Source of the DNA: Terrabacter sp. MAHUQ-38
GTDB lineage: Bacteria; Actinomycetota; Actinomycetes; Actinomycetales; Dermatophilaceae
Assembly: GCF_014518425.1 (NCBI RefSeq)
Contig: NZ_JACVCU010000003.1
Span: 496,001 to 560,000 of the forward strand
Length of the DNA: 64,000 nucleotides
Reading direction: 5' to 3'
Part shown: in pieces, positions 1-64,000 of the stretch
How the letters are laid out: each line of letters begins with the position of its first letter
Position numbering within the stretch: the stretch's first letter is position 1
The notes under the pieces: generated by a model
Told to the model about the DNA's origin: nothing
The model's input: the letters and a program-made list of their open reading frames with translations, nothing else
Databases searched by the model: none
Made by a program: the position numbers and the translations under genes

Positions 1-1
1 G

Positions 2-442
2 GTCGCCGAGGCCCTGGCCCCGCACTGTTCGTCGATGAACGTGCCCGAGGCCCCTTTCGTGCTGCACCTGCCCAACGTCATGCACCTCGCGACGGACGTC
101 GCGGCCGTCAGCGCCGACGACGCGTCGTCCCTGACCCTGGCCGCCTCGCTGCACCCGTCGGCGGCCGTCGGCGGCACGCCCACCGCGCGCGCCGTCGCGC
201 TGATCGCCGAGCTCGAGCACATGGACCGGGGCCGCTACGCCGGTCCGGTCGGCTGGATGGACGCCCACGGCGACGGGGCGTGGGGCATCGCCCTGCGCAG
301 CGGCGCGTACGCCCCCGACGACCCGTCGCAGCTCACCCTGTATGCCGGGTGCGGCATCGTCGCGGGCTCGGACCCCGAGTCCGAGGTCGCCGAGTCGAAC
401 GCCAAGCTCATCCCGATGCGCGACGCGCTCGCGAGCGACTGA
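2..442 (+). CDS. menF: Isochorismate synthase, C-terminal part (partial gene)
   Basis: The window opens inside this gene; 146 codons and the stop are present. Isochorismate synthase turns chorismate into isochorismate, the first committed step of menaquinone synthesis, in the cytoplasm. Family features seen are HPSAAVGGTPT, the block ELEHMDRGRYAGPVGW, and GCGIVAGSDPESE followed by ESNAKL near the C terminus, all typical of the chorismate-binding (MenF/EntC/TrpE) fold. The gene ends 10 bases before the menD start, so the two are probably co-transcribed. A salicylate- or siderophore-type isochorismate synthase would look similar, but the men neighbours favour MenF. The missing N terminus prevents checking length or start. 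Confidence 0.9.
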   Translation, partial: VAEALAPHCSSMNVPEAPFVLHLPNVMHLATDVAAVSADDASSLTLAASLHPSAAVGGTPTARAVALIAELEHMDRGRYAGPVGWMDAHGDGAWGIALRSGAYAPDDPSQLTLYAGCGIVAGSDPESEVAESNAKLIPMRDALASD

Positions 443-452
443 CGAGACCACG

Positions 453-2201
453 GTGACCGGTCGACGCACGGCTCCCGAGCTCGCGCTGCGGGTCGTCCAG
501 CAGCTGTGGCTAGCGGGCGTGCGCGACGTCGTCCTCGCACCGGGGTCGCGCTCCGCGCCCCTCGCCCTCACCCTCGACGCCGCGGACCGCGACGGCGACC
601 TGCGCCTGCACGTGCGGGTCGACGAGCGGTCAGCAGCCTTCCTCGCCCTCGGGCTGGCCACGGGGTCACGCCGTCCGGTGGCGGTCGTCACGACCTCGGG
701 CACCGCGGTCGGCAACCTGCTGCCCGCCGTCATGGAGGCGCACCACACGGGCCGACGGCTCGTCGTCGTCAGCGCGGACAGGCCGGACCGACTGCGGGGC
801 ACGGGCGCGAACCAGACGACGGAGCAGGCGGGCATCTTTGGCACCTTCGCACCGTGCCACGACCTGACCGCCGACGTGACGGATGACGACCTGGGCACCC
901 TTGTCACACAGGCGTGCTCGCGGCCCGGACCGGCACAGCTCAATGTCCAGCTCGACGGCGACCTGCTCCCCCCGGACCCCGACCCCGACACGTGGTGGCA
1001 GAGCCCGGCCCCCAGGGACGAGCCGGACCAGCACGCCAACTCAGCCACGGCGAGACTCGCGCGCGCAGAGGTCGACGCCGAGCCGTCGGTGTCGCTGCCC
1101 ACCGACGGTGAGGTGCTGCCCCTCGGTCCGCGCACCGTCGTCGTCGCCGGAGACGACGCCGGGCCGGCGGCCAGGTTGCTCGCGGAGGCGGCGAACTGGC
1201 CCCTGGTCGCCGAGCCCACCTCGGGGTCCCGCATCGGCCGGCAGGCCATGCGCACCGGACGCCTGCTCCTCACGACCGACCTGCGCGGAGACATCGACCG
1301 TGTCGTCGTCATCGGACACCCGACGCTCTCGCGGCCCGTCATCAACCTCGTCAGCGACCCCGACCTCGACGTGCTCTCGGTGCGCGGGCGAGACGGCGTC
1401 GCGACCGACCCGGGACGCATCGCCCGCGTGCTCGATGTCGCGCCCCGGGTCGAGGGTCCCGACGACGCGTCGTGGTTCGACGCGTGGCGCGACGCCGACG
1501 ACCGGCTCTCAGCCCTGGTCGACGCGGGTTTGGCTGCCCCGGAAGCAGATCCGTCCCGGGCCCCCGGTCTCGAGGCCGGGATCTCACCGCTCTCCGTCGC
1601 CGCCGTCGTGGCCGACGCCGTCCGCGCCGACACGACGCTCGTGGTCGGCTCGTCCAACCCCGTCCGCGACCTCGACGTGATGGCCCGGCCGTGGCCGCCG
1701 CACGAGCACCGCTTCGTGGTCGGCAACCGCGGGCTCGCCGGCATCGACGGCATGGTGTCGACGGCCGTCGGCATCGCTCTGGGCCGTCCGCGCGCGGCGA
1801 GGACCATCGCCTACCTCGGCGACGTGACGTTCCTGCACGACACGAACGGGCTCCTCGTGGGCCGAGGGGAACGCCGACCAGACCTGACCCTCGTCGTCCT
1901 CAACGACGACGGGGGTGCGATCTTCAGCTCGCTCGAGCAGGGCGACCGCCGCTATGCGAGCGCCTTCGAACGGGTCTTCGCGACGCCGCACGGCACGGAC
2001 CTCGAGGCGCTGTGCGCGGCGCACCACACGGCATACGAACGCGTCGACGACCTCGACCGGCTTCGCGGAGCCCTTGCCGAGTCATCGTCCGGCACAAGGG
2101 TTCTCGAGATTCCGGTGTCCCGCGTCGACCGCCGCGAGGAGGCCGCCTGGCTGCGCGGCCTCGCGCAGCGCGCCGTGCCGCACCGCGACGAGCAGCGCTG
2201 A
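453..2201 (+). CDS. menD: 2-succinyl-5-enolpyruvyl-6-hydroxy-3-cyclohexene-1-carboxylate synthase (MenD)
   Basis: MenD is a thiamine diphosphate enzyme that joins isochorismate with 2-oxoglutarate in menaquinone synthesis. The 582-residue product has the usual length. An early catalytic Glu is seen in VRVDERSAAFLALG (about residue 58), and the ThDP/metal motif GDVTFLHDTNGLL lies near residue 455, followed by NDDGGAIFSSLEQG, the MenD signature. I chose the GTG at 453 because the frame is open further upstream but conserved sequence begins only with APELALRVVQQLW, and because this start follows the menF stop closely. An ATG at 342 would overlap menF by 100 bases and add Ser/Arg-rich sequence unlike the family. 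It converges on the BKACE gene with a 7-base gap. Confidence 0.95.
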   Translation: MTGRRTAPELALRVVQQLWLAGVRDVVLAPGSRSAPLALTLDAADRDGDLRLHVRVDERSAAFLALGLATGSRRPVAVVTTSGTAVGNLLPAVMEAHHTGRRLVVVSADRPDRLRGTGANQTTEQAGIFGTFAPCHDLTADVTDDDLGTLVTQACSRPGPAQLNVQLDGDLLPPDPDPDTWWQSPAPRDEPDQHANSATARLARAEVDAEPSVSLPTDGEVLPLGPRTVVVAGDDAGPAARLLAEAANWPLVAEPTSGSRIGRQAMRTGRLLLTTDLRGDIDRVVVIGHPTLSRPVINLVSDPDLDVLSVRGRDGVATDPGRIARVLDVAPRVEGPDDASWFDAWRDADDRLSALVDAGLAAPEADPSRAPGLEAGISPLSVAAVVADAVRADTTLVVGSSNPVRDLDVMARPWPPHEHRFVVGNRGLAGIDGMVSTAVGIALGRPRAARTIAYLGDVTFLHDTNGLLVGRGERRPDLTLVVLNDDGGAIFSSLEQGDRRYASAFERVFATPHGTDLEALCAAHHTAYERVDDLDRLRGALAESSSGTRVLEIPVSRVDRREEAAWLRGLAQRAVPHRDEQR

Positions 2202-2208
2202 CCGCCCC

Positions 2209-2970
2209 CTACAGCGGGTCAGGCACGGGCCACTGTGAAGGCGTGCCGGGCTCGGACCGGGCCGCCACCGTGACGAGCTCGACGTTGTCGCGGGCTTCCT
2301 TGCCGGTCGGCAGGACGAGGGTGTCCTCGAGGCCGATGCGCACGTCGTAGCCGCTGGCCTGGGCCCACCGGAGCACCGGCCACGTCCAGCGTTCCTCACC
2401 GTGGACCAGGACCGGCGCCGGGGACATGCCGAGCGCCGCGAGGATCCGCTCCGCCGCCCACGGGCCGTCGGAGCCCGGTGTCACGCCGGGGATGAGCTCG
2501 ACGAGCACCCGCTCGACCAGCCAGGGCCAGTTCATCGCGACGAACCGGCTCGCTGCACGCGGGGTCCAGATCCCGGCCTCGATGCCGGTTCCTTTGTCGC
2601 GCAGGGCTTCTGCCACCTCCGACGCGCCTTCCTCGTGCCAGTTCACGCTGGCACAGTCAGGCCAGCCGAGGTCAGGTGAGGGCCACTCCGAGACGTGCGC
2701 GACCTTGCGCCGGGCGGTGTCGACGATGCCGCCGCGGGTCGAGACGCTGACGCGCACTCCCGGCGTCGCCGCCCGTACCGCGAGGACCGCGTCGACGACA
2801 TGGCGGGTCTCGAAGGTCTCGAGGCCCGAGTCGTCACGCGGGTGGACGTGGACCATGAACGCGCCGGCAGCGACGGCATCGGCCGCCGCGCCGGCGAGCT
2901 CACCGGGCGTGACGGGCAGGCGCCGGTGCTGCCCGCGGGTGCGGTCCCCGTTGAGGCACGCCACGATCAC
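2209..2970 (-). CDS. BKACE family protein (DUF849, 3-keto-5-aminohexanoate cleavage enzyme-like)
   Basis: The 253-residue product belongs to the beta-keto acid cleavage enzyme family, which transfers an acyl unit from a beta-keto acid to acetyl-CoA. Supporting features are the N-terminal strand VIVACLNGDR, the metal-ligand motif VHVHPRD near residue 46 and the C-terminal GLEDTLVLPTG segment. It is shorter than the roughly 275-310 residues of the lysine-fermentation enzyme Kce, and the substrate cannot be told. The GTG start at 2970 overlaps the menC stop in a GTGA quartet, so it is translated together with menC. An open frame extends upstream to 3270, but that stretch is the shadow of menC. 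Why such an enzyme sits between menC and menD is not explained by the known pathway. Confidence 0.85.
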   Translation of the reverse strand: MIVACLNGDRTRGQHRRLPVTPGELAGAAADAVAAGAFMVHVHPRDDSGLETFETRHVVDAVLAVRAATPGVRVSVSTRGGIVDTARRKVAHVSEWPSPDLGWPDCASVNWHEEGASEVAEALRDKGTGIEAGIWTPRAASRFVAMNWPWLVERVLVELIPGVTPGSDGPWAAERILAALGMSPAPVLVHGEERWTWPVLRWAQASGYDVRIGLEDTLVLPTGKEARDNVELVTVAARSEPGTPSQWPVPDPL

Positions 2971-3971
2971 CGGGCGCCCCGGCTCGCGAGCAGTGCGTGG
3001 CAGCGGACGAGTCGGTCGCGCCACCACTGCTGGCGGTCGGGCGGGGCCGCCAGGGCAGCGAGGGCTTCGGCGTCGGGCACGGCGCGCCCGGTCGGCAGCA
3101 CGCCCGCCCTCGGGCGAAGGGGGGTCGCCGAGACGTCCCGCTCGAAGAGGCCGACCGTGCCGAGGCCGCAGGCGTGGTCGAGGGTCGGCAGGGCTGCTGC
3201 GAGCGCGACCCCCGCCGCGATGCCGACGCTGGTGTCGAGTGCCGACGACACGACGGCCGGGAGACCACACGCCTCGACGACCTCGAGCGCGCGTGTCACG
3301 CCCGCGAGGGGTGCCACCTTGACGACGACGACGTCAGCCGCCCCGAGGCGCGCCACCCGGAGGGGGTCGTCGGCCTTGCGGATCGACTCGTCTGCGGCGA
3401 TGAGGACGTCAGTGCCTTTGCGTGCCAGTGCCGTTCGCAGCTCGACGAGCTCCTCGACCGTGGCGCAGGGCTGCTCGGCGTACTCGAGCCCGTATGCCGC
3501 AAGGCGCGTGAGCGCGTCGGCGGCGGCGTCGACGTCCCAGCCGCCGTTGGCGTCGACCCGGATGCGCGCGGACGGACCCATGGCGGCCCGGACGGCGGCG
3601 ACACGGTCGAGGTCGTCACCGAGCGCCTGCCTCCGCTCCGCGACCTTGACCTTGGCGGTGGTGCAGCCGTCGAACCGGGCCAGGACGTCCGGCACCCGGT
3701 CGGGCGGGACGGCCGGGACGGTGGCGTTGACGGGGACGGCGTCGCGCACGGGAGCCGGCCAGGCGGCATACGCGGCCTCGAGCGCGGCGGCCAGCCAACG
3801 CGCGGACTCGTCGTCGGCGTACTCGACGAAGGGCGCGAACTCGCCCCAGCCGGAAGGGCCGTCGAGGAGCACCGCCTCACGCACGTCGACGCCGCGGAAC
3901 CGTACGCGCATCGGCAGGGCGACGACATGCGCCCGGTCGAGCAGCTCGTCGGCGGTGGGCAGGGGCGTCAT
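2967..3971 (-). CDS. menC: o-Succinylbenzoate synthase (MenC)
   Basis: MenC dehydrates SHCHC to o-succinylbenzoate and belongs to the enolase superfamily of Mg-dependent enzymes. The 334-residue product shows the actinobacterial form: capping domain with GWGEFAPFVEYADDESARW, the catalytic lysine region TAKVKVAE (about residue 105), the metal ligands in IRVDANGGWD and EYAEQPCA, and a late AADESI segment. The ATG at 3971 gives a normal N terminus. It reads on the minus strand between menD and menB, probably from the same promoter region as the small membrane gene at 3995-4246, and is translationally coupled to the BKACE gene. Confidence 0.93.
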   Translation of the reverse strand: MTPLPTADELLDRAHVVALPMRVRFRGVDVREAVLLDGPSGWGEFAPFVEYADDESARWLAAALEAAYAAWPAPVRDAVPVNATVPAVPPDRVPDVLARFDGCTTAKVKVAERRQALGDDLDRVAAVRAAMGPSARIRVDANGGWDVDAAADALTRLAAYGLEYAEQPCATVEELVELRTALARKGTDVLIAADESIRKADDPLRVARLGAADVVVVKVAPLAGVTRALEVVEACGLPAVVSSALDTSVGIAAGVALAAALPTLDHACGLGTVGLFERDVSATPLRPRAGVLPTGRAVPDAEALAALAAPPDRQQWWRDRLVRCHALLASRGAR

Positions 3972-3994
3972 GCCCCCATCATCACCGACGCAGG

Positions 3995-4246
3995 TCAGCG
4001 GGCGGGGAAGGCCTCGTGACGGTCATGGGTCGGGTCGGGCTGGGACGTCGCGGGTGGCCTGGTGACCACGTCCGGCTGCCGACGTCGGTCGTCGCGGGCA
4101 CGACCGTGGCAGCCGACCGTGCGGCGGCCGGAGTGCGGCAGCACCCACAGGAGGGCGAAGAGCCACCAGAAGCCGTGGCCCGACGAGCCGAGGGCGACCG
4201 CGATGAGCACGACACCGGCGATCATGAAGGTGCGAGGCGAGAACAC
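3995..4246 (-). CDS. Small membrane protein of unknown function
   Basis: An 83-residue product with a hydrophobic stretch near residues 7-31 (FMIAGVVLIAVALGSSG, then FWWLFALLWVLP) that probably forms one hairpin or two short membrane segments, followed by a basic, His- and Arg-rich tail. I chose the GTG at 4246 because GGAGG lies eight bases ahead of it; the same frame is open to 4285. No family is recognised with certainty. It lies 23 bases upstream of menC in the same orientation. Codon third positions are mostly G or C, which supports coding in the first two thirds; the tail is less certain. Confidence 0.55.
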   Translation of the reverse strand: MFSPRTFMIAGVVLIAVALGSSGHGFWWLFALLWVLPHSGRRTVGCHGRARDDRRRQPDVVTRPPATSQPDPTHDRHEAFPAR

Positions 4247-4375
4247 GTCGATCTCCTCCGTCAGGGGACCGGTCGGTCCCGTCACCTCGACGCTAGGCCG
4301 GCGGCAGGTCGGCTACCTCCGCCCTCTGTCAGGACGTGTCCCTGACAGATGTCATGACCCCCCGCCGGCGGTACC

Positions 4376-4858
4376 TCACCGGCCGAGGCGGACGTCGGCG
4401 GCGTTGTCGACGGCGGCAGCGATGCGGTCCCGGTGCACCTGCGACATCTGCGGCAGCGCGTCCAGCGGGAACCACCGAGCGTCGGTCGACTCGTCATCAC
4501 CGGGCCGCGGGCTGCCCGACACCCACCGGCACCGGAACGTGTGGTCGAGGTACTGGGCGAGGTCGCCGTTGACGTGCGTGACGACGCCCGTCGCGGACAC
4601 CCACACGAGCCGCTCGATCTCGGCGACGACGCACGCCTCCTCCTCGACCTCGCGCACGGCCGCCACGTGCGGGTGCTCACCCGGGTCGACGATCCCGGTC
4701 ACCGGGGTCCACGCACCGTTGTCGGAGCGCTTGACCAGCAGCACCTCGTCGACGCCCGTGGCTGCGGTACGCAGCACCACGGCCGTGACACCCGGCATCC
4801 ACAGCAGCTCGCGACCGACCATCGAACGCAGGTGGGAGACGTAGGGAGGGATCGGCAT
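4376..4858 (-). CDS. NUDIX hydrolase
   Basis: NUDIX enzymes hydrolyse nucleoside diphosphates linked to another group. The 160-residue product carries a full Nudix box, GIVDPGEHPHVAAVREVEEE, near residues 67-86, with the REVEEE metal ligands. The MPIPPYVSHLRS start at 4858 is preferred over a much longer open frame that only shadows menB. There is no ribosome binding site; instead TAGGGT lies ten bases ahead of the ATG, so the message is probably leaderless. It diverges from menB across a 36-base gap. The substrate is unknown. Confidence 0.88.
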   Translation of the reverse strand: MPIPPYVSHLRSMVGRELLWMPGVTAVVLRTAATGVDEVLLVKRSDNGAWTPVTGIVDPGEHPHVAAVREVEEEACVVAEIERLVWVSATGVVTHVNGDLAQYLDHTFRCRWVSGSPRPGDDESTDARWFPLDALPQMSQVHRDRIAAAVDNAADVRLGR

Positions 4859-4862
4859 ACGG

Positions 4863-4890
4863 CCGACCCTAACCCCGCCGATAGGGTCGG
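4863..4890. promoter_or_regulatory. Divergent, palindromic leaderless promoter pair (NUDIX gene / menB)
   Basis: The 36-base gap between the two start codons holds a perfect 9-base inverted repeat, CCGACCCTA at 4863-4871 and TAGGGTCGG at 4882-4890. Each arm supplies a TAGGGT hexamer fitting the actinobacterial -10 consensus TAnnnT. One reads toward the NUDIX ATG at 4858 and one toward the menB GTG at 4895, each a few bases before its start codon. Neither gene has a Shine-Dalgarno sequence. The geometry predicts two leaderless transcripts whose promoters overlap. That the palindrome also binds a regulator is only a possibility. Confidence 0.55.
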
Positions 4891-4894
4891 GCTC

Positions 4895-5854
4895 GTGAGC
4901 AGCGAGACCAGCCCTGGCGCCGTGTCCGAGGTCTTCGACCCGAGCGAGTGGGAGGCGGTCGAGGGCTTCGACCTCACCGACATCACGTACCACCGGCGTC
5001 GGCCCCTGCCCGGTCGACCCCACGCCGAGTCGGGTGTCGTGCGCATCGCGTTCGACCGGCCCGAGGTGCTCAACGCCTTCCGGCCGCACACCGTCGACGA
5101 GCTCTACCGTGCCCTCGACCACGCGCGCATGACGCCCGACGTCGGCGTCGTGCTCCTCACGGGCAACGGCCCGAGCCCCAAGGACGGCAAGAGGGCGTTC
5201 TGCTCGGGGGGCGACCAGCGCATCCGCGGCCGCTTGGGCTACCAGTACGCCGACGGCGACACAGCCGAGACCGTCGACGAGGCCCGGGTCAAGGCGCAGG
5301 GCGGACGCCTGCACATCCTCGAGGTGCAGCGCCTCATCCGGACCATGCCCAAGATCGTCGTCGCCGTCGTGAACGGCTGGGCGGCAGGTGGTGGGCACTC
5401 TCTGCACGTCGTCTGCGACCTGACCATCGCGAGCCGCGAGCACGCCCGCTTCAAGCAGACCGACGCCGACGTGGGCTCGTTCGACGCCGGCTACGGCAGC
5501 GCCTACCTCGCCAAGATGGTCGGGCAGAAGTTCGCGCGCGAGATCTTCTTCCTCGGCCGCACCTACTCCGCGGACGACATGCACCGGATGGGCGCGGTCA
5601 ACATCGTGGCCGACCACGCGGACCTCGAGAAGGAGGCGCTGCAGGTCGCGACGGAGATCATGGGCAAGAGCCCGCAGGCGCAGCGGATGCTGAAGTTCGC
5701 CTTCAACCTCACCGACGACGGGCTGATGGGCCAGCAGGTCTTCGCCGGCGAGGCGACCCGCCTCGCCTACATGACCGACGAGGCCGTCGAGGGACGCGAC
5801 CAGTTCCTCGAGAAGCGCGACCCCGACTGGTCGCCGTTCCCCTGGTACTTCTGA
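4895..5854 (+). CDS. menB: 1,4-Dihydroxy-2-naphthoyl-CoA synthase (MenB)
   Basis: MenB is a crotonase-fold enzyme that closes the naphthoquinone ring of o-succinylbenzoyl-CoA. The 319-residue product has AFCSGGDQRIRG (about residue 105), the oxyanion-hole region NGWAAGGGHSLHVVCDL, and the MenB-specific end DPDWSPFPWYF. The SFDAGYGSAYLAK block carries the catalytic Asp. The GTG at 4895 is chosen because TAGGGT sits seven bases ahead and the N terminus SSETSPGAVSEVFDPSEW matches actinobacterial MenB. The open frame upstream to 4433 overlaps the NUDIX gene and is not coding. After this gene the men order is broken by the RiPP-like cassette. Confidence 0.95.
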   Translation: MSSETSPGAVSEVFDPSEWEAVEGFDLTDITYHRRRPLPGRPHAESGVVRIAFDRPEVLNAFRPHTVDELYRALDHARMTPDVGVVLLTGNGPSPKDGKRAFCSGGDQRIRGRLGYQYADGDTAETVDEARVKAQGGRLHILEVQRLIRTMPKIVVAVVNGWAAGGGHSLHVVCDLTIASREHARFKQTDADVGSFDAGYGSAYLAKMVGQKFAREIFFLGRTYSADDMHRMGAVNIVADHADLEKEALQVATEIMGKSPQAQRMLKFAFNLTDDGLMGQQVFAGEATRLAYMTDEAVEGRDQFLEKRDPDWSPFPWYF

Positions 5855-5949
5855 CGGCTTGATCAGTATGCCGCCGGGTCCACCCTCTTGCTCATCCGCC
5901 GCCCCGTGTCCCTCCAGAGGAGCGGCGACCCCGTGCGCGAGGAGGTCCG

Positions 5950-7467
5950 ATGAGCCGAGTCGTCCCGGACGCTGACGGGCCGCCCCGCCCCGACGGAGTC
6001 CGCTCCCTCGACGAGCTCGTCACGCGGCTGCAGACGCTGCGCTCTTGGTCCGGGACGTCGTACCGGGCCCTGCACCGCGAGATCCTCCGGGGCCGCAAGC
6101 AGCGCGGGATCGCTGAGCTGCCGGCCTTCGACACCGTCCACCGGTGTCTACAACCGGGCCGCACCCGGATCGACGCCGAGCTGGTCGTTGACGTCGCCGC
6201 GGCCCTGCTGGGCGACCGTGACCTAGCTGCCCCATGGCGGCAGGCATGCCAGGTCGTCGCGCAGACCCAGTACGAGGCACGGCTCGTGGACGTCTCTGAC
6301 TCCCTCCCACCCGACGACGCCGACTTCGTTGGCCGCCGGGCCGAGCTCGACGCGGCCCTGGCCGCGGCTCGCGAGCCCGGCGCGATCGTGGCGATCATGG
6401 GGATGGGTGGGATGGGGAAGACGAGGCTGGCCGTGCGGGTCGCCCACCGGCTCGCTGCCGGGCTGGGCGAGGGGGTCCGCACGTACTTCGTGGACCTCAG
6501 GGGCTTTGACACCGAACGCCCACCTGCCGACCCGAATGCCGTCTTGGACGAGCTCCTGAGGCGTCTGGGCGTGCCGGCGGCCCGCCTCGTGCACCTCGAC
6601 ATGGACGCCCGTCGGGCGCTGCTCCGCGGACGCCTGTCGGGACGGCCGACGGTCCTTGTCCTCGACAACGCGTCGTCGGGCGAGCAGGTCCTGCCGTTGC
6701 TCACCGGCGAGGGCGCCTGCCGCCTCCTGGTCACGTCGCGCCACGCCCTCGAAGGAGTGCCCGGCCAGGAGATCGAGCTGGACCCGTTCGACGGCCATGA
6801 CGCGCTCGACGCTCTCCGATGCGCTGCTCATCCCGTGCCGGTGGACGTTCGCGGCGCGGAGGCGCGCCAGATCGTCGAGCTGGTCGGGCGGCATCCACTG
6901 GCGCTGTCACTCGTCGGCGCCCGCGTGCGGTCGGCGCCCGGTTGGAGCATGGCCGACCACGCCGAGCGGCTCTCCGAGGCCCGCCGGGCCGGCCGACTGG
7001 ACGTCGGCATCGAGGAGACCCTGAGCTTGTCGTACGACCGACTGCCCACGGGGAGCCGCCGCCTCCTCCGGATGATGGCGCTCCACCCCGGTGGCGACCT
7101 CGACCACTACCCGGCGGCAGCGCTCCTCGACGCGGCGCTGAGTGATGCGGACGAGGCGCTGTCCGAGCTCGTGGACGCAAGTCTCGTTCGCCGGTCTCCC
7201 CTCGGACGGTTCAGCCTGCACGACCTGGTGCGCACCTTCGCGTCCCATCGCGCACACGAGGAGGACCCCGCTTCGGCACGTCGAGCCGCGACGGCCCGCC
7301 TGCTCGACCACCACGGGGGTCCACCGCCGACGTTGCCGGTCTGCTCGAGACCTACCGGCCCGACCTCGTCATGTGCGGCATCGACCACCCCCTCGAGGTC
7401 GGCGGCTGGGTCAACGCCGCCTGCGTCCGGGCCGGGGTGCCGTTCATCCGCGCCGGCATGCGCGTGA
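5950..7467 (+). CDS. XRE-type HTH / NB-ARC ATPase regulator, C-terminally truncated
   Basis: A STAND-type transcription regulator. An N-terminal helix-turn-helix domain (residues 15-95, SLDELVTRLQTLRSWSGTSY, then LPAFDTVHRCLQPGR) is followed by an NB-ARC ATPase with a Walker A loop MGMGGMGKTRLAVRVAHRL near residues 155-173, Walker B TVLVLDNASS, and winged-helix sequence up to LHDLVRTFASHRAHEE. After about residue 457 the codon third positions lose their G/C preference and the protein becomes a Ser/Pro/Cys-rich tail that is the ThiF-like sequence read out of frame. The usual sensor repeats are missing. GAGGAGGTCCG precedes the ATG well. It probably controlled the peptide cassette behind it; whether the shortened form works is unknown. 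Confidence 0.75.
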   Translation: MSRVVPDADGPPRPDGVRSLDELVTRLQTLRSWSGTSYRALHREILRGRKQRGIAELPAFDTVHRCLQPGRTRIDAELVVDVAAALLGDRDLAAPWRQACQVVAQTQYEARLVDVSDSLPPDDADFVGRRAELDAALAAAREPGAIVAIMGMGGMGKTRLAVRVAHRLAAGLGEGVRTYFVDLRGFDTERPPADPNAVLDELLRRLGVPAARLVHLDMDARRALLRGRLSGRPTVLVLDNASSGEQVLPLLTGEGACRLLVTSRHALEGVPGQEIELDPFDGHDALDALRCAAHPVPVDVRGAEARQIVELVGRHPLALSLVGARVRSAPGWSMADHAERLSEARRAGRLDVGIEETLSLSYDRLPTGSRRLLRMMALHPGGDLDHYPAAALLDAALSDADEALSELVDASLVRRSPLGRFSLHDLVRTFASHRAHEEDPASARRAATARLLDHHGGPPPTLPVCSRPTGPTSSCAASTTPSRSAAGSTPPASGPGCRSSAPACA

Positions 7468-7817
7468 CCACAGGGCTGGTCCTTTCCGTCGACCCAGGCC
7501 GCAGCGCGTGCTGCACCTGCATCGGCACCGCGGCCGACCTGACGCCGGACGATGCTGCGGTCGCGGAGCTGTTCAGGTCTCGCACGTCGCCCAACCGCGG
7601 CATCGGCCCCGTCGCGGGCCTGCTCGGCTCGCTGTCGGCCTTCGAGGCACTTCGGTACCTCACCGGTTTCGAGCCACCGGCTTACGCCGCACGACAGCTC
7701 ACCATCGACTTCGCGCACGGGTGCGCGACGACTGTCTCGCCGTGGACGAAGCGTCCGGACTGCCCGGACTGCGGGCCCGCCGCGGCAGCGACCCAGGGAG
7801 GAGGTGAACACCCTTGA
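7320..7817 (+). pseudogene. 3' half of a ThiF/E1-like adenylyltransferase gene
   Basis: In the frame starting at 7320 the sequence reads ADVAGLLETYRPDLVMCGID and then VNAACVRAGVPFI, the second half of the ThiF/MoeB/E1 fold. CCTC and CPDC pairs probably bind the structural zinc. The N-terminal ATP-binding half is absent. The upstream gene runs straight into it in another frame at a run of five G (7315-7319). This looks like a deletion that joined the regulator gene to the adenylyltransferase gene; a -1 slip at the G run would fuse them. An ATG at 7371 could start a short product without an active site. Its stop overlaps the TTG start of the next peptide gene. Confidence 0.6.
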
Positions 7818-7891
7818 AGATCGAGGTCAAGAAGATCGAGAACGTCCGCCTGACGATGTGCGTCGAGGACGGTGGCGGCTGCTCCAGCTGA
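7814..7891 (+). CDS. Candidate RiPP precursor peptide, 25 residues
   Basis: This short gene starts with TTG at 7814, overlapping the stop of the E1-like sequence (TTGA), and has a near-perfect ribosome binding site: GGAGGTGA at 7800-7807, six bases ahead. The product opens with a charged leader-like part, MKIEVKKIENVRL, and ends in a core with Cys16, three glycines at 20-22, Cys23 and two terminal serines. Adenylyltransferase-like sequence before it and a membrane M50 protease with a PqqD-like domain after it form the classic surroundings of a modified peptide precursor. No known peptide family is recognised. The chemistry (thioester, thiazole, crosslink) cannot be told. Confidence 0.55.
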   Translation: MKIEVKKIENVRLTMCVEDGGGCSS

Positions 7892-7920
7892 TCACGGACG
7901 GGCCGTCTCCGTACAGGGGC

Positions 7921-7933
7921 GGGGGCGGCCCCC
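7921..7933 (+). promoter_or_regulatory. GC hairpin between the peptide gene and the protease gene
   Basis: GGGGGCGGCCCCC lies 30 bases after the peptide stop and before the protease start. In RiPP loci a weak terminator here often raises precursor over enzyme expression. The hairpin has a very small loop and no U tract, so this role is a guess. Confidence 0.25.
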
Positions 7934-7966
7934 AGCACTCTCATGAAGGGAACCACCAGAGGGCCC

Positions 7967-9193
7967 ATGGCAGACCTGACCAACGCCAGCACGTCCGTCC
8001 AGGCCATGCACCTGCTCGTCGTCGGCCATGACGGCTCGGACTTCGTGCTCGGACGCCCCGATCTCGGCGTGTTCGTGGCGGTCCCGGAGCCGGGAGCCGT
8101 GTTCGTCAACGCCGTGAAGTCGGGCGCCTCCTTGGAAGAGGCGACGGAGCGGGCGACCGAGGTCGCCGGCGAGGTCGTCGACGGGCTGGACTTCGTGAAG
8201 AGCCTCGCGAACGCCGGCCTGCTCGATGCGCCGGCCGCCACTGGCCCGGGCGCGGGTCGTGGCCGGGCCATCCCATGGGTCGACGGGGTGCGCGCTGAGG
8301 TGGCCAGACCCTTCTTCAGCCGAACCGCGCACGCGATCTACGCCGCGGCGACGGCATTCGTCGTCGCCGTGATCGTGCTGGTCCCGGCACTGCGACCGCG
8401 CTTCCAGGACGTGTGGTGGGTCCCCGACCCGGTCACATCGGTGCTCCTGCTGCTTCCGATCACCGTGGCGCTCGGCGCGCTGCACGAGGCGTGGCACTGG
8501 CTCGCCGGGCGCGCCCTCGGCGTCCCGGCGACGTTCCGGGTCAGCCATCGCGGCGTCTTCCTCGTCTTCGAGACCGACCTGTCGCAGATCGTCGTCGTCG
8601 ACCGCCGGCGGCGCTACATGGCGTTCCTCGCAGGCATGGCCTTCGACGTCACCCTTCTCGCCGTGATCCTCGCTGTGCGCCTGGCGGACCGCGCCGGAGT
8701 CGCAACTCTCCCCGGGTGGCTGGGACGGCTGCTCGCGGCCATCGCGCTCGGCCAGGTGTTTCGGCTTGTCTGGCAGTTCTGCGCCGTCGCGCAGAGGAGC
8801 GACATGTATGCCGTGCTCGCCAACGCCCTGCGCTGCCACGATCTGCACCGGGCGACCGTCCTCACGACCAAGAACCGCATGTGGAGCCTGACCGACGAGG
8901 AGCGCCGTGAGCTGGCGGCGATCAGCGCCCACGACCGCAGGGTGGCCTCGTGGTTCGGGGTGGTCTACCTCGCCGGCACGGTCGCGATGATGTGGTTCGC
9001 GGTGGCGTTCGCGCTGCCCGGTGCGCTGGGCCTGCTCGGTTGGGCGGGGGCCAACCTTGTCCATCCGGCAGTCGCGACCTGGACCTTCTGGTCCTCGGCA
9101 GCGGTGGCCGTCTACGTCGCGACCCGGTGGTTGCTGCCTCCCGTCCTGGCCATTCGCGAGCGCCGGATGCGGAAGGCGGGGGTGCTCCGATGA
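7967..9193 (+). CDS. Membrane M50-type peptidase with PqqD-like N-terminal domain
   Basis: A 408-residue protein. Residues about 18-85 (DFVLGRPDLGVFVAVPEPGA, then VVDGLDFVKSLANAGLLD) look like a PqqD/RiPP recognition element. A multi-spanning membrane region follows with the zinc motif HEAWH at residues 173-177, as in site-2 protease-like M50 enzymes annotated as peptide zinc metalloproteases in peptide loci. Several more membrane helices fill the C-terminal half. It probably cleaves or exports the small peptide encoded just upstream. Two ATG codons are possible (7943 and 7967); I prefer 7967 because of AGAGGG before it and the better domain start. The stop overlaps the next start (ATGA). Confidence 0.75.
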   Translation: MADLTNASTSVQAMHLLVVGHDGSDFVLGRPDLGVFVAVPEPGAVFVNAVKSGASLEEATERATEVAGEVVDGLDFVKSLANAGLLDAPAATGPGAGRGRAIPWVDGVRAEVARPFFSRTAHAIYAAATAFVVAVIVLVPALRPRFQDVWWVPDPVTSVLLLLPITVALGALHEAWHWLAGRALGVPATFRVSHRGVFLVFETDLSQIVVVDRRRRYMAFLAGMAFDVTLLAVILAVRLADRAGVATLPGWLGRLLAAIALGQVFRLVWQFCAVAQRSDMYAVLANALRCHDLHRATVLTTKNRMWSLTDEERRELAAISAHDRRVASWFGVVYLAGTVAMMWFAVAFALPGALGLLGWAGANLVHPAVATWTFWSSAAVAVYVATRWLLPPVLAIRERRMRKAGVLR

Positions 9194-9759
9194 CCCGCTC
9201 CCCCCGCCGGTGGATCTGGCGCATCGCCCTGGCGGTCACCGTGGTCGCGATCGCGGCGCTCGCCACGACGCAGTACCGCACGGTGCTCGGGGCGCTGGCA
9301 GGCTCGACGGCCGAGCAGCGAGAGGACTCCTGCCTACCGGGCAGGTCCGTGCCCCTCCTCGACAGCCCACATGTCAGTGAGGAGCAGGCCGCCCGCACCC
9401 GATACAACTCCGTGCCCGCGACGTCCGGGCCGCACTACGCCTTCGCGGCCAACACCGGCATCTACTCCAGCCCGGTCCCGGAACCGTCGTTCGTCCACAC
9501 GATGGAGCACGGCCATGTCGTCATCGCCTACTCGCCGACGCTGGCCGCCGCGGACGTGCACGTGCTGGAGGAGATCACGCGTCGACACTCGGACGACGTC
9601 CTGCTGACGCCGTACCCCGGTCTGGAGCACGGGGTTGCGCTGGCGGCCTGGGGCCGACTCCTCACCCTCGACGACGCCGATGAGCCGACCGTCGTGGCCT
9701 TCGTCACGACCTTGGCCGGGCGGTACGACCACGGGTGGCTGGCCGACCCCTGCCACTGA
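9190..9759 (+). CDS. DUF3105 membrane-anchored protein
   Basis: A 189-residue product with one N-terminal membrane helix (about residues 10-30, IALAVTVVAIAALATT) and an exported DUF3105 domain. Domain hallmarks are YNSVPATSGPHY, the EPSFVHTMEHGHVVIAY block and LTPYPGLEHGVALAAWG. DUF3105 proteins have no proven function. The ATG overlaps the protease stop, so the two are translated together and DUF3105 here is probably part of the peptide cassette. Cys residues flank the domain (SCLPG and DPCH). It ends the cassette; a broken gene on the other strand follows. Confidence 0.8.
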   Translation: MTRSPRRWIWRIALAVTVVAIAALATTQYRTVLGALAGSTAEQREDSCLPGRSVPLLDSPHVSEEQAARTRYNSVPATSGPHYAFAANTGIYSSPVPEPSFVHTMEHGHVVIAYSPTLAAADVHVLEEITRRHSDDVLLTPYPGLEHGVALAAWGRLLTLDDADEPTVVAFVTTLAGRYDHGWLADPCH

Positions 9760-9781
9760 GGAGTCCCGTGCCTGGACGCTG

Positions 9782-10007
9782 TCAGCTGGGCGTGCCGTCG
9801 CCCGGCTCGTCGCGGTAGTCGCCGAAGAACGGGGTGCACCGCTCCCTCGACCCGGGCGTATGCCGTGCCGCCCGGCCGCAGGACCCGGCTCGTCTGGACG
9901 TCGGCGGGCGTCGCGAAGCCGTCACGGCCGCCGCTCACGGACGCGACCGCGAGCTCGCTCCTCCCGGCGAGGCTGGTCGCGACCCGGGCAACCGCCCGGC
10001 ACCCGGA
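9782..10007 (-). pseudogene. Frameshifted gene remnant of unknown family
   Basis: Between DUF3105 and the MFS gene, the minus strand reads as coding in one frame (LAGRSELAVASVSGGRDG, later VLRPGGTAYARVEG) down to about 9843. There the G/C preference of third positions jumps to another frame that continues CTPFFGDYRDEPGDGTPS and stops at 9782. No start codon or full domain is visible. I read it as the eroded 3' end of a gene cut by a rearrangement. The family is not recognised. Confidence 0.4.
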
Positions 10008-10024
10008 GAAGGCAGGATGTTGGA

Positions 10025-11689
10025 GTGGACCCGAGCGACGACCGCCGCAGCAGTGCTGGCCGTCCTGCGCCCGGGACCGCCGAGCCGGACACCTCGGGCG
10101 TGCCGGCGGGCGGTCGCCCCGCCGGCTACCGGCAGCCGCCGCGGACGACGGCGGCCAACGGCGCGAAGGCCGTGGGCCGCGGTGTCGGGCGGGTCGCCGC
10201 CGCCACGGCCCGGCTGACCACGCGCACCGGCCGGTTCGCCGCGGCGAAGGCCCACGCGTACACCAACTCCGGTGGCGCCGGCGAGACCGGCCTGGCCCGA
10301 GTCACCGAGCTGCACGCCAGCCACACCGCCGGCGACACGATCATGACCCTGGCTCTCGCCGGCACGCTCTTCTTCAACCCGCAGACCGCGCAGGCCCGCA
10401 GCGCCGTCGCGACCTTCCTGCTGCTGACCATGGTCCCGTTCGTCCTCGTCGCTCCACTCATCGGACCCCTGCTCGACCGGTTCTCGCACGGGCGCCGCTG
10501 GGCCATCGGCACGACCCTCGCACTGCGCGGGTTCCTCTGCTGGGTCCTCGGCGAGGCGATCAACACCGACAGCAGCTGGCTCTTCCCGACGGCCCTCGGC
10601 TGCCTCGTCGCCTCCCGCGCCTACACGATCACGCGCGCGGCTGCCGTGCCACGGCTCCTGCCGCCCGGCACGACCCTCGTCAAGGCCAACTCCCGCGTCT
10701 CGATGGCGGGCATCGTGGGGGCGGTCCTCGGCGGCATCCTCGGCGGGGTCGCCATGCTCGCCGGTTCGTCGTGGGCCCTGCGCGTCGCCTTCGTCGTCTT
10801 CGTCTTCGGCACCGTCCAGGCGATCCGGCTCCCAGCGCGGGTCGACTCGTCGGCGGGCGAGGTGTCGATCGAGGACACGAGTCCCATCGCGGTCGCCGGC
10901 GCCCACGCGCGGACCGACGGCGCGGAAGACAAGCACCAGGCTGCGGTCGACCGGCGGGGCGGCGATCGTCCGGTGCGGGCGTCCTCGCTGCGCGGCACCC
11001 AACGCGGCTGGACCGCCGACCCCGTGCGGCGGCATACGCCCTCGGGCGGTGAGGCGCTCACCGTCGACTCGTCCGGCCCGCTCGGTCGTCTCCGCCGGAG
11101 GCGGCAGGCGATCCCGTGGCCGGTGATGCACGCGATGTGGTCGACGGGCGGCACCCGGGTGCTGACCGGCTTCCTCATCATGTTCATGGCGTTCCTCGCC
11201 AAGGAGCACCCCATCGACGGCCTGCGCGGCGAGCTCGTCCTCGCCTTCGTCGCGGCCGGCATCGGGGTCGGCAACGGCCTGGGCAGCATGGTGGGCAATG
11301 TCGTGCGCGACCAACGGCCCGAGCGCATCGCGATGGTGTCGGTGCTCGCCGCCACGCTGTGCTGCATCGCGACGGGGATCTGGTACGGCGTGTGGACGCT
11401 CGTGCTGCTCGGTCTCGTCCAGGGCATGTCGGCGCAGCTCGCCAAGCTGTGCTTCGACGCCCTCGTGCAGCGGGAGGTCCCGGAGAACGTCCGCACGTCG
11501 GTCTTCGCGTGGTCCGAGACGATGCTCCAGGTGCTGTGGGTCGTCGGCGGCGCCCTGGGCATCGTGCTGCCGCTCAACCCCTACATCGGCTTCCCCGTGT
11601 GCGCCGTCGCGCTCGTGTGGACCGTCGTCATGGCGGCGCGCCAGCGACAGCGTGCCGTCGCTGCACCGACCCCGAGGCGCGCCGGATGA
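10025..11689 (+). CDS. MFS transporter
   Basis: A 554-residue major facilitator protein. A hydrophilic, Gly/Ala/Arg-rich N-terminal arm of about 90 residues precedes helices such as TIMTLALAGTLFF and TFLLLTMVPFVLVAPLIGPL, then DRFSHGRRW, an MFS loop-2/3-like motif. A polar loop of about 90 residues separates the two halves, and the second half has GNGLGSMVGNVVRDQ. Substrate unknown. The GTG at 10025 follows GGAGAAGGCAGGA; the open frame upstream to 9635 is not coding-like. The stop overlaps the menE start (ATGA). The association with menE is common in related actinobacteria as I recall, so it may belong to the older men order. Confidence 0.85.
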   Translation: MDPSDDRRSSAGRPAPGTAEPDTSGVPAGGRPAGYRQPPRTTAANGAKAVGRGVGRVAAATARLTTRTGRFAAAKAHAYTNSGGAGETGLARVTELHASHTAGDTIMTLALAGTLFFNPQTAQARSAVATFLLLTMVPFVLVAPLIGPLLDRFSHGRRWAIGTTLALRGFLCWVLGEAINTDSSWLFPTALGCLVASRAYTITRAAAVPRLLPPGTTLVKANSRVSMAGIVGAVLGGILGGVAMLAGSSWALRVAFVVFVFGTVQAIRLPARVDSSAGEVSIEDTSPIAVAGAHARTDGAEDKHQAAVDRRGGDRPVRASSLRGTQRGWTADPVRRHTPSGGEALTVDSSGPLGRLRRRRQAIPWPVMHAMWSTGGTRVLTGFLIMFMAFLAKEHPIDGLRGELVLAFVAAGIGVGNGLGSMVGNVVRDQRPERIAMVSVLAATLCCIATGIWYGVWTLVLLGLVQGMSAQLAKLCFDALVQREVPENVRTSVFAWSETMLQVLWVVGGALGIVLPLNPYIGFPVCAVALVWTVVMAARQRQRAVAAPTPRRAG

Positions 11690-12870
11690 GCGCGACGTCC
11701 CCGCGCCCCCTCGCCGTGCCGGCCGGGCCTGCCGTGCTCGACGTCCTGCCCGACCTCGTGGCGGCGCTGACCGGGCGCTCCCCCGTGCTGCCGTATGCCG
11801 CGGGCGACCCGGCGCCGTCCGTGCCGTCGCACGACCCCGACGAGCTGCCCGACGGGCTGGCCCTGGTGATCGGCACGTCCGGATCGACCGGCCGGCCCAA
11901 GCGGGCACTGCTCACGGCCGAGGCGCTCGAGCGGTCCGCGTGGGCGACGCACCAGGTGCTCGGCGGGAGCGGCGGGTGGCTGCTCGCGATGCCCGCCCAC
12001 CACATCGCGGGCGTGCAGGTGCTGGTGCGCTCGCTCGCGTCAGGCGTCGCGCCGGCCGTGCTCGACCTGCGCCGCGGCTTCAGCGCCGAGGCCTTCGCTG
12101 CGGCCGCCCCGACGGTGCGCACGAGCCGCGCCGCGCCGCGCCGCTACACGGCGCTCGTGCCGACCCAGCTCGCGCGGCTCGTGGACGACCCCGCCGGACG
12201 AGAGGCGCTGATCGGCTTCGACGGCGTGCTCGTGGGGGGCGCCGCGACGCCGCCTGCGCTGGTGGAGCAGGCCCACGGCCTCGGAGTCCGGCTGTGCCTG
12301 ACGTACGGCATGAGCGAGACGGCCGGCGGCTGCGTCTACGACGGCGTCCCGCTGCCCGTGAGCCGGGTGCACGTCGACAACGACCGGCACGTCGTGCTCG
12401 GCGGCGACACCGTCGCCCACGGCTACCTCGGGGAGGACGCGCCGGGCCGCGACGCGTTCAGCGTCGACCCCGACGGCGTGCGGTGGTTCCGCACCGACGA
12501 CCTCGGCCACTTCGACGACGACGGTCTGCTCGTCATAGACGGCCGCGCCGACGACGTCATCAACAGCGGCGGCCTCAAGATCAACCCCGGTGTCGTCGAG
12601 GACGCCCTGACCCGCCACCTCGACGACGTCCTCGACGTCGTCGTGCTCGGCCTGCCCGACCCTGAGTGGGGCGAGGCCGTCTGTGCCGCAGTCACGCTCG
12701 TCGACCCCACGGGCCGGCTGACGACTCGAGAGGTGCGCGACCGGCTGCGAGGCATCCTGCCCGACGCGGCACTCCCGCGACGCGTGCTCGTCCTCCCCGC
12801 GATCCCGCAGCGCGGGCCCGGCAAACCCGACCGGGCGGCGATCCGCAGAGCGGTGCAAGGCCTCGACTGA
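11686..12870 (+). CDS. menE: o-Succinylbenzoate-CoA ligase (MenE)
   Basis: MenE activates o-succinylbenzoate with ATP and CoA. The 394-residue product is of the short actinobacterial type. It has the ANL-superfamily P-loop LVIGTSGSTGRPKRALLT (about residues 64-81), the A5 motif LTYGMSETAGGCVYDG, the A7/A8 region WFRTDDLGHFDDDGLLVIDG followed by RADDVINSGGLKINP, and the catalytic lysine near the end in GPGKPDR. The start overlaps the MFS stop, so both are on one message. Confidence 0.95.
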   Translation: MSATSPRPLAVPAGPAVLDVLPDLVAALTGRSPVLPYAAGDPAPSVPSHDPDELPDGLALVIGTSGSTGRPKRALLTAEALERSAWATHQVLGGSGGWLLAMPAHHIAGVQVLVRSLASGVAPAVLDLRRGFSAEAFAAAAPTVRTSRAAPRRYTALVPTQLARLVDDPAGREALIGFDGVLVGGAATPPALVEQAHGLGVRLCLTYGMSETAGGCVYDGVPLPVSRVHVDNDRHVVLGGDTVAHGYLGEDAPGRDAFSVDPDGVRWFRTDDLGHFDDDGLLVIDGRADDVINSGGLKINPGVVEDALTRHLDDVLDVVVLGLPDPEWGEAVCAAVTLVDPTGRLTTREVRDRLRGILPDAALPRRVLVLPAIPQRGPGKPDRAAIRRAVQGLD

Positions 12871-12920
12871 GCGGTGGCAAGATAGTGGTGTCCCGTCCCG
12901 TCGCCGACAAGGAGACCGCC

Positions 12921-13184
12921 GTGCTGCGCGTCGTGCTCGCCGCTCTGGTGGTCTTCGCGACGATCTACGCGTTCGTCGACTGCGTGCAGACCGACCGCCG
13001 ACTCGTGCGCATCATGCCGAAGCCCGTCTGGCTCCTCGCCGTACTCGTGCCCGTCATCGGACCGATCTTCTGGCTGGTGGCCGGCCGCACCGACGCGCGG
13101 GGTGGTCCCGCGCCGCGCGGGCCGGGCCGCCCGCCCGGGCCCCGCGGCCCCGACGACGACCCCGACTTCCTCCGCAAGCTCTAG
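12921..13184 (+). CDS. PLDc_N domain small membrane protein
   Basis: An 87-residue protein with two predicted membrane helices (residues 1-21 and 37-57, the latter PVWLLAVLVPVIGPIFWLVA) and a Pro/Gly/Arg-rich tail ending in DPDFLRKL. The arrangement matches the PLDc_N ('phospholipase D nuclease N-terminal') family, which is not itself a nuclease. GTG at 12921 is chosen because AAGGAG lies six bases ahead. It sits between menE and menA in the same orientation, a common neighbour in actinobacteria. Function unknown. Confidence 0.8.
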   Translation: MLRVVLAALVVFATIYAFVDCVQTDRRLVRIMPKPVWLLAVLVPVIGPIFWLVAGRTDARGGPAPRGPGRPPGPRGPDDDPDFLRKL

Positions 13185-13204
13185 AAGGGCTCCCCCAGAA
13201 CTCC

Positions 13205-14080
13205 ATGGCCACCCTGTCCCAGTGGTTCGAGGGCGCTCGCCCCCGCACGCTCCCCGCCGCTGTCTCGCCCATCCTCGTCGGCACGGGTGCCGCCTACCAG
13301 ACCGGTCACGTCGTCTGGGCGTATGCCGTCCTGGCCCTTGTCGTGGCCCTCGCCCTGCAGGTCGGCGTGAACTACGCGAACGACTACTCCGACGGCATCC
13401 GCGGCACCGACGAGGTCCGCGTCGGGCCCGTTCGCCTCGTCGGCCAGCGGCTCGCCGCGCCCCGCTCGGTCAAGATCGCCGCCTTCGCCTGCTTCTTCTT
13501 CGCCGGGCTCATGGGTCTGGCGCTCGTCGGGCTCTCCGGCCTCTGGGTGATGATCCCCATCGGAGCGGCCGCCGTCGCCGCCGCCTGGTACTACACCGGC
13601 GGTTCCCGGCCCTACGGCTACCTCGGTCTCGGTGAGATCTTCGTCTTCGTCTTCTTCGGGCTCGTCGCGACGCTCGGCACCATGGCGACCATGACCCCGC
13701 CGACGTCGGCGGGCTGGTGGGGTGCCGTCGGTGTCGGGGCCCTCGCCTCGGCGATCCTCGTCGCCAACAACCTGCGCGACATCCCGACCGACCGCGAGCA
13801 CGGCAAGCGGACGCTCGCGGTCCGGATGGGCGAGGGCGGCACGCGCATCTTCTACGTGGCGCTCGTGGCCGTCGCGTTCGTCATGACGGGCCTCGCCTCG
13901 TTCACGTCGCCCTGGGCGCTCCTCGCCGTCCTCGCGGCCCCGCTCGCCCTGCGTCCCATGCAGGCCGTCGTCGGCGGCGCGTCGGGCCCGGGCCTCGTCC
14001 CGGCTCTTGCGGGCACGGGCCGCTTCCAGCTCGCCTGGTCGCTGCTGCTCGCCGTCGGCCTCGCTCTCGGCCGCACCTGA
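13205..14080 (+). CDS. menA: 1,4-Dihydroxy-2-naphthoate polyprenyltransferase (MenA)
   Basis: MenA attaches the polyprenyl chain to dihydroxynaphthoate in the membrane. The 291-residue UbiA-superfamily protein starts ARPRTLPAAVSPILVG, has the first Asp-rich motif NYANDYSDGIRGTDE (about residue 60) and the second, NNLRDIPTDREHGKRTLAV (about residue 195), and eight or nine membrane helices. It is 20 bases after the PLDc_N gene and closes the plus-strand men group. It converges on the monooxygenase gene with a 59-base gap. Confidence 0.95.
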   Translation: MATLSQWFEGARPRTLPAAVSPILVGTGAAYQTGHVVWAYAVLALVVALALQVGVNYANDYSDGIRGTDEVRVGPVRLVGQRLAAPRSVKIAAFACFFFAGLMGLALVGLSGLWVMIPIGAAAVAAAWYYTGGSRPYGYLGLGEIFVFVFFGLVATLGTMATMTPPTSAGWWGAVGVGALASAILVANNLRDIPTDREHGKRTLAVRMGEGGTRIFYVALVAVAFVMTGLASFTSPWALLAVLAAPLALRPMQAVVGGASGPGLVPALAGTGRFQLAWSLLLAVGLALGRT

Positions 14081-14139
14081 CCCGCGTACACGATCCACCG
14101 CGGCACGCGGCGGGGAAGCCCACTCGGCCAGAGGGGGCG

Positions 14140-15378
14140 TCAGCGCGGGTCGAGGCGGGTGTCCAGGCGGGACGCGACGCGGGCTGCGGTTGCCGCGGCG
14201 TCGTCGCCTACCCCGAAGAGCAGCGACGACCGCCGCCGACGAAGGAAGTGCACGCCGACGAAGTGCAGGTCGGGCGCGACGAGGCTCTCGCCGTCGTGGT
14301 GCACCGGGAAGCCCAGCTCGTCGACGACGTCCGGGATCTCGATCCACTCGGTGTAGCGCGTCCGGAAACCGGCGGCGACGACGACGGCGCCCAGCTCGCG
14401 CAGCGGTACCGCCTCGAGCCGGGCCGGCTCGAGCGGGGTCGGGTCAGCCAGGTCGGGAGCCTCCGCCCCGGTGGTCTCGCAGAGGTCGAGCACGAGCCCG
14501 CGCAGCATGACGTAGGCCGCGTCGCCCGCCGCGATCGACTCGGCGACGTCCGGGACGAGCCGCACGGCCCCGTCGTCGACGCCGGCAAGGTGCCCACCGA
14601 GGCGGACTCCCAGCGCGTGCAGGGTGCGGTAGTTGAGGTCGTGGCCACCTGAGGCACCACTCACCTGCGGGTTGGCCCCCAAGCGGGCCGAGGGGGAGGA
14701 AAGCTGGTCCGGTCGCTGCTCGAAGAAGGGCGTCTCGAGGAACCAGTCGAACAGGTCGCGGCCGGCCGGACGACGCGGGAACCAGGGCGCGCGACCGCAG
14801 GCCATGACCACCTCTCGGCCACTGAGGACGAGCTCCTCGGCGATCTGGCACGCGCTCTGTCCGCTGCCGACGACGAGCACGCCGCCATCGGGCAGGGAGT
14901 CCGGGTTGCGGTACTGCGTCACGTCCACGCAGGTGATGCCCGGCGGGATGGACCGTGCGGCAGGCGGCACGTGCGGTTGCTGGTAGGCACCCGTGGCAAC
15001 GATGACGACGCGGCTCCTGACCGGCCCGTCATCGGTGTCGAGCAGGTAGCCACCCCCGTCGCGAGGTGCGAGCCGGTGGACCGGGCGCCCGTGCCGGACG
15101 GTGGCGGAGAGGTGGGCGGCATATGCCTCGAGGTGGCCGGTGATCTCTTCACGCGACATGAACCCGTCCGGCTCGTCACCGTCGTAGACGGCCCCGGGCA
15201 GACGCACGAGGTGGTTCGGTCCGACGAGCGTGAAACTGTCCCACCGGTGGCGCCAGGACGACCCCGGGGTCTCCGCCTCGAGGACGACGTGGTCGACCCC
15301 ACGCGCCTGCAGCTCATAGCTCGTCGCCAGCCCGGCCTGCCCGGCCCCGATGACGACGACGTCGATCTCCTCCGCCAT
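14140..15378 (-). CDS. Flavin-dependent monooxygenase-like FAD/NAD(P) oxidoreductase
   Basis: A 412-residue class B flavoprotein of the CzcO/FMO type. It has the FAD-binding motif VVVIGAGQAGLATSYEL at residues 6-22, the segment WRHRWDSFTLVGPNHLV, the NAD(P)-binding motif VLVVGSGQSACQIAEEL near residue 160, and a late ATG-like motif VVVAAGFRT. Such enzymes oxidise small organic or thio compounds; the substrate here is unknown. ATG at 15378 starts the protein at MAEEIDVVV; a GTG at 15420 would add 14 residues. It is a single gene, in opposite orientation to menA. Confidence 0.85.
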   Translation of the reverse strand: MAEEIDVVVIGAGQAGLATSYELQARGVDHVVLEAETPGSSWRHRWDSFTLVGPNHLVRLPGAVYDGDEPDGFMSREEITGHLEAYAAHLSATVRHGRPVHRLAPRDGGGYLLDTDDGPVRSRVVIVATGAYQQPHVPPAARSIPPGITCVDVTQYRNPDSLPDGGVLVVGSGQSACQIAEELVLSGREVVMACGRAPWFPRRPAGRDLFDWFLETPFFEQRPDQLSSPSARLGANPQVSGASGGHDLNYRTLHALGVRLGGHLAGVDDGAVRLVPDVAESIAAGDAAYVMLRGLVLDLCETTGAEAPDLADPTPLEPARLEAVPLRELGAVVVAAGFRTRYTEWIEIPDVVDELGFPVHHDGESLVAPDLHFVGVHFLRRRRSSLLFGVGDDAAATAARVASRLDTRLDPR

Positions 15379-15509
15379 GCTCCGCCACCTCGCTCGCCCC
15401 GGCCTGGGCGTCACCACCACGGTGGCACCGCGACCGGGGTCGTGTCAGCGGAACGCGAGCCTTGGCGTGTGGTCCGAGGTGTTCCGTCCCGCCGGGCCGC
15501 GAGCTCAAA

Positions 15510-15535
15510 CCCTCGACCTATCCCACGGTCGAGGG
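15510..15535 (-). terminator. Hairpin after the DUF4229 gene
   Basis: CCCTCGACC (15510-15518) pairs with GGTCGAGGG (15527-15535) around an 8-base loop, about 70 bases downstream of the DUF4229 stop on the minus strand. No U tract is present, as is common in GC-rich actinobacteria. It probably ends the cytochrome maturation message. Confidence 0.4.
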
Positions 15536-15601
15536 GGCACTTTCACCCGCCCGACGCCGGTGCACACGGCCCTCGACTCGGCTGGCCGGACTCGGCCCAG
15601 G

Positions 15602-15892
15602 TCAGCGGTCGACGTTGCGCGGGTCGTCGACCCCGTCGACCTCGGCGTCCTCGGCGGCCTCGTCGCTGTCGGGGTCGGTCGTCTGCTTCGCCTCGAGCTT
15701 CGCCTCGTGGCGCTCGAGGAGCTTCGCCGTGATCTCGTCACGCATGCCGCGCAGCAGGATGTAGGACGCGGCGGCGGACGCGAGGGCGGAGGCCCCGAGC
15801 AGCAGCACGGTGTTGTCGCGCAGGCCGATGAGCCAGAAGAGGAAGACGAACCCGAAGAAGATCAGGATGCGCAGCACGGAGTAGCGGACCAC
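15602..15892 (-). CDS. DUF4229 membrane protein
   Basis: A 96-residue protein with two membrane helices (YSVLRILIFFGFVFLFWLIG and LLLGASALASAAASYILL) followed by a charged, coiled-coil-like segment RDEITAKLLERHEAKLEAK and an acidic tail. This is the layout of the DUF4229 family found beside cytochrome c maturation genes in actinobacteria. It lies 12 bases after ccsB in the same direction. No function is known. Confidence 0.85.
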   Translation of the reverse strand: MVRYSVLRILIFFGFVFLFWLIGLRDNTVLLLGASALASAAASYILLRGMRDEITAKLLERHEAKLEAKQTTDPDSDEAAEDAEVDGVDDPRNVDR

Positions 15893-15904
15893 GTCAGACC
15901 ACCC

Positions 15905-16891
15905 TCACATGCCCGAGTAGTTGTGCATGCCGACGAAGGTCGACACGAGGTTGACGAGCGTGAAGTTCACGATGACGCAGACGTAGCCGGCGAGCGCGAT
16001 GTACATCGACTTGCGGTGGTCGACGCCCGCGGTGGCCCGGCCGTGCATGTACGCGGCGTACACCGTCCAGATGACGAAGGTCCACACCTCCTTGGGGTCC
16101 CACTGCCAGTAGGCCCCCCACGCCTGCTTGGCCCAGATGGCGCCCGCGATGAGCGTGAACGTCCACAGGATGAAGGCGACCATGTTGAGGCTGTAGGCCG
16201 TGCGCTCGAGTGTGGCCGACGAGGGCAGCGACTCGATGAAGTTCGGCTTCGCGGGCGGCGACTCCTCACGGCGCAGGCGCACGAGGTAGAGCAGACCGAC
16301 CGCGAAGGCCAGGGTGAAGAAGGCCACGGCGATGAAGGCGACCGACACGTGGATGCCGAGCCAGTAGGACTTGAGCGCGGGCATGAGCTCGCCGGCCTCG
16401 GTGTAGAGCACGGCGAGCGACAGACCGAGCACGAGCAGGATCGGCGTGACGATGAAGACGCCGAGCCACTGCCACCGGTTGCGCTTGGCGAGGACGCTGT
16501 AGGCCACGCCGACGGCCGCGGACGCGGCCGTCGCGAACTCGAACATGTTGCCCCACGGCGGTCGCGCCACCGCGATGCCCCGCATCGCCACCGATGCGAC
16601 GAGCAGCGCCGAGGCGAGGTAGGTGAGCATCAGCGCGATGTTGCCGCGCTGGCGGCTCTGCAGGCTCTCCTCGAAGCCCGGCCCGGCGGCATACCGGCTC
16701 CCCTGGCGGCGCTCGGGCGTGTGCGGGGCGGCGGCCCCGACGAGCGCCTCCTCACGCTCCTCGACCCGGGACGCGGCCACCTTCGGCGCTCGTGCGGCGA
16801 GGTGCCACGCGAAGGCGAGCATGGCGAGCGTGTAGACGATCATCGACGCGTAGAGCGCGGCGTTGGCGTTGGCGGCGAGCGTGGTGGGCAC
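15905..16891 (-). CDS. ccsB: Cytochrome c biogenesis protein CcsB (system II heme handling)
   Basis: CcsB (also called CcsA or ResC) works with ResB to carry heme across the membrane and attach it to apocytochrome c. The 328-residue product has several membrane helices and the heme-handling WWD motif WGAYWQWDPKEVWTF near residue 260, plus conserved His residues in KSYWLGIHVSVAF and DHRKSMY. The GTG start at 16891 shares one base with the resB stop. The open frame far upstream only shadows resB. The last residues are MHNYSGM. Confidence 0.93.
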   Translation of the reverse strand: MPTTLAANANAALYASMIVYTLAMLAFAWHLAARAPKVAASRVEEREEALVGAAAPHTPERRQGSRYAAGPGFEESLQSRQRGNIALMLTYLASALLVASVAMRGIAVARPPWGNMFEFATAASAAVGVAYSVLAKRNRWQWLGVFIVTPILLVLGLSLAVLYTEAGELMPALKSYWLGIHVSVAFIAVAFFTLAFAVGLLYLVRLRREESPPAKPNFIESLPSSATLERTAYSLNMVAFILWTFTLIAGAIWAKQAWGAYWQWDPKEVWTFVIWTVYAAYMHGRATAGVDHRKSMYIALAGYVCVIVNFTLVNLVSTFVGMHNYSGM

Positions 16892-18501
16892 TAGCGGTCG
16901 GTCCGTTCTGCAAGGCGGTCGGGCACAGCGGTGGCGATCGCGGAGATGATCGCGGCGAGCCCGGGGTCGGAGTCCTTCGAGAGGCCACCGATGGTCACCA
17001 CGGTAGCCGGTCGGCCGTCGCCCCCCACAGTCTCGGGGGCCGGGGCGACGCGCACGAAGACGCGGCGGCGCTTGATGGTGAGTCCGAGGATCAGCCCGAG
17101 GGTCGCGAGGATGGCACTGACGAGGCTGACCGACGCACCGGGATCGGTCCGGACCGAGAGGCCGGCAAACCGCCTGACGCTGTCGAACGTGATCGAGCCC
17201 CGGTCGCCGGGCAGCTCGTACGTCTGGCCCGGCTTGAGGCGGATGAGGGCGGGCGAGCCGTCGGCCTTCGTCACCTGCTTCATCTCGTCGGTGTTGAGCG
17301 TGTAGACCGACTGGGGGGCGCCGCCCGGGAAGAGGTTGCCCTCCCAGACGGACAGGGCGAGCTCGGGGTTCTTCGTGTCGGGGAAGAGCGAGACCGGCCC
17401 GTCCTGGAACGTCGGCTCGGCGGTCGGCAGGAAGAAGCCGGTGAACCCGAGCTGCTTCGGAGCGGCCGACGGCACCTTGACGACGCCGACCGAGCGGTAG
17501 TTGCCGTCCTGGGGCAGGAACGGTGTGGCCTCGCGGTAGAGGACCGCGCCTTTCGCGTCGCGGACCGTGATGACGGGCGTGTAGCCGTTGCCGAGGAGGA
17601 AGATGTCGGCGCCGTCGACGGTGATCGGGTGGTTGACCGACACGGTCTCCCGGCTGGCGGACGACTCCGGGTCGCGCTGCAACGTCGTCTGGGCGTCGAA
17701 GAGGCGGGGTGTGCCGAAGGACCGGCCGGGCGTCTCGTTGAACTCGACGTCGAGCTTGTCGAGCGAGAGCACGAACGGCGGGAGCGTCTCGGTGTCGACC
17801 CACGGCCCCGGGGAGATCGTGTTGTACGTGCCCGCGGACGACGCGAACTTCTGGCCCTCGGCGAGGATGATGTCGCCGCGCCAGCCGAGGAGGTGGCCGA
17901 CGGCCATGCCCACGATGATGCCGGTCAGGGCCAGGTGGAAGAGCAGGTTGCCGGTCTCGCGAAGGTGCCCCGACTCCGCCGAGAGACTTGTCGTGTCGTG
18001 CGAGTGCAGCCGGAAACGCTTGCGCCGCAGCGCGTCCCGGGCCGCGTCGAGCGCCTCGTCGGGCGGCAGCGAGGTCGTGACCTCGGCGTGCTCGTCGAGG
18101 CGGTGCAGCCGGGCGGGCGCGCGCGGCGGCCTCGCGCGGAGGGCCGCGACGTGCACTCTCGTGCGCGGCACGATGCAGCCGACCAGCGAGACGAAGAGCA
18201 GCAGGTAGATGGCGGAGAACCACACCGACGCGTAGACGTCGAAGAAGCCGAGGCGGTCGAGCCACGGGCTCGTCGTCGGGTTCTGCGCGATGTAGTCGGC
18301 GACGCGGCCGGCGTCGATGTTGCGCTGCGGGAAGATCGAGCCGGGCACGGCCGCGATCGACAGCAGCAGGAGCAGGAACAGCGCCGTGCGCATGCTCGTC
18401 AGCTGGCGCCAGCCCCACCGCAGCAGCCCGAGCGGGCCGAGCTCGGGCAGGGCCGGCTCGGGACGCGGCGCCTGCTGCTTCAGCGGGGTGTCGGTTGCCA
18501 T
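16891..18501 (-). CDS. resB: Cytochrome c biogenesis protein ResB
   Basis: ResB forms the system II heme lyase with CcsB. The 536-residue protein has an N-terminal membrane pair (MRTALFLLLLLSIAAVPGS), a second pair around WFSAIYLLLFVSLVGC and NLLFHLALTGIIVGMAVGHL, a large extracytoplasmic part (about residues 200-440, with VEFNETPGRSFGTPR), and a last helix ASVSLVSAILATLGLILGL. It is 1 base from ccdA and overlaps ccsB, so all are co-translated. Confidence 0.93.
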   Translation of the reverse strand: MATDTPLKQQAPRPEPALPELGPLGLLRWGWRQLTSMRTALFLLLLLSIAAVPGSIFPQRNIDAGRVADYIAQNPTTSPWLDRLGFFDVYASVWFSAIYLLLFVSLVGCIVPRTRVHVAALRARPPRAPARLHRLDEHAEVTTSLPPDEALDAARDALRRKRFRLHSHDTTSLSAESGHLRETGNLLFHLALTGIIVGMAVGHLLGWRGDIILAEGQKFASSAGTYNTISPGPWVDTETLPPFVLSLDKLDVEFNETPGRSFGTPRLFDAQTTLQRDPESSASRETVSVNHPITVDGADIFLLGNGYTPVITVRDAKGAVLYREATPFLPQDGNYRSVGVVKVPSAAPKQLGFTGFFLPTAEPTFQDGPVSLFPDTKNPELALSVWEGNLFPGGAPQSVYTLNTDEMKQVTKADGSPALIRLKPGQTYELPGDRGSITFDSVRRFAGLSVRTDPGASVSLVSAILATLGLILGLTIKRRRVFVRVAPAPETVGGDGRPATVVTIGGLSKDSDPGLAAIISAIATAVPDRLAERTDR

Positions 18502-18502
18502 G

Positions 18503-19246
18503 TCAGATCGCCACCTGGAAGCCGTTGACGAGCTGAACCTGGACCCACACCACGACGGTCTCCCAGACCCCCGTCAGCATGAGGAGGCCGACGACGACGA
18601 GGAGCAGCCCGCCCACCGTCTGGAGCACGCGACGGTGCCGGCGCAGCCAGTCGCTCGCGCGCCCCGCCCGCTCCCAGAGCGCGGCCATGAGCACGAAGGG
18701 CAGACCGAGCCCGAGCGAGTAGATCGCGGCCAGGATGAGCCCTCGCCCGATCGAGCCGGACTGCGCCGAGATCGGGGCGGCCATGGCCTGGATCGCGCCG
18801 AGCGTCGGGCCCATGCACGGCGACCAGCCCACCGCGAACGCAGCACCGAGCAGCGGTGCGCCCGCGAGCCCCGCGCGCGGTCGCCAGCTGACCGGGACGG
18901 CATACGAGCGGCCGACGCCGAGGAAGAGCACACCCATGACGAGCACGACCGCACCCCCGACCTTCAGCAGCAAGCTCTGGTGCTCGCGGAAGGCGAGCCC
19001 CACGGCCGAGACCGCCGCGGCTGCGACGAGGAAGACCGCGGTGAAGCCGAGGACGAAGAGCAGGGCGCCGAGCACGAGCCGGCCCCGCGAGCGCTGCTCG
19101 AGCGTCGTGTCGGACAGGCCGGTCACGTAGCCGAGGAAGCCGGGCACGAGCGGCAGCACGCAGGGCGACGCGAACGAGACGAACCCGGCCGCGAGCGCGA
19201 CGACCGCGGCGACGAGAAGCGACCCGGAGGCGAGCTCGGCACCCAC
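18503..19246 (-). CDS. ccdA: Thiol:disulfide interchange protein CcdA
   Basis: CcdA passes electrons from cytoplasmic thioredoxin to extracytoplasmic thiol-redox proteins, keeping the heme-binding cysteines of apocytochrome c reduced. The 247-residue protein has six membrane helices, and the two redox cysteines sit in the conserved motifs [16 protein letters not shown] (about residue 29) and [14 protein letters not shown] (about residue 143). It lies between resA, its electron acceptor, and resB. The first helices start right at the N terminus. Confidence 0.94.
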
Positions 19247-19252
19247 GCGGCC

Positions 19253-19867
19253 TCAGGCCTTCTCGGCGAGGACGTCGTCGATGAGCCCGATCAGCGTCGT
19301 CGTGGAGACAGGGCCCGACACGCGCGCCGCGATGCGGGCCTCGTGGTCGAGCACGAGGGTCGTCGGCGTCGCCGAGGCCTTGCCCTGCAGCGCGAGGAGC
19401 GGCACGCCGCCGTCGTAGGCGAGCGAGGGGTAGGTGACCTTGTTGGCGGTCTGGAAGGCGAGGCCGGTCTCGGCGCCCTCGAGCTTGTCGAGGCCGACGA
19501 ACTCGACCTTCTTGCCCGTGGCCTGCACGCTCTCCCAGGCCTTCTGCAGGGCCGGGGTCTCCTCGATGCACGGCGGGCACCACGAGCCCCACACGTTGAC
19601 GACGAGGACGGTGCCGACGCGCTCGGCGAGGCTCCACGGCTTGCCCTCGAGCGTCGTGCCGCTGAGCGTCACCGGCTCGCCGCGGTCGGTGGCGGGCAGC
19701 TGCTCGATCGAGCCGTCGCCCGCGACGTAGCCCTTGCGGTCGCCCGAGCGCGCTTGGTCGGCAACGGAGTTGGGGTCGGACGAGCAGGCCGAGACGGCGG
19801 CTGCGAGGCCGCCGGCCACGGCTACGGCGCCCCACCGCAGCGCGGTGCGTCGGTCGAGGTGCTCCAT
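19253..19867 (-). CDS. resA: TlpA/ResA-type thiol-disulfide lipoprotein
   Basis: A 204-residue membrane-attached thioredoxin-fold protein that reduces the CxxCH disulfide of apocytochrome c. It has a twin-Arg-like N terminus (DRRTALRWG), a lipobox AAVSACSS with the lipidated Cys near residue 28, and the active site VWGSWCPPCIEETPAL near residue 90. The ATG at 19867 shares a base with the stop of the phosphatase gene upstream (TGATG); the open frame to 20155 is its shadow. Next come ccdA, resB and ccsB. Confidence 0.92.
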   Translation of the reverse strand: MEHLDRRTALRWGAVAVAGGLAAAVSACSSDPNSVADQARSGDRKGYVAGDGSIEQLPATDRGEPVTLSGTTLEGKPWSLAERVGTVLVVNVWGSWCPPCIEETPALQKAWESVQATGKKVEFVGLDKLEGAETGLAFQTANKVTYPSLAYDGGVPLLALQGKASATPTTLVLDHEARIAARVSGPVSTTTLIGLIDDVLAEKA

Positions 19868-20538
19868 CAGGCGCCCACGCTCTTGCTCGCCCTCGCGAGC
19901 AGCGCGACGGCCGGCTCGGAGTACGTGATCGAGGCGAGGTCGTCGCCGTCGTAGGTCAGCGACGTCAACGAAGCGAGCGTGCACTCGCGCTTGCGGGGGT
20001 CGTGCCACAGCCGCCGGCCCACGAGCCTGTTGCGCACCGTCCACACGGGCAGCTGGTGGCTGACGATGACGGCCTCGTGGCCACGCGCGGCATCGCGGGC
20101 GTCGGCGATGGCGGCCAGCATGCGGGCGGCGATGTCCTCGTACGGCTCGCCCCACGACGGCTTCGTCACGTCGGTGAAGAGGCGCCAGTTGCGCGGGTGG
20201 AGCAGGTCCCTGGTGCCCACGGTGCGACCCTCGAAATGGTTGACCGACTCGATGACGCGCGCGTCGGTCGTGATCTCGACCGAGTGGTCGGCGGCGATCG
20301 GGGCGGCCGTCTCCTGGGCGCGCTCCAGGGGCGAGGCGACGACGTGGGTGATGTCGTTGGCCTCGAGGTGCGCGGCGACGAGCTGCGCCATCTCACGGCC
20401 GAGGTCGGAGAGGTGGAAGCCGTCGAGACGCCCGTAGAGGACACCACCGGGGTTGTCGACCTCGCCGTGCCGCATCAGGTGCACGACCGTGAGGTCGCCG
20501 ACCTCGCGCGACGTCGCCCCGTCCGTGCTCTGGCCCAT
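19867..20538 (-). CDS. Histidine phosphatase family protein (phosphoglycerate mutase-like)
   Basis: A 223-residue protein with the active-site motif VVHLMRHGEVDNPGG near residue 19 and the second catalytic His in EAVIVSHQLPVWTVRNRLVG (about residue 165). LYGRLDGFHLSDLGREMA fits the cofactor-dependent phosphoglycerate mutase/phosphatase fold. The Rv0525 homologue lies at the same place in mycobacteria, ahead of resA. Its substrate is unknown and glycolytic mutase activity is not implied. ATG at 20538 is chosen; an open frame continues to 21246 but shadows the LysE-like gene. Confidence 0.88.
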   Translation of the reverse strand: MGQSTDGATSREVGDLTVVHLMRHGEVDNPGGVLYGRLDGFHLSDLGREMAQLVAAHLEANDITHVVASPLERAQETAAPIAADHSVEITTDARVIESVNHFEGRTVGTRDLLHPRNWRLFTDVTKPSWGEPYEDIAARMLAAIADARDAARGHEAVIVSHQLPVWTVRNRLVGRRLWHDPRKRECTLASLTSLTYDGDDLASITYSEPAVALLARASKSVGA

Positions 20539-20600
20539 GGGCGACAGTCTCTCAAACGTCGTGCTCAGGACCGAATCGCGTCTGGGCCTGGGGACCCTCC

Positions 20601-20606
20601 TACACT
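20601..20606 (+). promoter_or_regulatory. -10 box of a leaderless LysE-family gene
   Basis: TACACT fits TAnnnT and ends seven bases before the GTG at 20614, which has no ribosome binding site. Transcription would start at or next to the start codon. Confidence 0.4.
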
Positions 20607-20613
20607 CGTCACC

Positions 20614-21231
20614 GTGTCGTGGTCGCTCTGGCTCACCCTCGTCGTCACGGGGGCGCTCATCTCGCTGACCCCGGGCGCGGGCGCGATCAACACCATGGCC
20701 AACTCGCTCGGCTCCGGGTGGACCCGCTCGATCTGGGGCATCCTCGGACAGCAGCTGGCCCTCGTCGCGCACATCGCCGTCGTCGCGGCCGGTGTCGGGG
20801 TCGTCGTCGCCGGGTCCCCACTGCTCTACGACGTCATCCGGTACGCCGGTGCGGCCTATCTGGTCTTCCTCGGTGTGCGCCAGCTCCTGTCGCGAGCGGC
20901 CGGCGCTCAGGTCGGACCGGTGGCCGGTGAGTCCGCGTGGTCGATGTTCCGCCGCGGGCTGCTCGTCAACCTCACGAACCCCAAGGCCGTGGTCTTCCTC
21001 CTCGCCTTCACGCCGCAGTTCATCCGACCGGAGCAGCCGCTCCTGGTGCAGTACGCCGTCTTCGCGGCGACCGTCGTCGCGATCGACGTCGTCGTCATGT
21101 GGTTCTTCTTCGCTGCTGCCGCTCGTGGCCTGGGCCGGCTGACGCAGCGCGAAACGGGCCGCCGTGCCGTCAACCGGATCTTCGGCGGCCTGTTCGTCGG
21201 TGTCGGCGTCCTGCTCGCGGCGGTGCACTAG
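20614..21231 (+). CDS. LysE/RhtB family exporter
   Basis: A 205-residue membrane protein with about six helices and the family motif LISLTPGAGAINTMANSLG at residues 14-32, then AGAAYLVFLGVRQLL and LLVNLTNPKAVVFLLAFTPQF. LysE/RhtB proteins export amino acids such as lysine, threonine or homoserine lactones; this substrate is unknown. The GTG at 20614 sits behind a -10 box and is probably leaderless. It is divergent from the histidine phosphatase gene and convergent with the duplicated ABM protein. Confidence 0.88.
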   Translation: MSWSLWLTLVVTGALISLTPGAGAINTMANSLGSGWTRSIWGILGQQLALVAHIAVVAAGVGVVVAGSPLLYDVIRYAGAAYLVFLGVRQLLSRAAGAQVGPVAGESAWSMFRRGLLVNLTNPKAVVFLLAFTPQFIRPEQPLLVQYAVFAATVVAIDVVVMWFFFAAAARGLGRLTQRETGRRAVNRIFGGLFVGVGVLLAAVH

Positions 21232-21262
21232 CCGCGTCCCCGGCACACGCCGAGGACGCGGC
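21231..21262. terminator. Bidirectional hairpin between convergent genes
   Basis: GCCGCGTCC (21231-21239) pairs with GGACGCGGC (21254-21262) in the 43-base gap between the LysE-like gene and the ABM-like gene. It can end both messages. Confidence 0.45.
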
Positions 21263-21274
21263 CGGCACGGTGGT

Positions 21275-21895
21275 TCAGACGAGCTCCGGCACGTCCAGGT
21301 GCGCGATGGCGAGCGAGAACTCGCCCACCTCGACGATGCGGGTGCCGGTGTCCTGCGCGAGGTCCGCCCGAAGGCCCATCGCTGCGTTGCGGGTCGTCGT
21401 CATGGCCTCGACGGAGTCGTAGGTCGCGGTCACGCAGGCTCGACCCGAGGCTCGGTCGACGAAGAGGCTCGCGCTGCAGAACCCCTCGAGCTGCTCGACG
21501 CGCGGCATGATGCCCATCTTGAAGGCGTCGAGGACGCGGTCGACGGACCCGGGGTCGGACTCGGTCCAGGTCACGCGCGCGCAGCACCCGTCGGCGGCCC
21601 GGTGGTCTCGGTGCAGGTAGGCGATCTCCCACTCGTCGACGGTCGCCTCCCCGCCCAGGAGCTTCGCCGCCTCTGAACGCAGGGGCTCCACGGCGTCGGC
21701 CGTTGCCCGCATGGCGGCCTCGTCGCGCCACGCGGTCGTGACGATGCACCGACCGCTGACCCGGTCGGCGACCATCGAGAGCCCGATGCAGCCGTCCATC
21801 TCTCTGACCTGCGGCATCACCACGTCCTGGACATGTGAGATGCCGGTCTCGATCATCCCGGGACGGCCCATGACTGTCGTGGATCGTGCGTGCAC
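21275..21895 (-). CDS. Duplicated ABM-like (dimeric alpha-beta barrel) protein
   Basis: A 206-residue protein made of two similar halves of about 95 residues. Each half ends in a Thr-Ala segment: TTAWRDEAAMRATADAVEPL in the first and TATYDSVEAMTTTRNAAMGL in the second. Each resembles one subunit of the antibiotic biosynthesis monooxygenase fold, so one chain may form the whole barrel. Heme degradation or quinone oxidation are roles of relatives, but no catalytic residues can be assigned. The GTG at 21895 has an ideal GGGAGGT seven bases ahead, which decides the start over the ATG at 21871. Confidence 0.65.
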   Translation of the reverse strand: MHARSTTVMGRPGMIETGISHVQDVVMPQVREMDGCIGLSMVADRVSGRCIVTTAWRDEAAMRATADAVEPLRSEAAKLLGGEATVDEWEIAYLHRDHRAADGCCARVTWTESDPGSVDRVLDAFKMGIMPRVEQLEGFCSASLFVDRASGRACVTATYDSVEAMTTTRNAAMGLRADLAQDTGTRIVEVGEFSLAIAHLDVPELV

Positions 21896-22022
21896 GGCCC
21901 ACCTCCCTCGATCGAGGCGGCACCCCGGCGGCGCCGCCGTCACCGACCAGCGTCCTACTGGTCGGCCCTGGCCACAATGCCCTGGCGTATGCCGGGTGGC
22001 GCCGTCCGCGCCCGCCCTCCGG

Positions 22023-23369
22023 TCAGTCGGGGGTGGCGGCGGCGCGGGCAGCAGCCGGCAGCGCGCCCATGACGTGGTTGACCGCCTCGTCGTCGTGCGC
22101 GGCCGAGACGAACCATGACTCGAACGCGCTCGGCGGCAGGTGCACACCCTGGCTCAGCATCGAGTGGAAGAACCTGCGGAAGGCGGCGGTGTCCTGGTCC
22201 TTGGCGTCGTCGTAGTTCGCGACCGCACCGTCACGGAAGAAGACGGAGAACATCGAGCCGGCCCACTGGATCGTGTGCGGCACGGACGCGGCCGCGAGCT
22301 CGGCGGAGGCGGCATCGGCGATGGCGCGCGAGACCGTGTCGAGCCGCTCGTAGACGGCGGGCGTGCACCCCTCGAGCGTCGCGAGACCCGCGGCAGAGGC
22401 GACGGGGTTCCCGGAGAGCGTGCCGGCCTGGTAGACCGGGCCCTGAGGCGCGAGCAGGGCCATGACGTCGGCTCGGCCACCGAAGGCCGCGGCGGGGAAG
22501 CCGCCGCCCATGACCTTGCCGAAGGTGAAGAGGTCGGGCGCGCCCGCCGCATACGGCCCCTCGAGCCCGTAGAAGCCGGAGGCGCTGCAGCGGAAGCCCG
22601 TCATGACCTCGTCGGACACGAGCAGGGCGCCGTGCTCCTTCGTCAGTCGCAGCAGCCCCTCCGTGAAGCCGGGCGCGGGCGGGACGACGCCCATGTTGCC
22701 GGCGGCCGCCTCGGTGATGACGGCGGCGATCTCGTGCCCGCGCTCGGCGAAGGCGGCCTCGAGGGCCGGAAGGTCGTTGTAGGGAAGGACGATCGTCTCG
22801 CCGGCGCTCGAGCGCGGCACGCCCGCCGAGTCGGGCAGCGCGAAGGTTGCGACGCCGGAGCCGGCCGAGGCGAGGAGCGCGTCGACGTGACCGTGGTAGC
22901 ACCCGGCGAACTTCACGACGACATCACGGCCCGTGAAGCCGCGCGCCAGGCGGATCGCCGACATCGTGGCCTCGGTGCCCGAGCTGACGAGGCGCACCTG
23001 CTCGACGGGCTCGACGCGGGCGACGATCGCCTCGGCGAGGAGCACCTCGTTCTCCGAGGGTGTGCCGAAGGAGAAACCTTGTGCCGCAGCGTTGTTCACG
23101 GCCGCAAGGACGTCGGGGTGGGCGTGCCCGAGGATCATCGGGCCCCACGAGCAGATGAGGTCGACGTAGCGCTTGCCGTCAGCGTCGGTGAGCCACGCGC
23201 CGCTGCCGCTTGCCATGAACCGGGGCGTGCCACCCACCGCCCGGAAGGCACGGACCGGCGAGTTGACGCCACCAGGGATGACCGCTCCCGCCCGTGCGAG
23301 GAGCGCGGCGGACGCCGGGGCGTCGGTGGTGGTCTGGACGGTGACGGGCTGCGAGCTCATGGGCCCCAT
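22023..23369 (-). CDS. hemL: Glutamate-1-semialdehyde 2,1-aminomutase (HemL)
   Basis: HemL converts glutamate-1-semialdehyde to 5-aminolevulinate with pyridoxal phosphate, completing the C5 route begun by HemA. The 448-residue protein has [16 protein letters not shown], the aminotransferase block [26 protein letters not shown] with the PLP Asp, and the Schiff-base lysine in [18 protein letters not shown] (about residue 273). Two ATG codons, 23369 and 23360, are possible. The gene is separated from hemB by a marR gene, all on the minus strand. Confidence 0.95.
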
Positions 23370-23431
23370 TCTCGCAACCCGGCCCCGGTGTCCGGGCAGG
23401 GGTGCGGCAATACCGCACGGGTGCGCGGCCG

Positions 23432-23917
23432 TCAGTGGCCGCTGACCCCGTTGGGGTCGAGGTGGTCGCGCACGATCGCCATGGCGTCGCCGATGGCGGT
23501 GAACTGCCCGGGCGTCATGATGTCGACGAGGTTGTCGCGGACGCTCTGAACGTGGATCCTCGAGATGTCGCGGACGGCGGTCAGGCCTCCCGTCGTGAGG
23601 ACGAGCTCGACGCCGCGCTTGTCATCGGAGCACTGCTCGCGGGCCACCCAGCCGCGGTCCTCGAGGCGCTTCGCGGTGTGGGTGAGCCGGCTGCGGGACT
23701 GGACGACCATGGCGGCGAGCTCGGACATGCGCAACCGGTGGTTCGGGCTCTCGGAGAGCATCGAGATGATCTCGTACTCGCTCAGCTGCAGACCGGCGTC
23801 GCCGAGCGCGTCGTCGAGGGCCTGCTCGAGCAGACGGGTCCCACGCAGGATGGCGCGCCACGACGCCTGCTCCGAGTCACTCAGCCAGCGCACGCCGTCA
23901 TCCCCTGTACCTGCCAT
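23432..23917 (-). CDS. MarR family transcription regulator
   Basis: A 161-residue winged-helix protein. The recognition region [20 protein letters not shown] and wing [17 protein letters not shown] fit MarR, flanked by long helices for dimerisation. AGGAGG lies five bases ahead of the ATG at 23917. A perfect 6-base inverted repeat overlaps this region (see next entry), so it may repress itself and perhaps hemL downstream. Ligand unknown; Cys in QCSDDKR is a single candidate redox residue. Confidence 0.88.
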
Positions 23918-23926
23918 GTCAACCTC

Positions 23927-23941
23927 CTGTGACCTTCACAG
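23927..23941. promoter_or_regulatory. Candidate operator of the MarR gene
   Basis: CTGTGA-CCT-TCACAG is a perfect 6-base inverted repeat with a 3-base centre. It lies 10-24 bases ahead of the marR start codon in the 36-base gap behind hemB and touches the ribosome binding site. Small palindromes in this position are typical MarR targets; binding is inferred. Confidence 0.4.
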
Positions 23942-23953
23942 ATGGTAGTGGTG

Positions 23954-24919
23954 TCAGGCGGTCCATTCGGTCACGTCGAGCGCGAAGTACGTCAGCACCA
24001 CCTGGGCGCCGGCCCGGCGGATCGAGGTCAGGGACTCGAGCGCCGCGGCGCGCAGGTCGATCCAGCCGTTCGAGGCGGCCGCGTGGATCATGGAGTACTC
24101 GCCCGAGACCTGGTACGCCGCGACGGGCACCGACGAGCGCTCGGCGGCGGCCGCGACGACATCGAGGTACGACATCGCGGGCTTGACCATGACGAGGTCG
24201 GCACCCTCCGCGATGTCGAGGTCGACCTCGCGGAGCGACTCGACGACATTGGCGGGGTCCTGCTGGTAGGTGCGGCGGTCGCCCTGCAGGCTCGACTGCA
24301 CGGCCTCGCGGAACGGGCCGAAGAACGCCGACGCATACTTGACGGCATACGCCAGGATGAGCGTGTCGGTGAGCCCCTCCGCGTCGAGTGCCTCACGGAT
24401 GACGGCGACCTGGCCGTCCATCATCCCGGAGGGTGCGACGACGTGGGCTCCGGCGCGGGCCTGGGCGACGGCCATCTCGGCATAGATCGCGTTGGTCGCG
24501 TCGTTGTCGACTCGACCGCGGTCGTCGAGGACGCCGCAGTGCCCGTGGTCGGTGAACTCGTCGAGGCAGGTGTCGGCCATGACGACGAGGTCGTCGCCGA
24601 CGGCCTCGCGCACCGCCCGGAGGGCGACGTTGAGGATGCCGTCGGGATCGACCGCGCCCGAGCCGGTCGCGTCCTTCTCCAGCGGGACGCCGAACAGCAT
24701 GATCCCGCCGAGTCCTGCCGCGACGCAGCGGCGAGCGACGTCGACGACGCTCTCGAGCGTGTGGTGCTGGACGCCGGGCATGCTCGCGATCGGACGCGGC
24801 TCGGTGAGTCCCTCGGCGACGAAGACCGGCAGCACGAGGTCACGCGGGTGCAGCCGGGTCTCGGCGACGAGCGACCGGACGACCGGGTTCTGCCGCAGGC
24901 GGCGGGGACGCTCGATCAT
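23954..24919 (-). CDS. hemB: Delta-aminolevulinic acid dehydratase (porphobilinogen synthase, HemB)
   Basis: HemB joins two 5-aminolevulinate molecules to porphobilinogen. The 321-residue protein has the two active-site lysines in [18 protein letters not shown] (about residue 197) and [12 protein letters not shown] (about residue 250). The metal site reads [14 protein letters not shown]: the first and last of the three zinc cysteines of the E. coli type are kept, and the middle one is Asp. The ATG at 24919 starts at [12 protein letters not shown]; the frame is open far upstream through hemD in shadow. It lies 13 bases after the hemD stop. Confidence 0.95.
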
Positions 24920-24932
24920 CGGTGGCCCCGGC

Positions 24933-26582
24933 TCAGCGGGCGCGGCGGCGCGAGGCCGGGCGCTTGTCGCTGGGTCGCTGGACCGGCTGGCCCGCCTCGG
25001 CTGCGGCGACCGCGAGGCCGACACCGTGGCCGGCCAGCGCGTCGACGAGGCTGAGGGCCGAAGCCTCCGGGGCGAGGACGTCCACGCGCAGCCCGTGCTC
25101 CTGCGCCGTCTTGGCCGTTGCCGGACCGATGCACGCGACGACCGTCGCGGCGTGCGGCTTCCCGGCGATGCCGACGAGGTTGCGCACCGTCGAGCTCGAC
25201 GTGAAGAGGACGGCGTCGTAGTCGCCCCCCTTGATCGCGTCGCGGATCGATGCGGCCGGCGGGGCCGCGCGCACCGTGCGGTACGCCGTGACGTCGTCGA
25301 CCTCCCACCCCATGTCGCGCAGACCGGCGACAAGCGTCTCGGTGGCGATGTCGGCGCGGGGCAGCAGGATCCGGTTGATCGGGTCGAGCACCTCGTCGAA
25401 CTCGGGCCAGGCCTCGAGCAGACCGGCCGCCGACTGCTCGCCCGTCGGCACGAGGTCGGGGTTGATGCCCCACTCGCGCAGGGCCTCGGCCGTCACGCCA
25501 CCGACGGCGGCGACCTTGAGGCCCGCGAAGGCACGGGCGTCGAGACCGAACTGCTCGAACCGCTCGCGTACGGCGCGGACGGCGTTGACCGAGGTGAAGC
25601 CGATCCACTCGTAGCGACCCGTGACGAGGCCCTTGACGGCCTTCTCCATCTGCTGCGGCGTGCGCGGCGGCTCCACGGAGATCGTCGGGACGACGTCGGC
25701 GGTGGCGCCGTAGCCGGCGAGCCGGTCGACCATCGAGCCGGCCTGCGCCTGCGTGCGCGGCACGAGGACCTTCCAGCCGAAGAGCGGCTTGTTCTCGAAC
25801 CACGAGAACTCTTCGCGCAGAGCGACATTCGGCGACACGACCGCGAGCGACACCTCGAGGGCACCCTTGCCTGCGAAGACGGCGTCCGCCGCGCCGAGGC
25901 TCGTCGTCACGGACGACTGGTGCACCGTCGTGCCGTGCGCCGTGAGCACCACGAGCGACTCGGCCGGCCGGCCCGCGCCGAGCAGGGCGCCGAGGGCGGC
26001 GCGGATGGAGTGACTGTTCCCGAGCAGGACGAGCGTGTCGTCGTCGGCGCGGTACGCGGAGTAGTCGACGCCCGAGCGGTCGACGCCGACGACGTGGACG
26101 ACGCCCGTGGACTTCGAGGTGAGCGGCACCCCGGCATACGTGGGGCCGGCGGTCAGCGCGGAGACCCCCGGAACGATGTCGAAGGTGATCCCGGCCTTGC
26201 GGCAGGCGCGCACCTCCTCGACGAGACCGTTGAAGGTCGCCGGGTCGCCGTCCATGAGGCGCACGACGAGGCCTCCGGGGGCGACCGACTTCGCGGCCTT
26301 GACGACGAGCTTGGCACGTCCGGCGTGGGTCAGCTCCTGGCCCTGCTCGCCGTGGCCGGCGTCGACGATCTCGACGTCGGGGCGCGCGTGCTGGAGCACG
26401 ACGTCGTCGCGGGCGATCCGGTCGATCACCACGACGTCGGCGGCTGCGAGCAGGTCGCGTCCGCGGAGCGTCATGAGGCCGGGGTCACCGGGACCGGATC
26501 CGACGAAGGCGACACGCGCGGGAGTCGTCGGGTGCGTGGGAGGCGAGACCGTCTGCTCCGACGGCTGGCGGGAAGGAGTCAC
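24933..26582 (-). CDS. hemD: Bifunctional uroporphyrinogen-III C-methyltransferase-like / uroporphyrinogen-III synthase
   Basis: A 549-residue fusion. Residues about 20-260 form a SUMT/CobA-type tetrapyrrole methylase domain with [18 protein letters not shown] and [18 protein letters not shown]; residues about 270-530 form the HemD domain with [20 protein letters not shown] and [14 protein letters not shown]. HemD closes and inverts ring D of hydroxymethylbilane; the methylase domain would feed siroheme or cobalamin. The second SUMT glycine motif is changed ([11 protein letters not shown]), so methylase activity is not certain. The GTG start overlaps the hemC stop (GTGA). A Lys/Arg-rich tail ends the protein. 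Confidence 0.92.
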
Positions 26583-27583
26583 GAAACTTGCTCCGGTTGG
26601 TGTGAGGCGGGGTCTGGTGCGGGGTGCGCGGCATCGGCGGCCGGGGTCGGCGCGGCGTCCACGGGTGCGTCAGTGGTCTGGAGGTCGGCGGCGCCATCCT
26701 CCAGCAGGATCCGGGCCAGGCGCGCGCCGAGCGACTGCGGTTCGGAGTACGGGCCGACGAGCGAGCGGCGCAGCTCGACGGAGCCGTCCTCGGTGCCGGC
26801 GAAGGCGCGAAGGGACAGCTCGAGGCCGTCGTCTCCCTCGACGACCTCGGCAAGCGCGCCGACGGGCGCCGTGCAGCCGGCCTCGAGCGTCGCGAGCAGG
26901 GAGCGTTCGGCGGTGACGCAGGCCCGGGTGTCGGGGTCGTCGAGGACCGACACCGCGGCCACGACGTCAGCCCGGTCGGAGCGGCACTCGACGGCAAGGG
27001 CTCCCTGCCCCGGCGCGGGCAGCACCTGGATGGGGTCGATGACCTCGGTGGCCTCGTCGAGCCGGCCGAGCCGCGCGAGCCCGGCACGGGCGAGGACGAC
27101 GCCGTCGAGCTTGCCGGACGTGACGAATGCGATTCTGGTGTCGACGTTTCCGCGGATCGGGCGGACGTCGAGGCCGAGCCCGAGAGCGGCCAGCTGCGCC
27201 GTGCGACGCGGCGAACCGGTGCCGACGACCGCGCCCGCGGGCAGCTCGCCGAGGGTCAGGCCGTCGCGGGCGACGAGCACGTCGCGGCTGTCCTCGCGGA
27301 CCGGCACCGCGGCGACGACGAGGCCGGGCTCGGGGGTGGTCGGGAGGTCCTTGAGGGAGTGGACGGCGACGTCGATGCGGCCCTCGAGCAGCGCGTGGCG
27401 GATCGCCGCAGCGAAGACGCCGGTGCCGCCGATCGCCGTCAGCAGCTCACCCGACACGTCGCCCTCGGTCGTGATCTCGACGAGCTCGACCTCGTGCCCC
27501 GCCGCGCGCAGGCGGTCCGCCACCCAGCTGGACTGCGTGGTCGCGAGGGCGGATCGGCGCGTGCCGAGGCGCAGGGTGGTCAT
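26579..27583 (-). CDS. hemC: Hydroxymethylbilane synthase (porphobilinogen deaminase, HemC)
   Basis: HemC polymerises four porphobilinogens on a dipyrromethane cofactor. The 334-residue protein shows [39 protein letters not shown] with the catalytic Asp region, [19 protein letters not shown] and the cofactor-binding Cys in [12 protein letters not shown] (about residue 235). The last 40 residues form an Ala/Pro/Asp-rich tail that is not part of the enzyme fold. Its ATG overlaps the hemA stop, and its stop overlaps hemD. Confidence 0.95.
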
Positions 27584-28962
27584 GACTGGACCCGCTTCGG
27601 CGGCGCGGAGACGTTGGCGACGTCCTTGGGCTCGAGGTCGAAGAGCTCGCGCAGGGCCGCGGCGTAGCCGTCGCCGCTGCCCTCCATCGCGAACTCCTTG
27701 ACCCGCATGGTCGGCGTGTGGAGCAGCTTCTCCACGATGCGGTGGACCGCGAGGCCCACCTCGGCGCGGGTGGCCTCGTCGAGACCGGGCAGCCGCTGGT
27801 CGAGACGGTCCATCTCGGACGCGACGAGCTCGGCGGCCCGGGCTCGCAGCGCGGCGACGGTCGGCGCGACGGACTTCTCCATGCGCCGGGTGAGGTGGTC
27901 GGCCACCTCACCGGTGATGAGCTCGCGCACTCGCGCGACCTGCGTCGTGTCGGCCCGGCCCTCGAGGAGCAGGCCCAGAGCCTGGAGGTCGACGAGCGCC
28001 ACGCTCGGCAGGGGCTCGGGCCAGGACCCGAGCGGCTCGACGTCGCGGGGCAGGCCGAGGTCGACGACGACCTGGGGCCGCCCACCACGGCGGGCGGCGC
28101 TCTCGGCGAGCATCGGCGCAGTGATGACGTGACCCACCGCGCCCGTGCACGTGACGACGAGGTCGCTCCCGGCGAGCACGTCGGCGAGGTCGTCCCACGG
28201 CCGCGCCGTGCCCGACGTCGCTGCGGCCAGCCGCTCGGCGCGCTCGGCGGTGCGGTTGACGACGGTGAGCGACTCGACGCCCGCGCGGGCCATGGTCGCG
28301 GCCGCGAGGCCGCTCATGCCGCCCGCACCGACGACGGCGGCCGAGGCGCCCTCGAGCGGCCCGAGGACGGTCTCGGCCTCCTCGAGCGCCATCTGGACGA
28401 GGGAGACGCTGTGCTGGTCGATGTCGGTCTCGGTGTGCGCCCGCTTGCCGACCCGCAGCGCGGCCTGGAAGAGCGCGTTGAGCGACTCGGCGACCTGGCC
28501 GCGTCGCTGGGCGCCGGTGAGGGCGTCGCGCATCTGCCCGAGGATCTGCGACTCGCCGACGGCCATCGAGTCGAGACCGCAGGCGACCGTGAACGCGTGC
28601 GCGACCGCGGCGTCGTCGTAGCGGACGTAGAGGTGTTCCGCGAGCGCCTCGGCACGCGACGCGAGGGCGTCGGCAGGGTCGGTCGGGGGCACGTCGGCGG
28701 CGGGCCGGGCGTCGGCCGGAGGCTCGATGCCCGCGGCGAGCGCGAGCGCCTCACCGATGGCGGCCACGGCGGGGTGGAAGGCGGGGACGGCGGCATACAC
28801 CTCGAGGCGGTTGCACGTGGAGAGCACGACGGCCTCGGTCGCGGTCGCGGACCGCAGGACGGAGCCGGCGATGGCCTCGGCGCGGTCGGGGCTCTCGGAG
28901 AGGGCCTCGAGCACCGACAGCGGCGCGGTGTGGTGGGACAGTCCGATGACGAGCAGGCTCAT
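27580..28962 (-). CDS. hemA: Glutamyl-tRNA reductase (HemA)
   Basis: HemA reduces glutamyl-tRNA to glutamate-1-semialdehyde with NADPH, the first committed step of the C5 heme route. The 460-residue protein starts [19 protein letters not shown], has the catalytic Cys in [13 protein letters not shown] (about residue 50), [12 protein letters not shown], the Rossmann motif [19 protein letters not shown], and a C-terminal dimerisation domain. The ATG at 28962 overlaps the rex stop (ATGA), so heme synthesis starts from the rex promoter. Confidence 0.96.
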
Positions 28963-29642
28963 GGGGCGACCACCGCCGAACGGAGCTCGCCGGCGGCGAG
29001 GGACTTGCGCTGGGCGTGGAAGGCGAGGATCTGCAGCTCCGTGGAGAGGTCGACGCGGCGCACGTCCACGCCGCTGGGCACGGCGAGGACCGCGGGGGCG
29101 AAGTTGAGGATCGAGCTGATCCCGGCGGCGACGAGGGCATCGCACACGGCCTGTGCCGCGGGGGCGGGCGTCGCGATGACCCCGATGGCGATCGGGTCGA
29201 GCTGGTGGTGGTCGGCGAGCTCGGACAGCGGCCGGATCGGCACCCCGACGATGCGCTCGTCGGCCAGGGCCGGGTCGTCGTCGTAGAGCCCGACGATGCG
29301 GAACCCCTTCGTGACGAAACCGGAGTAGGAGGCGAGAGCGTGCCCCAGGTTGCCCATCCCGACGATGGCGACCGGCCAGTCCTCGGTGAGCCCGAGCGCC
29401 CGCGAGATCTCGAGCGCGAGCGTCTCCACCTCGTAGCCGACCCCGCGGACCCCGTAGGAGCCGAGGTGGCTCAGGTCCTTGCGCAGCTGCGCGGAGCGCA
29501 CGCCGACCTCGGCCGCGAGCTCTTCGGACGAGACCGACACGACGCCGTCCTCAGCGAGACGCGACAGCGTCCGAAGGTACTCGGGAAGCCGCGCGACGGT
29601 CGCGTCGGGGATCTCTCGACGCAGTACAGGGTCGGCGGACAC
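28959..29642 (-). CDS. rex: Redox-sensing transcriptional repressor Rex
   Basis: Rex binds DNA when NADH is low and lets go when NADH is high. The 227-residue protein has an N-terminal winged helix (YLRTLSRLAEDGVVSVSSEE, LAAEVGVRSAQLRKDLSHLG), the NAD-binding motif VAIVGMGNLGHALASY (about residue 92) and a C-terminal swap helix. GTG at 29642 is the likely start, without a strong ribosome binding site. It leads rex-hemA-hemC-hemD-hemB, the same arrangement described for Streptomyces coelicolor, where Rex represses its own rex-hemACD operon. Confidence 0.94.
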   Translation of the reverse strand: MSADPVLRREIPDATVARLPEYLRTLSRLAEDGVVSVSSEELAAEVGVRSAQLRKDLSHLGSYGVRGVGYEVETLALEISRALGLTEDWPVAIVGMGNLGHALASYSGFVTKGFRIVGLYDDDPALADERIVGVPIRPLSELADHHQLDPIAIGVIATPAPAAQAVCDALVAAGISSILNFAPAVLAVPSGVDVRRVDLSTELQILAFHAQRKSLAAGELRSAVVAP

Positions 29643-29706
29643 GCTTGCTCACCGGCTCCTCTCAACGAGGCGTTCTCCCGAACGCGGAGCACGTGGGGAC
29701 CAGATC

Positions 29707-29735
29707 AGGCTAGACGTTTGTGAACCCATGCACAA
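29707..29735 (-). promoter_or_regulatory. rex promoter with overlapping Rex operator
   Basis: On the minus strand TTGTGC (29735-29730) and TAGCCT (29712-29707) are spaced by 17 bases, fitting a vegetative -35/-10 pair; transcription would begin near 29700, about 58 bases before rex. The Rex operator TGTGAACCCATGCACA (29719-29734, plus-strand reading) covers the -35 box and spacer. It differs from the Streptomyces ROP consensus TGTGAACGCGTTCACA in the centre and two right-arm positions, and the flanking bases extend it to TTGTG-N8-CACAA. Binding here would block RNA polymerase, giving autorepression. Confidence 0.7.
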
Positions 29736-29830
29736 AGTTGACTTCGGCGGCCTATCACGGCATGGGACGGCCCGGTGAGGCAGGTCACCCCCTCGGCGAC
29801 CCGGCGGCCGGCGCACGGACCCTGGAGAGG

Positions 29831-30094
29831 TCAGCGGAGGGCGGCGCGCAGGCGGGCCTCGTCGACCCTCCAGAAGTCGTGGCGACGGCCGTCGACGAAG
29901 GTCACCGGGATCTGCTCGGCGTAGCGACGCAGCAGGTCGGGGTCGTCGTCGACCGATTCCTCGCGCCACGTCACGCCGAGCTCGGCGGCGACGCGTTCGA
30001 CCACGGCCCGTGCCTCGTCGCAGAGGTGGCACCCGGGACGGCCGAGCAGCACGACGCGGGGCTGGTCGGCCCCCGGAGTCCGATCTGTCGTCAC
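29831..30094 (-). CDS. Glutaredoxin-like protein (DUF836 type)
   Basis: An 87-residue thioredoxin-fold protein with a CxxC site in LLGRPGCHLCDEARAVVER (about residues 22-25) and the cis-Pro segment AEQIPVTFVDGRR. It fits the small glutaredoxin-like family found beside hemA in actinobacteria (Rv0508 in M. tuberculosis). The redox partner is unknown. It has its own position, 188 bases before the rex start region on the same strand, and may be transcribed separately. Confidence 0.85.
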   Translation of the reverse strand: MTTDRTPGADQPRVVLLGRPGCHLCDEARAVVERVAAELGVTWREESVDDDPDLLRRYAEQIPVTFVDGRRHDFWRVDEARLRAALR

Positions 30095-30188
30095 CGGCCC
30101 ACTCTATGCCGGCCTGCGCCAACGTCGGCTGCGCCACAAAAGCCCAACGAGGCCCCAACCGCCTGCCGATTCGGTCAGACTGTCCACA

Positions 30189-31013
30189 ATGCGCGCTAAC
30201 AGGACGCCGGCACGCCGGCTCGGCCCTGTCCCCGCGCCGGGAAGGGTCCCGGCGCTGGTGTCGATGACGCCTGTCCCCGCGACCTCCACACCCGCCGGTT
30301 ACCCGGCGGGTAGTCGGCTCACCACCACCCTCCCGACGTGGCGCAGCGCCCTCGACCTGCTCTGGGCCGCCCTCGCCGGCGAGGGCACCGAGGGCGTCGA
30401 GCTGACCCGTGGCGGAGCAGGTCACCCCGGCCCCGGACGCGCGCACCCCGTGCGCGACGTCGAGCAGCAGGCCCGCATCGCCGCCCTCGTCGAGCTCGCC
30501 CAGCGCGGCGACAAGGAGGCCTTCGCCCAGCTCTACGACGTCTACGTCGACACGGTCTTCCGCTACGTCCTCGTGCGGGTGGCCAACCGCGCGCTCGCCG
30601 AGGACCTCACGTCCGAGACGTTCCTGCGCGCCATGCGCCGCATCGACTCCTTCACGTGGCAGGGCAAGGACATCGCCGCGTGGTTCGTCACCATCGCCCG
30701 CAACCTCATCGCCGACCACGTCAAGTCGGCGAAGTTCCGTTTCGAGGTCGCGACGGCCGACATGCGCGATGCCGACGAGCGCGTCGACGCCCCCGAGGCC
30801 GAGGTGCTGAACCGGCTGCGCGACGAACGGCTCGTCTCGGCGATCCGCGAGCTCGGCCCCGACCAGGCCGAGTGCATCACCCTGCGGTTCCTCCAGGGCC
30901 TGTCGCTCGCTGACACGGCGAAGGTGCTCGGCAAGTCCGAGGGCGCCGTCAAGCAGCTCCAGCTGCGCGCCACCAGGGCACTGCGCAAGTCGCTCGACGG
31001 AGTCGAGCTGTGA
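30189..31013 (+). CDS. BldN-like ECF sigma factor
   Basis: A 274-residue RNA polymerase sigma factor. Region 2 spans about residues 95-175 (AFAQLYDVYVDTVFRYVLVR, LTSETFLRAMRRIDSFTWQG) and region 4 about residues 205-265 (AECITLRFLQGLSLADTAKV, GKSEGAVKQLQLRATRALRK). The DSFTWQGKDIAAWFVTIARN and DHVKSAKFRFEVATADM stretches resemble Streptomyces BldN closely. Like BldN, it has an N-terminal extension of about 90 residues, rich in Pro/Thr/Gly, which in BldN is a removable pro-sequence. The exact start is uncertain. The next gene encodes the likely anti-sigma factor. Confidence 0.85.
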   Translation: MRANRTPARRLGPVPAPGRVPALVSMTPVPATSTPAGYPAGSRLTTTLPTWRSALDLLWAALAGEGTEGVELTRGGAGHPGPGRAHPVRDVEQQARIAALVELAQRGDKEAFAQLYDVYVDTVFRYVLVRVANRALAEDLTSETFLRAMRRIDSFTWQGKDIAAWFVTIARNLIADHVKSAKFRFEVATADMRDADERVDAPEAEVLNRLRDERLVSAIRELGPDQAECITLRFLQGLSLADTAKVLGKSEGAVKQLQLRATRALRKSLDGVEL

Positions 31014-31354
31014 CGGGCGTAACCCCACCGGCACCCTCGTCGTTCTCACGCCGGAGGGACGGTGCGTGTGGGCCCGGACCGCCGCTCGGCGCGCCGACCG
31101 GCGCGACCGTGGATCGCGTGAACGCAGGCGGCTCGATGGCAGTGACGACAGTGCTCGAGCCACTGACGAGTGACCTGCACGACCCACCCCTCGCCGTATG
31201 CCGTGTCGCGGCGCGCCCGCCCGGGCCGCCGGGGTCGGTCCCGGGAGGCCGTACGCCCTGACGGGCTCCCGGGACCGCGTGACCCAGCGAGCTCGACCAG
31301 CCCGACCAGAACGACCAGACCGACCACCGCACCCGACCGACCGAAGGAGGGGAC
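31014..31354 (+). other. 341-base gap between sigma factor and DUF5667 genes
   Basis: No gene is supported here. One octamer GTATGCCG lies at 31196-31203, and a run of GACC/CGACC repeats occupies about 31294-31345. An 83-codon open frame (31010-31261) has no family features and poor codon preference. The gap may hold a promoter for the downstream gene. Confidence 0.4.
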
Positions 31355-32746
31355 ATGGACCTCGGCGCCAACGCCGACGGCGAGCTGCTGCAGCGCGCCC
31401 TCGACGGCGAACGCGTGACCGAGCCCGGAATCCTCGAGCTCGTCGCCGTGCTCCACGCCGTGCAGGCCGTCGACCAGGCCGGGCTCGCTCCCCGCGCCGA
31501 GTTCGTCTCCGACCTGCGCGCCCGCCTGCTCGCCGATGGCGGCACCGCCGTGCTCCCGGTCACGCCGGTCCCACCGCCGGCCGGCACCGATGGTGCCCAG
31601 GCCTCCCCCGGCACCGAACCAACGTCGACATCGACTGGCCCGTCCACGGGCCTGTCGACTGGCCCGTCGACGCCCGACGAGCGCCGGCTCGAGGACGGGA
31701 AGGACGGCGAGGGTGGCACGGGCGGCACCGTGTCGGTGCTGCGCGTCGCGGCCCGGCCCCTGAGGTTCCTCGCCGCCGCGGCCGCCGGCATCCTCGTCGT
31801 CGGCGGGTCTCTCGGTGCGGCGTCGCGCACGGCGCTGCCCGGCGACGCCCTCTACGGCGTCAAGCAGCTTCTCGACCGGGCTGCCGTGCAGCTCGCGGGC
31901 TCGCGCCTCGACGAGGGGCTCACCTATCTCGCGCAGGCGCAGGAGCACATCGAGGACGCCCGCGACCTGCTCGACCGGGGCGACCCGTCGACACACGACC
32001 TCGACACGGCATACGACGCGGCCAGCGACGCGACCCGGCGGGCCCAGACGATCCTCCTGGACGTCTACACGAACGAGAAGCGCACCGAGGCCCTGACCGA
32101 GCTCGCCGACTTCTACACGCGGGCCATCCCGCAGGTCGAGGCCATGCGGCCGCGCGTGCCCGCCGAGTCCCTGCCGGCCTGGCAGCGCCTGAGGGACCTC
32201 CTCGGCGCCGGCCAGCTGGCGACGCTGCGCGTTCTTGCGACCTGCACCGGCTGCGGTGACCGCGCCCTGCAGGCCCGGCAGGTGCTCAGCACCGTGACCG
32301 GGGCAGCGCGGCCCACGACGCCCGGAGGCAGCAGCCCCGCCCCGGGCACCCGGTCCCCGACGGGTACGCCGACGCCCTCGGGGTCGGTGCCGGGGCTCCC
32401 GCTGCCCTCGGCCACCGTCCCCCACGCCCAGCTGCCGGGCGTCACGGTCCCGGGTGTCACGGTCCCGGGTGTCACCGCGACCGGTGGTGTGACGCTGCCC
32501 GGCGGCACCGTCAACCTGCCGAGCGTCGGCATCACGTCCTCCTCCGTCGGTGGCGGCGGTGGAGGCGTGACGCTGCCCGGCGCGACGGTGAACCTGCCGA
32601 GCGTCGGCATCACCTCCTCGACGATCGGTGCGGGCGGTGGCGGCGTGACTCTGCCCGGGGTGACCGTGACCGTTCCGACCATCAAGCTCGGCGCCCCGAC
32701 CGTGCCGTCCGCCTCGCTCCCGGCGCCGACGAAGCTGCTCCCCTGA
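31355..32746 (+). CDS. DUF5667 membrane protein, probable anti-sigma factor (RsbN-like)
   Basis: A 463-residue protein. Residues 1-65 form a small soluble N-terminal part (ELLQRALDGERVTEPGILEL), the place where RsbN binds sigma BldN. A Ser/Thr/Gly/Pro linker follows, one membrane helix near residues 130-150 (FLAAAAAGILVVGGSLGA), and the DUF5667 domain (PGDALYGVKQLLDRAAVQLA to about residue 315, including CTGCGDRAL). The last 130 residues are outside the membrane and carry repeats such as PGVTVPGVTVPGVT and two copies of TVNLPSVGITSS. AAGGAGG precedes the ATG. Partner assignment rests on family and position. Confidence 0.8.
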   Translation: MDLGANADGELLQRALDGERVTEPGILELVAVLHAVQAVDQAGLAPRAEFVSDLRARLLADGGTAVLPVTPVPPPAGTDGAQASPGTEPTSTSTGPSTGLSTGPSTPDERRLEDGKDGEGGTGGTVSVLRVAARPLRFLAAAAAGILVVGGSLGAASRTALPGDALYGVKQLLDRAAVQLAGSRLDEGLTYLAQAQEHIEDARDLLDRGDPSTHDLDTAYDAASDATRRAQTILLDVYTNEKRTEALTELADFYTRAIPQVEAMRPRVPAESLPAWQRLRDLLGAGQLATLRVLATCTGCGDRALQARQVLSTVTGAARPTTPGGSSPAPGTRSPTGTPTPSGSVPGLPLPSATVPHAQLPGVTVPGVTVPGVTATGGVTLPGGTVNLPSVGITSSSVGGGGGGVTLPGATVNLPSVGITSSTIGAGGGGVTLPGVTVTVPTIKLGAPTVPSASLPAPTKLLP

Positions 32747-32780
32747 CACCAGTCCGACCGCGACCGGCACCGGGGAAAGC

Positions 32781-34712
32781 TCAGAGGAAGACGGACTTGC
32801 GCTGCATGAGCAGGCTGTACAGCGTCTGCTGGATCGTCTCGCGCACCTGGTCGGTGAGGTCGAAGACGAGCATGGGGTCATCAGCCGCGTCGGGTCCGAA
32901 GCTCGTCGTCTGGATGGGCGGCCCGAACTCGATGAGCCACTTGCTCGGCAGCGGCACCATGCCGAGCGGCCCGAGCAGCGGGAACGTGGGGGTGATCGGC
33001 GCGTACGGCAGACCGAGCAGTCGCGCGACGGCCGGCATGTTGCCGATGATCGGGTAGATCTCCTCCGCGCCGACGATCGACACCGGCACGATCGGGACAC
33101 CGGCCCGCAGCGCCGCCGACACGAAACCACCCCGGCCGAAACGCTGGAGCTTGTAGCGCTCGCTGAACGGCTTGCCGACGCCCTTGAAGCCCTCGGGCCA
33201 GACGCCGACGAGCGAGCCGGTGCGAAGCAGCCGCTCGGCGTCGGTGTTGGCCGCAAGGGTGGTGCCGGACCGGCGAGCCATGGTGCCGATGAACGGCATC
33301 TGGAAGACGAGGTCGGCACCGAGCATGCGCAGGTGGCGGTTCCTCGGGTGCTCGTCGTAGACGGCCACCTGGGTCATGAGGGAGTCCATGGCGACGGTGC
33401 CGGAGTGGTTGCCCACGACGAGGGCGCCGCCCTCGTCGGGGATGTTCTCGATGCCGCGCACCTCGACCCGGAACCACTTCTTGTAGAGGGGCCGCAGCAG
33501 GGGCAGGTGCACGTTGATCGTGTAGTCCTCGTCGAAGCCGAACTCGTCGACGACGTAGTCGCCGGTGAGCCGGCGGCGCAGGTAGGCGAGGGTCTCGGCC
33601 ACCTGGCGCTCGACGTCCTCGGCGGGCACACCGGCGGACGTCGCCGCAGCGCGCAGGACGTTGACGGCGAGCTCGACGAGCTCGGCCGGCCCGGGTCGCG
33701 ACTCGGACGAGAACTCGGCTCCCTCGAGCACGCTGCCGATGAGCTTCTCCGCGCGTGACTGCAGGCCCGTGGTCAACGCTCGCTCCCAGCCCTCGCCCTC
33801 GCCCGGGGCCGTATGCCGGGTGGTCGGCTTCGCGCTGGCGCTCTCGTCTCGCGGGGCGACGTCCTCGACGGGCGGCACGGCGCGCAGCCGCTTCGGCTCG
33901 CCGGTGCCAGGGCGCCGGGTCGACCGCATCGAGGCGCGGCTCGGCCGGGTGCGAGCCGCCGACGGCCGCTCGGGCGCCTCTGATCCCTTGGGTCGCTCGG
34001 GTCCCTCGGGTTCGCCGGTCGCCGTTGTGTCCTCGACGGCGACGGGCTCGTCGGCCGGCTGAGGGGTCACGGCCTGGTCGGCCGTTGCCTCCGGTGCCTC
34101 GGAGTCACGCGATGCGTCGAGCTCGCCGTCGCCGGTGGGCAGCGTCATCGGGGACTCAGTCATGGGCCCCTCGGTCACCGTGGCGGCCTCGTCGGCCGGC
34201 GACGAGGTCGTCGACGTCCCGGCGGCGAGCCGGCGGGCGGTGCTCACCTCGACCGGCTGGGTCGGGATCAGCGGAGTGCCTGCGCGCCGGCGGCGTTCGC
34301 CCGAGGCCCGCGCGGCGCCCGCAGCGAACGCGCCTCGGACGGGACGTGCCGCGGACGTCGGGACGACTGCCGCTGCCGCTGCTGCCGGCGTGGTCGTCGC
34401 GGTCGTCCTCTTCGCGGCCTTCTTCGCGGCGGGCTTCTTCGTGGCCCTCTTGGCAGGCTTCTGGGCAGGCCTCTCGGCGGGCTGCGTCGTGGCCTGCTTC
34501 GAGGCCTTCGTCGTGGTCTTCTTCGTGGCCTTCTTCGTGGCCTTCTTGGCGGGCCGCTCCGCAGCTTTCTTCGCGGACGTCTTTGCGGACCTCTTGGCGG
34601 TGGGCGCCGGCGCACGGGTGCCGGCCCTCTTCGCAGCAGCCTGCTCCGGCGGCGCGGACTCGGCGCCGTCCCTGCCCTGAGCCGGCGCGGACTGGTTCGG
34701 GTCGACGGTCAC
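32781..34712 (-). CDS. Lysophospholipid acyltransferase (PlsC-like) with a histone H1-like N-terminal tail
   Basis: A 643-residue fusion. Residues about 25-105 are a Lys/Ala/Pro-rich tail of the histone H1/AlgP type (KKATKKATKKTTTKASK), followed by about 200 residues of low-complexity, Thr/Pro/Glu-rich sequence. The acyltransferase occupies about residues 420-640: VVGNHSGTVAMDSLM, a GVWPEGFKGVGK block and PIVPVSIVGAEEIYPI. It would add an acyl chain to a lysolipid or glycolipid at the membrane. The GTG start overlaps the epimerase stop (GTGA). The tail could bind DNA, RNA or anionic lipid. Position matches Rv0502 in M. tuberculosis. Confidence 0.82.
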   Translation of the reverse strand: MTVDPNQSAPAQGRDGAESAPPEQAAAKRAGTRAPAPTAKRSAKTSAKKAAERPAKKATKKATKKTTTKASKQATTQPAERPAQKPAKRATKKPAAKKAAKRTTATTTPAAAAAAVVPTSAARPVRGAFAAGAARASGERRRRAGTPLIPTQPVEVSTARRLAAGTSTTSSPADEAATVTEGPMTESPMTLPTGDGELDASRDSEAPEATADQAVTPQPADEPVAVEDTTATGEPEGPERPKGSEAPERPSAARTRPSRASMRSTRRPGTGEPKRLRAVPPVEDVAPRDESASAKPTTRHTAPGEGEGWERALTTGLQSRAEKLIGSVLEGAEFSSESRPGPAELVELAVNVLRAAATSAGVPAEDVERQVAETLAYLRRRLTGDYVVDEFGFDEDYTINVHLPLLRPLYKKWFRVEVRGIENIPDEGGALVVGNHSGTVAMDSLMTQVAVYDEHPRNRHLRMLGADLVFQMPFIGTMARRSGTTLAANTDAERLLRTGSLVGVWPEGFKGVGKPFSERYKLQRFGRGGFVSAALRAGVPIVPVSIVGAEEIYPIIGNMPAVARLLGLPYAPITPTFPLLGPLGMVPLPSKWLIEFGPPIQTTSFGPDAADDPMLVFDLTDQVRETIQQTLYSLLMQRKSVFL

Positions 34713-35755
34713 GGCTGGATCCTGTCGAAGACGCGGGCGAGGGCTGCGGCCGTGCCGCCGGCGGCGTCGCTGACGACGTCACCGACTCCGTCGACGCCGG
34801 GGACGGCCGGGCGCAGATGGCTCGCATAGTCCTCGAACGCCGCCCGCGTCGTGAAACGCGGCTCGAACTCGAGCACGGTGCGCATCCGGGTCGTGTCGAG
34901 GCCGCGGCCGAACGCGAGGAAGGTCAGCTGGTCCGAGGAGAAGTCGGCCAGACCGCTGCGCTTGACGACGCTGCCGATGACACCGGCCGCTCCGAGCGGC
35001 ACGGGCAGCACCGGTCGACGGGCGATCGCGGTGCACTGGGTGACCGTGAGGAAGCCGTCGCCCGCGACGTTGACGATGCCGGCCGCAGGGCCGGTGGTCG
35101 CGAGGATCATCGCCGCTGTCGCGTCGTCCTCGTGGATGAACTGGAACCGCGCGTCGTAGCCGAGCGGGATCGGCACGACCGGCAGCGAGAAGTAGTCGGT
35201 GATCGCGGTGTGGATGCTCGGGCCGACGACGTTGGCCAGGCGCAGCATCGTGATCTCGACGTCGGGGCGGCGGCGCGAGAAGCCCCGGACGTAGCCCTCG
35301 ACCTCGACCGAGTCCTTGCCGAAGCCGGCACGCGGCAGGGTCTTGGGGTTCATGTCCTCGCTGAACATCGCGGGGTCGCGCGGCGAGGAGCCGTAGACCG
35401 CGGCGGACGACTTCACGACGAGGCGCTTGACCGACTCGGACTTCTGGCACGCGGCGAGCAGCTGCATCGTGCCGATGACGTTGATCTCCTTCTGCGTCAC
35501 CCGCCCGCCGGTGTCCTTGGGGGTCGCGATGACGTTCATGTGCACGACCGTGTCGACGTCGGCCTGCGCCATGATCCGCCCGATCATCGGGTTGCGGATG
35601 TCGGCGCGGACGAACTCGGCCCGGCCGATCGAGTGCTTGGGCGGCACGACGTCGACGCCGAGGATCCGCTCGACGGACGGATCGGTCGAGAGCCTGCGGG
35701 CGTAGAGACCACCGAGGTAGCGGGACACCCCCGTGACCAGGACGACCTTGGCCAT
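34709..35755 (-). CDS. NAD-dependent epimerase/dehydratase-like protein (GalE2-like)
   Basis: A 348-residue extended-SDR protein with the NAD motif VVLVTGVSRYLGGLYARRL at residues 4-22, SSAAVYGSSPRDP near residue 120 and a Rossmann end. The catalytic YxxxK is not seen at the expected place: RAGFGKDSVEVEGYV has no Tyr in register. So UDP-glucose 4-epimerase activity is doubtful, although the M. tuberculosis gene at this position is called galE2. AGGAGG lies five bases ahead of the ATG at 35755. Its stop overlaps the acyltransferase start. Confidence 0.82.
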   Translation of the reverse strand: MAKVVLVTGVSRYLGGLYARRLSTDPSVERILGVDVVPPKHSIGRAEFVRADIRNPMIGRIMAQADVDTVVHMNVIATPKDTGGRVTQKEINVIGTMQLLAACQKSESVKRLVVKSSAAVYGSSPRDPAMFSEDMNPKTLPRAGFGKDSVEVEGYVRGFSRRRPDVEITMLRLANVVGPSIHTAITDYFSLPVVPIPLGYDARFQFIHEDDATAAMILATTGPAAGIVNVAGDGFLTVTQCTAIARRPVLPVPLGAAGVIGSVVKRSGLADFSSDQLTFLAFGRGLDTTRMRTVLEFEPRFTTRAAFEDYASHLRPAVPGVDGVGDVVSDAAGGTAAALARVFDRIQP

Positions 35756-35955
35756 CGGCTCCTCCTGTGCTCGCTTGTCGTCGGTCGCTCGGGCGCGCGT
35801 CGCGCCCGGGCCCTGCACGTGCGACGGAGGAGGCTCGCTCCCCCGCACGTGAAGCCTACCGAGGCCCCACGGCATACGCTCCGGCGCACCGCTGCCGATG
35901 TGGCGAGCCTCTCTCCGAGGAGGCCTCGACGAGGGGACCTGCCCTCAAACGCGAA

Positions 35956-35981
35956 CGACCCTCACGGTTGCGTGAGGGTCG
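35956..35981 (-). terminator. Strong hairpin terminator after bS22
   Basis: CGACCCTCACG (35956-35966) and CGTGAGGGTCG (35971-35981) form an 11-base perfect stem with a GTTG loop, about 45 bases after the bS22 stop on the minus strand. Confidence 0.65.
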
Positions 35982-36023
35982 AGAGCGAGCGGGGCGATGC
36001 CGCCGGTTCCTGAGCTGGTCAGG

Positions 36024-36122
36024 TCACTTCTTGTTGCGACGCTGGTGACGCGTCTTGCGCAGCAGCTTGCGGTGCTTCTTCTTCGCCATCCGCTTGCGAC
36101 GCTTCTTGATGACAGAACCCAT
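36024..36122 (-). CDS. Small ribosomal protein bS22 (AURKAIP1/COX24 domain)
   Basis: A 32-residue, extremely basic peptide, MGSVIKKRRKRMAKKKHRKL to RNKK, nearly the same as mycobacterial bS22, which sits in the small ribosomal subunit near the decoding region. The ATG at 36122 gives exactly the known N terminus; the frame is open upstream but without similarity. In mycobacteria this gene (Rv0500B) has the same neighbours. A strong terminator follows. Confidence 0.93.
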   Translation of the reverse strand: MGSVIKKRRKRMAKKKHRKLLRKTRHQRRNKK

Positions 36123-36293
36123 AGTTGTCCTTGCCGTGCGACTGATCCTTGACTGAGCTGATGCCGACCTGCGTCGACACGCCGCATACAAGGGCAGGTC
36201 GAAGTACGAGCCGAACAGGCTCCACAGCGTAGCGCGTGCGAGGCCTGAGCCCAAAAGCCCTCGTCGTGACCCGTCTGCCCACCTGCACGGATG

Positions 36294-36336
36294 CCGAGGG
36301 GGCGGCCGGACCTCGTGGTCCTGGCCGCCCCCTCGG
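36294..36336 (-). terminator. Strong hairpin terminator after the HTH gene
   Basis: CCGAGGGGGCGGCC (36294-36307) and GGCCGCCCCCTCGG (36323-36336) form a 14-base perfect stem. The loop itself can pair further (GGACC with GGTCC). It lies 20 bases after the stop of the HTH gene on the minus strand. Confidence 0.7.
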
Positions 36337-36356
36337 TGTGCGTGGAAACGCTGTGT

Positions 36357-36557
36357 TCACGCGGTGTCGATGTAGGACGTCTGGAGGTACTTGTGCACCG
36401 CGTCCTCCGGAACCCGGAAGGAGCGGCCGACGCGTACGGCCGGAAGATCTCCGCCGTGGACGAGCCGGTAGACGGTCATCTTCGACACGCGCATGATCGA
36501 GGCGACCTCGGCGACGGTCAGGAACCGCACCTCGGCGAGCTGGCGCTCATTCGACAT
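36357..36557 (-). CDS. Excisionase/MerR-like helix-turn-helix protein
   Basis: A 66-residue DNA-binding protein with FLTVAEVASIMRVSKMTVYR and LVHGGDLPAVRVGRSFRVPE, the winged-helix layout shared by phage excisionases and BldC. It corresponds in position to Rv0500A. No integrase or phage gene is near, so it is a chromosomal regulator rather than a true excisionase. Targets unknown. The next gene on the minus strand, bS22, is 234 bases away behind a terminator. Confidence 0.87.
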   Translation of the reverse strand: MSNERQLAEVRFLTVAEVASIMRVSKMTVYRLVHGGDLPAVRVGRSFRVPEDAVHKYLQTSYIDTA

Positions 36558-36738
36558 GTGAAACCCCGATCTTCAGTGGTTGCACCCGCGTGTCGACGGC
36601 TTCCCCTCCGGCGAAAGAGCACGCAGGTGCAAGAAGCAACACTAGGGGCAGATGTGACTGGAGGGGAAGTGAAGTGCCAAAACTCGCCTCGGGCGCAAGT
36701 CGACACGCCGGTGGGGCCCCTGTGGATCTCCCGGCTCG

Positions 36739-38082
36739 TCACGGCTCCAGACGGTGCAGGTCGCGAGGGAAGAGGGTCACCTCTCGAATGTTCTCTGCTC
36801 CCGTCAGGCGCCCCACCCACCTTTCCAGACCGATCGCGAATCCGCCATGCGGAGGCATGCCGTGGGCGAACGCGTCGAGGTAGCCGGCGATGAGCGACGG
36901 GTCGGTTCCCGTGCGCGCCATGGCCGCCACGTAGTCCGACGGTCGGTGCAGCCGCTGCCCACCGGTCGTCAGCTCCAGCCCCCGGAACAGCAGGTCGAAG
37001 CTGTTGCTCCACCTCTCGTCCCCCCGCTGGGGATGCGTGTAGAAGGGGCGCTTCCTCATCGGGTAGCCCTCAACCGCAAGGAAGTCCGAGCCGTATGCCG
37101 TCCGCGCCCACTCGCTGAGCGCGCGCTCGTGTGCGGGGCTGAGGTCCGGCTCGTCCGGGTCGGCGCCGACCTTCGCGAGGGCGTCGCTGAAGTGGATGAC
37201 GGGGAACTCCTCGGGCACCCGCGGCAGCTCGACGCCGAGGAGCGAAGCGGCGTCACCGGCATACGTGCCGATGGCGTCGACCATGCCGGCGATGGCGGCG
37301 CGCAGCACGGCGAGGACGTCGCGATGGTCGCGGATGAAGCCGAGCTCGGCGTCGAGCGAGGTGTACTGCGCGAGGTGGCGCACGGTGTCGTGCGGCTCGG
37401 CGCGGAACACCGGGCCCACCTCGAAGACCCGCTCGAACACCCCCACGAGCATCTGCTTGTAGAGCTGCGGGCTCTGTGCGAGGTAGGCGGTGCGGCCGAA
37501 GTAGTCGACCGTGAAGACGTTGGCGCCGGACTCGGTGGCCGTGCCCACGAGCTTCGGGGTCGCGATCTCGGTGAACTCGAGCGCCGCCAGCGCTTCGCGG
37601 AAGCCGCGCATCGACGCGCTCGCCAGCTGCCATGCGGCACGGTGCCGCGGGTGTCGGAGCGTCACCGCGGCGTGGTCGAGATGCGTGGGCAGGCCCGCAC
37701 CGAACCTCGGCCGCCAGAGCTCGGCGGGTGGCGCGACCGCGGGCTCGGTCAGCGCTGTGACGGTCGGCTCGACGAGCTCGGAGCCGCCCGGGGCCGACGC
37801 GTTGGCGGACACCGTGCCGGTCACCTCGACCACGGTCTCCTCGGGCAGCCCGGCGAGCTGCTCGAGCGTCCCGGGCTCCTTGACGACGACCTGGGCCAGC
37901 CCGGTCCGGTCGCGCAGGACGAGGAACGTGACGCTCGCAAGGACGCGGCGCCGGTGGATCCAGCCCGCGAGCGTGGCGCGCTCGCCGGGCGGCGTGGTCA
38001 CGAGGTCGCGCGCGAGGATGCGGGTCGGGCTGCTCGAACCGGTCGTGCTGGTCGTCGCAGCGGTCACATGGGTGGGTTGCAT
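36739..38082 (-). CDS. aspS: Archaeal-type aspartyl-tRNA synthetase (probably non-discriminating)
   Basis: A 447-residue class IIb synthetase that charges tRNA-Asp, and perhaps tRNA-Asn, with aspartate. The N-terminal OB-fold has TLAGWIHRRRVLASVTFLVL; motif 2 reads FRAEPHDTVRHLAQYTSLD and motif 3 GFAIGLERWVGRLTG. Length and motifs are of the short archaeal/eukaryal type without the bacterial GAD insertion. His in GWIH lies where non-discriminating archaeal enzymes carry His, so mischarging of tRNA-Asn is likely if alignment holds. ATG at 38082 has GGAGGTGA ahead of it, shut in a hairpin. It is absent from this place in M. tuberculosis, which suggests insertion. Confidence 0.85.
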   Translation of the reverse strand: MQPTHVTAATTSTTGSSSPTRILARDLVTTPPGERATLAGWIHRRRVLASVTFLVLRDRTGLAQVVVKEPGTLEQLAGLPEETVVEVTGTVSANASAPGGSELVEPTVTALTEPAVAPPAELWRPRFGAGLPTHLDHAAVTLRHPRHRAAWQLASASMRGFREALAALEFTEIATPKLVGTATESGANVFTVDYFGRTAYLAQSPQLYKQMLVGVFERVFEVGPVFRAEPHDTVRHLAQYTSLDAELGFIRDHRDVLAVLRAAIAGMVDAIGTYAGDAASLLGVELPRVPEEFPVIHFSDALAKVGADPDEPDLSPAHERALSEWARTAYGSDFLAVEGYPMRKRPFYTHPQRGDERWSNSFDLLFRGLELTTGGQRLHRPSDYVAAMARTGTDPSLIAGYLDAFAHGMPPHGGFAIGLERWVGRLTGAENIREVTLFPRDLHRLEP

Positions 38083-38235
38083 TTCGTTCACCTCCAGAGG
38101 GTTGCTGCCCCGGAGGTGCGGGCGATGGGGAATGTCGCTGTGCCACCACACCTTCGCCATCGCGGAAGTGCGATGGCCTCTTGCCGTGCTCGGCTCAGGA
38201 TCGTCAGGCCCGTCGTCGCCGTGCGGCCAAGGCTA
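38083..38235 (-). promoter_or_regulatory. Promoter and structured leader of the AspRS gene, T-box-like
   Basis: On the minus strand TTGGTC (38259-38254) and TAGCCT (38235-38230), spaced by 18 bases, form a promoter; the leader would be about 140 bases. It holds an 8-base perfect stem (38156-38177), then GGTGGCACAGCG (38147-38136), which matches the T-box core GGTGGNACCGCG in all but one base. TGGC would pair with the GCCA end of tRNA-Asp or -Asn. Finally CACCTCC (from 38118) pairs with GGAGGTG (to 38089) and hides the ribosome binding site. A Stem I with specifier was not verified, so the T-box reading is tentative. Confidence 0.4.
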
Positions 38236-38324
38236 GGCGCTCAGCCCACCCCCGACCAACTGGGTATCGCCGCGCCACCAGGGCGCCGCGGCACGCACCG
38301 CAGCGAAGCGAGGCGCCAACCAGC

Positions 38325-39521
38325 TCAGTCGAAGTGGACGTCGAGGCCGTGGAGGGGGAAGACGGCCGAGCGGGTCGCCATGATCGCGCGGTCGACCTCG
38401 CTTGCGGGGTCGTAGCCCATGTCCCACGAACGCCACCAGAGCGGGCCGTCCTCCGCGGTCAGGTCGCCCATCCGGCGTGGGCCGGGTCGGCCGAAGACCT
38501 GCTCGACATGGGCACGCCACCCCTCGGGGACCTCGGTGGAGGTCTTGATCGGGGTGTGAGCGGCGATGGCGGTCAGGTGGGTCCACGTGCGCGGGACGAC
38601 ACCGATGACCTCGTAGCCACCACCGCCGAGGGCGATCCACCGCCCGTCACACACCTCGTGGGCGAGGCGGTGGAGCGCGTCGGCGGCGGCGCGCTGGGCG
38701 TCGACCGTCACGGCGAAGTGCGCGAGCGGGTCCTCGGTGTGGGTGTCGCAGCCGTGCTGGGTCACGAGCACGTCGGGACCGAAGCTGCGGATCAGCGGGT
38801 CGGCGACGGCGTGCAGGGTCCGCAACCAACCGGCGTCGTTGAGTCCCGGTGGCAGCGCGACGTTGACGGCGGTGCCCTCTGCATCGGGGCCGCCGATGTC
38901 GCCCGGCCAGCCGGTGCCCGGGAAGAGCGCCCGCCCCGTCTCGTGCAAGGAGATCGTGAGCACGCGCGGGTCGTCCCAGAAGATCTGCTCGACGCCGTCG
39001 CCGTGGTGGACGTCGACGTCGACGTACGCGACGCGCTCGGCGCCGTGGTCGAGCAACCACTGGATGCCGACGGCGATGTCGTTGTAGACGCAGAAGCCGC
39101 TGGCCGCCCCGCGCATCGCGTGGTGCAGGCCGCCCGTGAAGTTGACCGCGTGGGCAGCCGAGCCCTCCCAGACGGCGCGACAGCTGTCGACGGTGCCGGC
39201 GACGACCCGCGAGCTCGCCTCGTGCATGCCGGGGAAGGCGGGGTCGTCGTCGGTGCCGAGGCCGTACGCGGGATCAGCGGCGCCGGGGTCAACGGAGGCG
39301 GCCTTGACCGCTGCGACGTAGTCGTCGTCGTGGATCGTCGCGAGCACCTCGTCGGACGCGACCTCCGCACCGACCACCTCGACCCCCTCGGCTGCGAAGA
39401 CCCCGAGCGCGTCGCACAGGCGCGCCGTCAGGTCCAGGCGCACCGGCGCCATCGGGTGCGTGGGACCGAAGTTGTACCTCGTGAAGGAGGTGTCCCAGAC
39501 GACCCGGGCCTGAGTTGGCAT
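38325..39521 (-). CDS. acuC: AcuC-like class I histone deacetylase family protein
   Basis: A 398-residue zinc amidohydrolase of the arginase/deacetylase fold, proposed to remove acetyl groups from lysines of acetyl-CoA synthetase. The catalytic region is VDVDVHHGDGVEQIFWDD (about residues 173-190), with LHHAMRGAASGFCVYND before it and LVTQHGCDTHTEDPLAH later. The ATG at 39521 has no ribosome binding site, but TAGCGT lies seven bases ahead, which fits a leaderless message. It diverges from the TrkA-like gene across 50 bases. Confidence 0.88.
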   Translation of the reverse strand: MPTQARVVWDTSFTRYNFGPTHPMAPVRLDLTARLCDALGVFAAEGVEVVGAEVASDEVLATIHDDDYVAAVKAASVDPGAADPAYGLGTDDDPAFPGMHEASSRVVAGTVDSCRAVWEGSAAHAVNFTGGLHHAMRGAASGFCVYNDIAVGIQWLLDHGAERVAYVDVDVHHGDGVEQIFWDDPRVLTISLHETGRALFPGTGWPGDIGGPDAEGTAVNVALPPGLNDAGWLRTLHAVADPLIRSFGPDVLVTQHGCDTHTEDPLAHFAVTVDAQRAAADALHRLAHEVCDGRWIALGGGGYEVIGVVPRTWTHLTAIAAHTPIKTSTEVPEGWRAHVEQVFGRPGPRRMGDLTAEDGPLWWRSWDMGYDPASEVDRAIMATRSAVFPLHGLDVHFD

Positions 39522-39528
39522 GATTGAG

Positions 39529-39534
39529 ACGCTA
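39529..39534 (-). promoter_or_regulatory. -10 box of a leaderless acuC message
   Basis: TAGCGT on the minus strand (39534-39529) fits TAnnnT and is seven bases from the ATG at 39521. A CGCG-GAAA-CGCG mini-hairpin lies just beyond it. Confidence 0.4.
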
Positions 39535-39571
39535 TCGCGGAAACGCGCCATGAACGACGGAGGTACAACCC

Positions 39572-40240
39572 ATGGGCCGCAACCGTCTCTTCGACGACGA
39601 CGTGATCGTCATCGGGCTGGGACGCTTCGGCTCGGCCGTCGCGCTCGAGCTGACCAAGCTCGGACACCGCGTGATCGCGGTCGAGCGCGACAACGCCATC
39701 GCGGAGAGCTACGTGAACAAGGTGGCCAAGGTCGTGCACGCCGACATGGCGCAGGCCACCGCCATCGACATGATCCGCGACGCCCAGCCGAAGATCGCCA
39801 TCGTCGGCATCGGCTCGTCCGTCGAGTCGTCGGTCCTCGCGGCCGCGAACCTCGTCGACGCCGAAGTGCCGTCGATCTGGGCGAAGGCCCTGACTCCCGA
39901 GCACAAGCGGATCCTCGTCCGCATCGGGGTGCACCACGTCATCTCGCCCGAGGCCGACTCGGGCCGCCGCGTCGCCCACCTCGTCAACGGCAAGCTGCTC
40001 GACTACATCGAGTTCGACGACGGCTTCGCCATCGTGAAGATCAAGCCGCCGAGCGAGGCCATCGGTTTCACCTTGGAGCAGAGCCAGATCCGCCGCAAGT
40101 ACGGCGTGACCGTCGTCGGCGTGAAGGCGCCCGGCGAGGACTTCACGTATGCCGTGCCGCAGACGAAGATCTCGGCGCACCACCAGCTCATCGTCAGTGG
40201 GCCCACCGAGCTGCTCGAGCGTTTCGCCGCACGCCCCTAG
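39572..40240 (+). CDS. TrkA/KtrA family potassium channel regulator
   Basis: A 222-residue cytoplasmic protein with an RCK-N Rossmann domain (VIVIGLGRFGSAVALELTKL, residues 11-30) and an RCK-C domain (about residues 135-215). Such proteins gate TrkH/KtrB-type potassium transporters in response to nucleotides. No membrane partner gene is in the window. GGAGGT lies seven bases ahead of the ATG. It is a single gene with a GNAT gene converging on it. Confidence 0.9.
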   Translation: MGRNRLFDDDVIVIGLGRFGSAVALELTKLGHRVIAVERDNAIAESYVNKVAKVVHADMAQATAIDMIRDAQPKIAIVGIGSSVESSVLAAANLVDAEVPSIWAKALTPEHKRILVRIGVHHVISPEADSGRRVAHLVNGKLLDYIEFDDGFAIVKIKPPSEAIGFTLEQSQIRRKYGVTVVGVKAPGEDFTYAVPQTKISAHHQLIVSGPTELLERFAARP

Positions 40241-40253
40241 CCGGCGCCGCGGC

Positions 40254-40790
40254 TCAGGGCGTCAGGGGTGGGGTCGAGGCTCCGGGGTCGGCACCGAGCG
40301 GGAGCACCATGGCGATCTCCTCCTCGCCGTCCTCCTCGCTGACGACCCCCATCGGACGGCGGTAGTCCGTCGGCCGGAAGCCGATACCGCTCGCGAAGGC
40401 GACGGCGCGACCGTTCTCGGTCCCGACCCAGTAGACGAGGTGCGTCTGGCCGCGCTCGGTGGCAATGGTCGCGCTGTCGTTGACGAGGCGGGTCGCCACT
40501 CCGGAGCCGCGCGCCTCGGGGCGCACCCACAGGCCGAACAGCTCGGCGGCCGTGCCCTCGCTCGCCTTCGCCGTGCCGACGCTGACGACACCGACGGCCT
40601 CGCCGGCCCGCTCGGCGACGAGCCGCGCGGAGCGCCTCATCCGCTCGCGCCACAAGGCCTCGTCGTAGGCCTCCTCCTCGTCGACCGTGGCCGCGAACGC
40701 CTCGGGCGACTCACGCAGTGCGGCGAGCCGGACGGAACGGTAGTCCTCCCAGTCGTCCTCGCCGAGGGAACGCACGCTGATGTCGGTCAT
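40254..40790 (-). CDS. GNAT N-acetyltransferase (copy A of a related pair)
   Basis: A 178-residue GNAT enzyme. The acetyl-CoA loop is VRPEARGSGVATRLVNDSA near residue 88, preceded by GVVSVGTAKA. It resembles its neighbour at 40892: DDWEDYRSVRLAALRESPEA here against DEWQSHRDVRLEMLRDAPDA there. The pair probably arose by tandem duplication. ATG at 40790 is chosen; upstream open sequence is not similar. Substrate unknown. Confidence 0.87.
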   Translation of the reverse strand: MTDISVRSLGEDDWEDYRSVRLAALRESPEAFAATVDEEEAYDEALWRERMRRSARLVAERAGEAVGVVSVGTAKASEGTAAELFGLWVRPEARGSGVATRLVNDSATIATERGQTHLVYWVGTENGRAVAFASGIGFRPTDYRRPMGVVSEEDGEEEIAMVLPLGADPGASTPPLTP

Positions 40791-40891
40791 GGGGTCCACC
40801 TTCGCACGAGAGGCTGTCGAACCGACACCCGAGGCCGGGTGAACGTTCGGGGGGTGCACCCCTGGCCGGGCGCCGGCGGGGCTGGGCGACG

Positions 40892-41395
40892 TCAGAGCCG
40901 GTGGACCATCTCGATCTCGTAGAGGTCGGGTCGGCGGGGGTGCTCGTGGACGGCACCGGTGCGCTCGAAGCCACAGCGCGCGTACAACTGCTCGGCGGCC
41001 GGGTTCGAGCTCGTCACCTCGAGGACGACCTGGGACTTGCCCATGCGCCTCGCCTCGTCGAGGACCGCCCGGACGAGAGCCTCTCCCACCCCGCGGCCGC
41101 GGGCCCGGGGTGCGACGTACATGCCGAACAACGTTGCGGTTGTGGCTCTTTCGGGCTCCCAGTGCGAGCCGAGGCCCGCCGTGCCCAGAATGCCCTCGTC
41201 GTCGCGGGCCTGCACCAGCCAGGCGCCCTCGATGCGCTCACGCCAGTCGGCCTCGTCGTAGACGGCTTCGTCGGCGTAGGTGAACCAGAAGGCGTCGGGC
41301 GCGTCCCGGAGCATCTCGAGGCGTACGTCCCGGTGCGACTGCCACTCGTCGGGCCGGACGGTGTGCAGGTGCATCGCGGGGTGTGGTTCTCCCAT
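40892..41395 (-). CDS. GNAT N-acetyltransferase (copy B of a related pair)
   Basis: A 167-residue GNAT enzyme with the acetyl-CoA loop APRARGRGVGEALVRAVLDE near residue 95 and the C-terminal block AEQLYARCGFERTGAV. Its N-terminal third is similar to the enzyme at 40254-40790. Start choices are ATG 41395 and ATG 41374. It ends a minus-strand group with proC 15 bases upstream. Substrate unknown. Confidence 0.87.
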   Translation of the reverse strand: MGEPHPAMHLHTVRPDEWQSHRDVRLEMLRDAPDAFWFTYADEAVYDEADWRERIEGAWLVQARDDEGILGTAGLGSHWEPERATTATLFGMYVAPRARGRGVGEALVRAVLDEARRMGKSQVVLEVTSSNPAAEQLYARCGFERTGAVHEHPRRPDLYEIEMVHRL

Positions 41396-41410
41396 CACCC
41401 CACAGTGCCC

Positions 41411-42217
41411 TCAGACCTGCCCGGACGCCAGCTGTTTCGACCGTGCCGCGGCGGCCTCGATGGCGGTGACGAAGGCCGCGCGGACCTTGTGGTCGTCGAG
41501 CTGGCGCAGCGCGGCGACGGTCGTGCCGCCCGGGGAGCTGACCTGCTCGCGCAGGACGGTCGGGTGCTCGCGGGTCTCCTTGAGCATGGTGGCCGCCCCG
41601 TAGAGCGTCTGGACGACGAGCTCCGTCGCGATGGCGCGCGGCAGGCCGAGCACGACGCCCGCCTCGATCATCGCCTCGACGACGTAGAAGATGTACGCGG
41701 GCCCGCTGCCGGAGATCGCGGTGACGGCGTCGAGGTGCTTCTCGGGGAGCCGCACGACCTCGCCGCACGAGCTGAGCAGCGCCTCCGCCTCCTCGAGGTG
41801 GTCGTCGGTGCAGTGGCTGCCGGGCGCGATCCCGGCCATCCCCTGGTCGACGAGGGCCGGCGTGTTCGGCATGACGCGGATGACCGACGTGCCCTCGGGA
41901 AGCCGCGACTCCAGGTACTCGGTCGTGATGCCCGCCGCCAGCGAGATGACGGTGTTGCCCGGCGCGACGTGGTCGTGGATCTCGTCGAGCAGGGACGCCA
42001 TGTCCTGCGGCTTGACGCACAGCACGAGCGTGTCGGCGGCGTCGGCCGCCTCGGGGTTCGGCAGCACGCGTACGCCATGGCGCGCGGCGAGCGCGTTGAC
42101 CTTGTCCGGTGTGCGCCCGGTGACGATGAGGTCGTCGGGCGTGCGGCCCGAGCGGATGAGGCCGGACACGAGCGTCTCGCCCATGACCCCCGCACCGAAG
42201 ATCGCCGTTGTCGTCAT
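41411..42217 (-). CDS. proC: Pyrroline-5-carboxylate reductase (ProC)
   Basis: ProC reduces 1-pyrroline-5-carboxylate to proline with NAD(P)H. The 268-residue protein has the Rossmann start IFGAGVMGETLVSGLIRSG, VLCVKPQDMASLL, the SLAAGITTEYLE segment, MPNTPALVDQGMAGI and the C-terminal signature near SSPGGTTVAALRQLDDHKV. It lies nine bases after the proline dehydrogenase gene, so opposing steps of proline metabolism share a transcript. Rv0500 is proC at the equivalent place in M. tuberculosis. Confidence 0.95.
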   Translation of the reverse strand: MTTTAIFGAGVMGETLVSGLIRSGRTPDDLIVTGRTPDKVNALAARHGVRVLPNPEAADAADTLVLCVKPQDMASLLDEIHDHVAPGNTVISLAAGITTEYLESRLPEGTSVIRVMPNTPALVDQGMAGIAPGSHCTDDHLEEAEALLSSCGEVVRLPEKHLDAVTAISGSGPAYIFYVVEAMIEAGVVLGLPRAIATELVVQTLYGAATMLKETREHPTVLREQVSSPGGTTVAALRQLDDHKVRAAFVTAIEAAAARSKQLASGQV

Positions 42218-42226
42218 CTCCGCCTC

Positions 42227-43177
42227 TCAGCCCTTGGTCGCGACGCCGCGCAGGAAGAACATGACGTTGGCGGGCTTCTCCGCCATACGTCGCATGAGGT
42301 AGCCGTACCACTCCTCGCCGTACGGGATGTAGACCCGCATCTGGTCCCCGCGATCGGCGATCCGCTTCTGCTCCTCGGGCCGGATGCCGTAGAGCATCTG
42401 GTACTCGAACGACTTCGGGTCTCGCCCCGCCTGGCCGCCGAGCGCCCCGGCGATCTCGATGAGGCGCGGGTCGTGGGACGCCACCATCGGGTAGCCCTCG
42501 CCCTGCATGAGGATCTTGAGGCAGCGCACGTAGGACTTGTCGACCTCGGCGCCGGCCTGGAAGGCCACCGACTCGGGCTCCTTGTACGCGCCCTTGCAGA
42601 GGCGGACGCGCGACCCGGCGTGCGCGAGGTCACGGCAGTCCGCCTCGGTGCGGTAGAGGTACGCCTGGAGCACGGCGCCGACGGTGGGGAAGTCCGCCCG
42701 CAGCTCACGGAGCGCGTCGAGCGTGAGGTCGGTCGTCGTGTGGTCCTCCATGTCGAGGGTCACCGTCGTGCCGGCCTGCCGAGCGACGTCGCAGATCGCG
42801 CGTGCGTGCTCGAGGGCGATCGCGTTGCCGTCGCCCGGGAGGGCCTGGCCGAGGGCACTGAGCTTGAGCGACACCTCGACCTTGCCGCCCTCGGTGAGCC
42901 CCTGGTCGTGCAGCGCGGTGAGGAGCGCGACGTACGCGTCGCGCGTGTGCCGCGCCTGCTCGAGGTCGGTGGTGTCCTCGCCGAGGTAGTCGATCGTCGA
43001 GAGGCGGCCCGACGCCGCGATCTCGGAGGCGGCACCGACGACGTCGGCGTTCCGGGCGCCGGGCACGAAGCGCTTGACCACCGAGCGCGACACGGGTGCC
43101 TTCTCGATGACGTCTCGGATCTTCTCCTGCTTGGACAGCTGCAGGAGCGCGTTGCGCAGCAGGTCGCTGGCGTCCAC
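42227..43177 (-). CDS. Proline dehydrogenase
   Basis: A 316-residue monofunctional FAD enzyme that oxidises proline to pyrroline-5-carboxylate at the membrane. It has LDMEDHTTTDLTLDALREL (about residue 135), QAYLYRTEADC, RVRLCKGAYKEPESVAF with FAD- and substrate-binding residues, and the C-terminal YIPYGEEWYGYLMRRMAE where Arg residues hold the proline carboxylate. The GTG at 43177 has GGAGG six bases ahead. The partner P5C dehydrogenase gene is not in the window. Confidence 0.93.
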   Translation of the reverse strand: MDASDLLRNALLQLSKQEKIRDVIEKAPVSRSVVKRFVPGARNADVVGAASEIAASGRLSTIDYLGEDTTDLEQARHTRDAYVALLTALHDQGLTEGGKVEVSLKLSALGQALPGDGNAIALEHARAICDVARQAGTTVTLDMEDHTTTDLTLDALRELRADFPTVGAVLQAYLYRTEADCRDLAHAGSRVRLCKGAYKEPESVAFQAGAEVDKSYVRCLKILMQGEGYPMVASHDPRLIEIAGALGGQAGRDPKSFEYQMLYGIRPEEQKRIADRGDQMRVYIPYGEEWYGYLMRRMAEKPANVMFFLRGVATKG

Positions 43178-43341
43178 AAGGGCCTCCGGAGGTGCTGGGA
43201 TGTCGCTCGGATGACGGGCGGTGGGCGGCGGTGACCGCCCCGCGGGGCAAATCTACCGTCGCCGCGACGGCACCCCGCCCATGCACCCGACCACGTGAGG
43301 CTCGCGCCGGACAGCGCCGCCGGTGCGGCACACTCGCTCTC

Positions 43342-44151
43342 ATGCGCTCGATCGACGACGACAGGCTCGTGGCGCCGGGACCGCTGGGAGTCGGCCTCGA
43401 GGAGCTCGGGGAGGCGCTCGGTGCGGCCTCGACCGTGCTGCGCGCCAACGCGATGGCCGCCGGGCTCGACGCTCCCGTGCCGACGTGCCCGGGCTGGACC
43501 GTGCTCGACCTCGTGGCGCACCAGGGGATGGTGCACCGCTGGGCTGCCAGCCACCTGTCCGGCGCGCCGATCGAGGACACCGCCTCCCTGGAGCAGCAGG
43601 GCCGGGGCGCGCCCGACGTCCTCGGCTGGTTCGACGAGGGGGCGACGGCCCTGCTCCAGGCGGTGGTGGACGCCCCTGACGACCTGGAGGCGTTCGTCTT
43701 CCTCAAGGACGCGCCGGCTGCCCGGCTCTTCTGGACCCGGCGGCAGTGCCACGAGACGACGATCCACGCCGTCGACGGCCTGTCGGCGCGGCTCGGTCGT
43801 GCGGCGGGCGCGGACGAGACGTGGATCCGCCCCGAGATCGCCGTCGACGGCATCGACGAGCTGCTCGTCGGTTTCATCACCCGCAGCCGCCGCGGCGCGT
43901 CGCCCGGTGAGGACACCACCGTGCTCGTGCGACCCGACGACGTCGACGTCGCCTGGCTGGTCGAGCTCGCGACGGGGCGCCCCATCGTCACCCGGCGCGT
44001 GCGGCCCGAGTCACCCGAGGCGGCCGGCGCCCATCACACCCTGACCGGCGGGCCGGTCGACCTGTACCTCCGGCTCTGGAGCCGTAGCGCGTCCGACCCC
44101 GCGGAGGACCTCGAGCGCTGGTGGCGCGACGCCATCTCCGTCACCTGGTGA
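43342..44151 (+). CDS. Maleylpyruvate isomerase family protein (mycothiol-dependent type, TIGR03083-like)
   Basis: A 269-residue protein of the DinB-like helical bundle family. The N-terminal part has VPTCPGWTVLDLVAHQGMVH with the metal-binding His, WTRRQCHETTIHAVDG follows with two more candidate ligands, and the C-terminal part holds LTGGPVDLYLRLW. Members use mycothiol as thiol cofactor; the reaction here is unknown. It diverges from the proline dehydrogenase gene. ATG at 43342 gives a normal start; longer frames lack similarity. Confidence 0.85.
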   Translation: MRSIDDDRLVAPGPLGVGLEELGEALGAASTVLRANAMAAGLDAPVPTCPGWTVLDLVAHQGMVHRWAASHLSGAPIEDTASLEQQGRGAPDVLGWFDEGATALLQAVVDAPDDLEAFVFLKDAPAARLFWTRRQCHETTIHAVDGLSARLGRAAGADETWIRPEIAVDGIDELLVGFITRSRRGASPGEDTTVLVRPDDVDVAWLVELATGRPIVTRRVRPESPEAAGAHHTLTGGPVDLYLRLWSRSASDPAEDLERWWRDAISVTW

Positions 44152-44273
44152 CCGGGCCGCCGTCCGACGGCGGCCCGGTCACGTCGACCCGCGCGTCGGG
44201 CTGCGGCAGACTGCCCGCACGAGACCACCTCGCGTGCCGGCGCGACACGACCGGCTCCGGGAGAGGAGCGCGT

Positions 44274-45560
44274 ATGCCGTTTGAGTCGCTCGGCCGGACG
44301 GTGCAGTCCGCCATCTACCGCGCGGGTGCCTTCGGGCACAGGCCCGAGGTGCCGACCGACGGCACCCACCTCGAGGAGGCCGCGCGCAAGGTCATGTCAC
44401 GGCGCGGATTCGCTTACGTCGCAGGGTCGGCGGGCTCCGAGGCCAGCGCGGTCGCCAACATCGCCGCCTTCGCCCGGTGGCGGATCGTGCCGCGAATGCT
44501 CGTGGACACGACCGAGCGCGACACCGGTGTCGAGCTCTTCCGGCGGCGGCACGAGAGCCCCTTTCTCGTCGCTCCCGTCGGGGTGCTCTCGATGGCCCAC
44601 GAGGACGCCGACCTCGCCGTCGCCCGGGCGGCCCGCGAACAGGGCGTCACCCAGATCATCAGCACCCAGGCGTCCGTGCCGATGGAGGACATCGCGCGCA
44701 CGCTCGCCGGGTCGGGCCACTGGTACCAGCTCTACTGGAGCAGCGACGACGACCTCGTCGAGAGCCTCGTCTCCCGCGCCGAGGCCTGCGGCAGCGACGC
44801 CCTCGTCGTGACGCTCGACACGGCATACCTGGGCTGGCGACCGCGCGACCTCGACCTCGGGCACCTGCCGTTCGCACGCGGCGAGGGCATCGCGCAGTAC
44901 ACGTCCGACCCGGTCTTCCGGCGTCTGGTCGCCGAGCGGGTGGCGGCTGCGTCGCCGCAGCCGCGGCCGCGTCCCACGCCCGCCGCCGTCGCGACGCTGC
45001 TGTCGATGAGCCGCAACCACCCCGGCGACACGCGGCACAACCTGACGGCTCCCGAGCCGCGGGCGGCGGTCGAGACCTTCCTCGACCTCTTCAGCCGGCC
45101 CTCCCTGACCTGGGACGACCTGCCGCGGCTGCGGGCGCTGACCCGGCTGCCCATCGTGCTCAAGGGGATCCTGCACCCGGACGACGCGCGTCGCGCCGTC
45201 GAGGCCGGGGTCGACGGGGTCTACGTCTCCAACCACGGCGGGCGGCAGGTCGACCGGTCGGTCGCGGCGCTCGACGCCCTGCCGGGGGTGGTCGAGGCGG
45301 TGCGGGCGAGCGGTTCGTCGATACCGGTCATCTACGACAGCGGGATCCGATGCGGCGCAGACGCTTTCGTGGCTTTGGCGCTAGGCGCCACGGCGGTCGG
45401 GGTCGGCCGTCCCCACGTCTACGGGCTCGCGATCGCGGGCGCGCGCGGGGTCTCCGACGTGCTGCGTAACCTGCGCGCCGAGCTCGACCTGCAGCTCGCG
45501 CTGACCGGCTGCACGTCCCTCGCCGACGTGACGCCCGAGCGCCTCGTCCGCGTCGGCTAG
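44274..45560 (+). CDS. FMN-dependent alpha-hydroxy-acid oxidising enzyme (lactate 2-monooxygenase-like)
   Basis: A 428-residue flavoenzyme of the lactate oxidase/glycolate oxidase fold. Visible are FAYVAGSAGSEASAVANIAA (FMN and substrate), PFLVAPVGVLSMAHEDADL, YQLYWSSDDDLVESLV, the catalytic Lys in LPIVLKGILHPDDA, and the active-site His-Gly in YVSNHGGRQVDRS. The long middle insertion (SMSRNHPGDTRHNLTAPEPR) is of the lactate 2-monooxygenase type. GAGAGGAGCGCGT precedes the ATG. The start codon itself lies inside one copy of the octamer GTATGCCG. Confidence 0.88.
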   Translation: MPFESLGRTVQSAIYRAGAFGHRPEVPTDGTHLEEAARKVMSRRGFAYVAGSAGSEASAVANIAAFARWRIVPRMLVDTTERDTGVELFRRRHESPFLVAPVGVLSMAHEDADLAVARAAREQGVTQIISTQASVPMEDIARTLAGSGHWYQLYWSSDDDLVESLVSRAEACGSDALVVTLDTAYLGWRPRDLDLGHLPFARGEGIAQYTSDPVFRRLVAERVAAASPQPRPRPTPAAVATLLSMSRNHPGDTRHNLTAPEPRAAVETFLDLFSRPSLTWDDLPRLRALTRLPIVLKGILHPDDARRAVEAGVDGVYVSNHGGRQVDRSVAALDALPGVVEAVRASGSSIPVIYDSGIRCGADAFVALALGATAVGVGRPHVYGLAIAGARGVSDVLRNLRAELDLQLALTGCTSLADVTPERLVRVG

Positions 45561-45564
45561 AGCC

Positions 45565-45783
45565 TCACCCCCCGCCGCCGGGGCTGTAGTACGCGGCCGG
45601 GACGTAGTAGCTGATGGTGATCCGGTGCGCGGTGCGCTCCGTGACGGTGATGTTGGAGACGGGCGGCGGCGCGGTGGCCGCGGACGAGCCGGTCGCCGGG
45701 ACCAGCATCGCGGCGATCGATGCGAGGGCCGTGAGGACCACGAGCACAGCGCGCGTGCGGGCGGTCGGTCTCGACGTCGTCAT
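45565..45783 (-). CDS. Small secreted protein with a possible fibronectin III-like fragment
   Basis: A 72-residue product. Residues about 10-36 form a Sec signal peptide (AVLVVLTALASIAAMLVP, cleavage near SSAATA). The mature part is only about 36 residues: VSNITVTERTAHRITISYYV, resembling the first strands of a fibronectin III domain, then a Tyr/Gly-rich end. It may be a truncated exported protein. GGGGAG precedes the ATG. It diverges from the methyltransferase gene. Confidence 0.55.
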   Translation of the reverse strand: MTTSRPTARTRAVLVVLTALASIAAMLVPATGSSAATAPPPVSNITVTERTAHRITISYYVPAAYYSPGGGG

Positions 45784-45903
45784 GCGCGCGCTCCCCTGTG
45801 TGCGGGTGCCGAAGGTCACATCATGGTCCATTCGGGGCACAGCTGACGCTTCGGAGGGGGAACTGGCTCGACGGCGTCCCGCATCGTCCCCGAGGATCGG
45901 GGC

Positions 45904-46656
45904 ATGCCAGCCCTCGACCACCTGACCCGGGACGCCTACCCGAGGTCCTCGCAGTACGACGCGAAGTGGCTCGTCGACCTCGACATGGGCCCGCACCCGC
46001 TCTGGCTCCTCGAGGACCTCGCCGCCGACCTCGACCTGCGCGCCGGCATGCGCGTGCTCGACCTCGGGTCCGGCCTCGGCGCGACATCCGTGTTCCTCGC
46101 CCGGGAGTACGGCGTGCGCGTCATCGCCGCCGACCTGTGGGTCGACCCGAGCGAGGCCGGCGAGGTCTTCCGCAAGGCGGAGGTCGACGACCGCGTCCTG
46201 CCGATGCGGGTCGACGCCCACTCCCTGCCCTTCGGCCAGGGCACGTTCGACGCCATCGTCAGCATCGACGCGTGGGAGTACTTCGGCACCGGCGACCACT
46301 ACCCGCCCTACCTCGCGAAGTTCCTCAAGCCCGGCGGCCAGCTCGGCGTGGCCACGCCCGCCCTCACGACCGAGGTCCGCGAGCTCGGCGAGATCCCGGA
46401 CCACATCGACAACGTCGTCGGCGCCGAGACCGCGGCGTGGCACACGACCGAGTGGTTGCGCAGCCAGTGGGAGTTCAGCCGGGCCTTCGCCGCCGTGACG
46501 GCACGCAACCAGCCCGACGCGTGCGCCAACTGGCTGCTCTGGGAGCGGGCCGTCATGGAGCTCAAGGGCCAGCCGACGTCGCCCGTCCAGTCGATGCTCG
46601 AGGCCGACGGGGGCGCCTTCGTGACGTTCGCACTAGTGACCGGGAGGGTGGCATGA
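45904..46656 (+). CDS. SAM-dependent class I methyltransferase
   Basis: A 250-residue methyltransferase with the SAM motif MRVLDLGSGLGATSVFLARE (about residues 49-68), the acidic strand end VIAADLWV, and motif IV IVSIDAWEYFG. The substrate is unknown. It overlaps the deaminase gene (ATGA), so the two are co-translated. Confidence 0.88.
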   Translation: MPALDHLTRDAYPRSSQYDAKWLVDLDMGPHPLWLLEDLAADLDLRAGMRVLDLGSGLGATSVFLAREYGVRVIAADLWVDPSEAGEVFRKAEVDDRVLPMRVDAHSLPFGQGTFDAIVSIDAWEYFGTGDHYPPYLAKFLKPGGQLGVATPALTTEVRELGEIPDHIDNVVGAETAAWHTTEWLRSQWEFSRAFAAVTARNQPDACANWLLWERAVMELKGQPTSPVQSMLEADGGAFVTFALVTGRVA

Positions 46657-47132
46657 GCGTCTCGCCGACCGACCTCGTCCACCTGCGGCGCGCCGTCGAC
46701 CTGGCGCGGCTGGCCCTGGACCGCGGCGACGAGCCGTTCGGCTCGGTGCTCGTCTCGGGTGACGGCCAGGTCCTCTTCGAGGACTACAACCACGTCGTCG
46801 CCCTCGAGGCCACGCAGCACCCGGAGTTCGCCATCGCCCGCTGGGCCGGCGGCAACCTGACCGCCGACGAGCGCGCCGCCGCGACCGTCTACACGTCGGG
46901 CGAGCACTGCGCCATGTGCTCGGCCGCGCACGCATGGGTCGGCCTCGGCCGCATCGTGTATGCCGTGAGCTCGGCCCAGCTGGGCAATTGGCGGTCGGCG
47001 TGGGGCTCGGCACCCTCGCCCGTCGCGCCGCTGTCGATCCGCGACGTCGTGCCGGAGGCGGTCGTCGACGGACCGGTCCCCGAGCTCGAGGACGAGGTGC
47101 GGGAGCTCCACGAACGCTTCGCCCGCGGCTGA
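46653..47132 (+). CDS. Nucleoside/guanine deaminase-like protein
   Basis: A 159-residue cytidine-deaminase-fold protein. The zinc site is seen as TQHPEFAIAR (His and the catalytic Glu, with Pro between them where Ala is usual) and TSGEHCAMCSAAH (the two Cys). It deaminates a base or nucleoside; guanine deaminase-like activity is the best guess. The start overlaps the methyltransferase stop. Open sequence upstream is a shadow of that gene. Confidence 0.82.
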   Translation: MSVSPTDLVHLRRAVDLARLALDRGDEPFGSVLVSGDGQVLFEDYNHVVALEATQHPEFAIARWAGGNLTADERAAATVYTSGEHCAMCSAAHAWVGLGRIVYAVSSAQLGNWRSAWGSAPSPVAPLSIRDVVPEAVVDGPVPELEDEVRELHERFARG

Positions 47133-47439
47133 CCCGCGCTGACCCTCTCAAGCCCGCCACCCGGCATACCCCTGCAGTCATCCAGCCGCGCGCCAACCCA
47201 GCCCCGGCGAGACTCACGCGCCGGAGTGGCGAGCGGGCCCGCCGGGTACGAACAAGACATACGAATATGCCGACACACCATGCGGCACCTGTCCGCTCAC
47301 GGCGAACAGCGGCCGAACCTGAGCCGATCACGCTCAGGATGGGGAACAGGAGGGATCCAACCCGCGTTGGTCGGGGTGTGCTCGTCGACAGCGGGCACGG
47401 ATAGCATCGAGATGTCTCTCGATCAGTCAGGAGAAGAAC
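47133..47439 (+). promoter_or_regulatory. clpC upstream region with ClgR-like operator
   Basis: No gene is supported in these 307 bases. CGC-TCACG-GCG with flanks (47290-47307) fits the published ClgR operator pattern CGC-N5-GCG of actinobacterial clp promoters. TAGCAT at 47402-47407 is a likely -10 box. One octamer copy lies at 47162-47169. The region is less GC-rich around 47250-47280 (GACATACGAATATGCC). ClgR control is inferred. Confidence 0.45.
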
Positions 47440-50058
<2,619 letters not shown>

Positions 50059-50090
50059 CAGGCGCACCGCCCGCTGCCAGCACGACCGAC

Positions 50091-50126
50091 CGAAGGGGTC
50101 GGGGACCGAGGTCCCCGACCCCTTCG
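50091..50126 (+). terminator. Very strong hairpin terminator after clpC
   Basis: CGAAGGGGTCGGGGACC (50091-50107) is the exact reverse complement of 50110-50126, giving a 17-base stem with a tiny centre. It lies 32 bases after the clpC stop. Confidence 0.7.
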
Positions 50127-50270
50127 CCGTTGCTGGGGACCGGACCCCACGGCATACGTCCCCGGTGCGGGAATGGGCAGGCGGTCTCATACCGGGGTCG
50201 TACGCCGCCTCCCGCGGGTGCCGACCTGCGACCGATGTGCCGGGGTGGGTCGCGCCGCGAGGGTTGGGCC

Positions 50271-51074
50271 ATGAGCCACCACGACCCCGCCGGTATGCCG
50301 GCCGCCGCGCCCGAGCGCGCCCCCTCCCCCGCCCTCGCCGGGCCCCCGCCCGCCTCTGTGCCGGCGGACACCTCGCGCGACCTCGTCGCCCGCGACCTCG
50401 TCATGACGTACGGCAAGGGCACGTCCGCCGGCCCGCCCGCCCTCGGCGGCGTGGACCTGACGATCGGTGCCGGCGAGAGCCTGGCCGTCATGGGCCCGTC
50501 CGGGTCGGGCAAGACGACACTGCTGCACGTCCTCGCGGGGATCCTGCGACCGACTGGCGGCCAGGTGCTCTGGCGCGGCCGGGACATCGCGCGGATGTCG
50601 GACCGTGAGCGAACCGTGCTGCGCCGCAAGGACTTCGGCTTCGTCTTCCAGCAGGGGATGCTCCTGCCCGAGCTGCCGGCGATCGAGAACGTCGCCCTTC
50701 CGCTCATGCTCGACGGCGTCTCTCGGTCCGAGGCGACCGCCCGTGCCGCGACCCTCTTCCCGCCCCTCGGCCTCTCGGGCCTCGAGAAGCGCCGTCCCGG
50801 CGAGCTGTCCGGTGGCCAGGCGCAACGCGTCGCGATCGCGCGGGCGCTCGTCGCCCGGCCGGGTGTCGTGTTCGCCGACGAGCCGACGGGCGCGTTGGAC
50901 CAGACGACGAGTGCCGAGGTCATGCACCACCTGACCCAGCTCGCCGCCCACACCGGCGCCTCGCTCGTCGTCGTGACCCACGACGCGAACGTCGCGGCGT
51001 GGTGCCACGGCGTCGCCCGCGTGCGCGACGGCCGCATCGTCGAGCGCGCCACGTCCCTGGGCGTGGCCCGGTGA
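50271..51074 (+). CDS. ABC transporter ATP-binding protein (MacB/FtsE type)
   Basis: A 267-residue ATPase. Walker A is MGPSGSGKTTLLHVLAG (about residue 75), the Q-loop FVFQQGMLLPELPAIENVAL, the signature LSGGQAQRVAIARALVARP, Walker B VVFADEPTGALD and the H-loop VVTHD. ATG at 50271 begins with a Pro/Ala-rich arm of 40 residues; a frame upstream to 50130 is less likely. Its stop overlaps the permease start. It and the permease form a two-gene exporter of unknown substrate, often linked to peptides or lipids. Confidence 0.9.
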   Translation: MSHHDPAGMPAAAPERAPSPALAGPPPASVPADTSRDLVARDLVMTYGKGTSAGPPALGGVDLTIGAGESLAVMGPSGSGKTTLLHVLAGILRPTGGQVLWRGRDIARMSDRERTVLRRKDFGFVFQQGMLLPELPAIENVALPLMLDGVSRSEATARAATLFPPLGLSGLEKRRPGELSGGQAQRVAIARALVARPGVVFADEPTGALDQTTSAEVMHHLTQLAAHTGASLVVVTHDANVAAWCHGVARVRDGRIVERATSLGVAR

Positions 51075-52399
51075 ACGCGGCCGTCTCGCTCTGGTGGCGG
51101 CTGCGCCGCGCCGAAGCTGCCGACAACCGCGTACCCGGCGTGCTCGCCGTCGCGTCCTTCGCCGTGGCGACCGCCGCGCTGCTCGTCTGCGTCGCCGGGC
51201 TGTTGGCGTTCGAGTCGCGCAACGCCGCGCCCGCCGGCGAGGGGGGCCTCTCGATCGAGCAGGCCACGATCGGCGACCTCTACGTGACGCTCGCCTGGAT
51301 CGCGACCACGTGCATGGTCATCCCGATCCTCACGTTGGGCGGCGTCGCGGCGCGGCTCGCGATCGCGCGGCGCGACCAGCGCCTCGCGGCCCTCCGCCTG
51401 GCGGGCGCGACCTCCGCCCAGGTCACGCTCATGACGCTCGCCGAGGCCGCCGCCCAGGCGCTTCTCGGCGCGGTGACCGGTGTCGTCCTCTACCTCGCGG
51501 TCCTGCCGCTCGTGGCCCGGCTGACCTTCCAGGGCAGGCCGTTCGAGCTGAGCGAGCTCGTGCTGCCGTTGTGGCAGACGGGTGCCGTCGCGGCCGCGGT
51601 GGTCGTCGTGGCCGTCGTGTCGGGTGCGTCCAGCCTCGCCCGTGTCGCCATCAGCCCGCTCGGGGTCGCGACCCGCACGAGCCCCAAGCGGCTCAGCCTC
51701 CTCCGGGTCCTCGTGGCCGCGGCCGCGGGTGGCGCCTGGGTGCTCGTCATCACGCCGATGAAGGAGCCGGAACGCGTGACGATCGTGCTCGTCCTCGGCG
51801 CGATGATCCTCGCGGTCAACGCCGTCGGCCCGTTCGTCGTCATGGTCGCGGGCCGGATCGCCTCCCGCGTCGCACCGACTGCCGCGACGCTGCTCGCCGC
51901 GCGACGCATCGCCGACGACCCCAAGAGCACGTGGCGGGCGGTGGGGGCGCTCGGTCTCGCCGTCGTCGTCGTGGGCTTCACGAGCCTGGCCCAGGTCGAC
52001 GACCCGGCCACGCCGCTGGAGCGCTACCTCGCCGAGGACCTCGGCACCGGTGCACTCGTCACGCTCGTCATCATCACCGTGGTCGGCGCGACGTCGACCG
52101 GCGTCGTCCAGGCCGCACGCGTGCTCGACCAGCGCGAGCAGTACCGCGCCCTCGCCCTCGCCGGCACGAGCGAGCGCTCCCTCCACCGGGCCCGCGCGCT
52201 CGAGGTGGCGCTGCCTCTCGCCATGACGATCGGGCTCGCGGCCGGGTTCGTCCTCGTGCTCATGGTGCCGTTCGCGAGCGCGCTCGACAGCGGGCTCGTC
52301 GTGCGGTTCGTCGTCACGTCGGCGATCGCCGGAGCGGTGGTGCTCGCGTCGGTGGTGGCGTCACGGTCTCTCGTGCGGACGGCTTCGCGCGTGGCGTGA
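51071..52399 (+). CDS. FtsX-like ABC transporter permease
   Basis: A 442-residue membrane protein with about eight helices in two FtsX-like halves. Helix VLAVASFAVATAALLVCVAG starts it, LRLAGATSAQVTLMTLAEAA is the first coupling region, and ALAGTSERSLHRARALEVAL the second. The GTG at 51071 overlaps the ATPase stop (GTGA). No large extracytoplasmic MacB domain is present, so it is closer to the Bce/Vex-type permeases. Confidence 0.87.
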   Translation: MNAAVSLWWRLRRAEAADNRVPGVLAVASFAVATAALLVCVAGLLAFESRNAAPAGEGGLSIEQATIGDLYVTLAWIATTCMVIPILTLGGVAARLAIARRDQRLAALRLAGATSAQVTLMTLAEAAAQALLGAVTGVVLYLAVLPLVARLTFQGRPFELSELVLPLWQTGAVAAAVVVVAVVSGASSLARVAISPLGVATRTSPKRLSLLRVLVAAAAGGAWVLVITPMKEPERVTIVLVLGAMILAVNAVGPFVVMVAGRIASRVAPTAATLLAARRIADDPKSTWRAVGALGLAVVVVGFTSLAQVDDPATPLERYLAEDLGTGALVTLVIITVVGATSTGVVQAARVLDQREQYRALALAGTSERSLHRARALEVALPLAMTIGLAAGFVLVLMVPFASALDSGLVVRFVVTSAIAGAVVLASVVASRSLVRTASRVA

Positions 52400-52516
52400 C
52401 CGCGTCGCAGCTGCGGGAACCAGCGGTCAAGGGTCTCCGTCACAGCGCCGCGAGAGTGACTCGCGCTGTCGGCACGCTCGGTACGAGCAGTGCCGACGAC
52501 ACAGATAGGGGAACCC

Positions 52517-52807
52517 ATGAAGAAGATCCTGACCTCGCTCGCCGTCGCAGGCGCCGTGGCCGGTTCGCTCGCCGTCGCGGCTCCGTCCACGGCATCCGCC
52601 GCGGGCGACTGCATCGTCTCGCAGAACAGCTACACGATGACCGTCCACTGCTACCCGAGCGCGCCCGGCACGCAGTACCGCGTCGTCGCCTCCTGCCCCG
52701 ACGGCCTGCGTTGGTCGCGCTGGGAGGACCAGGCGCCGTGGTACGTCGACAAGTCGATCACGATGCAGTGCGACAACATCCGCCTGCACGACATCCAGTA
52801 CCGCTGA
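52517..52807 (+). CDS. Small secreted cysteine-containing protein
   Basis: A 96-residue protein with a clear Sec signal peptide (MKKILTSLAVAGAVAGSLAV, cleavage near ASAAG, residue 29). The mature part of about 67 residues has four Cys (DCIVS, HCYPS, SCPDG, QCDN) that can form two disulfides, and is rich in Trp and Tyr. No family is recognised. A strong terminator follows; it is a single gene. It could be a small exported binding or signalling protein. Confidence 0.75.
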   Translation: MKKILTSLAVAGAVAGSLAVAAPSTASAAGDCIVSQNSYTMTVHCYPSAPGTQYRVVASCPDGLRWSRWEDQAPWYVDKSITMQCDNIRLHDIQYR

Positions 52808-52842
52808 CCGTGTGACCGCCGGCCCGACGGGCTGCACGGACA

Positions 52843-52873
52843 GGGAGCCCCGACGCCGAGCGTCGGGGCTCCC
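52843..52873 (+). terminator. Strong hairpin terminator
   Basis: GGGAGCCCCGACG (52843-52855) and CGTCGGGGCTCCC (52861-52873) make a 13-base perfect stem with a 5-base loop, 36 bases after the small secreted protein gene. Confidence 0.7.
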
Positions 52874-52948
52874 GCCGCGTCCGGGGGCGGTGGCGACCAG
52901 CCTGGACGCGGTCCGTGTGTGCGCCGGAGGTCGGCCATGCTCGTCATC

Positions 52949-52954
52949 TAGGGT
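52949..52954 (+). promoter_or_regulatory. -10 box of a leaderless LCP gene
   Basis: TAGGGT fits TAnnnT and lies six bases before the GTG at 52961, which has no ribosome binding site. Confidence 0.4.
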
Positions 52955-52960
52955 TGCGGC

Positions 52961-54139
52961 GTGATCCCAGCCAGCCGTCGCCATCGCCCCGCCGCCGCAG
53001 CAGCGCTCGTGGCCCTCGCGCTCGGCGCGTGCACGCCCGACCCGGCGACACCCGCCGCTTCGTCGGCGAGGACGGGCACGGCCTCGAGCTCGGATGCCAG
53101 GACGCCCGCTTCGGGCGTCACGGTCGCCGGCGCCCCGGCGCCGTTGGCCGCGCTCGTGCGCACCGCGTACGCCGGTGGCGACCTGACGCGTACGGCATCC
53201 CCCACGGCGGCCGCGGCCCTCAAGGCGCGCAAGCCGGTGACCGGGGCGGTGAAGGCCACGGCGAAGGTCGGCTCGTGGATGGGCACCCCCGTCGCGGTCG
53301 TCACCGCGGGGGACGACGTGACCCTCGCGGTCGGTCCGACGTGGAAGGTCGTCGGCGGCTGGTGGCCGTCGCTCGGCGTGGCGAAGCCGAGCCTCGGGAA
53401 GGGCCCCCGCTGGGTCCTCGCCATCGGCTCCGACGCCCGCAAGGGCCAGTCCCTCGAGCGCACCCGCGCCGACGTTCTCCAGGTCATCGGCGTCGACGGC
53501 AGGGGTGGTGGCGGGGTCATGGGCATGGCCCGCGACCTCTGGGTGCCGCTGTCGACCGGAGGCAGGGGCAAGATCAACTCGGCCATGGTGCTCGGAGGGC
53601 CCCGTGCCCAGGTGAGCACCGTCAAGAGCGTCACGAAGCTGCCGATCGAGGGCTACGTCGTCCTCGGCTTCTCCGGCTTCAAGAAGATCGTCGACGAGCA
53701 GGGCGGCATCCCCATCGTCGTCCCGAAGACCGTCGTGGCGTCACACGCCCGCGATCTCGTCATCAAGAAGGGCGCCCAGACCCTGTCCGGTGCGGAGGCA
53801 CTCGCGTACGCCCGCGAGCGAAAGACCTTGCCGGACGGCGACTTCGGCCGCTCACGCCACCAGGGCGAGGTCATCATGGCCGCCGCGATCAAGGCCAAGC
53901 TCGCCGGCCCCATCGCCATCCCGTCGGCCCTCACGAGCTTCAGCAAGGTCGGCAGGAGCAACCTGTCCGCCGAACAGATCCTCACCTTCACCGCGGGCCT
54001 CCACCAGCTGAGCCCGCTCAAGGTCGGGCGCGGCGTCGCCAAGGGCGGCTTCGGCTGGGCCGGGCAGCAGTCGATCGTCGTCCTCGGCAACGAGGCCCGC
54101 CGGCTCTTCGCCGAGTTCCGCGACGGGAACCTCTCGTGA
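52961..54139 (+). CDS. LytR-CpsA-Psr (LCP) family lipoprotein
   Basis: LCP proteins join glycopolymers such as teichoic acids or arabinogalactan to peptidoglycan outside the membrane. The 392-residue protein has a lipobox-like end of signal peptide (LVALALGACTPD, Cys near residue 25), then a low-complexity Ala/Ser/Thr linker. The LCP core shows WVLAIGSDARKGQSLERTRA and DVLQVIGVDGRG, MGMARDLWVPLSTGGRGKIN (catalytic Arg and Asp), and ALAYARERKTLPDGDFGRS. The GTG start is probably leaderless. Its stop overlaps the acetyltransferase start. Confidence 0.88.
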   Translation: MIPASRRHRPAAAAALVALALGACTPDPATPAASSARTGTASSSDARTPASGVTVAGAPAPLAALVRTAYAGGDLTRTASPTAAAALKARKPVTGAVKATAKVGSWMGTPVAVVTAGDDVTLAVGPTWKVVGGWWPSLGVAKPSLGKGPRWVLAIGSDARKGQSLERTRADVLQVIGVDGRGGGGVMGMARDLWVPLSTGGRGKINSAMVLGGPRAQVSTVKSVTKLPIEGYVVLGFSGFKKIVDEQGGIPIVVPKTVVASHARDLVIKKGAQTLSGAEALAYARERKTLPDGDFGRSRHQGEVIMAAAIKAKLAGPIAIPSALTSFSKVGRSNLSAEQILTFTAGLHQLSPLKVGRGVAKGGFGWAGQQSIVVLGNEARRLFAEFRDGNLS

Positions 54140-54660
54140 GCGGCCCAGCCTCCGTCACCCCGGGAATGCCCGTCATCCGCCGCGCTCGCACCGCTGACGT
54201 GCGCGGCATCCGCGCTCTCATCGCTCCCCTCGCCGAGCGCCGAGTCCTCGTCAGCAAGGAGGCGGTCACGTACTTCGAGAGCCTCCAGGAGTTCCGCGTC
54301 GCCGAGCTCGACGGTCGCATCGTGGGGTGCGGTGCCCTGCACGTCATGTGGGAGGACCTCGCCGAGATCCGCACCCTCGCGGTGGCCCCTGAGCTGCTCG
54401 GCTCCGGTCTCGGCGGCCGGCTCCTCGAGGAGCTCGTCCAGGACGCGCGCGAGATCGGTGTGCAGCGGCTCTTCTGCCTGACGTTCGAGACGCAGTTCTT
54501 CACCCGGCACGGGTTCGAGGCCATCGAGGGCCAGGCCGTGCCTATGGACGTGTACGCCGAGCTGCTCCGCTCCTACGACGAGGGCGTCGCCGAGTTCCTC
54601 GACCTCGAGCGCGTCAAACCCAACACCCTCGGCAACACCAGGATGCTCCGCACCCTCTGA
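54136..54660 (+). CDS. argA: Amino-acid N-acetyltransferase (actinobacterial ArgA type)
   Basis: A 174-residue GNAT enzyme likely to acetylate glutamate, the first step of arginine synthesis, as the short Rv2747-type NAGS does. Family features are ALIAPLAERRVLVSKEAV, YFESLQEFRVAELDGRIVGC, ALHVMWEDLAEIRTLAV and the acetyl-CoA loop LLGSGLGGRLLEELVQDAR. The GTG at 54136 overlaps the LCP stop. Other arginine genes are not nearby. Confidence 0.87.
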   Translation: MSGPASVTPGMPVIRRARTADVRGIRALIAPLAERRVLVSKEAVTYFESLQEFRVAELDGRIVGCGALHVMWEDLAEIRTLAVAPELLGSGLGGRLLEELVQDAREIGVQRLFCLTFETQFFTRHGFEAIEGQAVPMDVYAELLRSYDEGVAEFLDLERVKPNTLGNTRMLRTL

Positions 54661-54680
54661 CCCCGCCGAGTGGCCAGCCC

Positions 54681-55613
54681 TCAGGAGCGCCCGGAGGCGG
54701 CGTAGATGCGCCTGACGACGTCCTCGATGTCAGGCTCCTCGATCGCGAGGTCGCGGACCTCGTGACGGGCCGAGACGTGAGCGAGCACCGCGGCGGCGGT
54801 CGTCACCTCGGCGTCGAACGCGAGGCGCTGGCGCAGGCCGTCGGGCTCGCTGTCGACGAGGCTCGTGCCGGGCACGTCGACGAGGTCGGGCGTCGGGGCG
54901 GCGAGGTCGAGGACGACGATGCGCTGGGCGCCGACCGTCCCCGCGAGACCCGGCAACGTGCCGTCGAAGGCGAGCCGGCCGTGGTCGACGACGAGCACCC
55001 GTTCGCACAGGCGCTCGATGTCGCCCATGTCGTGCGTCGTGAGCAGGAGGGTCGTGCCCCGCTCGCGCCGCTCGGCGACGAGGAACTCACGCAGCCGCTG
55101 CTTCGAGAGCACGTCGAGACCGATCGTCGGCTCGTCGAGGATGAGCAGCTCCGGCGAGTGGATCAAAGCCGCCGCGATCTCGGCCCGCATGCGCTGCCCG
55201 AGCGACAGCGACCGCACCGGTGTGCGCAGCTGCGGCCCCATCTCGAGCTGCTCGACGAGGATGTCGGTGCGCGCGCGTGCCGCTGCCTCGTCGAGCCGGT
55301 GGATGGCGCCGAGGATGGTGAAGGACTCGCGGAGCGGGAGGTCCCACCACAGCTGCGACCGCTGCCCGAAGACGACACCGACCCGGCGTGCGACCTCGAT
55401 GCGCTGCCGCATCGGGTCGAGACCGCACGTGCGCACGTGCCCGGCGGTCGGCTTGAGGATGCCGGTCAGCATCTTGATCGTCGTCGACTTGCCGGCGCCG
55501 TTCGCGCCGATGTAGCCGACCGACTCGCCGGGCTCGACCGAGAAGGTCATCCGGTCGACCGCGCGGGTCTTCTTGAAGTCGCGCACGAGGTCGCGGGTCA
55601 CGATGATGCTCAT
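54681..55613 (-). CDS. ABC transporter ATP-binding protein (ABC-2 exporter)
   Basis: A 310-residue ATPase. Walker A is IGANGAGKSTTIKMLTGILK (about residue 42), the signature SLSLGQRMRAEIAAALIH, Walker B LLILDEPTIGLDVLSKQ and the H-loop LLLTTHDMGD. The C-terminal 90 residues form a small extra domain as in many ABC-2 ATPases. ATG at 55613 overlaps the permease stop. It works with the two permeases encoded just upstream. Confidence 0.9.
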   Translation of the reverse strand: MSIIVTRDLVRDFKKTRAVDRMTFSVEPGESVGYIGANGAGKSTTIKMLTGILKPTAGHVRTCGLDPMRQRIEVARRVGVVFGQRSQLWWDLPLRESFTILGAIHRLDEAAARARTDILVEQLEMGPQLRTPVRSLSLGQRMRAEIAAALIHSPELLILDEPTIGLDVLSKQRLREFLVAERRERGTTLLLTTHDMGDIERLCERVLVVDHGRLAFDGTLPGLAGTVGAQRIVVLDLAAPTPDLVDVPGTSLVDSEPDGLRQRLAFDAEVTTAAAVLAHVSARHEVRDLAIEEPDIEDVVRRIYAASGRS

Positions 55614-56440
55614 CCGCCGGCTCCTTGGTAGTGACGGGTCCCAGCCCTCCAGCAGAGGGCGGCGATGCTCCACGCGAGCAGGGCGGCGAGGGGCGTGCAC
55701 CAGCCCAGCCACGTCGGTGCGAGGTGGTCGCCCGGAAGGTCGAGAATGGCCACCGCCGGGACGTAGGCGACGAACGCGGTCGGCACGACGAACGTCCAGA
55801 AGATCCGCAGCGGGTCGGGGAAGACCTGCTGGCTCTGCTGGGCGGCATACGACCCGCCGTACGTGAACGTGTTGGTGAACTCCGCCCCGTCGACGAGGAA
55901 GAACTGCACGCCGCCGGCCGCCGTGAACAGCGCCGAGAAGATCGCGGTCCCGCTCACGACGGTCAGCACGATGAGGGCCACGGTGGCCGGGGACCACGCG
56001 ATGTCGGCGGTCGTCAGCGCGACGACGAGCGCGACGACGGCGACCGACAGGCGGCCGATCCGACGCAGCGACAGGTCACTCGTCATGAGCTGCGTCAGCA
56101 GCGGCAGCGGGCGCACGTAGAACGCGTCGATCTGGCCCGCGCGGATGAACCGCGGCAGCTGGTCGAGGTGCCCGACGAACATGTCGGCGAGGGAGAACGC
56201 CAGGTTCGACAGGGCGAACACGAGCAGCGCCGCCGTGAAGTCGAGGCCGCCGAGCACGTCGACGTTGTGGAAGATGACCCAGACCTCGGCGAACTCTGCG
56301 AGGCCGACGCCGATGGTGCCGAGGACGTCGGTCACGAAGGACGTCTTGTACTGCATCTGCGCACGGGCCCGGGAGGCGAGCAGCACCCGGTAGGGGCGCA
56401 GCCGCTGCTCGAGCGTGGAGCCCGCCATCCGGTCAGCCAC
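55610..56440 (-). CDS. ABC-2 family transporter permease (first of two)
   Basis: A 276-residue membrane protein with about six helices. It starts LRPYRVLLASRARAQMQYKT and has FVGHLDQLPRFIRAGQIDAF, the conserved coupling region of this ABC-2 subfamily. The GTG at 56440 is chosen because GGAGG lies six bases ahead. It overlaps the second permease gene by eight bases. Substrate unknown. Confidence 0.85.
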   Translation of the reverse strand: MADRMAGSTLEQRLRPYRVLLASRARAQMQYKTSFVTDVLGTIGVGLAEFAEVWVIFHNVDVLGGLDFTAALLVFALSNLAFSLADMFVGHLDQLPRFIRAGQIDAFYVRPLPLLTQLMTSDLSLRRIGRLSVAVVALVVALTTADIAWSPATVALIVLTVVSGTAIFSALFTAAGGVQFFLVDGAEFTNTFTYGGSYAAQQSQQVFPDPLRIFWTFVVPTAFVAYVPAVAILDLPGDHLAPTWLGWCTPLAALLAWSIAALCWRAGTRHYQGAGG

Positions 56441-57227
56441 CCTGCACCTCCAGATGGCGGCGGCCGGCCCGGAGCACCAGCTGGCCGAGGACGAGGAGGG
56501 CGACGGCCCAGAAGAGCTGGACCGCGACGGCCGAGGCGATGTCGGTGCCGACGACGCGGCCGGCGAGGATGTCGATCGGGTTCTGCAGCATCGACGGGAA
56601 CGGCGACCACTGCGCGATCGTGCGCAGCCAGTCCGGGAACCACGGCACCGGCAGGTAGAGCCCGCACAGCAGGCCTCCGGTGATCATCCACAGCAGCTGG
56701 ATGCCGCGGATCTCGACGAGCCAGAACGCGAGCAGGTTGATGACGAAGTTGCCCGCGAACGCGACGACGACGGCGAGGAGCACGGAGGCGGCGCCGACGA
56801 CCCAGCTGGTGGTCGACGGCGGCCACGCCAGGTCGAAGAGGAGGGTCCCGAGCAGGATCGCTGGGGCACCTCGGCCGATGAGATTGATGCCGGCACGGCC
56901 GAGATCGCCTGCCAGATAAGCGAACTGGGGGTTGATCGGCCTGAGGAAGTCGATCGCGATGTCGCCGGTGCGCACGCGGTCCTTGACCTCGGCGAAGCCC
57001 CACAGGTTGACGGTCCCGAGCAGCGCCTGGCCCCACCAGACGAACGCGACGGTCGTCGGGGCGTCGTAGCCGCCGATCGACGTGCCGGCCGAGGCGAGGG
57101 CCGCGAGCAGGATCGAGGCGCGGATGACGCCGAAGACCGAGTTCGTCGTCATCCCCGCGAGCAGCGCCAACCGGTAGGCCGAGTGCCTCCTGAAGCCTGC
57201 TCGCACGAGCAGCCAGAAGGTCTTCAC
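56433..57227 (-). CDS. ABC-2 family transporter permease (second of two)
   Basis: A 264-residue membrane protein similar in layout to its neighbour, with LVRAGFRRHSAYRLALLAGM near the start and VKDRVRTGDIAIDFLRPINP as the coupling region. The frame is open to a TTG at 57287, but the family usually begins close to LLVRAGFRRH, so I chose the GTG at 57227. The first gene of the operon lies back to back with gntK; the shared gap is about 77 bases. Confidence 0.82.
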   Translation of the reverse strand: MKTFWLLVRAGFRRHSAYRLALLAGMTTNSVFGVIRASILLAALASAGTSIGGYDAPTTVAFVWWGQALLGTVNLWGFAEVKDRVRTGDIAIDFLRPINPQFAYLAGDLGRAGINLIGRGAPAILLGTLLFDLAWPPSTTSWVVGAASVLLAVVVAFAGNFVINLLAFWLVEIRGIQLLWMITGGLLCGLYLPVPWFPDWLRTIAQWSPFPSMLQNPIDILAGRVVGTDIASAVAVQLFWAVALLVLGQLVLRAGRRHLEVQGG

Positions 57228-57292
57228 GACAGGCGGACGGAGGCAGGCACGAGGGGCCACGTTACCGACGAGGCGCTCGCGCTTCAACGGGG

Positions 57293-57298
57293 TACGTT
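57293..57298 (+). promoter_or_regulatory. -10 box of a leaderless gntK message
   Basis: TACGTT fits TAnnnT and lies six bases before the ATG at 57305, which has no ribosome binding site. Confidence 0.35.
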
Positions 57299-57304
57299 CA
57301 AGAC

Positions 57305-57865
57305 ATGCCGGACAACGCGGACGACACCTCGCCCAGCTCCCCGCCGGACCCCGACGTCGTGATCGTCATGGGCGTCAGTGGCAGCGGCAAGAGCACCGTC
57401 GCCAAAGGCATCTCGACCGTCATGGGCTGGGAGTTCGCCGAAGGCGACGCGTTCCACTCCGACGCCAACGTCGCCAAGATGCGCAGCGGCCAGCCCCTCA
57501 CCGACGACGACCGCTGGCCGTGGCTCGAGTCCATCGGTGACTGGATCAGCGGCAAGGAGAAGGTGGGCGAGTCGGCCGTCGTCACGTGCTCCGCCCTGCG
57601 GCGCGTCTACCGAGACCTGCTGCGGAAGGGCCGTCCGCACGTGCGCTTCCTCCACGTCGAGGCACCGAGCGAGGTCATCCAGGACCGGATGGAGCACCGC
57701 CCGGGGCACTACATGCCACCCTCCCTGCTGCCCAGCCAGCTCGCCACCCTCGAACCGCTCGAGGCCGACGAGCCCGGCGTCTCCGTCACCAACGAGGGCA
57801 CCGCCGCCGAGGTGCTCAACCGATCCCTACGCGCACTCGGACTCCGGAAGGACCCCACCGCATGA
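57305..57865 (+). CDS. gntK: Gluconokinase (GntK)
   Basis: GntK phosphorylates gluconate to 6-phosphogluconate, feeding the pentose phosphate or Entner-Doudoroff route. The 186-residue P-loop kinase has VIVMGVSGSGKSTVAKGIS (residues 19-37), EFAEGDAFHSDANVAKMRSG, PLTDDDRWPWL and the C-terminal block MPPSLLPSQLATLEPLEADE. Its stop overlaps the gntP start (ATGA), forming a transport-kinase operon. Confidence 0.95.
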   Translation: MPDNADDTSPSSPPDPDVVIVMGVSGSGKSTVAKGISTVMGWEFAEGDAFHSDANVAKMRSGQPLTDDDRWPWLESIGDWISGKEKVGESAVVTCSALRRVYRDLLRKGRPHVRFLHVEAPSEVIQDRMEHRPGHYMPPSLLPSQLATLEPLEADEPGVSVTNEGTAAEVLNRSLRALGLRKDPTA

Positions 57866-59409
57866 CTCTCTCCACGCTGACCGCAGTCCCCTCCGGGCTG
57901 ATGCCCGCCGTCGCCCGTCTCGCCGACGAGGCACCCAAGGAGCCGTATGCCGGTGACGGCCAGCTCGTCGCCGCCTGCCTGCTCGGCATCCTCTCTGTCG
58001 TGCTGCTCATCACGGTCGTCAAGCTCCACCCGTTCCTGTCGCTGATGCTCGGCTCTGCGGTGCTGGGCGCGGTCGCGACGATGCCGGCCGGCGACATCGT
58101 CGACAGCTTCACCACCGGCTTCGGGTCGACCACCGGCTCCGTCGGGGTCCTCATCGCGCTCGGCGCCATGATCGGCAAGATGCTCGAGGAGTCGGGCGGC
58201 GCCAACAAGATCGTGTCGACGCTCGTCGGTCGGGTGGGCCCCAACGGGCTGCCGTGGATGATGGCCGCCATCGCGGCGATCCTCGGCCTGCCGCTCTTCT
58301 TCGAGGTTGGCGTCGTGCTCCTCGTACCGGTCGTCATCCTCGTGGCGAGGCGAACCGGCCTGTCGGTCATGAAGATCGGCATCCCCGCGCTCGCCGGACT
58401 GTCGGTCCTGCACGGACTCGTGCCCCCGCACCCCGGCCCACTCACGGCCATCGGACTGCTCAACGCGGACCTCGGCCGCACCCTGCTCTACGGGATCATC
58501 GTCGCCATCCCGACCGTCATCGTGGCCGGACCCGTGCTGGCCCGCTTCGTCGACCGCTGGGTGCCCAAGCACGTCGAGGCTCTCGTCGGGGTACCGGCCG
58601 TGGTCGGTTCCGGTGCTGGCAGCGGCCGCACGACCACTGCCACTCGAGCGTCCGGCGGCACCGCCGTCGACCACGAGCGCAAGCGCGACGGCATGGAGGA
58701 CCTCGATGACCTCGAGGCGCCCCTTGCGGCCGGCCGACGTCGCGTCGGCTTCGGCTCGGCCATCGTCGCCATCACGCTGCCCGTCGTCCTCATGCTCATC
58801 GACGCGATCACCAAGCTCCTCGTGCCCGACGAGGAGAGCGGCATACGCCAGGTCGTCGACGTCTTCGGTACGCCCGTCGTGGCCCTGCTCATCGCGGTCA
58901 TCTTCTGCTACTTCCGCCTCGGTCTCGCATCGGGCATGTCGCGCAGCCAGGTGAGCGGCACGTTCGGCGCGAGCCTGCCCGGCATCGCCGGCATCATCCT
59001 CATCGTGGCGGCCGGCGGTGGCTTCAAGCAGACCCTCGTCGACGCCGGCGTCGGCAACGTCATCAAGGACTGGGCCACCGGCGTCAACATCTCGGTGCTG
59101 CTCCTGGGCTGGCTCGTCGCCGTGCTCATCCGCCTCGGCACCGGCTCGGCCACCGTCGCGACCATCACCGCGGCCGGCATCGTCGGACCACTCGCATCGA
59201 CGTTGACGACGAGCCACCTCGCCCTCCTCGTCCTCGCCATCGGGTGCGGCTCGCTCTTCTTCAGCCACGTCAACGATGCCGGCTTCTGGCTCGTCAAGGA
59301 GTACTTCGGGCTCACGGTCGGCGAGACGATCAAGTCGTGGTCGGTCATGGAGACCGTCATCTCCGTCGTCGGCTTCGCGCTGGTCATGCTGCTCAGCCTC
59401 GTGGTCTAG
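57862..59409 (+). CDS. gntP: Gluconate:H+ symporter (GntP family)
   Basis: A 515-residue permease that brings gluconate into the cell for GntK. It has about 12 membrane helices; family features are PALAGLSVLHGLVPPHPGPL, LFFEVGVVLLVPVVILVARR, GSATVATITAAGIVGPL and LFFSHVNDAGFWLVKEYFGL. A polar loop of about 70 residues near position 235-305 (with RKRDGMEDLDDLEAPLAAG) is longer than usual. The ATG overlaps the gntK stop. A Leu-Thr-rich N-terminal arm precedes the first helix. Confidence 0.94.
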   Translation: MTLSTLTAVPSGLMPAVARLADEAPKEPYAGDGQLVAACLLGILSVVLLITVVKLHPFLSLMLGSAVLGAVATMPAGDIVDSFTTGFGSTTGSVGVLIALGAMIGKMLEESGGANKIVSTLVGRVGPNGLPWMMAAIAAILGLPLFFEVGVVLLVPVVILVARRTGLSVMKIGIPALAGLSVLHGLVPPHPGPLTAIGLLNADLGRTLLYGIIVAIPTVIVAGPVLARFVDRWVPKHVEALVGVPAVVGSGAGSGRTTTATRASGGTAVDHERKRDGMEDLDDLEAPLAAGRRRVGFGSAIVAITLPVVLMLIDAITKLLVPDEESGIRQVVDVFGTPVVALLIAVIFCYFRLGLASGMSRSQVSGTFGASLPGIAGIILIVAAGGGFKQTLVDAGVGNVIKDWATGVNISVLLLGWLVAVLIRLGTGSATVATITAAGIVGPLASTLTTSHLALLVLAIGCGSLFFSHVNDAGFWLVKEYFGLTVGETIKSWSVMETVISVVGFALVMLLSLVV

Positions 59410-59413
59410 GGCG

Positions 59414-59803
59414 ATGGCGACACGACCACGCGACCTCTCACGGGAGGCGCTCGAGTTCCTCACGGTCCGACACCTGGCGACCCTGACCACGCTGCGCCCC
59501 GACGGCTCTCCCCACGTCGTCCCCGTGGGGTTCACCTGGGACAGCGAAGAGTCCGTCGCACGGGTCATCACGAGCAGGGGCAGCCGCAAGGCCCTCAATG
59601 CCCTCGCCGGCTGCCCGGCTGTTCTGTGCCAGGTCGACGGCAGGCACTGGCTCTCGCTCCAGGGCACGGCGCGCGTCCTGGTCGATGCCGCCGCAGTCAC
59701 CGACGCCGAGCAGCGGTATGCCGCCCGCTACAAACAGCCGCGCCCCAACCCCGAGCGCGTGGTGATCCTCGTCGACGTCCAGACGGTGCTCGGCAACCTC
59801 TGA
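59414..59803 (+). CDS. PPOX/F420-dependent oxidoreductase family protein
   Basis: A 129-residue split-barrel flavin- or F420-binding protein. The pattern LTVRHLATLTTLRPDGSPHV, PVGFTWDSEE and SRGSRKALNALAGCPAVLCQ fits the TIGR03618-like F420 family common in actinobacteria. It starts four bases after gntP, so it is probably on the same message. Cofactor and substrate are unknown. Confidence 0.82.
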   Translation: MATRPRDLSREALEFLTVRHLATLTTLRPDGSPHVVPVGFTWDSEESVARVITSRGSRKALNALAGCPAVLCQVDGRHWLSLQGTARVLVDAAAVTDAEQRYAARYKQPRPNPERVVILVDVQTVLGNL

Positions 59804-59836
59804 CCGGGCCCACCACCCCCCTACTCGAGGTTGAGG

Positions 59837-60730
59837 TCACGCCGGGAGACGGAAACGGTTGCGTGACAGCGGCTCCACGAGGCCGTCGGCGACCAGTGAG
59901 TCCAGGCACCGCATCACCTGGCCCGGGTCGTCGGCGGAGCTCTCGAGGCCGGACAGCGGTACTGCGGCGTGCGCCTCGCGCAGTCGCCGCAGCAGCTCGC
60001 CGCGCACCTGGCGGTCCGTGCCGTGCCACGTCTGGCCGCGGCGTGGCGGTCCGTCGTACGCGGGCCGACCGTCGAGGTTCCAGGCGCACAGGTCGGCCAC
60101 GGGGCACTCGTCGCAACGGGGCCCCCGGGCCACACACACGAGCGCACCGAGCTCCATCACGGCGACGTTCCACGTGGTGGCGGTGTCTCGGTCGGCCGGC
60201 ATCGAGTCGGCGGCGAGCTTCGCCTCGGCGCGGTTCAGGGTGAGGTTCGGGTACGCCTTGCCCTCGACGGTGCGCGCGAGCACCCTCCTCACGTTGGTGT
60301 CGACGACGACCTCCGGGATGCCGAAGGCGAAGCACGCGACGGCGGCCGCGGTGTAGGCACCGACTCCGGGCAGGGCGAGCAGCTCCTGGGGGCTGCCGGG
60401 CACCTCGCCGGCGTGCCGCTCGACCATCGCCGTCGCGGCCTCGTGCAACCGCAGTGCCCGTCGCGGGTAGCCCAACCTCCCCCACGCGCGCACGGCGTCA
60501 CCGGGGGCGGCGGCTGCGAGGGCTGCGGGCGTGGGCCAGCGACGCATCCACTCGCGCCAGGCCGGCTCGACCCGGGCGAGCGGCGTCTGCTGCGACATCA
60601 CCTCGGACAGGAAGACGCCCCAGGCGCTGCAGTCAGGCTGGCGCCACGGCAGCTGCTTGCGACCCGCCTCCGCGTACCACGCGTTGACCCGCTCGTGGAG
60701 CGGTGCCAGGGGAGCTCGAGGGGACGGCAT
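59837..60730 (-). CDS. mutY: A/G-specific adenine glycosylase (MutY)
   Basis: MutY removes adenine mispaired with 8-oxoguanine. The 297-residue protein has LSEVMSQQTPLARVEPAWRE with the catalytic Glu, the helix-hairpin-helix LLALPGVGAYTAAAVACFAF (about residues 115-134), the VVVDTNVRRVLAR block with the catalytic Asp, and the iron-sulfur cluster CVARGPRCDECPVADLC. The NUDIX-like C-terminal domain is absent or very reduced, as in other actinobacteria. The ATG at 60730 lies inside an octamer copy, with TAGCGT six bases ahead, so it is probably leaderless. Confidence 0.93.
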   Translation of the reverse strand: MPSPRAPLAPLHERVNAWYAEAGRKQLPWRQPDCSAWGVFLSEVMSQQTPLARVEPAWREWMRRWPTPAALAAAAPGDAVRAWGRLGYPRRALRLHEAATAMVERHAGEVPGSPQELLALPGVGAYTAAAVACFAFGIPEVVVDTNVRRVLARTVEGKAYPNLTLNRAEAKLAADSMPADRDTATTWNVAVMELGALVCVARGPRCDECPVADLCAWNLDGRPAYDGPPRRGQTWHGTDRQVRGELLRRLREAHAAVPLSGLESSADDPGQVMRCLDSLVADGLVEPLSRNRFRLPA

Positions 60731-60822
60731 ACGGACACGCTAGTGCCGACCCTGCGAGGGGCTGTTCGGGGGATCTCGGGGGCGCAGGCGCAGGCCCGCC
60801 GGGGCCGTGAGCTCCCGAGCGT

Positions 60823-61899
60823 TCAGACGTAGCGTTCGAGGATGCTCGACTCGGCGAGGCGCGAGAGTCCCTCGCGCACCGCGCGGGCGCGGCCCTCGCC
60901 GACACCCTCGACGAGCATGAGGTCCTCGATGCCGGCCGCGAGGAGGCGCTGGAGCGACTCGAAGTGCGTGACGAGACGGTCGACGATGGCGGTGGGCAGG
61001 CGCGGCACCTTGGTCAGCAGGCGGTAACCCTGCGGTGACACCGGGGCGTCGAGGCTGTCGCCCACGACGGAGAACCCGACCGCACGGGCGCCCGCAGCGA
61101 GGTCCAGCAGCTCGACGGAGTTGAGCGTCTGGAGGTTGCCGAGGGCGTCGTCGACGCTGAGGTCCGACTTGGTGGCCGGTAGGTAGTCGCGGATGACGAG
61201 CTCACGGTCGTTGCCCAGCCCGCCGACAAGCTCCTCGAGCTGGAGGCTGAGGAGGCGGCCGTCCGTGCCGAGCTCGACGACGTAGTCCTGGATCTCGGCG
61301 GAGATGCGGCGCACCATCTCGAGGCGCTGGAGCACGGCGGTGACGTCGCGGATCGTGACGAGGTCCTCGATCTCGAGGGCCGACAGCGTGCCGGTGACCT
61401 CGTCGAGCCGGGCCTTGTAGCGCTCGAGCGTCTGCAGGGCCTGGTCGGCACGCGACAGGGTGGTCGGCGAACCCTCGATGACGTGGCGCAGGTCGCCGAC
61501 GTAGAGCGCGACGACGCCCATCGACTGGCTCACCGAGATGACGGGGAAACCGGTCTGCTTGGCCACTCGCTCGGCGGTGCGGTGACGCGTGCCGGACTCG
61601 GTGGTCTCGATGCGCGAGTCGGGCACGAGCTGGGTCGCGGCCCGCAGGATGCGGGTGCCCTCGCGGTCGAGGACCACGGCGCCGTCCATCTTGCAGAGCT
61701 CGCGCACCCGGGTTGCCGAGAACTCGACGTCGAGGACGAAGCCGCCGGTGCAGATCGAGTCGACGACCCGGTCGAAGCCGAGCACGATGAGGGCTCCAGT
61801 GCGCCCACGGAGGATGCGTTCGAGGCTGTCACGCAGCTCGGTGCCGGGTGCAACAGCGGCGAGGGCCGCACGCAGCAGCAGCTCGTCGTTCCGGTCCAT
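60823..61899 (-). CDS. disA: DNA integrity scanning diadenylate cyclase (DisA)
   Basis: DisA makes cyclic di-AMP from two ATP and scans DNA for branched structures. The 358-residue protein has the cyclase motifs KMDGAVVLDREG (DGA) and TESGTRHRTAERVAKQTG (RHR) in the first 150 residues, a helical spine, and a C-terminal helix-hairpin-helix DNA-binding part (LMLVEGVGEGRARAVREGL). ATG at 61899 starts MDRNDELLLRAALAAVAPG. It follows radA, whose product represses DisA activity in other bacteria. Confidence 0.95.
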   Translation of the reverse strand: MDRNDELLLRAALAAVAPGTELRDSLERILRGRTGALIVLGFDRVVDSICTGGFVLDVEFSATRVRELCKMDGAVVLDREGTRILRAATQLVPDSRIETTESGTRHRTAERVAKQTGFPVISVSQSMGVVALYVGDLRHVIEGSPTTLSRADQALQTLERYKARLDEVTGTLSALEIEDLVTIRDVTAVLQRLEMVRRISAEIQDYVVELGTDGRLLSLQLEELVGGLGNDRELVIRDYLPATKSDLSVDDALGNLQTLNSVELLDLAAGARAVGFSVVGDSLDAPVSPQGYRLLTKVPRLPTAIVDRLVTHFESLQRLLAAGIEDLMLVEGVGEGRARAVREGLSRLAESSILERYV

Positions 61900-61954
61900 C
61901 ACTTCCCTGTTCGCAATGGGGGCGCCGAGCGCGTCCACCCCGGTCGGTCGCAGT

Positions 61955-63370
61955 CTAGACGCTGGCGACGGCGGGTGCGCCCGAAGACCTTCCACCGGCG
62001 AGGCAACCCATCGCCTCGATCGCCCGCGGCACGTCGGCGACCTCGACGGCGCGGATCCCGGCGGGCACCGCGGAGTCGGAGAGGCTGCCCGCGGGCACGA
62101 GCGCGTGGCGGAAGCCGAGCCGTGCGGCCTCGGCGAGGCGACGGTCGAGGCCCGTGACGCGGCGCACCTCGCCGGCGAGGCCGACCTCACCGAACGCGAC
62201 GACGTCGGTGGCGAGCGGCTGGTCGACGACGGAGGACGCGAGGGCGCAGACGATGGCCAGGTCGGCGGCCGGCTCGGTGATGCGGACGCCGCCCACGGTG
62301 GCCGCGAAGATGTCGCGGGAGCCGACGGGCGCGCCGGCGCGCTTGTCGAGAACGGCGATGATCATGGCGAGGCGCGACGAGTCGAGACCGCTCGAGGTGC
62401 GCCTGGGCGAGGGCAGCGTCGACGGCGCGACGAGCGCCTGGACCTCTGCGACGAGCGGACGGCGCCCCTCGAGGGTCACGGTGACGCACGTGCCCGGGAC
62501 GGCGTGGTCGCGGCTCGAGAGGAACAGACCGCTCGGGTCGGGCAGACCGGTGATGCCGACGTCGGACAGGTCGAAGCAGCCGACCTCGTCGGTGGGGCCG
62601 AACCGGTTCTTCACGGCGCGCACGAGGCGCAGCCGCGAGTGGCGGTCGCCCTCGAACTGGATGACGACGTCGACGAGGTGCTCGAGCACGCGAGGACCGG
62701 CGATCGAGCCGTCCTTGGTGACGTGACCGACGAGGAGCACCGCGACGCCACGGGCCTTGGCGGCCTGGATGAGGCTGGCGGCGACCTCGCGCACCTGCGA
62801 TACGTTGCCGGCCTGGCCCTCGACCTCGGCGCTGGCGATGGTCTGGACGGAGTCGACGACGAGCAGGGCCGGCGAGCGTGCGTCGACGTGGCCGAGGACC
62901 GTCGCGAGGTCGGTCTCGGCCGCGAGGTAGAGCGAGTCGGCCATGGCCTCGATGCGCTCGGCGCGGGTGCGCACCTGCGCGGCAGACTCCTCGCCGCTGA
63001 TGTAGAGGACCTCGGCGCCGGACCGCGCCGTGCGCGCGGCCACGTCGAGCAGGAGCGTGGACTTGCCGACCCCGGGCTCGCCGGCCACGAGCACGACCCC
63101 TCCGGGCACGAGGCCACCGCCGAGCACGCGGTCGAACTCCGCGACGCCGGTCGGCCGTGCCGCAGCGCGGGTCACGTCCACGTCCGCGATGCGCTGCGCC
63201 GGGGTGGCCACCGAGGCGGCGGCCGTGCGGGCGGGCGTTGCCGCTCCCGTCTCGGCCACCGTGCCCCACGCCTGGCACTCGCCGCAGCGGCCGACCCACT
63301 TGACGGTGGTCCAGCCGCACTCGCCGCACCGAAAGGCGGGGGTGCGGCGCGTCGTCGTCCTCGAAGCCAT
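61955..63370 (-). CDS. radA: DNA repair protein RadA
   Basis: RadA helps branch migration in recombination and restart of blocked forks. The 471-residue protein has an N-terminal C4 zinc finger (FRCGECGWTTVKWVGRCGEC), Walker A VAGEPGVGKSTLLLDVAART (about residue 92), Walker B LLVVDSVQT, the RadA-specific KNRFG motif in RAVKNRFGPTDEVG, and a C-terminal Lon-like domain (AFGEVGLAGEVRRVTGLDRR). ATG at 63370 is chosen, giving a standard length; open sequence upstream has no similarity. Confidence 0.95.
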   Translation of the reverse strand: MASRTTTRRTPAFRCGECGWTTVKWVGRCGECQAWGTVAETGAATPARTAAASVATPAQRIADVDVTRAAARPTGVAEFDRVLGGGLVPGGVVLVAGEPGVGKSTLLLDVAARTARSGAEVLYISGEESAAQVRTRAERIEAMADSLYLAAETDLATVLGHVDARSPALLVVDSVQTIASAEVEGQAGNVSQVREVAASLIQAAKARGVAVLLVGHVTKDGSIAGPRVLEHLVDVVIQFEGDRHSRLRLVRAVKNRFGPTDEVGCFDLSDVGITGLPDPSGLFLSSRDHAVPGTCVTVTLEGRRPLVAEVQALVAPSTLPSPRRTSSGLDSSRLAMIIAVLDKRAGAPVGSRDIFAATVGGVRITEPAADLAIVCALASSVVDQPLATDVVAFGEVGLAGEVRRVTGLDRRLAEAARLGFRHALVPAGSLSDSAVPAGIRAVEVADVPRAIEAMGCLAGGRSSGAPAVASV

Positions 63371-63433
63371 GGGCACGACCGTAGGGCCCGGGTGCGACAG
63401 CGCCGCGCAGGCCGTCCGTGAAGGCGTGAGAAA

Positions 63434-63658
63434 ATGTGGCCCATGGAATCGGTCCTGCCCTACGTGCTCGCACTCGTCCCGACGATCGGGGTGGGCACGC
63501 TCTTCTACTTCGTCATCAAGAGCATCTTCGAGGGTGACCGCCGTGAGCGCCTGGCACAGGCCCGGTGGGAGGCGGAGCACGACGAGCGCGAGCGCCACGG
63601 GAGGACAGGCTCCCCCACGGCCGGGACGACCCCGCAAAGCCCGTCGGCCGACGCCTGA
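63434..63658 (+). CDS. Small membrane protein upstream of lsr2
   Basis: A 74-residue product with one N-terminal membrane helix (YVLALVPTIGVGTLFYFVIK, about residues 10-29) and a charged tail (RRERLAQARWEAEHDERERH). ATG 63434 or 63443 could be the start. It lies 209 bases before lsr2. Such genes often lie between radA and lsr2 in related actinobacteria, as I recall; function unknown. Confidence 0.75.
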   Translation: MWPMESVLPYVLALVPTIGVGTLFYFVIKSIFEGDRRERLAQARWEAEHDERERHGRTGSPTAGTTPQSPSADA

Positions 63659-63867
63659 ACAAATTGCGGAAACGGCCTCGCCGACCGCTCGCCCGGACAA
63701 TTCCATGCCACTCTCACGAGTGTGACGAAGGTCAATTGTCGTCACGAATCCGCGTCATTCCATTGATGGAAATGCATTCCCGAGCGGCTGCATGTAAATT
63801 GATCTCGCCCGCGAGCTCCGTATTCGCGGATAACCCCTCCAAAACCGACAACTGCAGATGGAGAAAC
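63659..63867 (+). promoter_or_regulatory. A/T-richer lsr2 upstream region with palindromes
   Basis: This gap is visibly richer in A and T than the rest of the window (for example TGCATGTAAATTGATC). It holds an inverted repeat GTGACGA (63722-63728) with TCGTCAC (63739-63745) and the perfect palindrome TTCCATTGATGGAA (63758-63771). Lsr2 binds A/T-rich DNA, so self-control is plausible. GATGGAGAAAC precedes the lsr2 ATG. Confidence 0.4.
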
Positions 63868-64000
63868 ATGGCTCAGCGTGTCGAAGTGGTGCTGATCGAC
63901 GACGTCGACGGTGGAAAGGCTGCCGAGACGGTGACCTTCGCCCTCGACGGCGTCTCGTACGAGATCGACCTGTCCGACAAGAACGCCCGCAAGCTGCGCG
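63868..64000 (+). CDS. lsr2: Nucleoid-associated protein Lsr2 (partial, N-terminal part)
   Basis: Lsr2 bridges A/T-rich DNA and silences foreign genes, as H-NS does elsewhere. The window ends after 44 codons. The N terminus MAQRVEVVLIDDVDGGKAAE, then TVTFALDGVSYEIDLSDKNA and RKLR, is the conserved dimerisation domain. The C-terminal AT-hook-like RGR domain lies beyond the window. A ribosome binding site (GGAG) precedes the ATG by five bases. Confidence 0.95.
   Translation, partial: MAQRVEVVLIDDVDGGKAAETVTFALDGVSYEIDLSDKNARKLR

Follow-up and report, generated by a model that had tools for sequence, protein, structure and literature searches.

GTATGCCG is a word under selection at coding and intergenic positions with no codon effect behind it, and it is a trait of the family Dermatophilaceae, in which 107 of 186 genomes carry at least 390 copies. 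The selection, the existence of dialects, the lack of replichore bias, the inverted pairs and the mutual repulsion of same-strand copies indicate a selected signal that has polarity and is read strand by strand. On balance, and by no means firmly, we take GTATGCCG to be a self-recognition word resembling a DNA uptake sequence. More tentatively, and stopping somewhat short of calling it probable, we propose that an actinobacterial family has its own uptake system, with a polar word in single-base dialects, an unrelated word in Janibacter and a sister genus, reading that is confined to one strand and extends over about 1 kb, and a receptor presumably located on a Tad-type pilus. To our knowledge, very few bacterial groups are known to take up DNA in a sequence-specific manner; we know of no such system outside the Neisseriaceae and Pasteurellaceae, and of no direction-specific spacing in one. 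Why uptake words evolve is debated, with mate recognition and passive drive as the alternatives given in the excerpts of PMC1939737. The GTATGCCG-rich genomes, the dialects, the replacement of the word and the clades in which none was seen provide a natural experiment for the origin of uptake words, and directional reading can be measured by its signature, the strand-specific spacing. The word could also be of use as a tag on DNA meant for transforming these genera.

Abundance of the word in the window and the genome

The window, i.e. the whole 64-kb stretch of DNA that was analysed, contains 35 exact copies of GTATGCCG, 17 on the + strand and 18 on the - strand, reproducing every coordinate of the first-pass annotation. 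The over-representation claimed there is borne out by a chance level of 0.79 copies (100 dinucleotide shuffles; maximum 4) and an order-3 Markov expectation of 1.8, as is the claim that the full octamer is concerned: GTATGCC is followed by G in 35/35 cases, and TATGCCG is preceded by G in 35/39. According to our own simple gene caller, on which all gene contexts rest, 26 copies are genic, and most of these (21/26) read Tyr-Ala or Ala-Tyr, as had been noted. The 16 Tyr-Ala copies are at 340..347, 8806..8813, 11793..11800, 13321..13328, 40147..40154, 46958..46965, 57945..57952 and 59716..59723 on the + strand, and at 3764..3771, 16687..16694, 18898..18905, 24343..24350 (delta-aminolevulinic acid dehydratase), 26132..26139, 28791..28798 (glutamyl-tRNA reductase), 37257..37264 and 55843..55850 on the - strand. 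The five Ala-Tyr copies, all antisense, are at 3492..3499 (+), 37093..37100 (+), 2029..2036 (-; a TPP-enzyme gene, presumably menD-like), 32007..32014 (-) and 44821..44828 (-). The copies at 37093 and 37257 form an inverted pair within one class II (D, K, N) tRNA synthetase gene. Other reading frames, likewise seen earlier, are represented by three Arg-His-Thr copies, including the antisense ones at 11030..11037 (-) and 33811..33818 (+), and by an antisense Gly-Ile-Arg copy at 58839..58846 (-); a single Met-Pro copy lies close to a gene start at 50293..50300 (+), inverted with respect to the intergenic copy at 50150..50157 (-).

The nine remaining copies are intergenic or at gene edges. Together with that at 50150, those at 5866..5873 (+), 21987..21994 (+), 31196..31203 (+), 35870..35877 (-) and 47162..47169 (-) make up the six sites previously named as lying between genes, all of them intergenic in the new gene calls, which add 9858..9865 (+). 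Three copies had been placed across start codons. Two do span them, at 44272..44279 (+; FMN-dependent dehydrogenase gene) and 60725..60732 (-; HhH-GPD, MutY-like gene); for the third, at 4853..4860 (-), this reading was not confirmed, a doubtful + strand gene being called there.

The whole 5.16-Mb genome has 2,024 copies, 1006 on the + and 1018 on the - strand, and the reversed pattern occurs 309 times. The word is over-represented on both strands and in coding as well as intergenic DNA, as expected of DUS and USS. In 464 kb, GTATGCCG is the top octamer at Markov orders 2 and 3 and shows a 3.5-fold excess at order 4; at orders 5 and 6 it is not among the best 14 words listed. Orders 5-6, the higher of which the first-pass annotation had proposed as a control, were rejected as a test: they are blind to GTATGCCG because nearly all its 7-mers sit inside the word, so that the expectation approaches the observed number (34.1 in the window at maximal order).

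Among the 24 one-mismatch neighbours, Markov orders 3 and 4 reveal no clearly drained precursor. GTATGACG (3 vs. 15.4), GTATGGCG (4 vs. 10.1) and GTATGTCG (2 vs. 10.1) are low relative to order 3 but near the order-4 expectation, GTATGCCC is low at order 4 (6 vs. 29.2) but not at order 3, and GGATGCCG and GTACGCCG are above expectation; several neighbours of the GTATG type fall below expectation, although the Markov models used for them are inflated by sub-words of GTATGCCG. The missing precursor bears on the idea of a methylation or HIP1-like repair-conversion site, in which a conserved orphan methylase or a mismatch-repair bias would make or protect the word. A genome-wide, strand-symmetric and clade-specific distribution would suit such a site, but GTATGCCG is not palindromic and the same-strand repulsion described below is not predicted by mutation or methylation bias, making this explanation very unlikely in our view. 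HIP1 of cyanobacteria is a very abundant octameric palindrome found in genes and gaps; GTATGCCG shares its abundance across both, but is non-palindromic and has strand-specific spacing.

Selection beyond codon usage

The large share of Tyr-Ala and Ala-Tyr copies in the window is what would be expected if codon usage or Tyr-Ala dipeptides produced the word as an artefact. Synonymous shuffling is a valid test of GTATGCCG, and the word passes it, with 161 coding copies vs. 10.6 in the shuffles (30 shuffles; largest 21), which refutes the artefact. Moreover, copies are 2.4-fold denser in intergenic DNA (0.92 per kb) than in genes (0.39 per kb), and the choice of TAT depends on the flanking Gs: where Tyr-Ala is spelled TAT/TAC-GCC, the TAT codon accounts for 99/143 cases with G on both sides, compared to 4/37 with G only before, 14/66 with G only after and 5/48 with neither. 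An artefact of this kind is therefore almost certainly not the cause. The earlier argument that codon usage is insufficient was correct.

Occupancy of the positions that the proteins permit is 101/224 (G000) and 90/158 (G362) in the Tyr-Ala frame and 165/580 (G000) and 203/473 (G362) over all frames. Conservation at synonymous sites in orthologues, a check suggested at the outset, was assessed where orthologous codons encode the same amino acids: the exact word is kept in 202/350 comparisons vs. 8.7 expected (G327, which also carries GGATGCCG, being counted as a GTATGCCG genome), and in 5/116 vs. 2.3 expected for genomes without GTATGCCG. The tree is midpoint-rooted and based on seven genes of one region (34/38 loci with enough of these genes). 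The codon-shuffle results exclude G305, G400 and G313 and the stretches L125, L156, L159 and L172, for which the caller gave no usable genes, and the shuffles across genomes cover sets longer than 10 kb.

Dialects and candidate reader genes

The first-pass annotation mentioned no dialects and no spacing that depends on the strand. GGATGCCG and GTATGCGG differ from GTATGCCG by a single-base change. GGATGCCG has 2,099-4,480 copies in 7/186 genomes and at most 1,336 in the other 179; in G452 it occurs 94 times in coding sequences (16.9 expected) and 44 times in intergenic DNA (2.0). GTATGCGG has 511-1,204 copies in 4/4 genomes of g104, and the corresponding values in G316 are 40 (3.3) and 10 (0.4). 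The three words share the core ATGC plus a final G, and such clade-specific dialects with a common core are found in DUS and USS as well. Outside this core lies the unrelated CGAAGGGG, with 1,198-3,180 copies in 19/19 genomes of two genera, one of which is apparently Janibacter, and no more than 396 in any of the remaining 167. In some clades no word was seen in the 15-54 kb sampled per genome, in which a rarer word could be missed. Word-poor stretches correspond to a glycosyltransferase cluster and a sugar-uptake region, and the 49-kb Tetrasphaera phage TJE1 has 2 copies of the word vs. 0.63 expected.

Two further candidate dialects were rejected. GTACGCCG is abundant in g97, g99, g123, G136 and G367, and in G298 and G372 it exceeds synonymous shuffles 4.5-fold. 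However, GTACG words are likewise over-represented in the Nocardioides (3-fold) and Kribbella (6-fold) controls; the Streptomyces control has no such excess. CGATGCGG is confined to G366 (2,007 copies; at most 1,110 in the 49 other genomes searched).

None of the genes tested across family genomes (ComEC, TadE, PilT and RecC) tracks the word, and the search for a reader protein found none. ComEC is present in 38/38 genomes with or without it (the match in G395 is partial, and L046 of G451 is an arbitrary stretch and not the comEC region) and TadE in 48/48, so loss of either gene does not explain word-poor genomes. In a DUS- or USS-type system, a minor pilin of the uptake pilus would bind the word. 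Type IVa pili were set aside, as PilT is above the cut-off in just 2/186 genomes, with strong matches below it in 2 more. RecBCD was likewise dropped as a determinant, RecC being found in 10/19 GTATGCCG-rich and 11/19 GTATGCCG-poor genomes, the poor set including other-word genomes. Among the matches listed, literature searches brought up no account of members of this family being naturally transformable, and text searches with the letters of the word gave no title on a bacterial genome word among the matches listed.

Strand-specific spacing and known systems

Copies of GTATGCCG on the same strand show mutual repulsion at distances below about 0.8 kb, whereas opposite-strand copies do not, so that the two orientations act as separate series. 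Leaving out stretches known to be duplicated under two names, there are 27 inverted pairs 8-50 bp apart (10.7 expected), 1 same-strand pair under 50 bp (10.0 expected) and 15 same-strand pairs at 200-400 bp (47.0 expected); inspection of the sequences, with hairpins judged by eye, shows close copies to be mostly inverted pairs. The repulsion at 50-800 bp persists when the null is drawn from protein-permitted positions, with 8 vs. 18.3 (lowest null 10 of 200) and 19 vs. 37.8 (lowest null 24). The other words show it less well: for GGATGCCG in G452 it is seen only at 200 bp and above, for CGAAGGGG in G342 it is weak and to some extent affects both strands, and for CGAAGGGG in g5 it is absent (27 sites; same-strand pairs at 50-1600 bp are 1.2-1.9 times as frequent as expected). 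From the same-strand repulsion we infer that the word is read with direction.

Sampled in 20 stretches of 20 kb, with the two halves told apart by GC skew, the closed relative G362 has no replichore bias (49+/39- vs. 76+/66-). A chromosome-organisation signal (KOPS-, matS- or nucleoid-protein-like) would be abundant and genome-wide, as GTATGCCG is, but the word lacks the origin-to-terminus orientation of KOPS in this genome, its both-strand spacing fits an exponential over 400 kb (168 sites, KS p 0.38) and its dialects turn over inside one family, leaving such a signal, if anything, slightly less credible than a methylation or repair site. Of the functions proposed in the first-pass annotation, that of a selected word stands, with an uptake sequence as the best fit because of the dialects, the absent replichore bias in G362, the inverted pairs and the intergenic surplus; the methylation or HIP1-type site is disfavoured. 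In an uptake system, a DNA-binding competence protein would prefer DNA with the word, incoming DNA would recombine into the chromosome, and copies would spread and be kept by biased uptake, while a changed reader specificity would shift the word to a new dialect. One copy would serve DNA on one side; because the word is read with direction, a second same-strand copy within the fragment or recombination tract would add little. Points against the uptake reading are that no tested gene tracks the word, that the matches listed included no natural transformation in the family, that the spacing depends on orientation, unlike uptake in the Pasteurellaceae, and that the repulsion is less marked for the other words.

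Strand-specific repulsion might also be expected of a Chi-like recombination word, read on one strand by RecBCD or AdnAB while resecting a double-strand break: such a word would have to occur in both orientations, and repeating it on one strand within about 1 kb would be redundant. GTATGCCG has the eight bases and lack of palindromy to match, word density is low in some accessory-looking regions and one phage, single-substitution variants are described for Chi too (excerpts of PMC8022716), and regulation of AdnAB by Chi was 'not known' according to an excerpt of PMC4824097 (2016). Against this, polarisation along the replichores, by which Chi is recognised in the excerpts of PMC8022716, is absent in G362, RecC does not separate rich from poor genomes, and some clades have no word in the sampled stretches, yet recombination is needed everywhere; the filling of 28-43% of protein-permitted positions also looks, in our judgement, strong for Chi. 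We therefore consider a Chi-like word unlikely, though it is the chief competitor of the uptake reading; if correct, GTATGCCG would be a candidate Chi word for an actinobacterial helicase-nuclease.

Compared with known systems, Chi (GCTGGTGG and relatives) is similar in being eight-base and non-palindromic with single-base variants, and in the polar reading we infer here, but is polarised on the leading strand (excerpts of PMC8022716). The traits of GTATGCCG resemble those described in the excerpts of PMC3630211, PMC1939737 and PMC7811141 for the DUS of Neisseriaceae and the USS of Pasteurellaceae. DUS, in the excerpts of PMC3630211, have thousands of family-specific copies on both strands, related dialects that mirror the phylogeny, some members without a dialect, cases of two dialects sharing a genome (cf. 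g106), inverted pairs and a shared core, which is CTG there and ATGC plus a final G here. In contrast to DUS, the word described here belongs to Gram-positive actinobacteria in which type IVa PilT is rare, gives way in two genera to an unrelated word, and has same-strand repulsion with opposite strands unaffected. USS differ in sequence but are likewise abundant, in surplus between genes, of two types within a family, partly arranged as inverted pairs and free of replichore bias (excerpts of PMC1939737, PMC7811141 and PMC2346458). Finally, uptake in the Pasteurellaceae is reported as orientation-independent in the excerpts of PMC1939737, whereas the spacing of GTATGCCG is orientation-specific.

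Selection on the octamer in and between genes

The window has a GC content of 71-74% and belongs to a genome (G000) of 5.16 Mb in 18 contigs. It holds 35 copies of GTATGCCG (17 on the plus and 18 on the minus strand; 0.79 in shuffles), and the whole genome holds 1,006 plus and 1,018 minus copies, with 309 for the reversed control. ComEC comparison points to two Terrabacter isolates, at 78 and 77%, as the closest named relatives. GTDB places Terrabacter in Dermatophilaceae; NCBI taxonomy puts the genus in Intrasporangiaceae. Our family sample also includes Knoellia remsis (G277), Arsenicicoccus bolidensis (G301), Humibacillus xanthopallidus (G330) and Phycicoccus elongatus (G439).

GTATGCCG is a selected word and no product of codon usage. 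Across 464 kb with 61 + 313 called genes, 161 copies are coding; 30 synonymous shuffles average 10.6 and never exceed 21, and all six frame classes lie above their shuffle mean. Where Tyr-Ala is written TAT/TAC-GCC and flanked by two Gs, TAT is used in 99 of 143 cases; its share is 4/37 with the preceding G only, 14/66 with the following G only and 5/48 with no G. The word is present at 0.92 copies per kb between genes and 0.39 within them. It fills 165 of the 580 positions permitted by the protein sequence in G000 and 203 of 473 in G362, a closed relative genome; for the Tyr-Ala frame the figures are 101/224 and 90/158. Among 18 word-rich genomes, the exact octamer is kept in 202 of 350 ordered orthologue comparisons with identical amino acids, where codon usage predicts 8.7, and the same analysis in nine genomes without the word gives 5/116 vs. 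2.3 expected; the comparisons, having ancestry in common, are not independent of each other. The base following intergenic copies is A in 0/54 cases in G000-like genomes, 0/64 in G362 and 3/50 in other genomes, and G is preferred four or five bases downstream. Because of these flank preferences, the recognised site probably extends past the octamer.

Density climbs with local GC (Spearman 0.44 and 0.34 in the two genomes tested). The longest word-free stretches in 400 kb of G000 lie in a cluster of glycosyltransferase and UDP-sugar dehydrogenase genes and close to a sugar-uptake region. Tetrasphaera phage TJE1 has two copies in 49 kb, with 0.63 predicted from its own composition; a Tetrasphaera-named metagenome stretch has 18 in 22 kb.

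Distribution, dialects and other words

In a survey of the order (297 genomes), none of the 273 genomes outside the family reached 200 copies of GTATGCCG. Within the family, the count is 390 or higher in 107 of 186 genomes and lower in the other 79. Some of these others carry different words, among them two single-base dialects: GGATGCCG has 2,099-4,480 copies in seven of the 186 genomes (next highest 1,336 and 1,239), and GTATGCGG has 511-1,204 in all four genomes of genus g104 and 364-365 in two of genus g12, with at most 208 in the other 40 searched. Codon-controlled tests gave observed/expected counts of 94/16.9 (coding) and 44/2.0 (intergenic) for GGATGCCG in G452, and of 40/3.3 and 10/0.4 for GTATGCGG in G316. 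Genus g106 carries both GTATGCCG and GGATGCCG: two of its species have 4,480 and 3,619 copies of GGATGCCG with 361 and 288 of GTATGCCG, and the other two have 2,195 and 2,099 with 1,217 and 1,189. In one Phycicoccus metagenome stretch, 14 copies of GAATGCCG (0.9 expected) accompany eight of GTATGCCG. The unrelated CGAAGGGG occurs 1,198-3,180 times in all 19 genomes of genera g9 and g5; none of the other 167 has more than 396 copies. We take g9 or a neighbouring genus to be Janibacter, because a Janibacter indicus stretch (L119) has the identical top word.

Besides L119, CGAAGGGG was seen in stretches of G342, G352, G066 and G374 (L054, L055, L058, L091, L210-L224). Its intergenic copies have G next in 44/55 and G two bases upstream in 43/55, and its close pairs include inverted ones. 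G302 (L047, L065, L104), placed in genus g3 with Arsenicicoccus bolidensis, has only 37 GTATGCCG and carries GGTCTACG 21 times per 54 kb (coding 17/3.8, intergenic 4/0.3). GTACG octamers (GTACGCCG, GTACGTCG, GTACGACG and others) are about threefold or more above synonymous shuffles in Nocardioides and Kribbella stretches (L126, L128, L135, L137, L144, L148, L150, L154, L175, L176, L178, L180, L182), and CGAGCAGC/GCTGCTCG is about 2-3 times above them in stretches of G000, G452, G302, G367 and genus g11.

On a midpoint-rooted tree of seven genes from 34 genomes, GTATGCCG is present in both deep halves, two GGATGCCG genomes form one nested clade and three CGAAGGGG genomes another. G327, a member of g106, falls outside the GGATGCCG clade, which suggests that GGATGCCG probably arose more than once. 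Of 44 aligned word positions, nine carry different words from genome to genome, each genome having its own; seven of the nine involve the doubtful GTACGCCG, and at five, two supported words are matched (GTATGCCG/GTATGCGG at three, GTATGCCG/GGATGCCG at two). Such positions look as if they had been converted in place.

Strand-specific spacing

We pooled 810 GTATGCCG sites from G000, G362 and 28 further stretches and compared their spacing with a uniform expectation. Same-strand pairs are depleted at short range, with observed/expected counts of 1/10.0 (8-50 bp), 13/35.5 (50-200 bp), 15/47.0 (200-400 bp), 56/92.7 (400-800 bp) and 153/180.5 (800-1600 bp), and a ratio of 1.03 beyond. The corresponding opposite-strand counts are 27/10.7, 43/38.0, 67/50.2, 105/99.2 and 210/193.0. 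Six control octamers of G000, whose counts are small, showed no comparable pattern. Against 200 nulls in which equal numbers of sites were drawn from protein-permitted positions, same-strand pairs at 50-800 bp number 8 in G000, where 18.3 are expected and the lowest null is 10; G362 has 19 such pairs (37.8 expected, lowest null 24). Opposite-strand pairs number 25 vs. 18.0 and 60 vs. 49.7. Pairs closer than 60 bp in these two genomes are almost all inverted and mostly intergenic, and several form perfect or near-perfect hairpins, as judged by eye.

Same-strand repulsion is less marked for the other words. The same-strand ratio for GGATGCCG in G452 is 0.56-0.67 at 200-1600 bp, and 1.13 and 0.85 under 200 bp; GTATGCGG in G316 has one same-strand pair under 800 bp vs. 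6.3; CGATGCGG in G366 gives 0.65-0.85 at 200-800 bp. For CGAAGGGG in G342, ratios at 400-1600 bp are 0.50 and 0.77 (same strand) and 0.87 and 0.82 (opposite strand), and the 27 CGAAGGGG sites of g5 show no same-strand depletion at 50-1600 bp.

GTATGCCG has no replichore preference in G362: nine stretches at 0.21-1.91 Mb, all with positive GC skew, carry 49 plus and 39 minus copies, and ten at 2.10-4.01 Mb, nine with negative skew, carry 76 and 66. This count omits the first stretch (10 plus, 11 minus), and the halves are set by GC skew rather than by a located origin.

Candidate mechanisms and known systems

Methylation or mutation bias does not account for the strand-wise repulsion nor, easily, for the in-place conservation of GTATGCCG. 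Repulsion with independent strands would be the trace expected of a directional signal with diminishing returns, and two known kinds of signal are or could be directional, uptake words and Chi. A Chi-like recombination signal is a standing rival, matching both the orientation-dependent spacing and the eight-base length; the lack of replichore polarity, the dialects, the inverted pairs, the clades in which no word was seen and the high occupancy favour the uptake type. ComEC is found in 38/38 genomes and TadE in 48/48, RecC in 10/19 GTATGCCG-rich vs. 11/19 GTATGCCG-poor genomes, and PilT beyond the cut-off in 2/186. No reader of GTATGCCG was therefore identified among them. The comEA-comEC region was seen in four family members (L027, L029, L047, L060), near what are presumably leuS-, degV-, sir2- and lexA-type genes.

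The matches listed from open-licence literature, weak evidence of absence, include no description of GTATGCCG or of uptake words in actinobacteria or the family. Transformation of the actinobacterium Micrococcus luteus is reported to require tad loci (PMC12849477), and Neisseriaceae are described as having eight dialects with a common core as well as dialect-free members (PMC3630211). Papers on USS/DUS describe absent orientation bias, an intergenic surplus, inverted repeats and uptake independent of orientation (PMC1939737, PMC7811141, PMC2346458). GTATGCCG is likewise without replichore bias (G362) and has an intergenic surplus and inverted pairs; in contrast to the orientation-independent uptake reported for USS, its spacing is orientation-specific.
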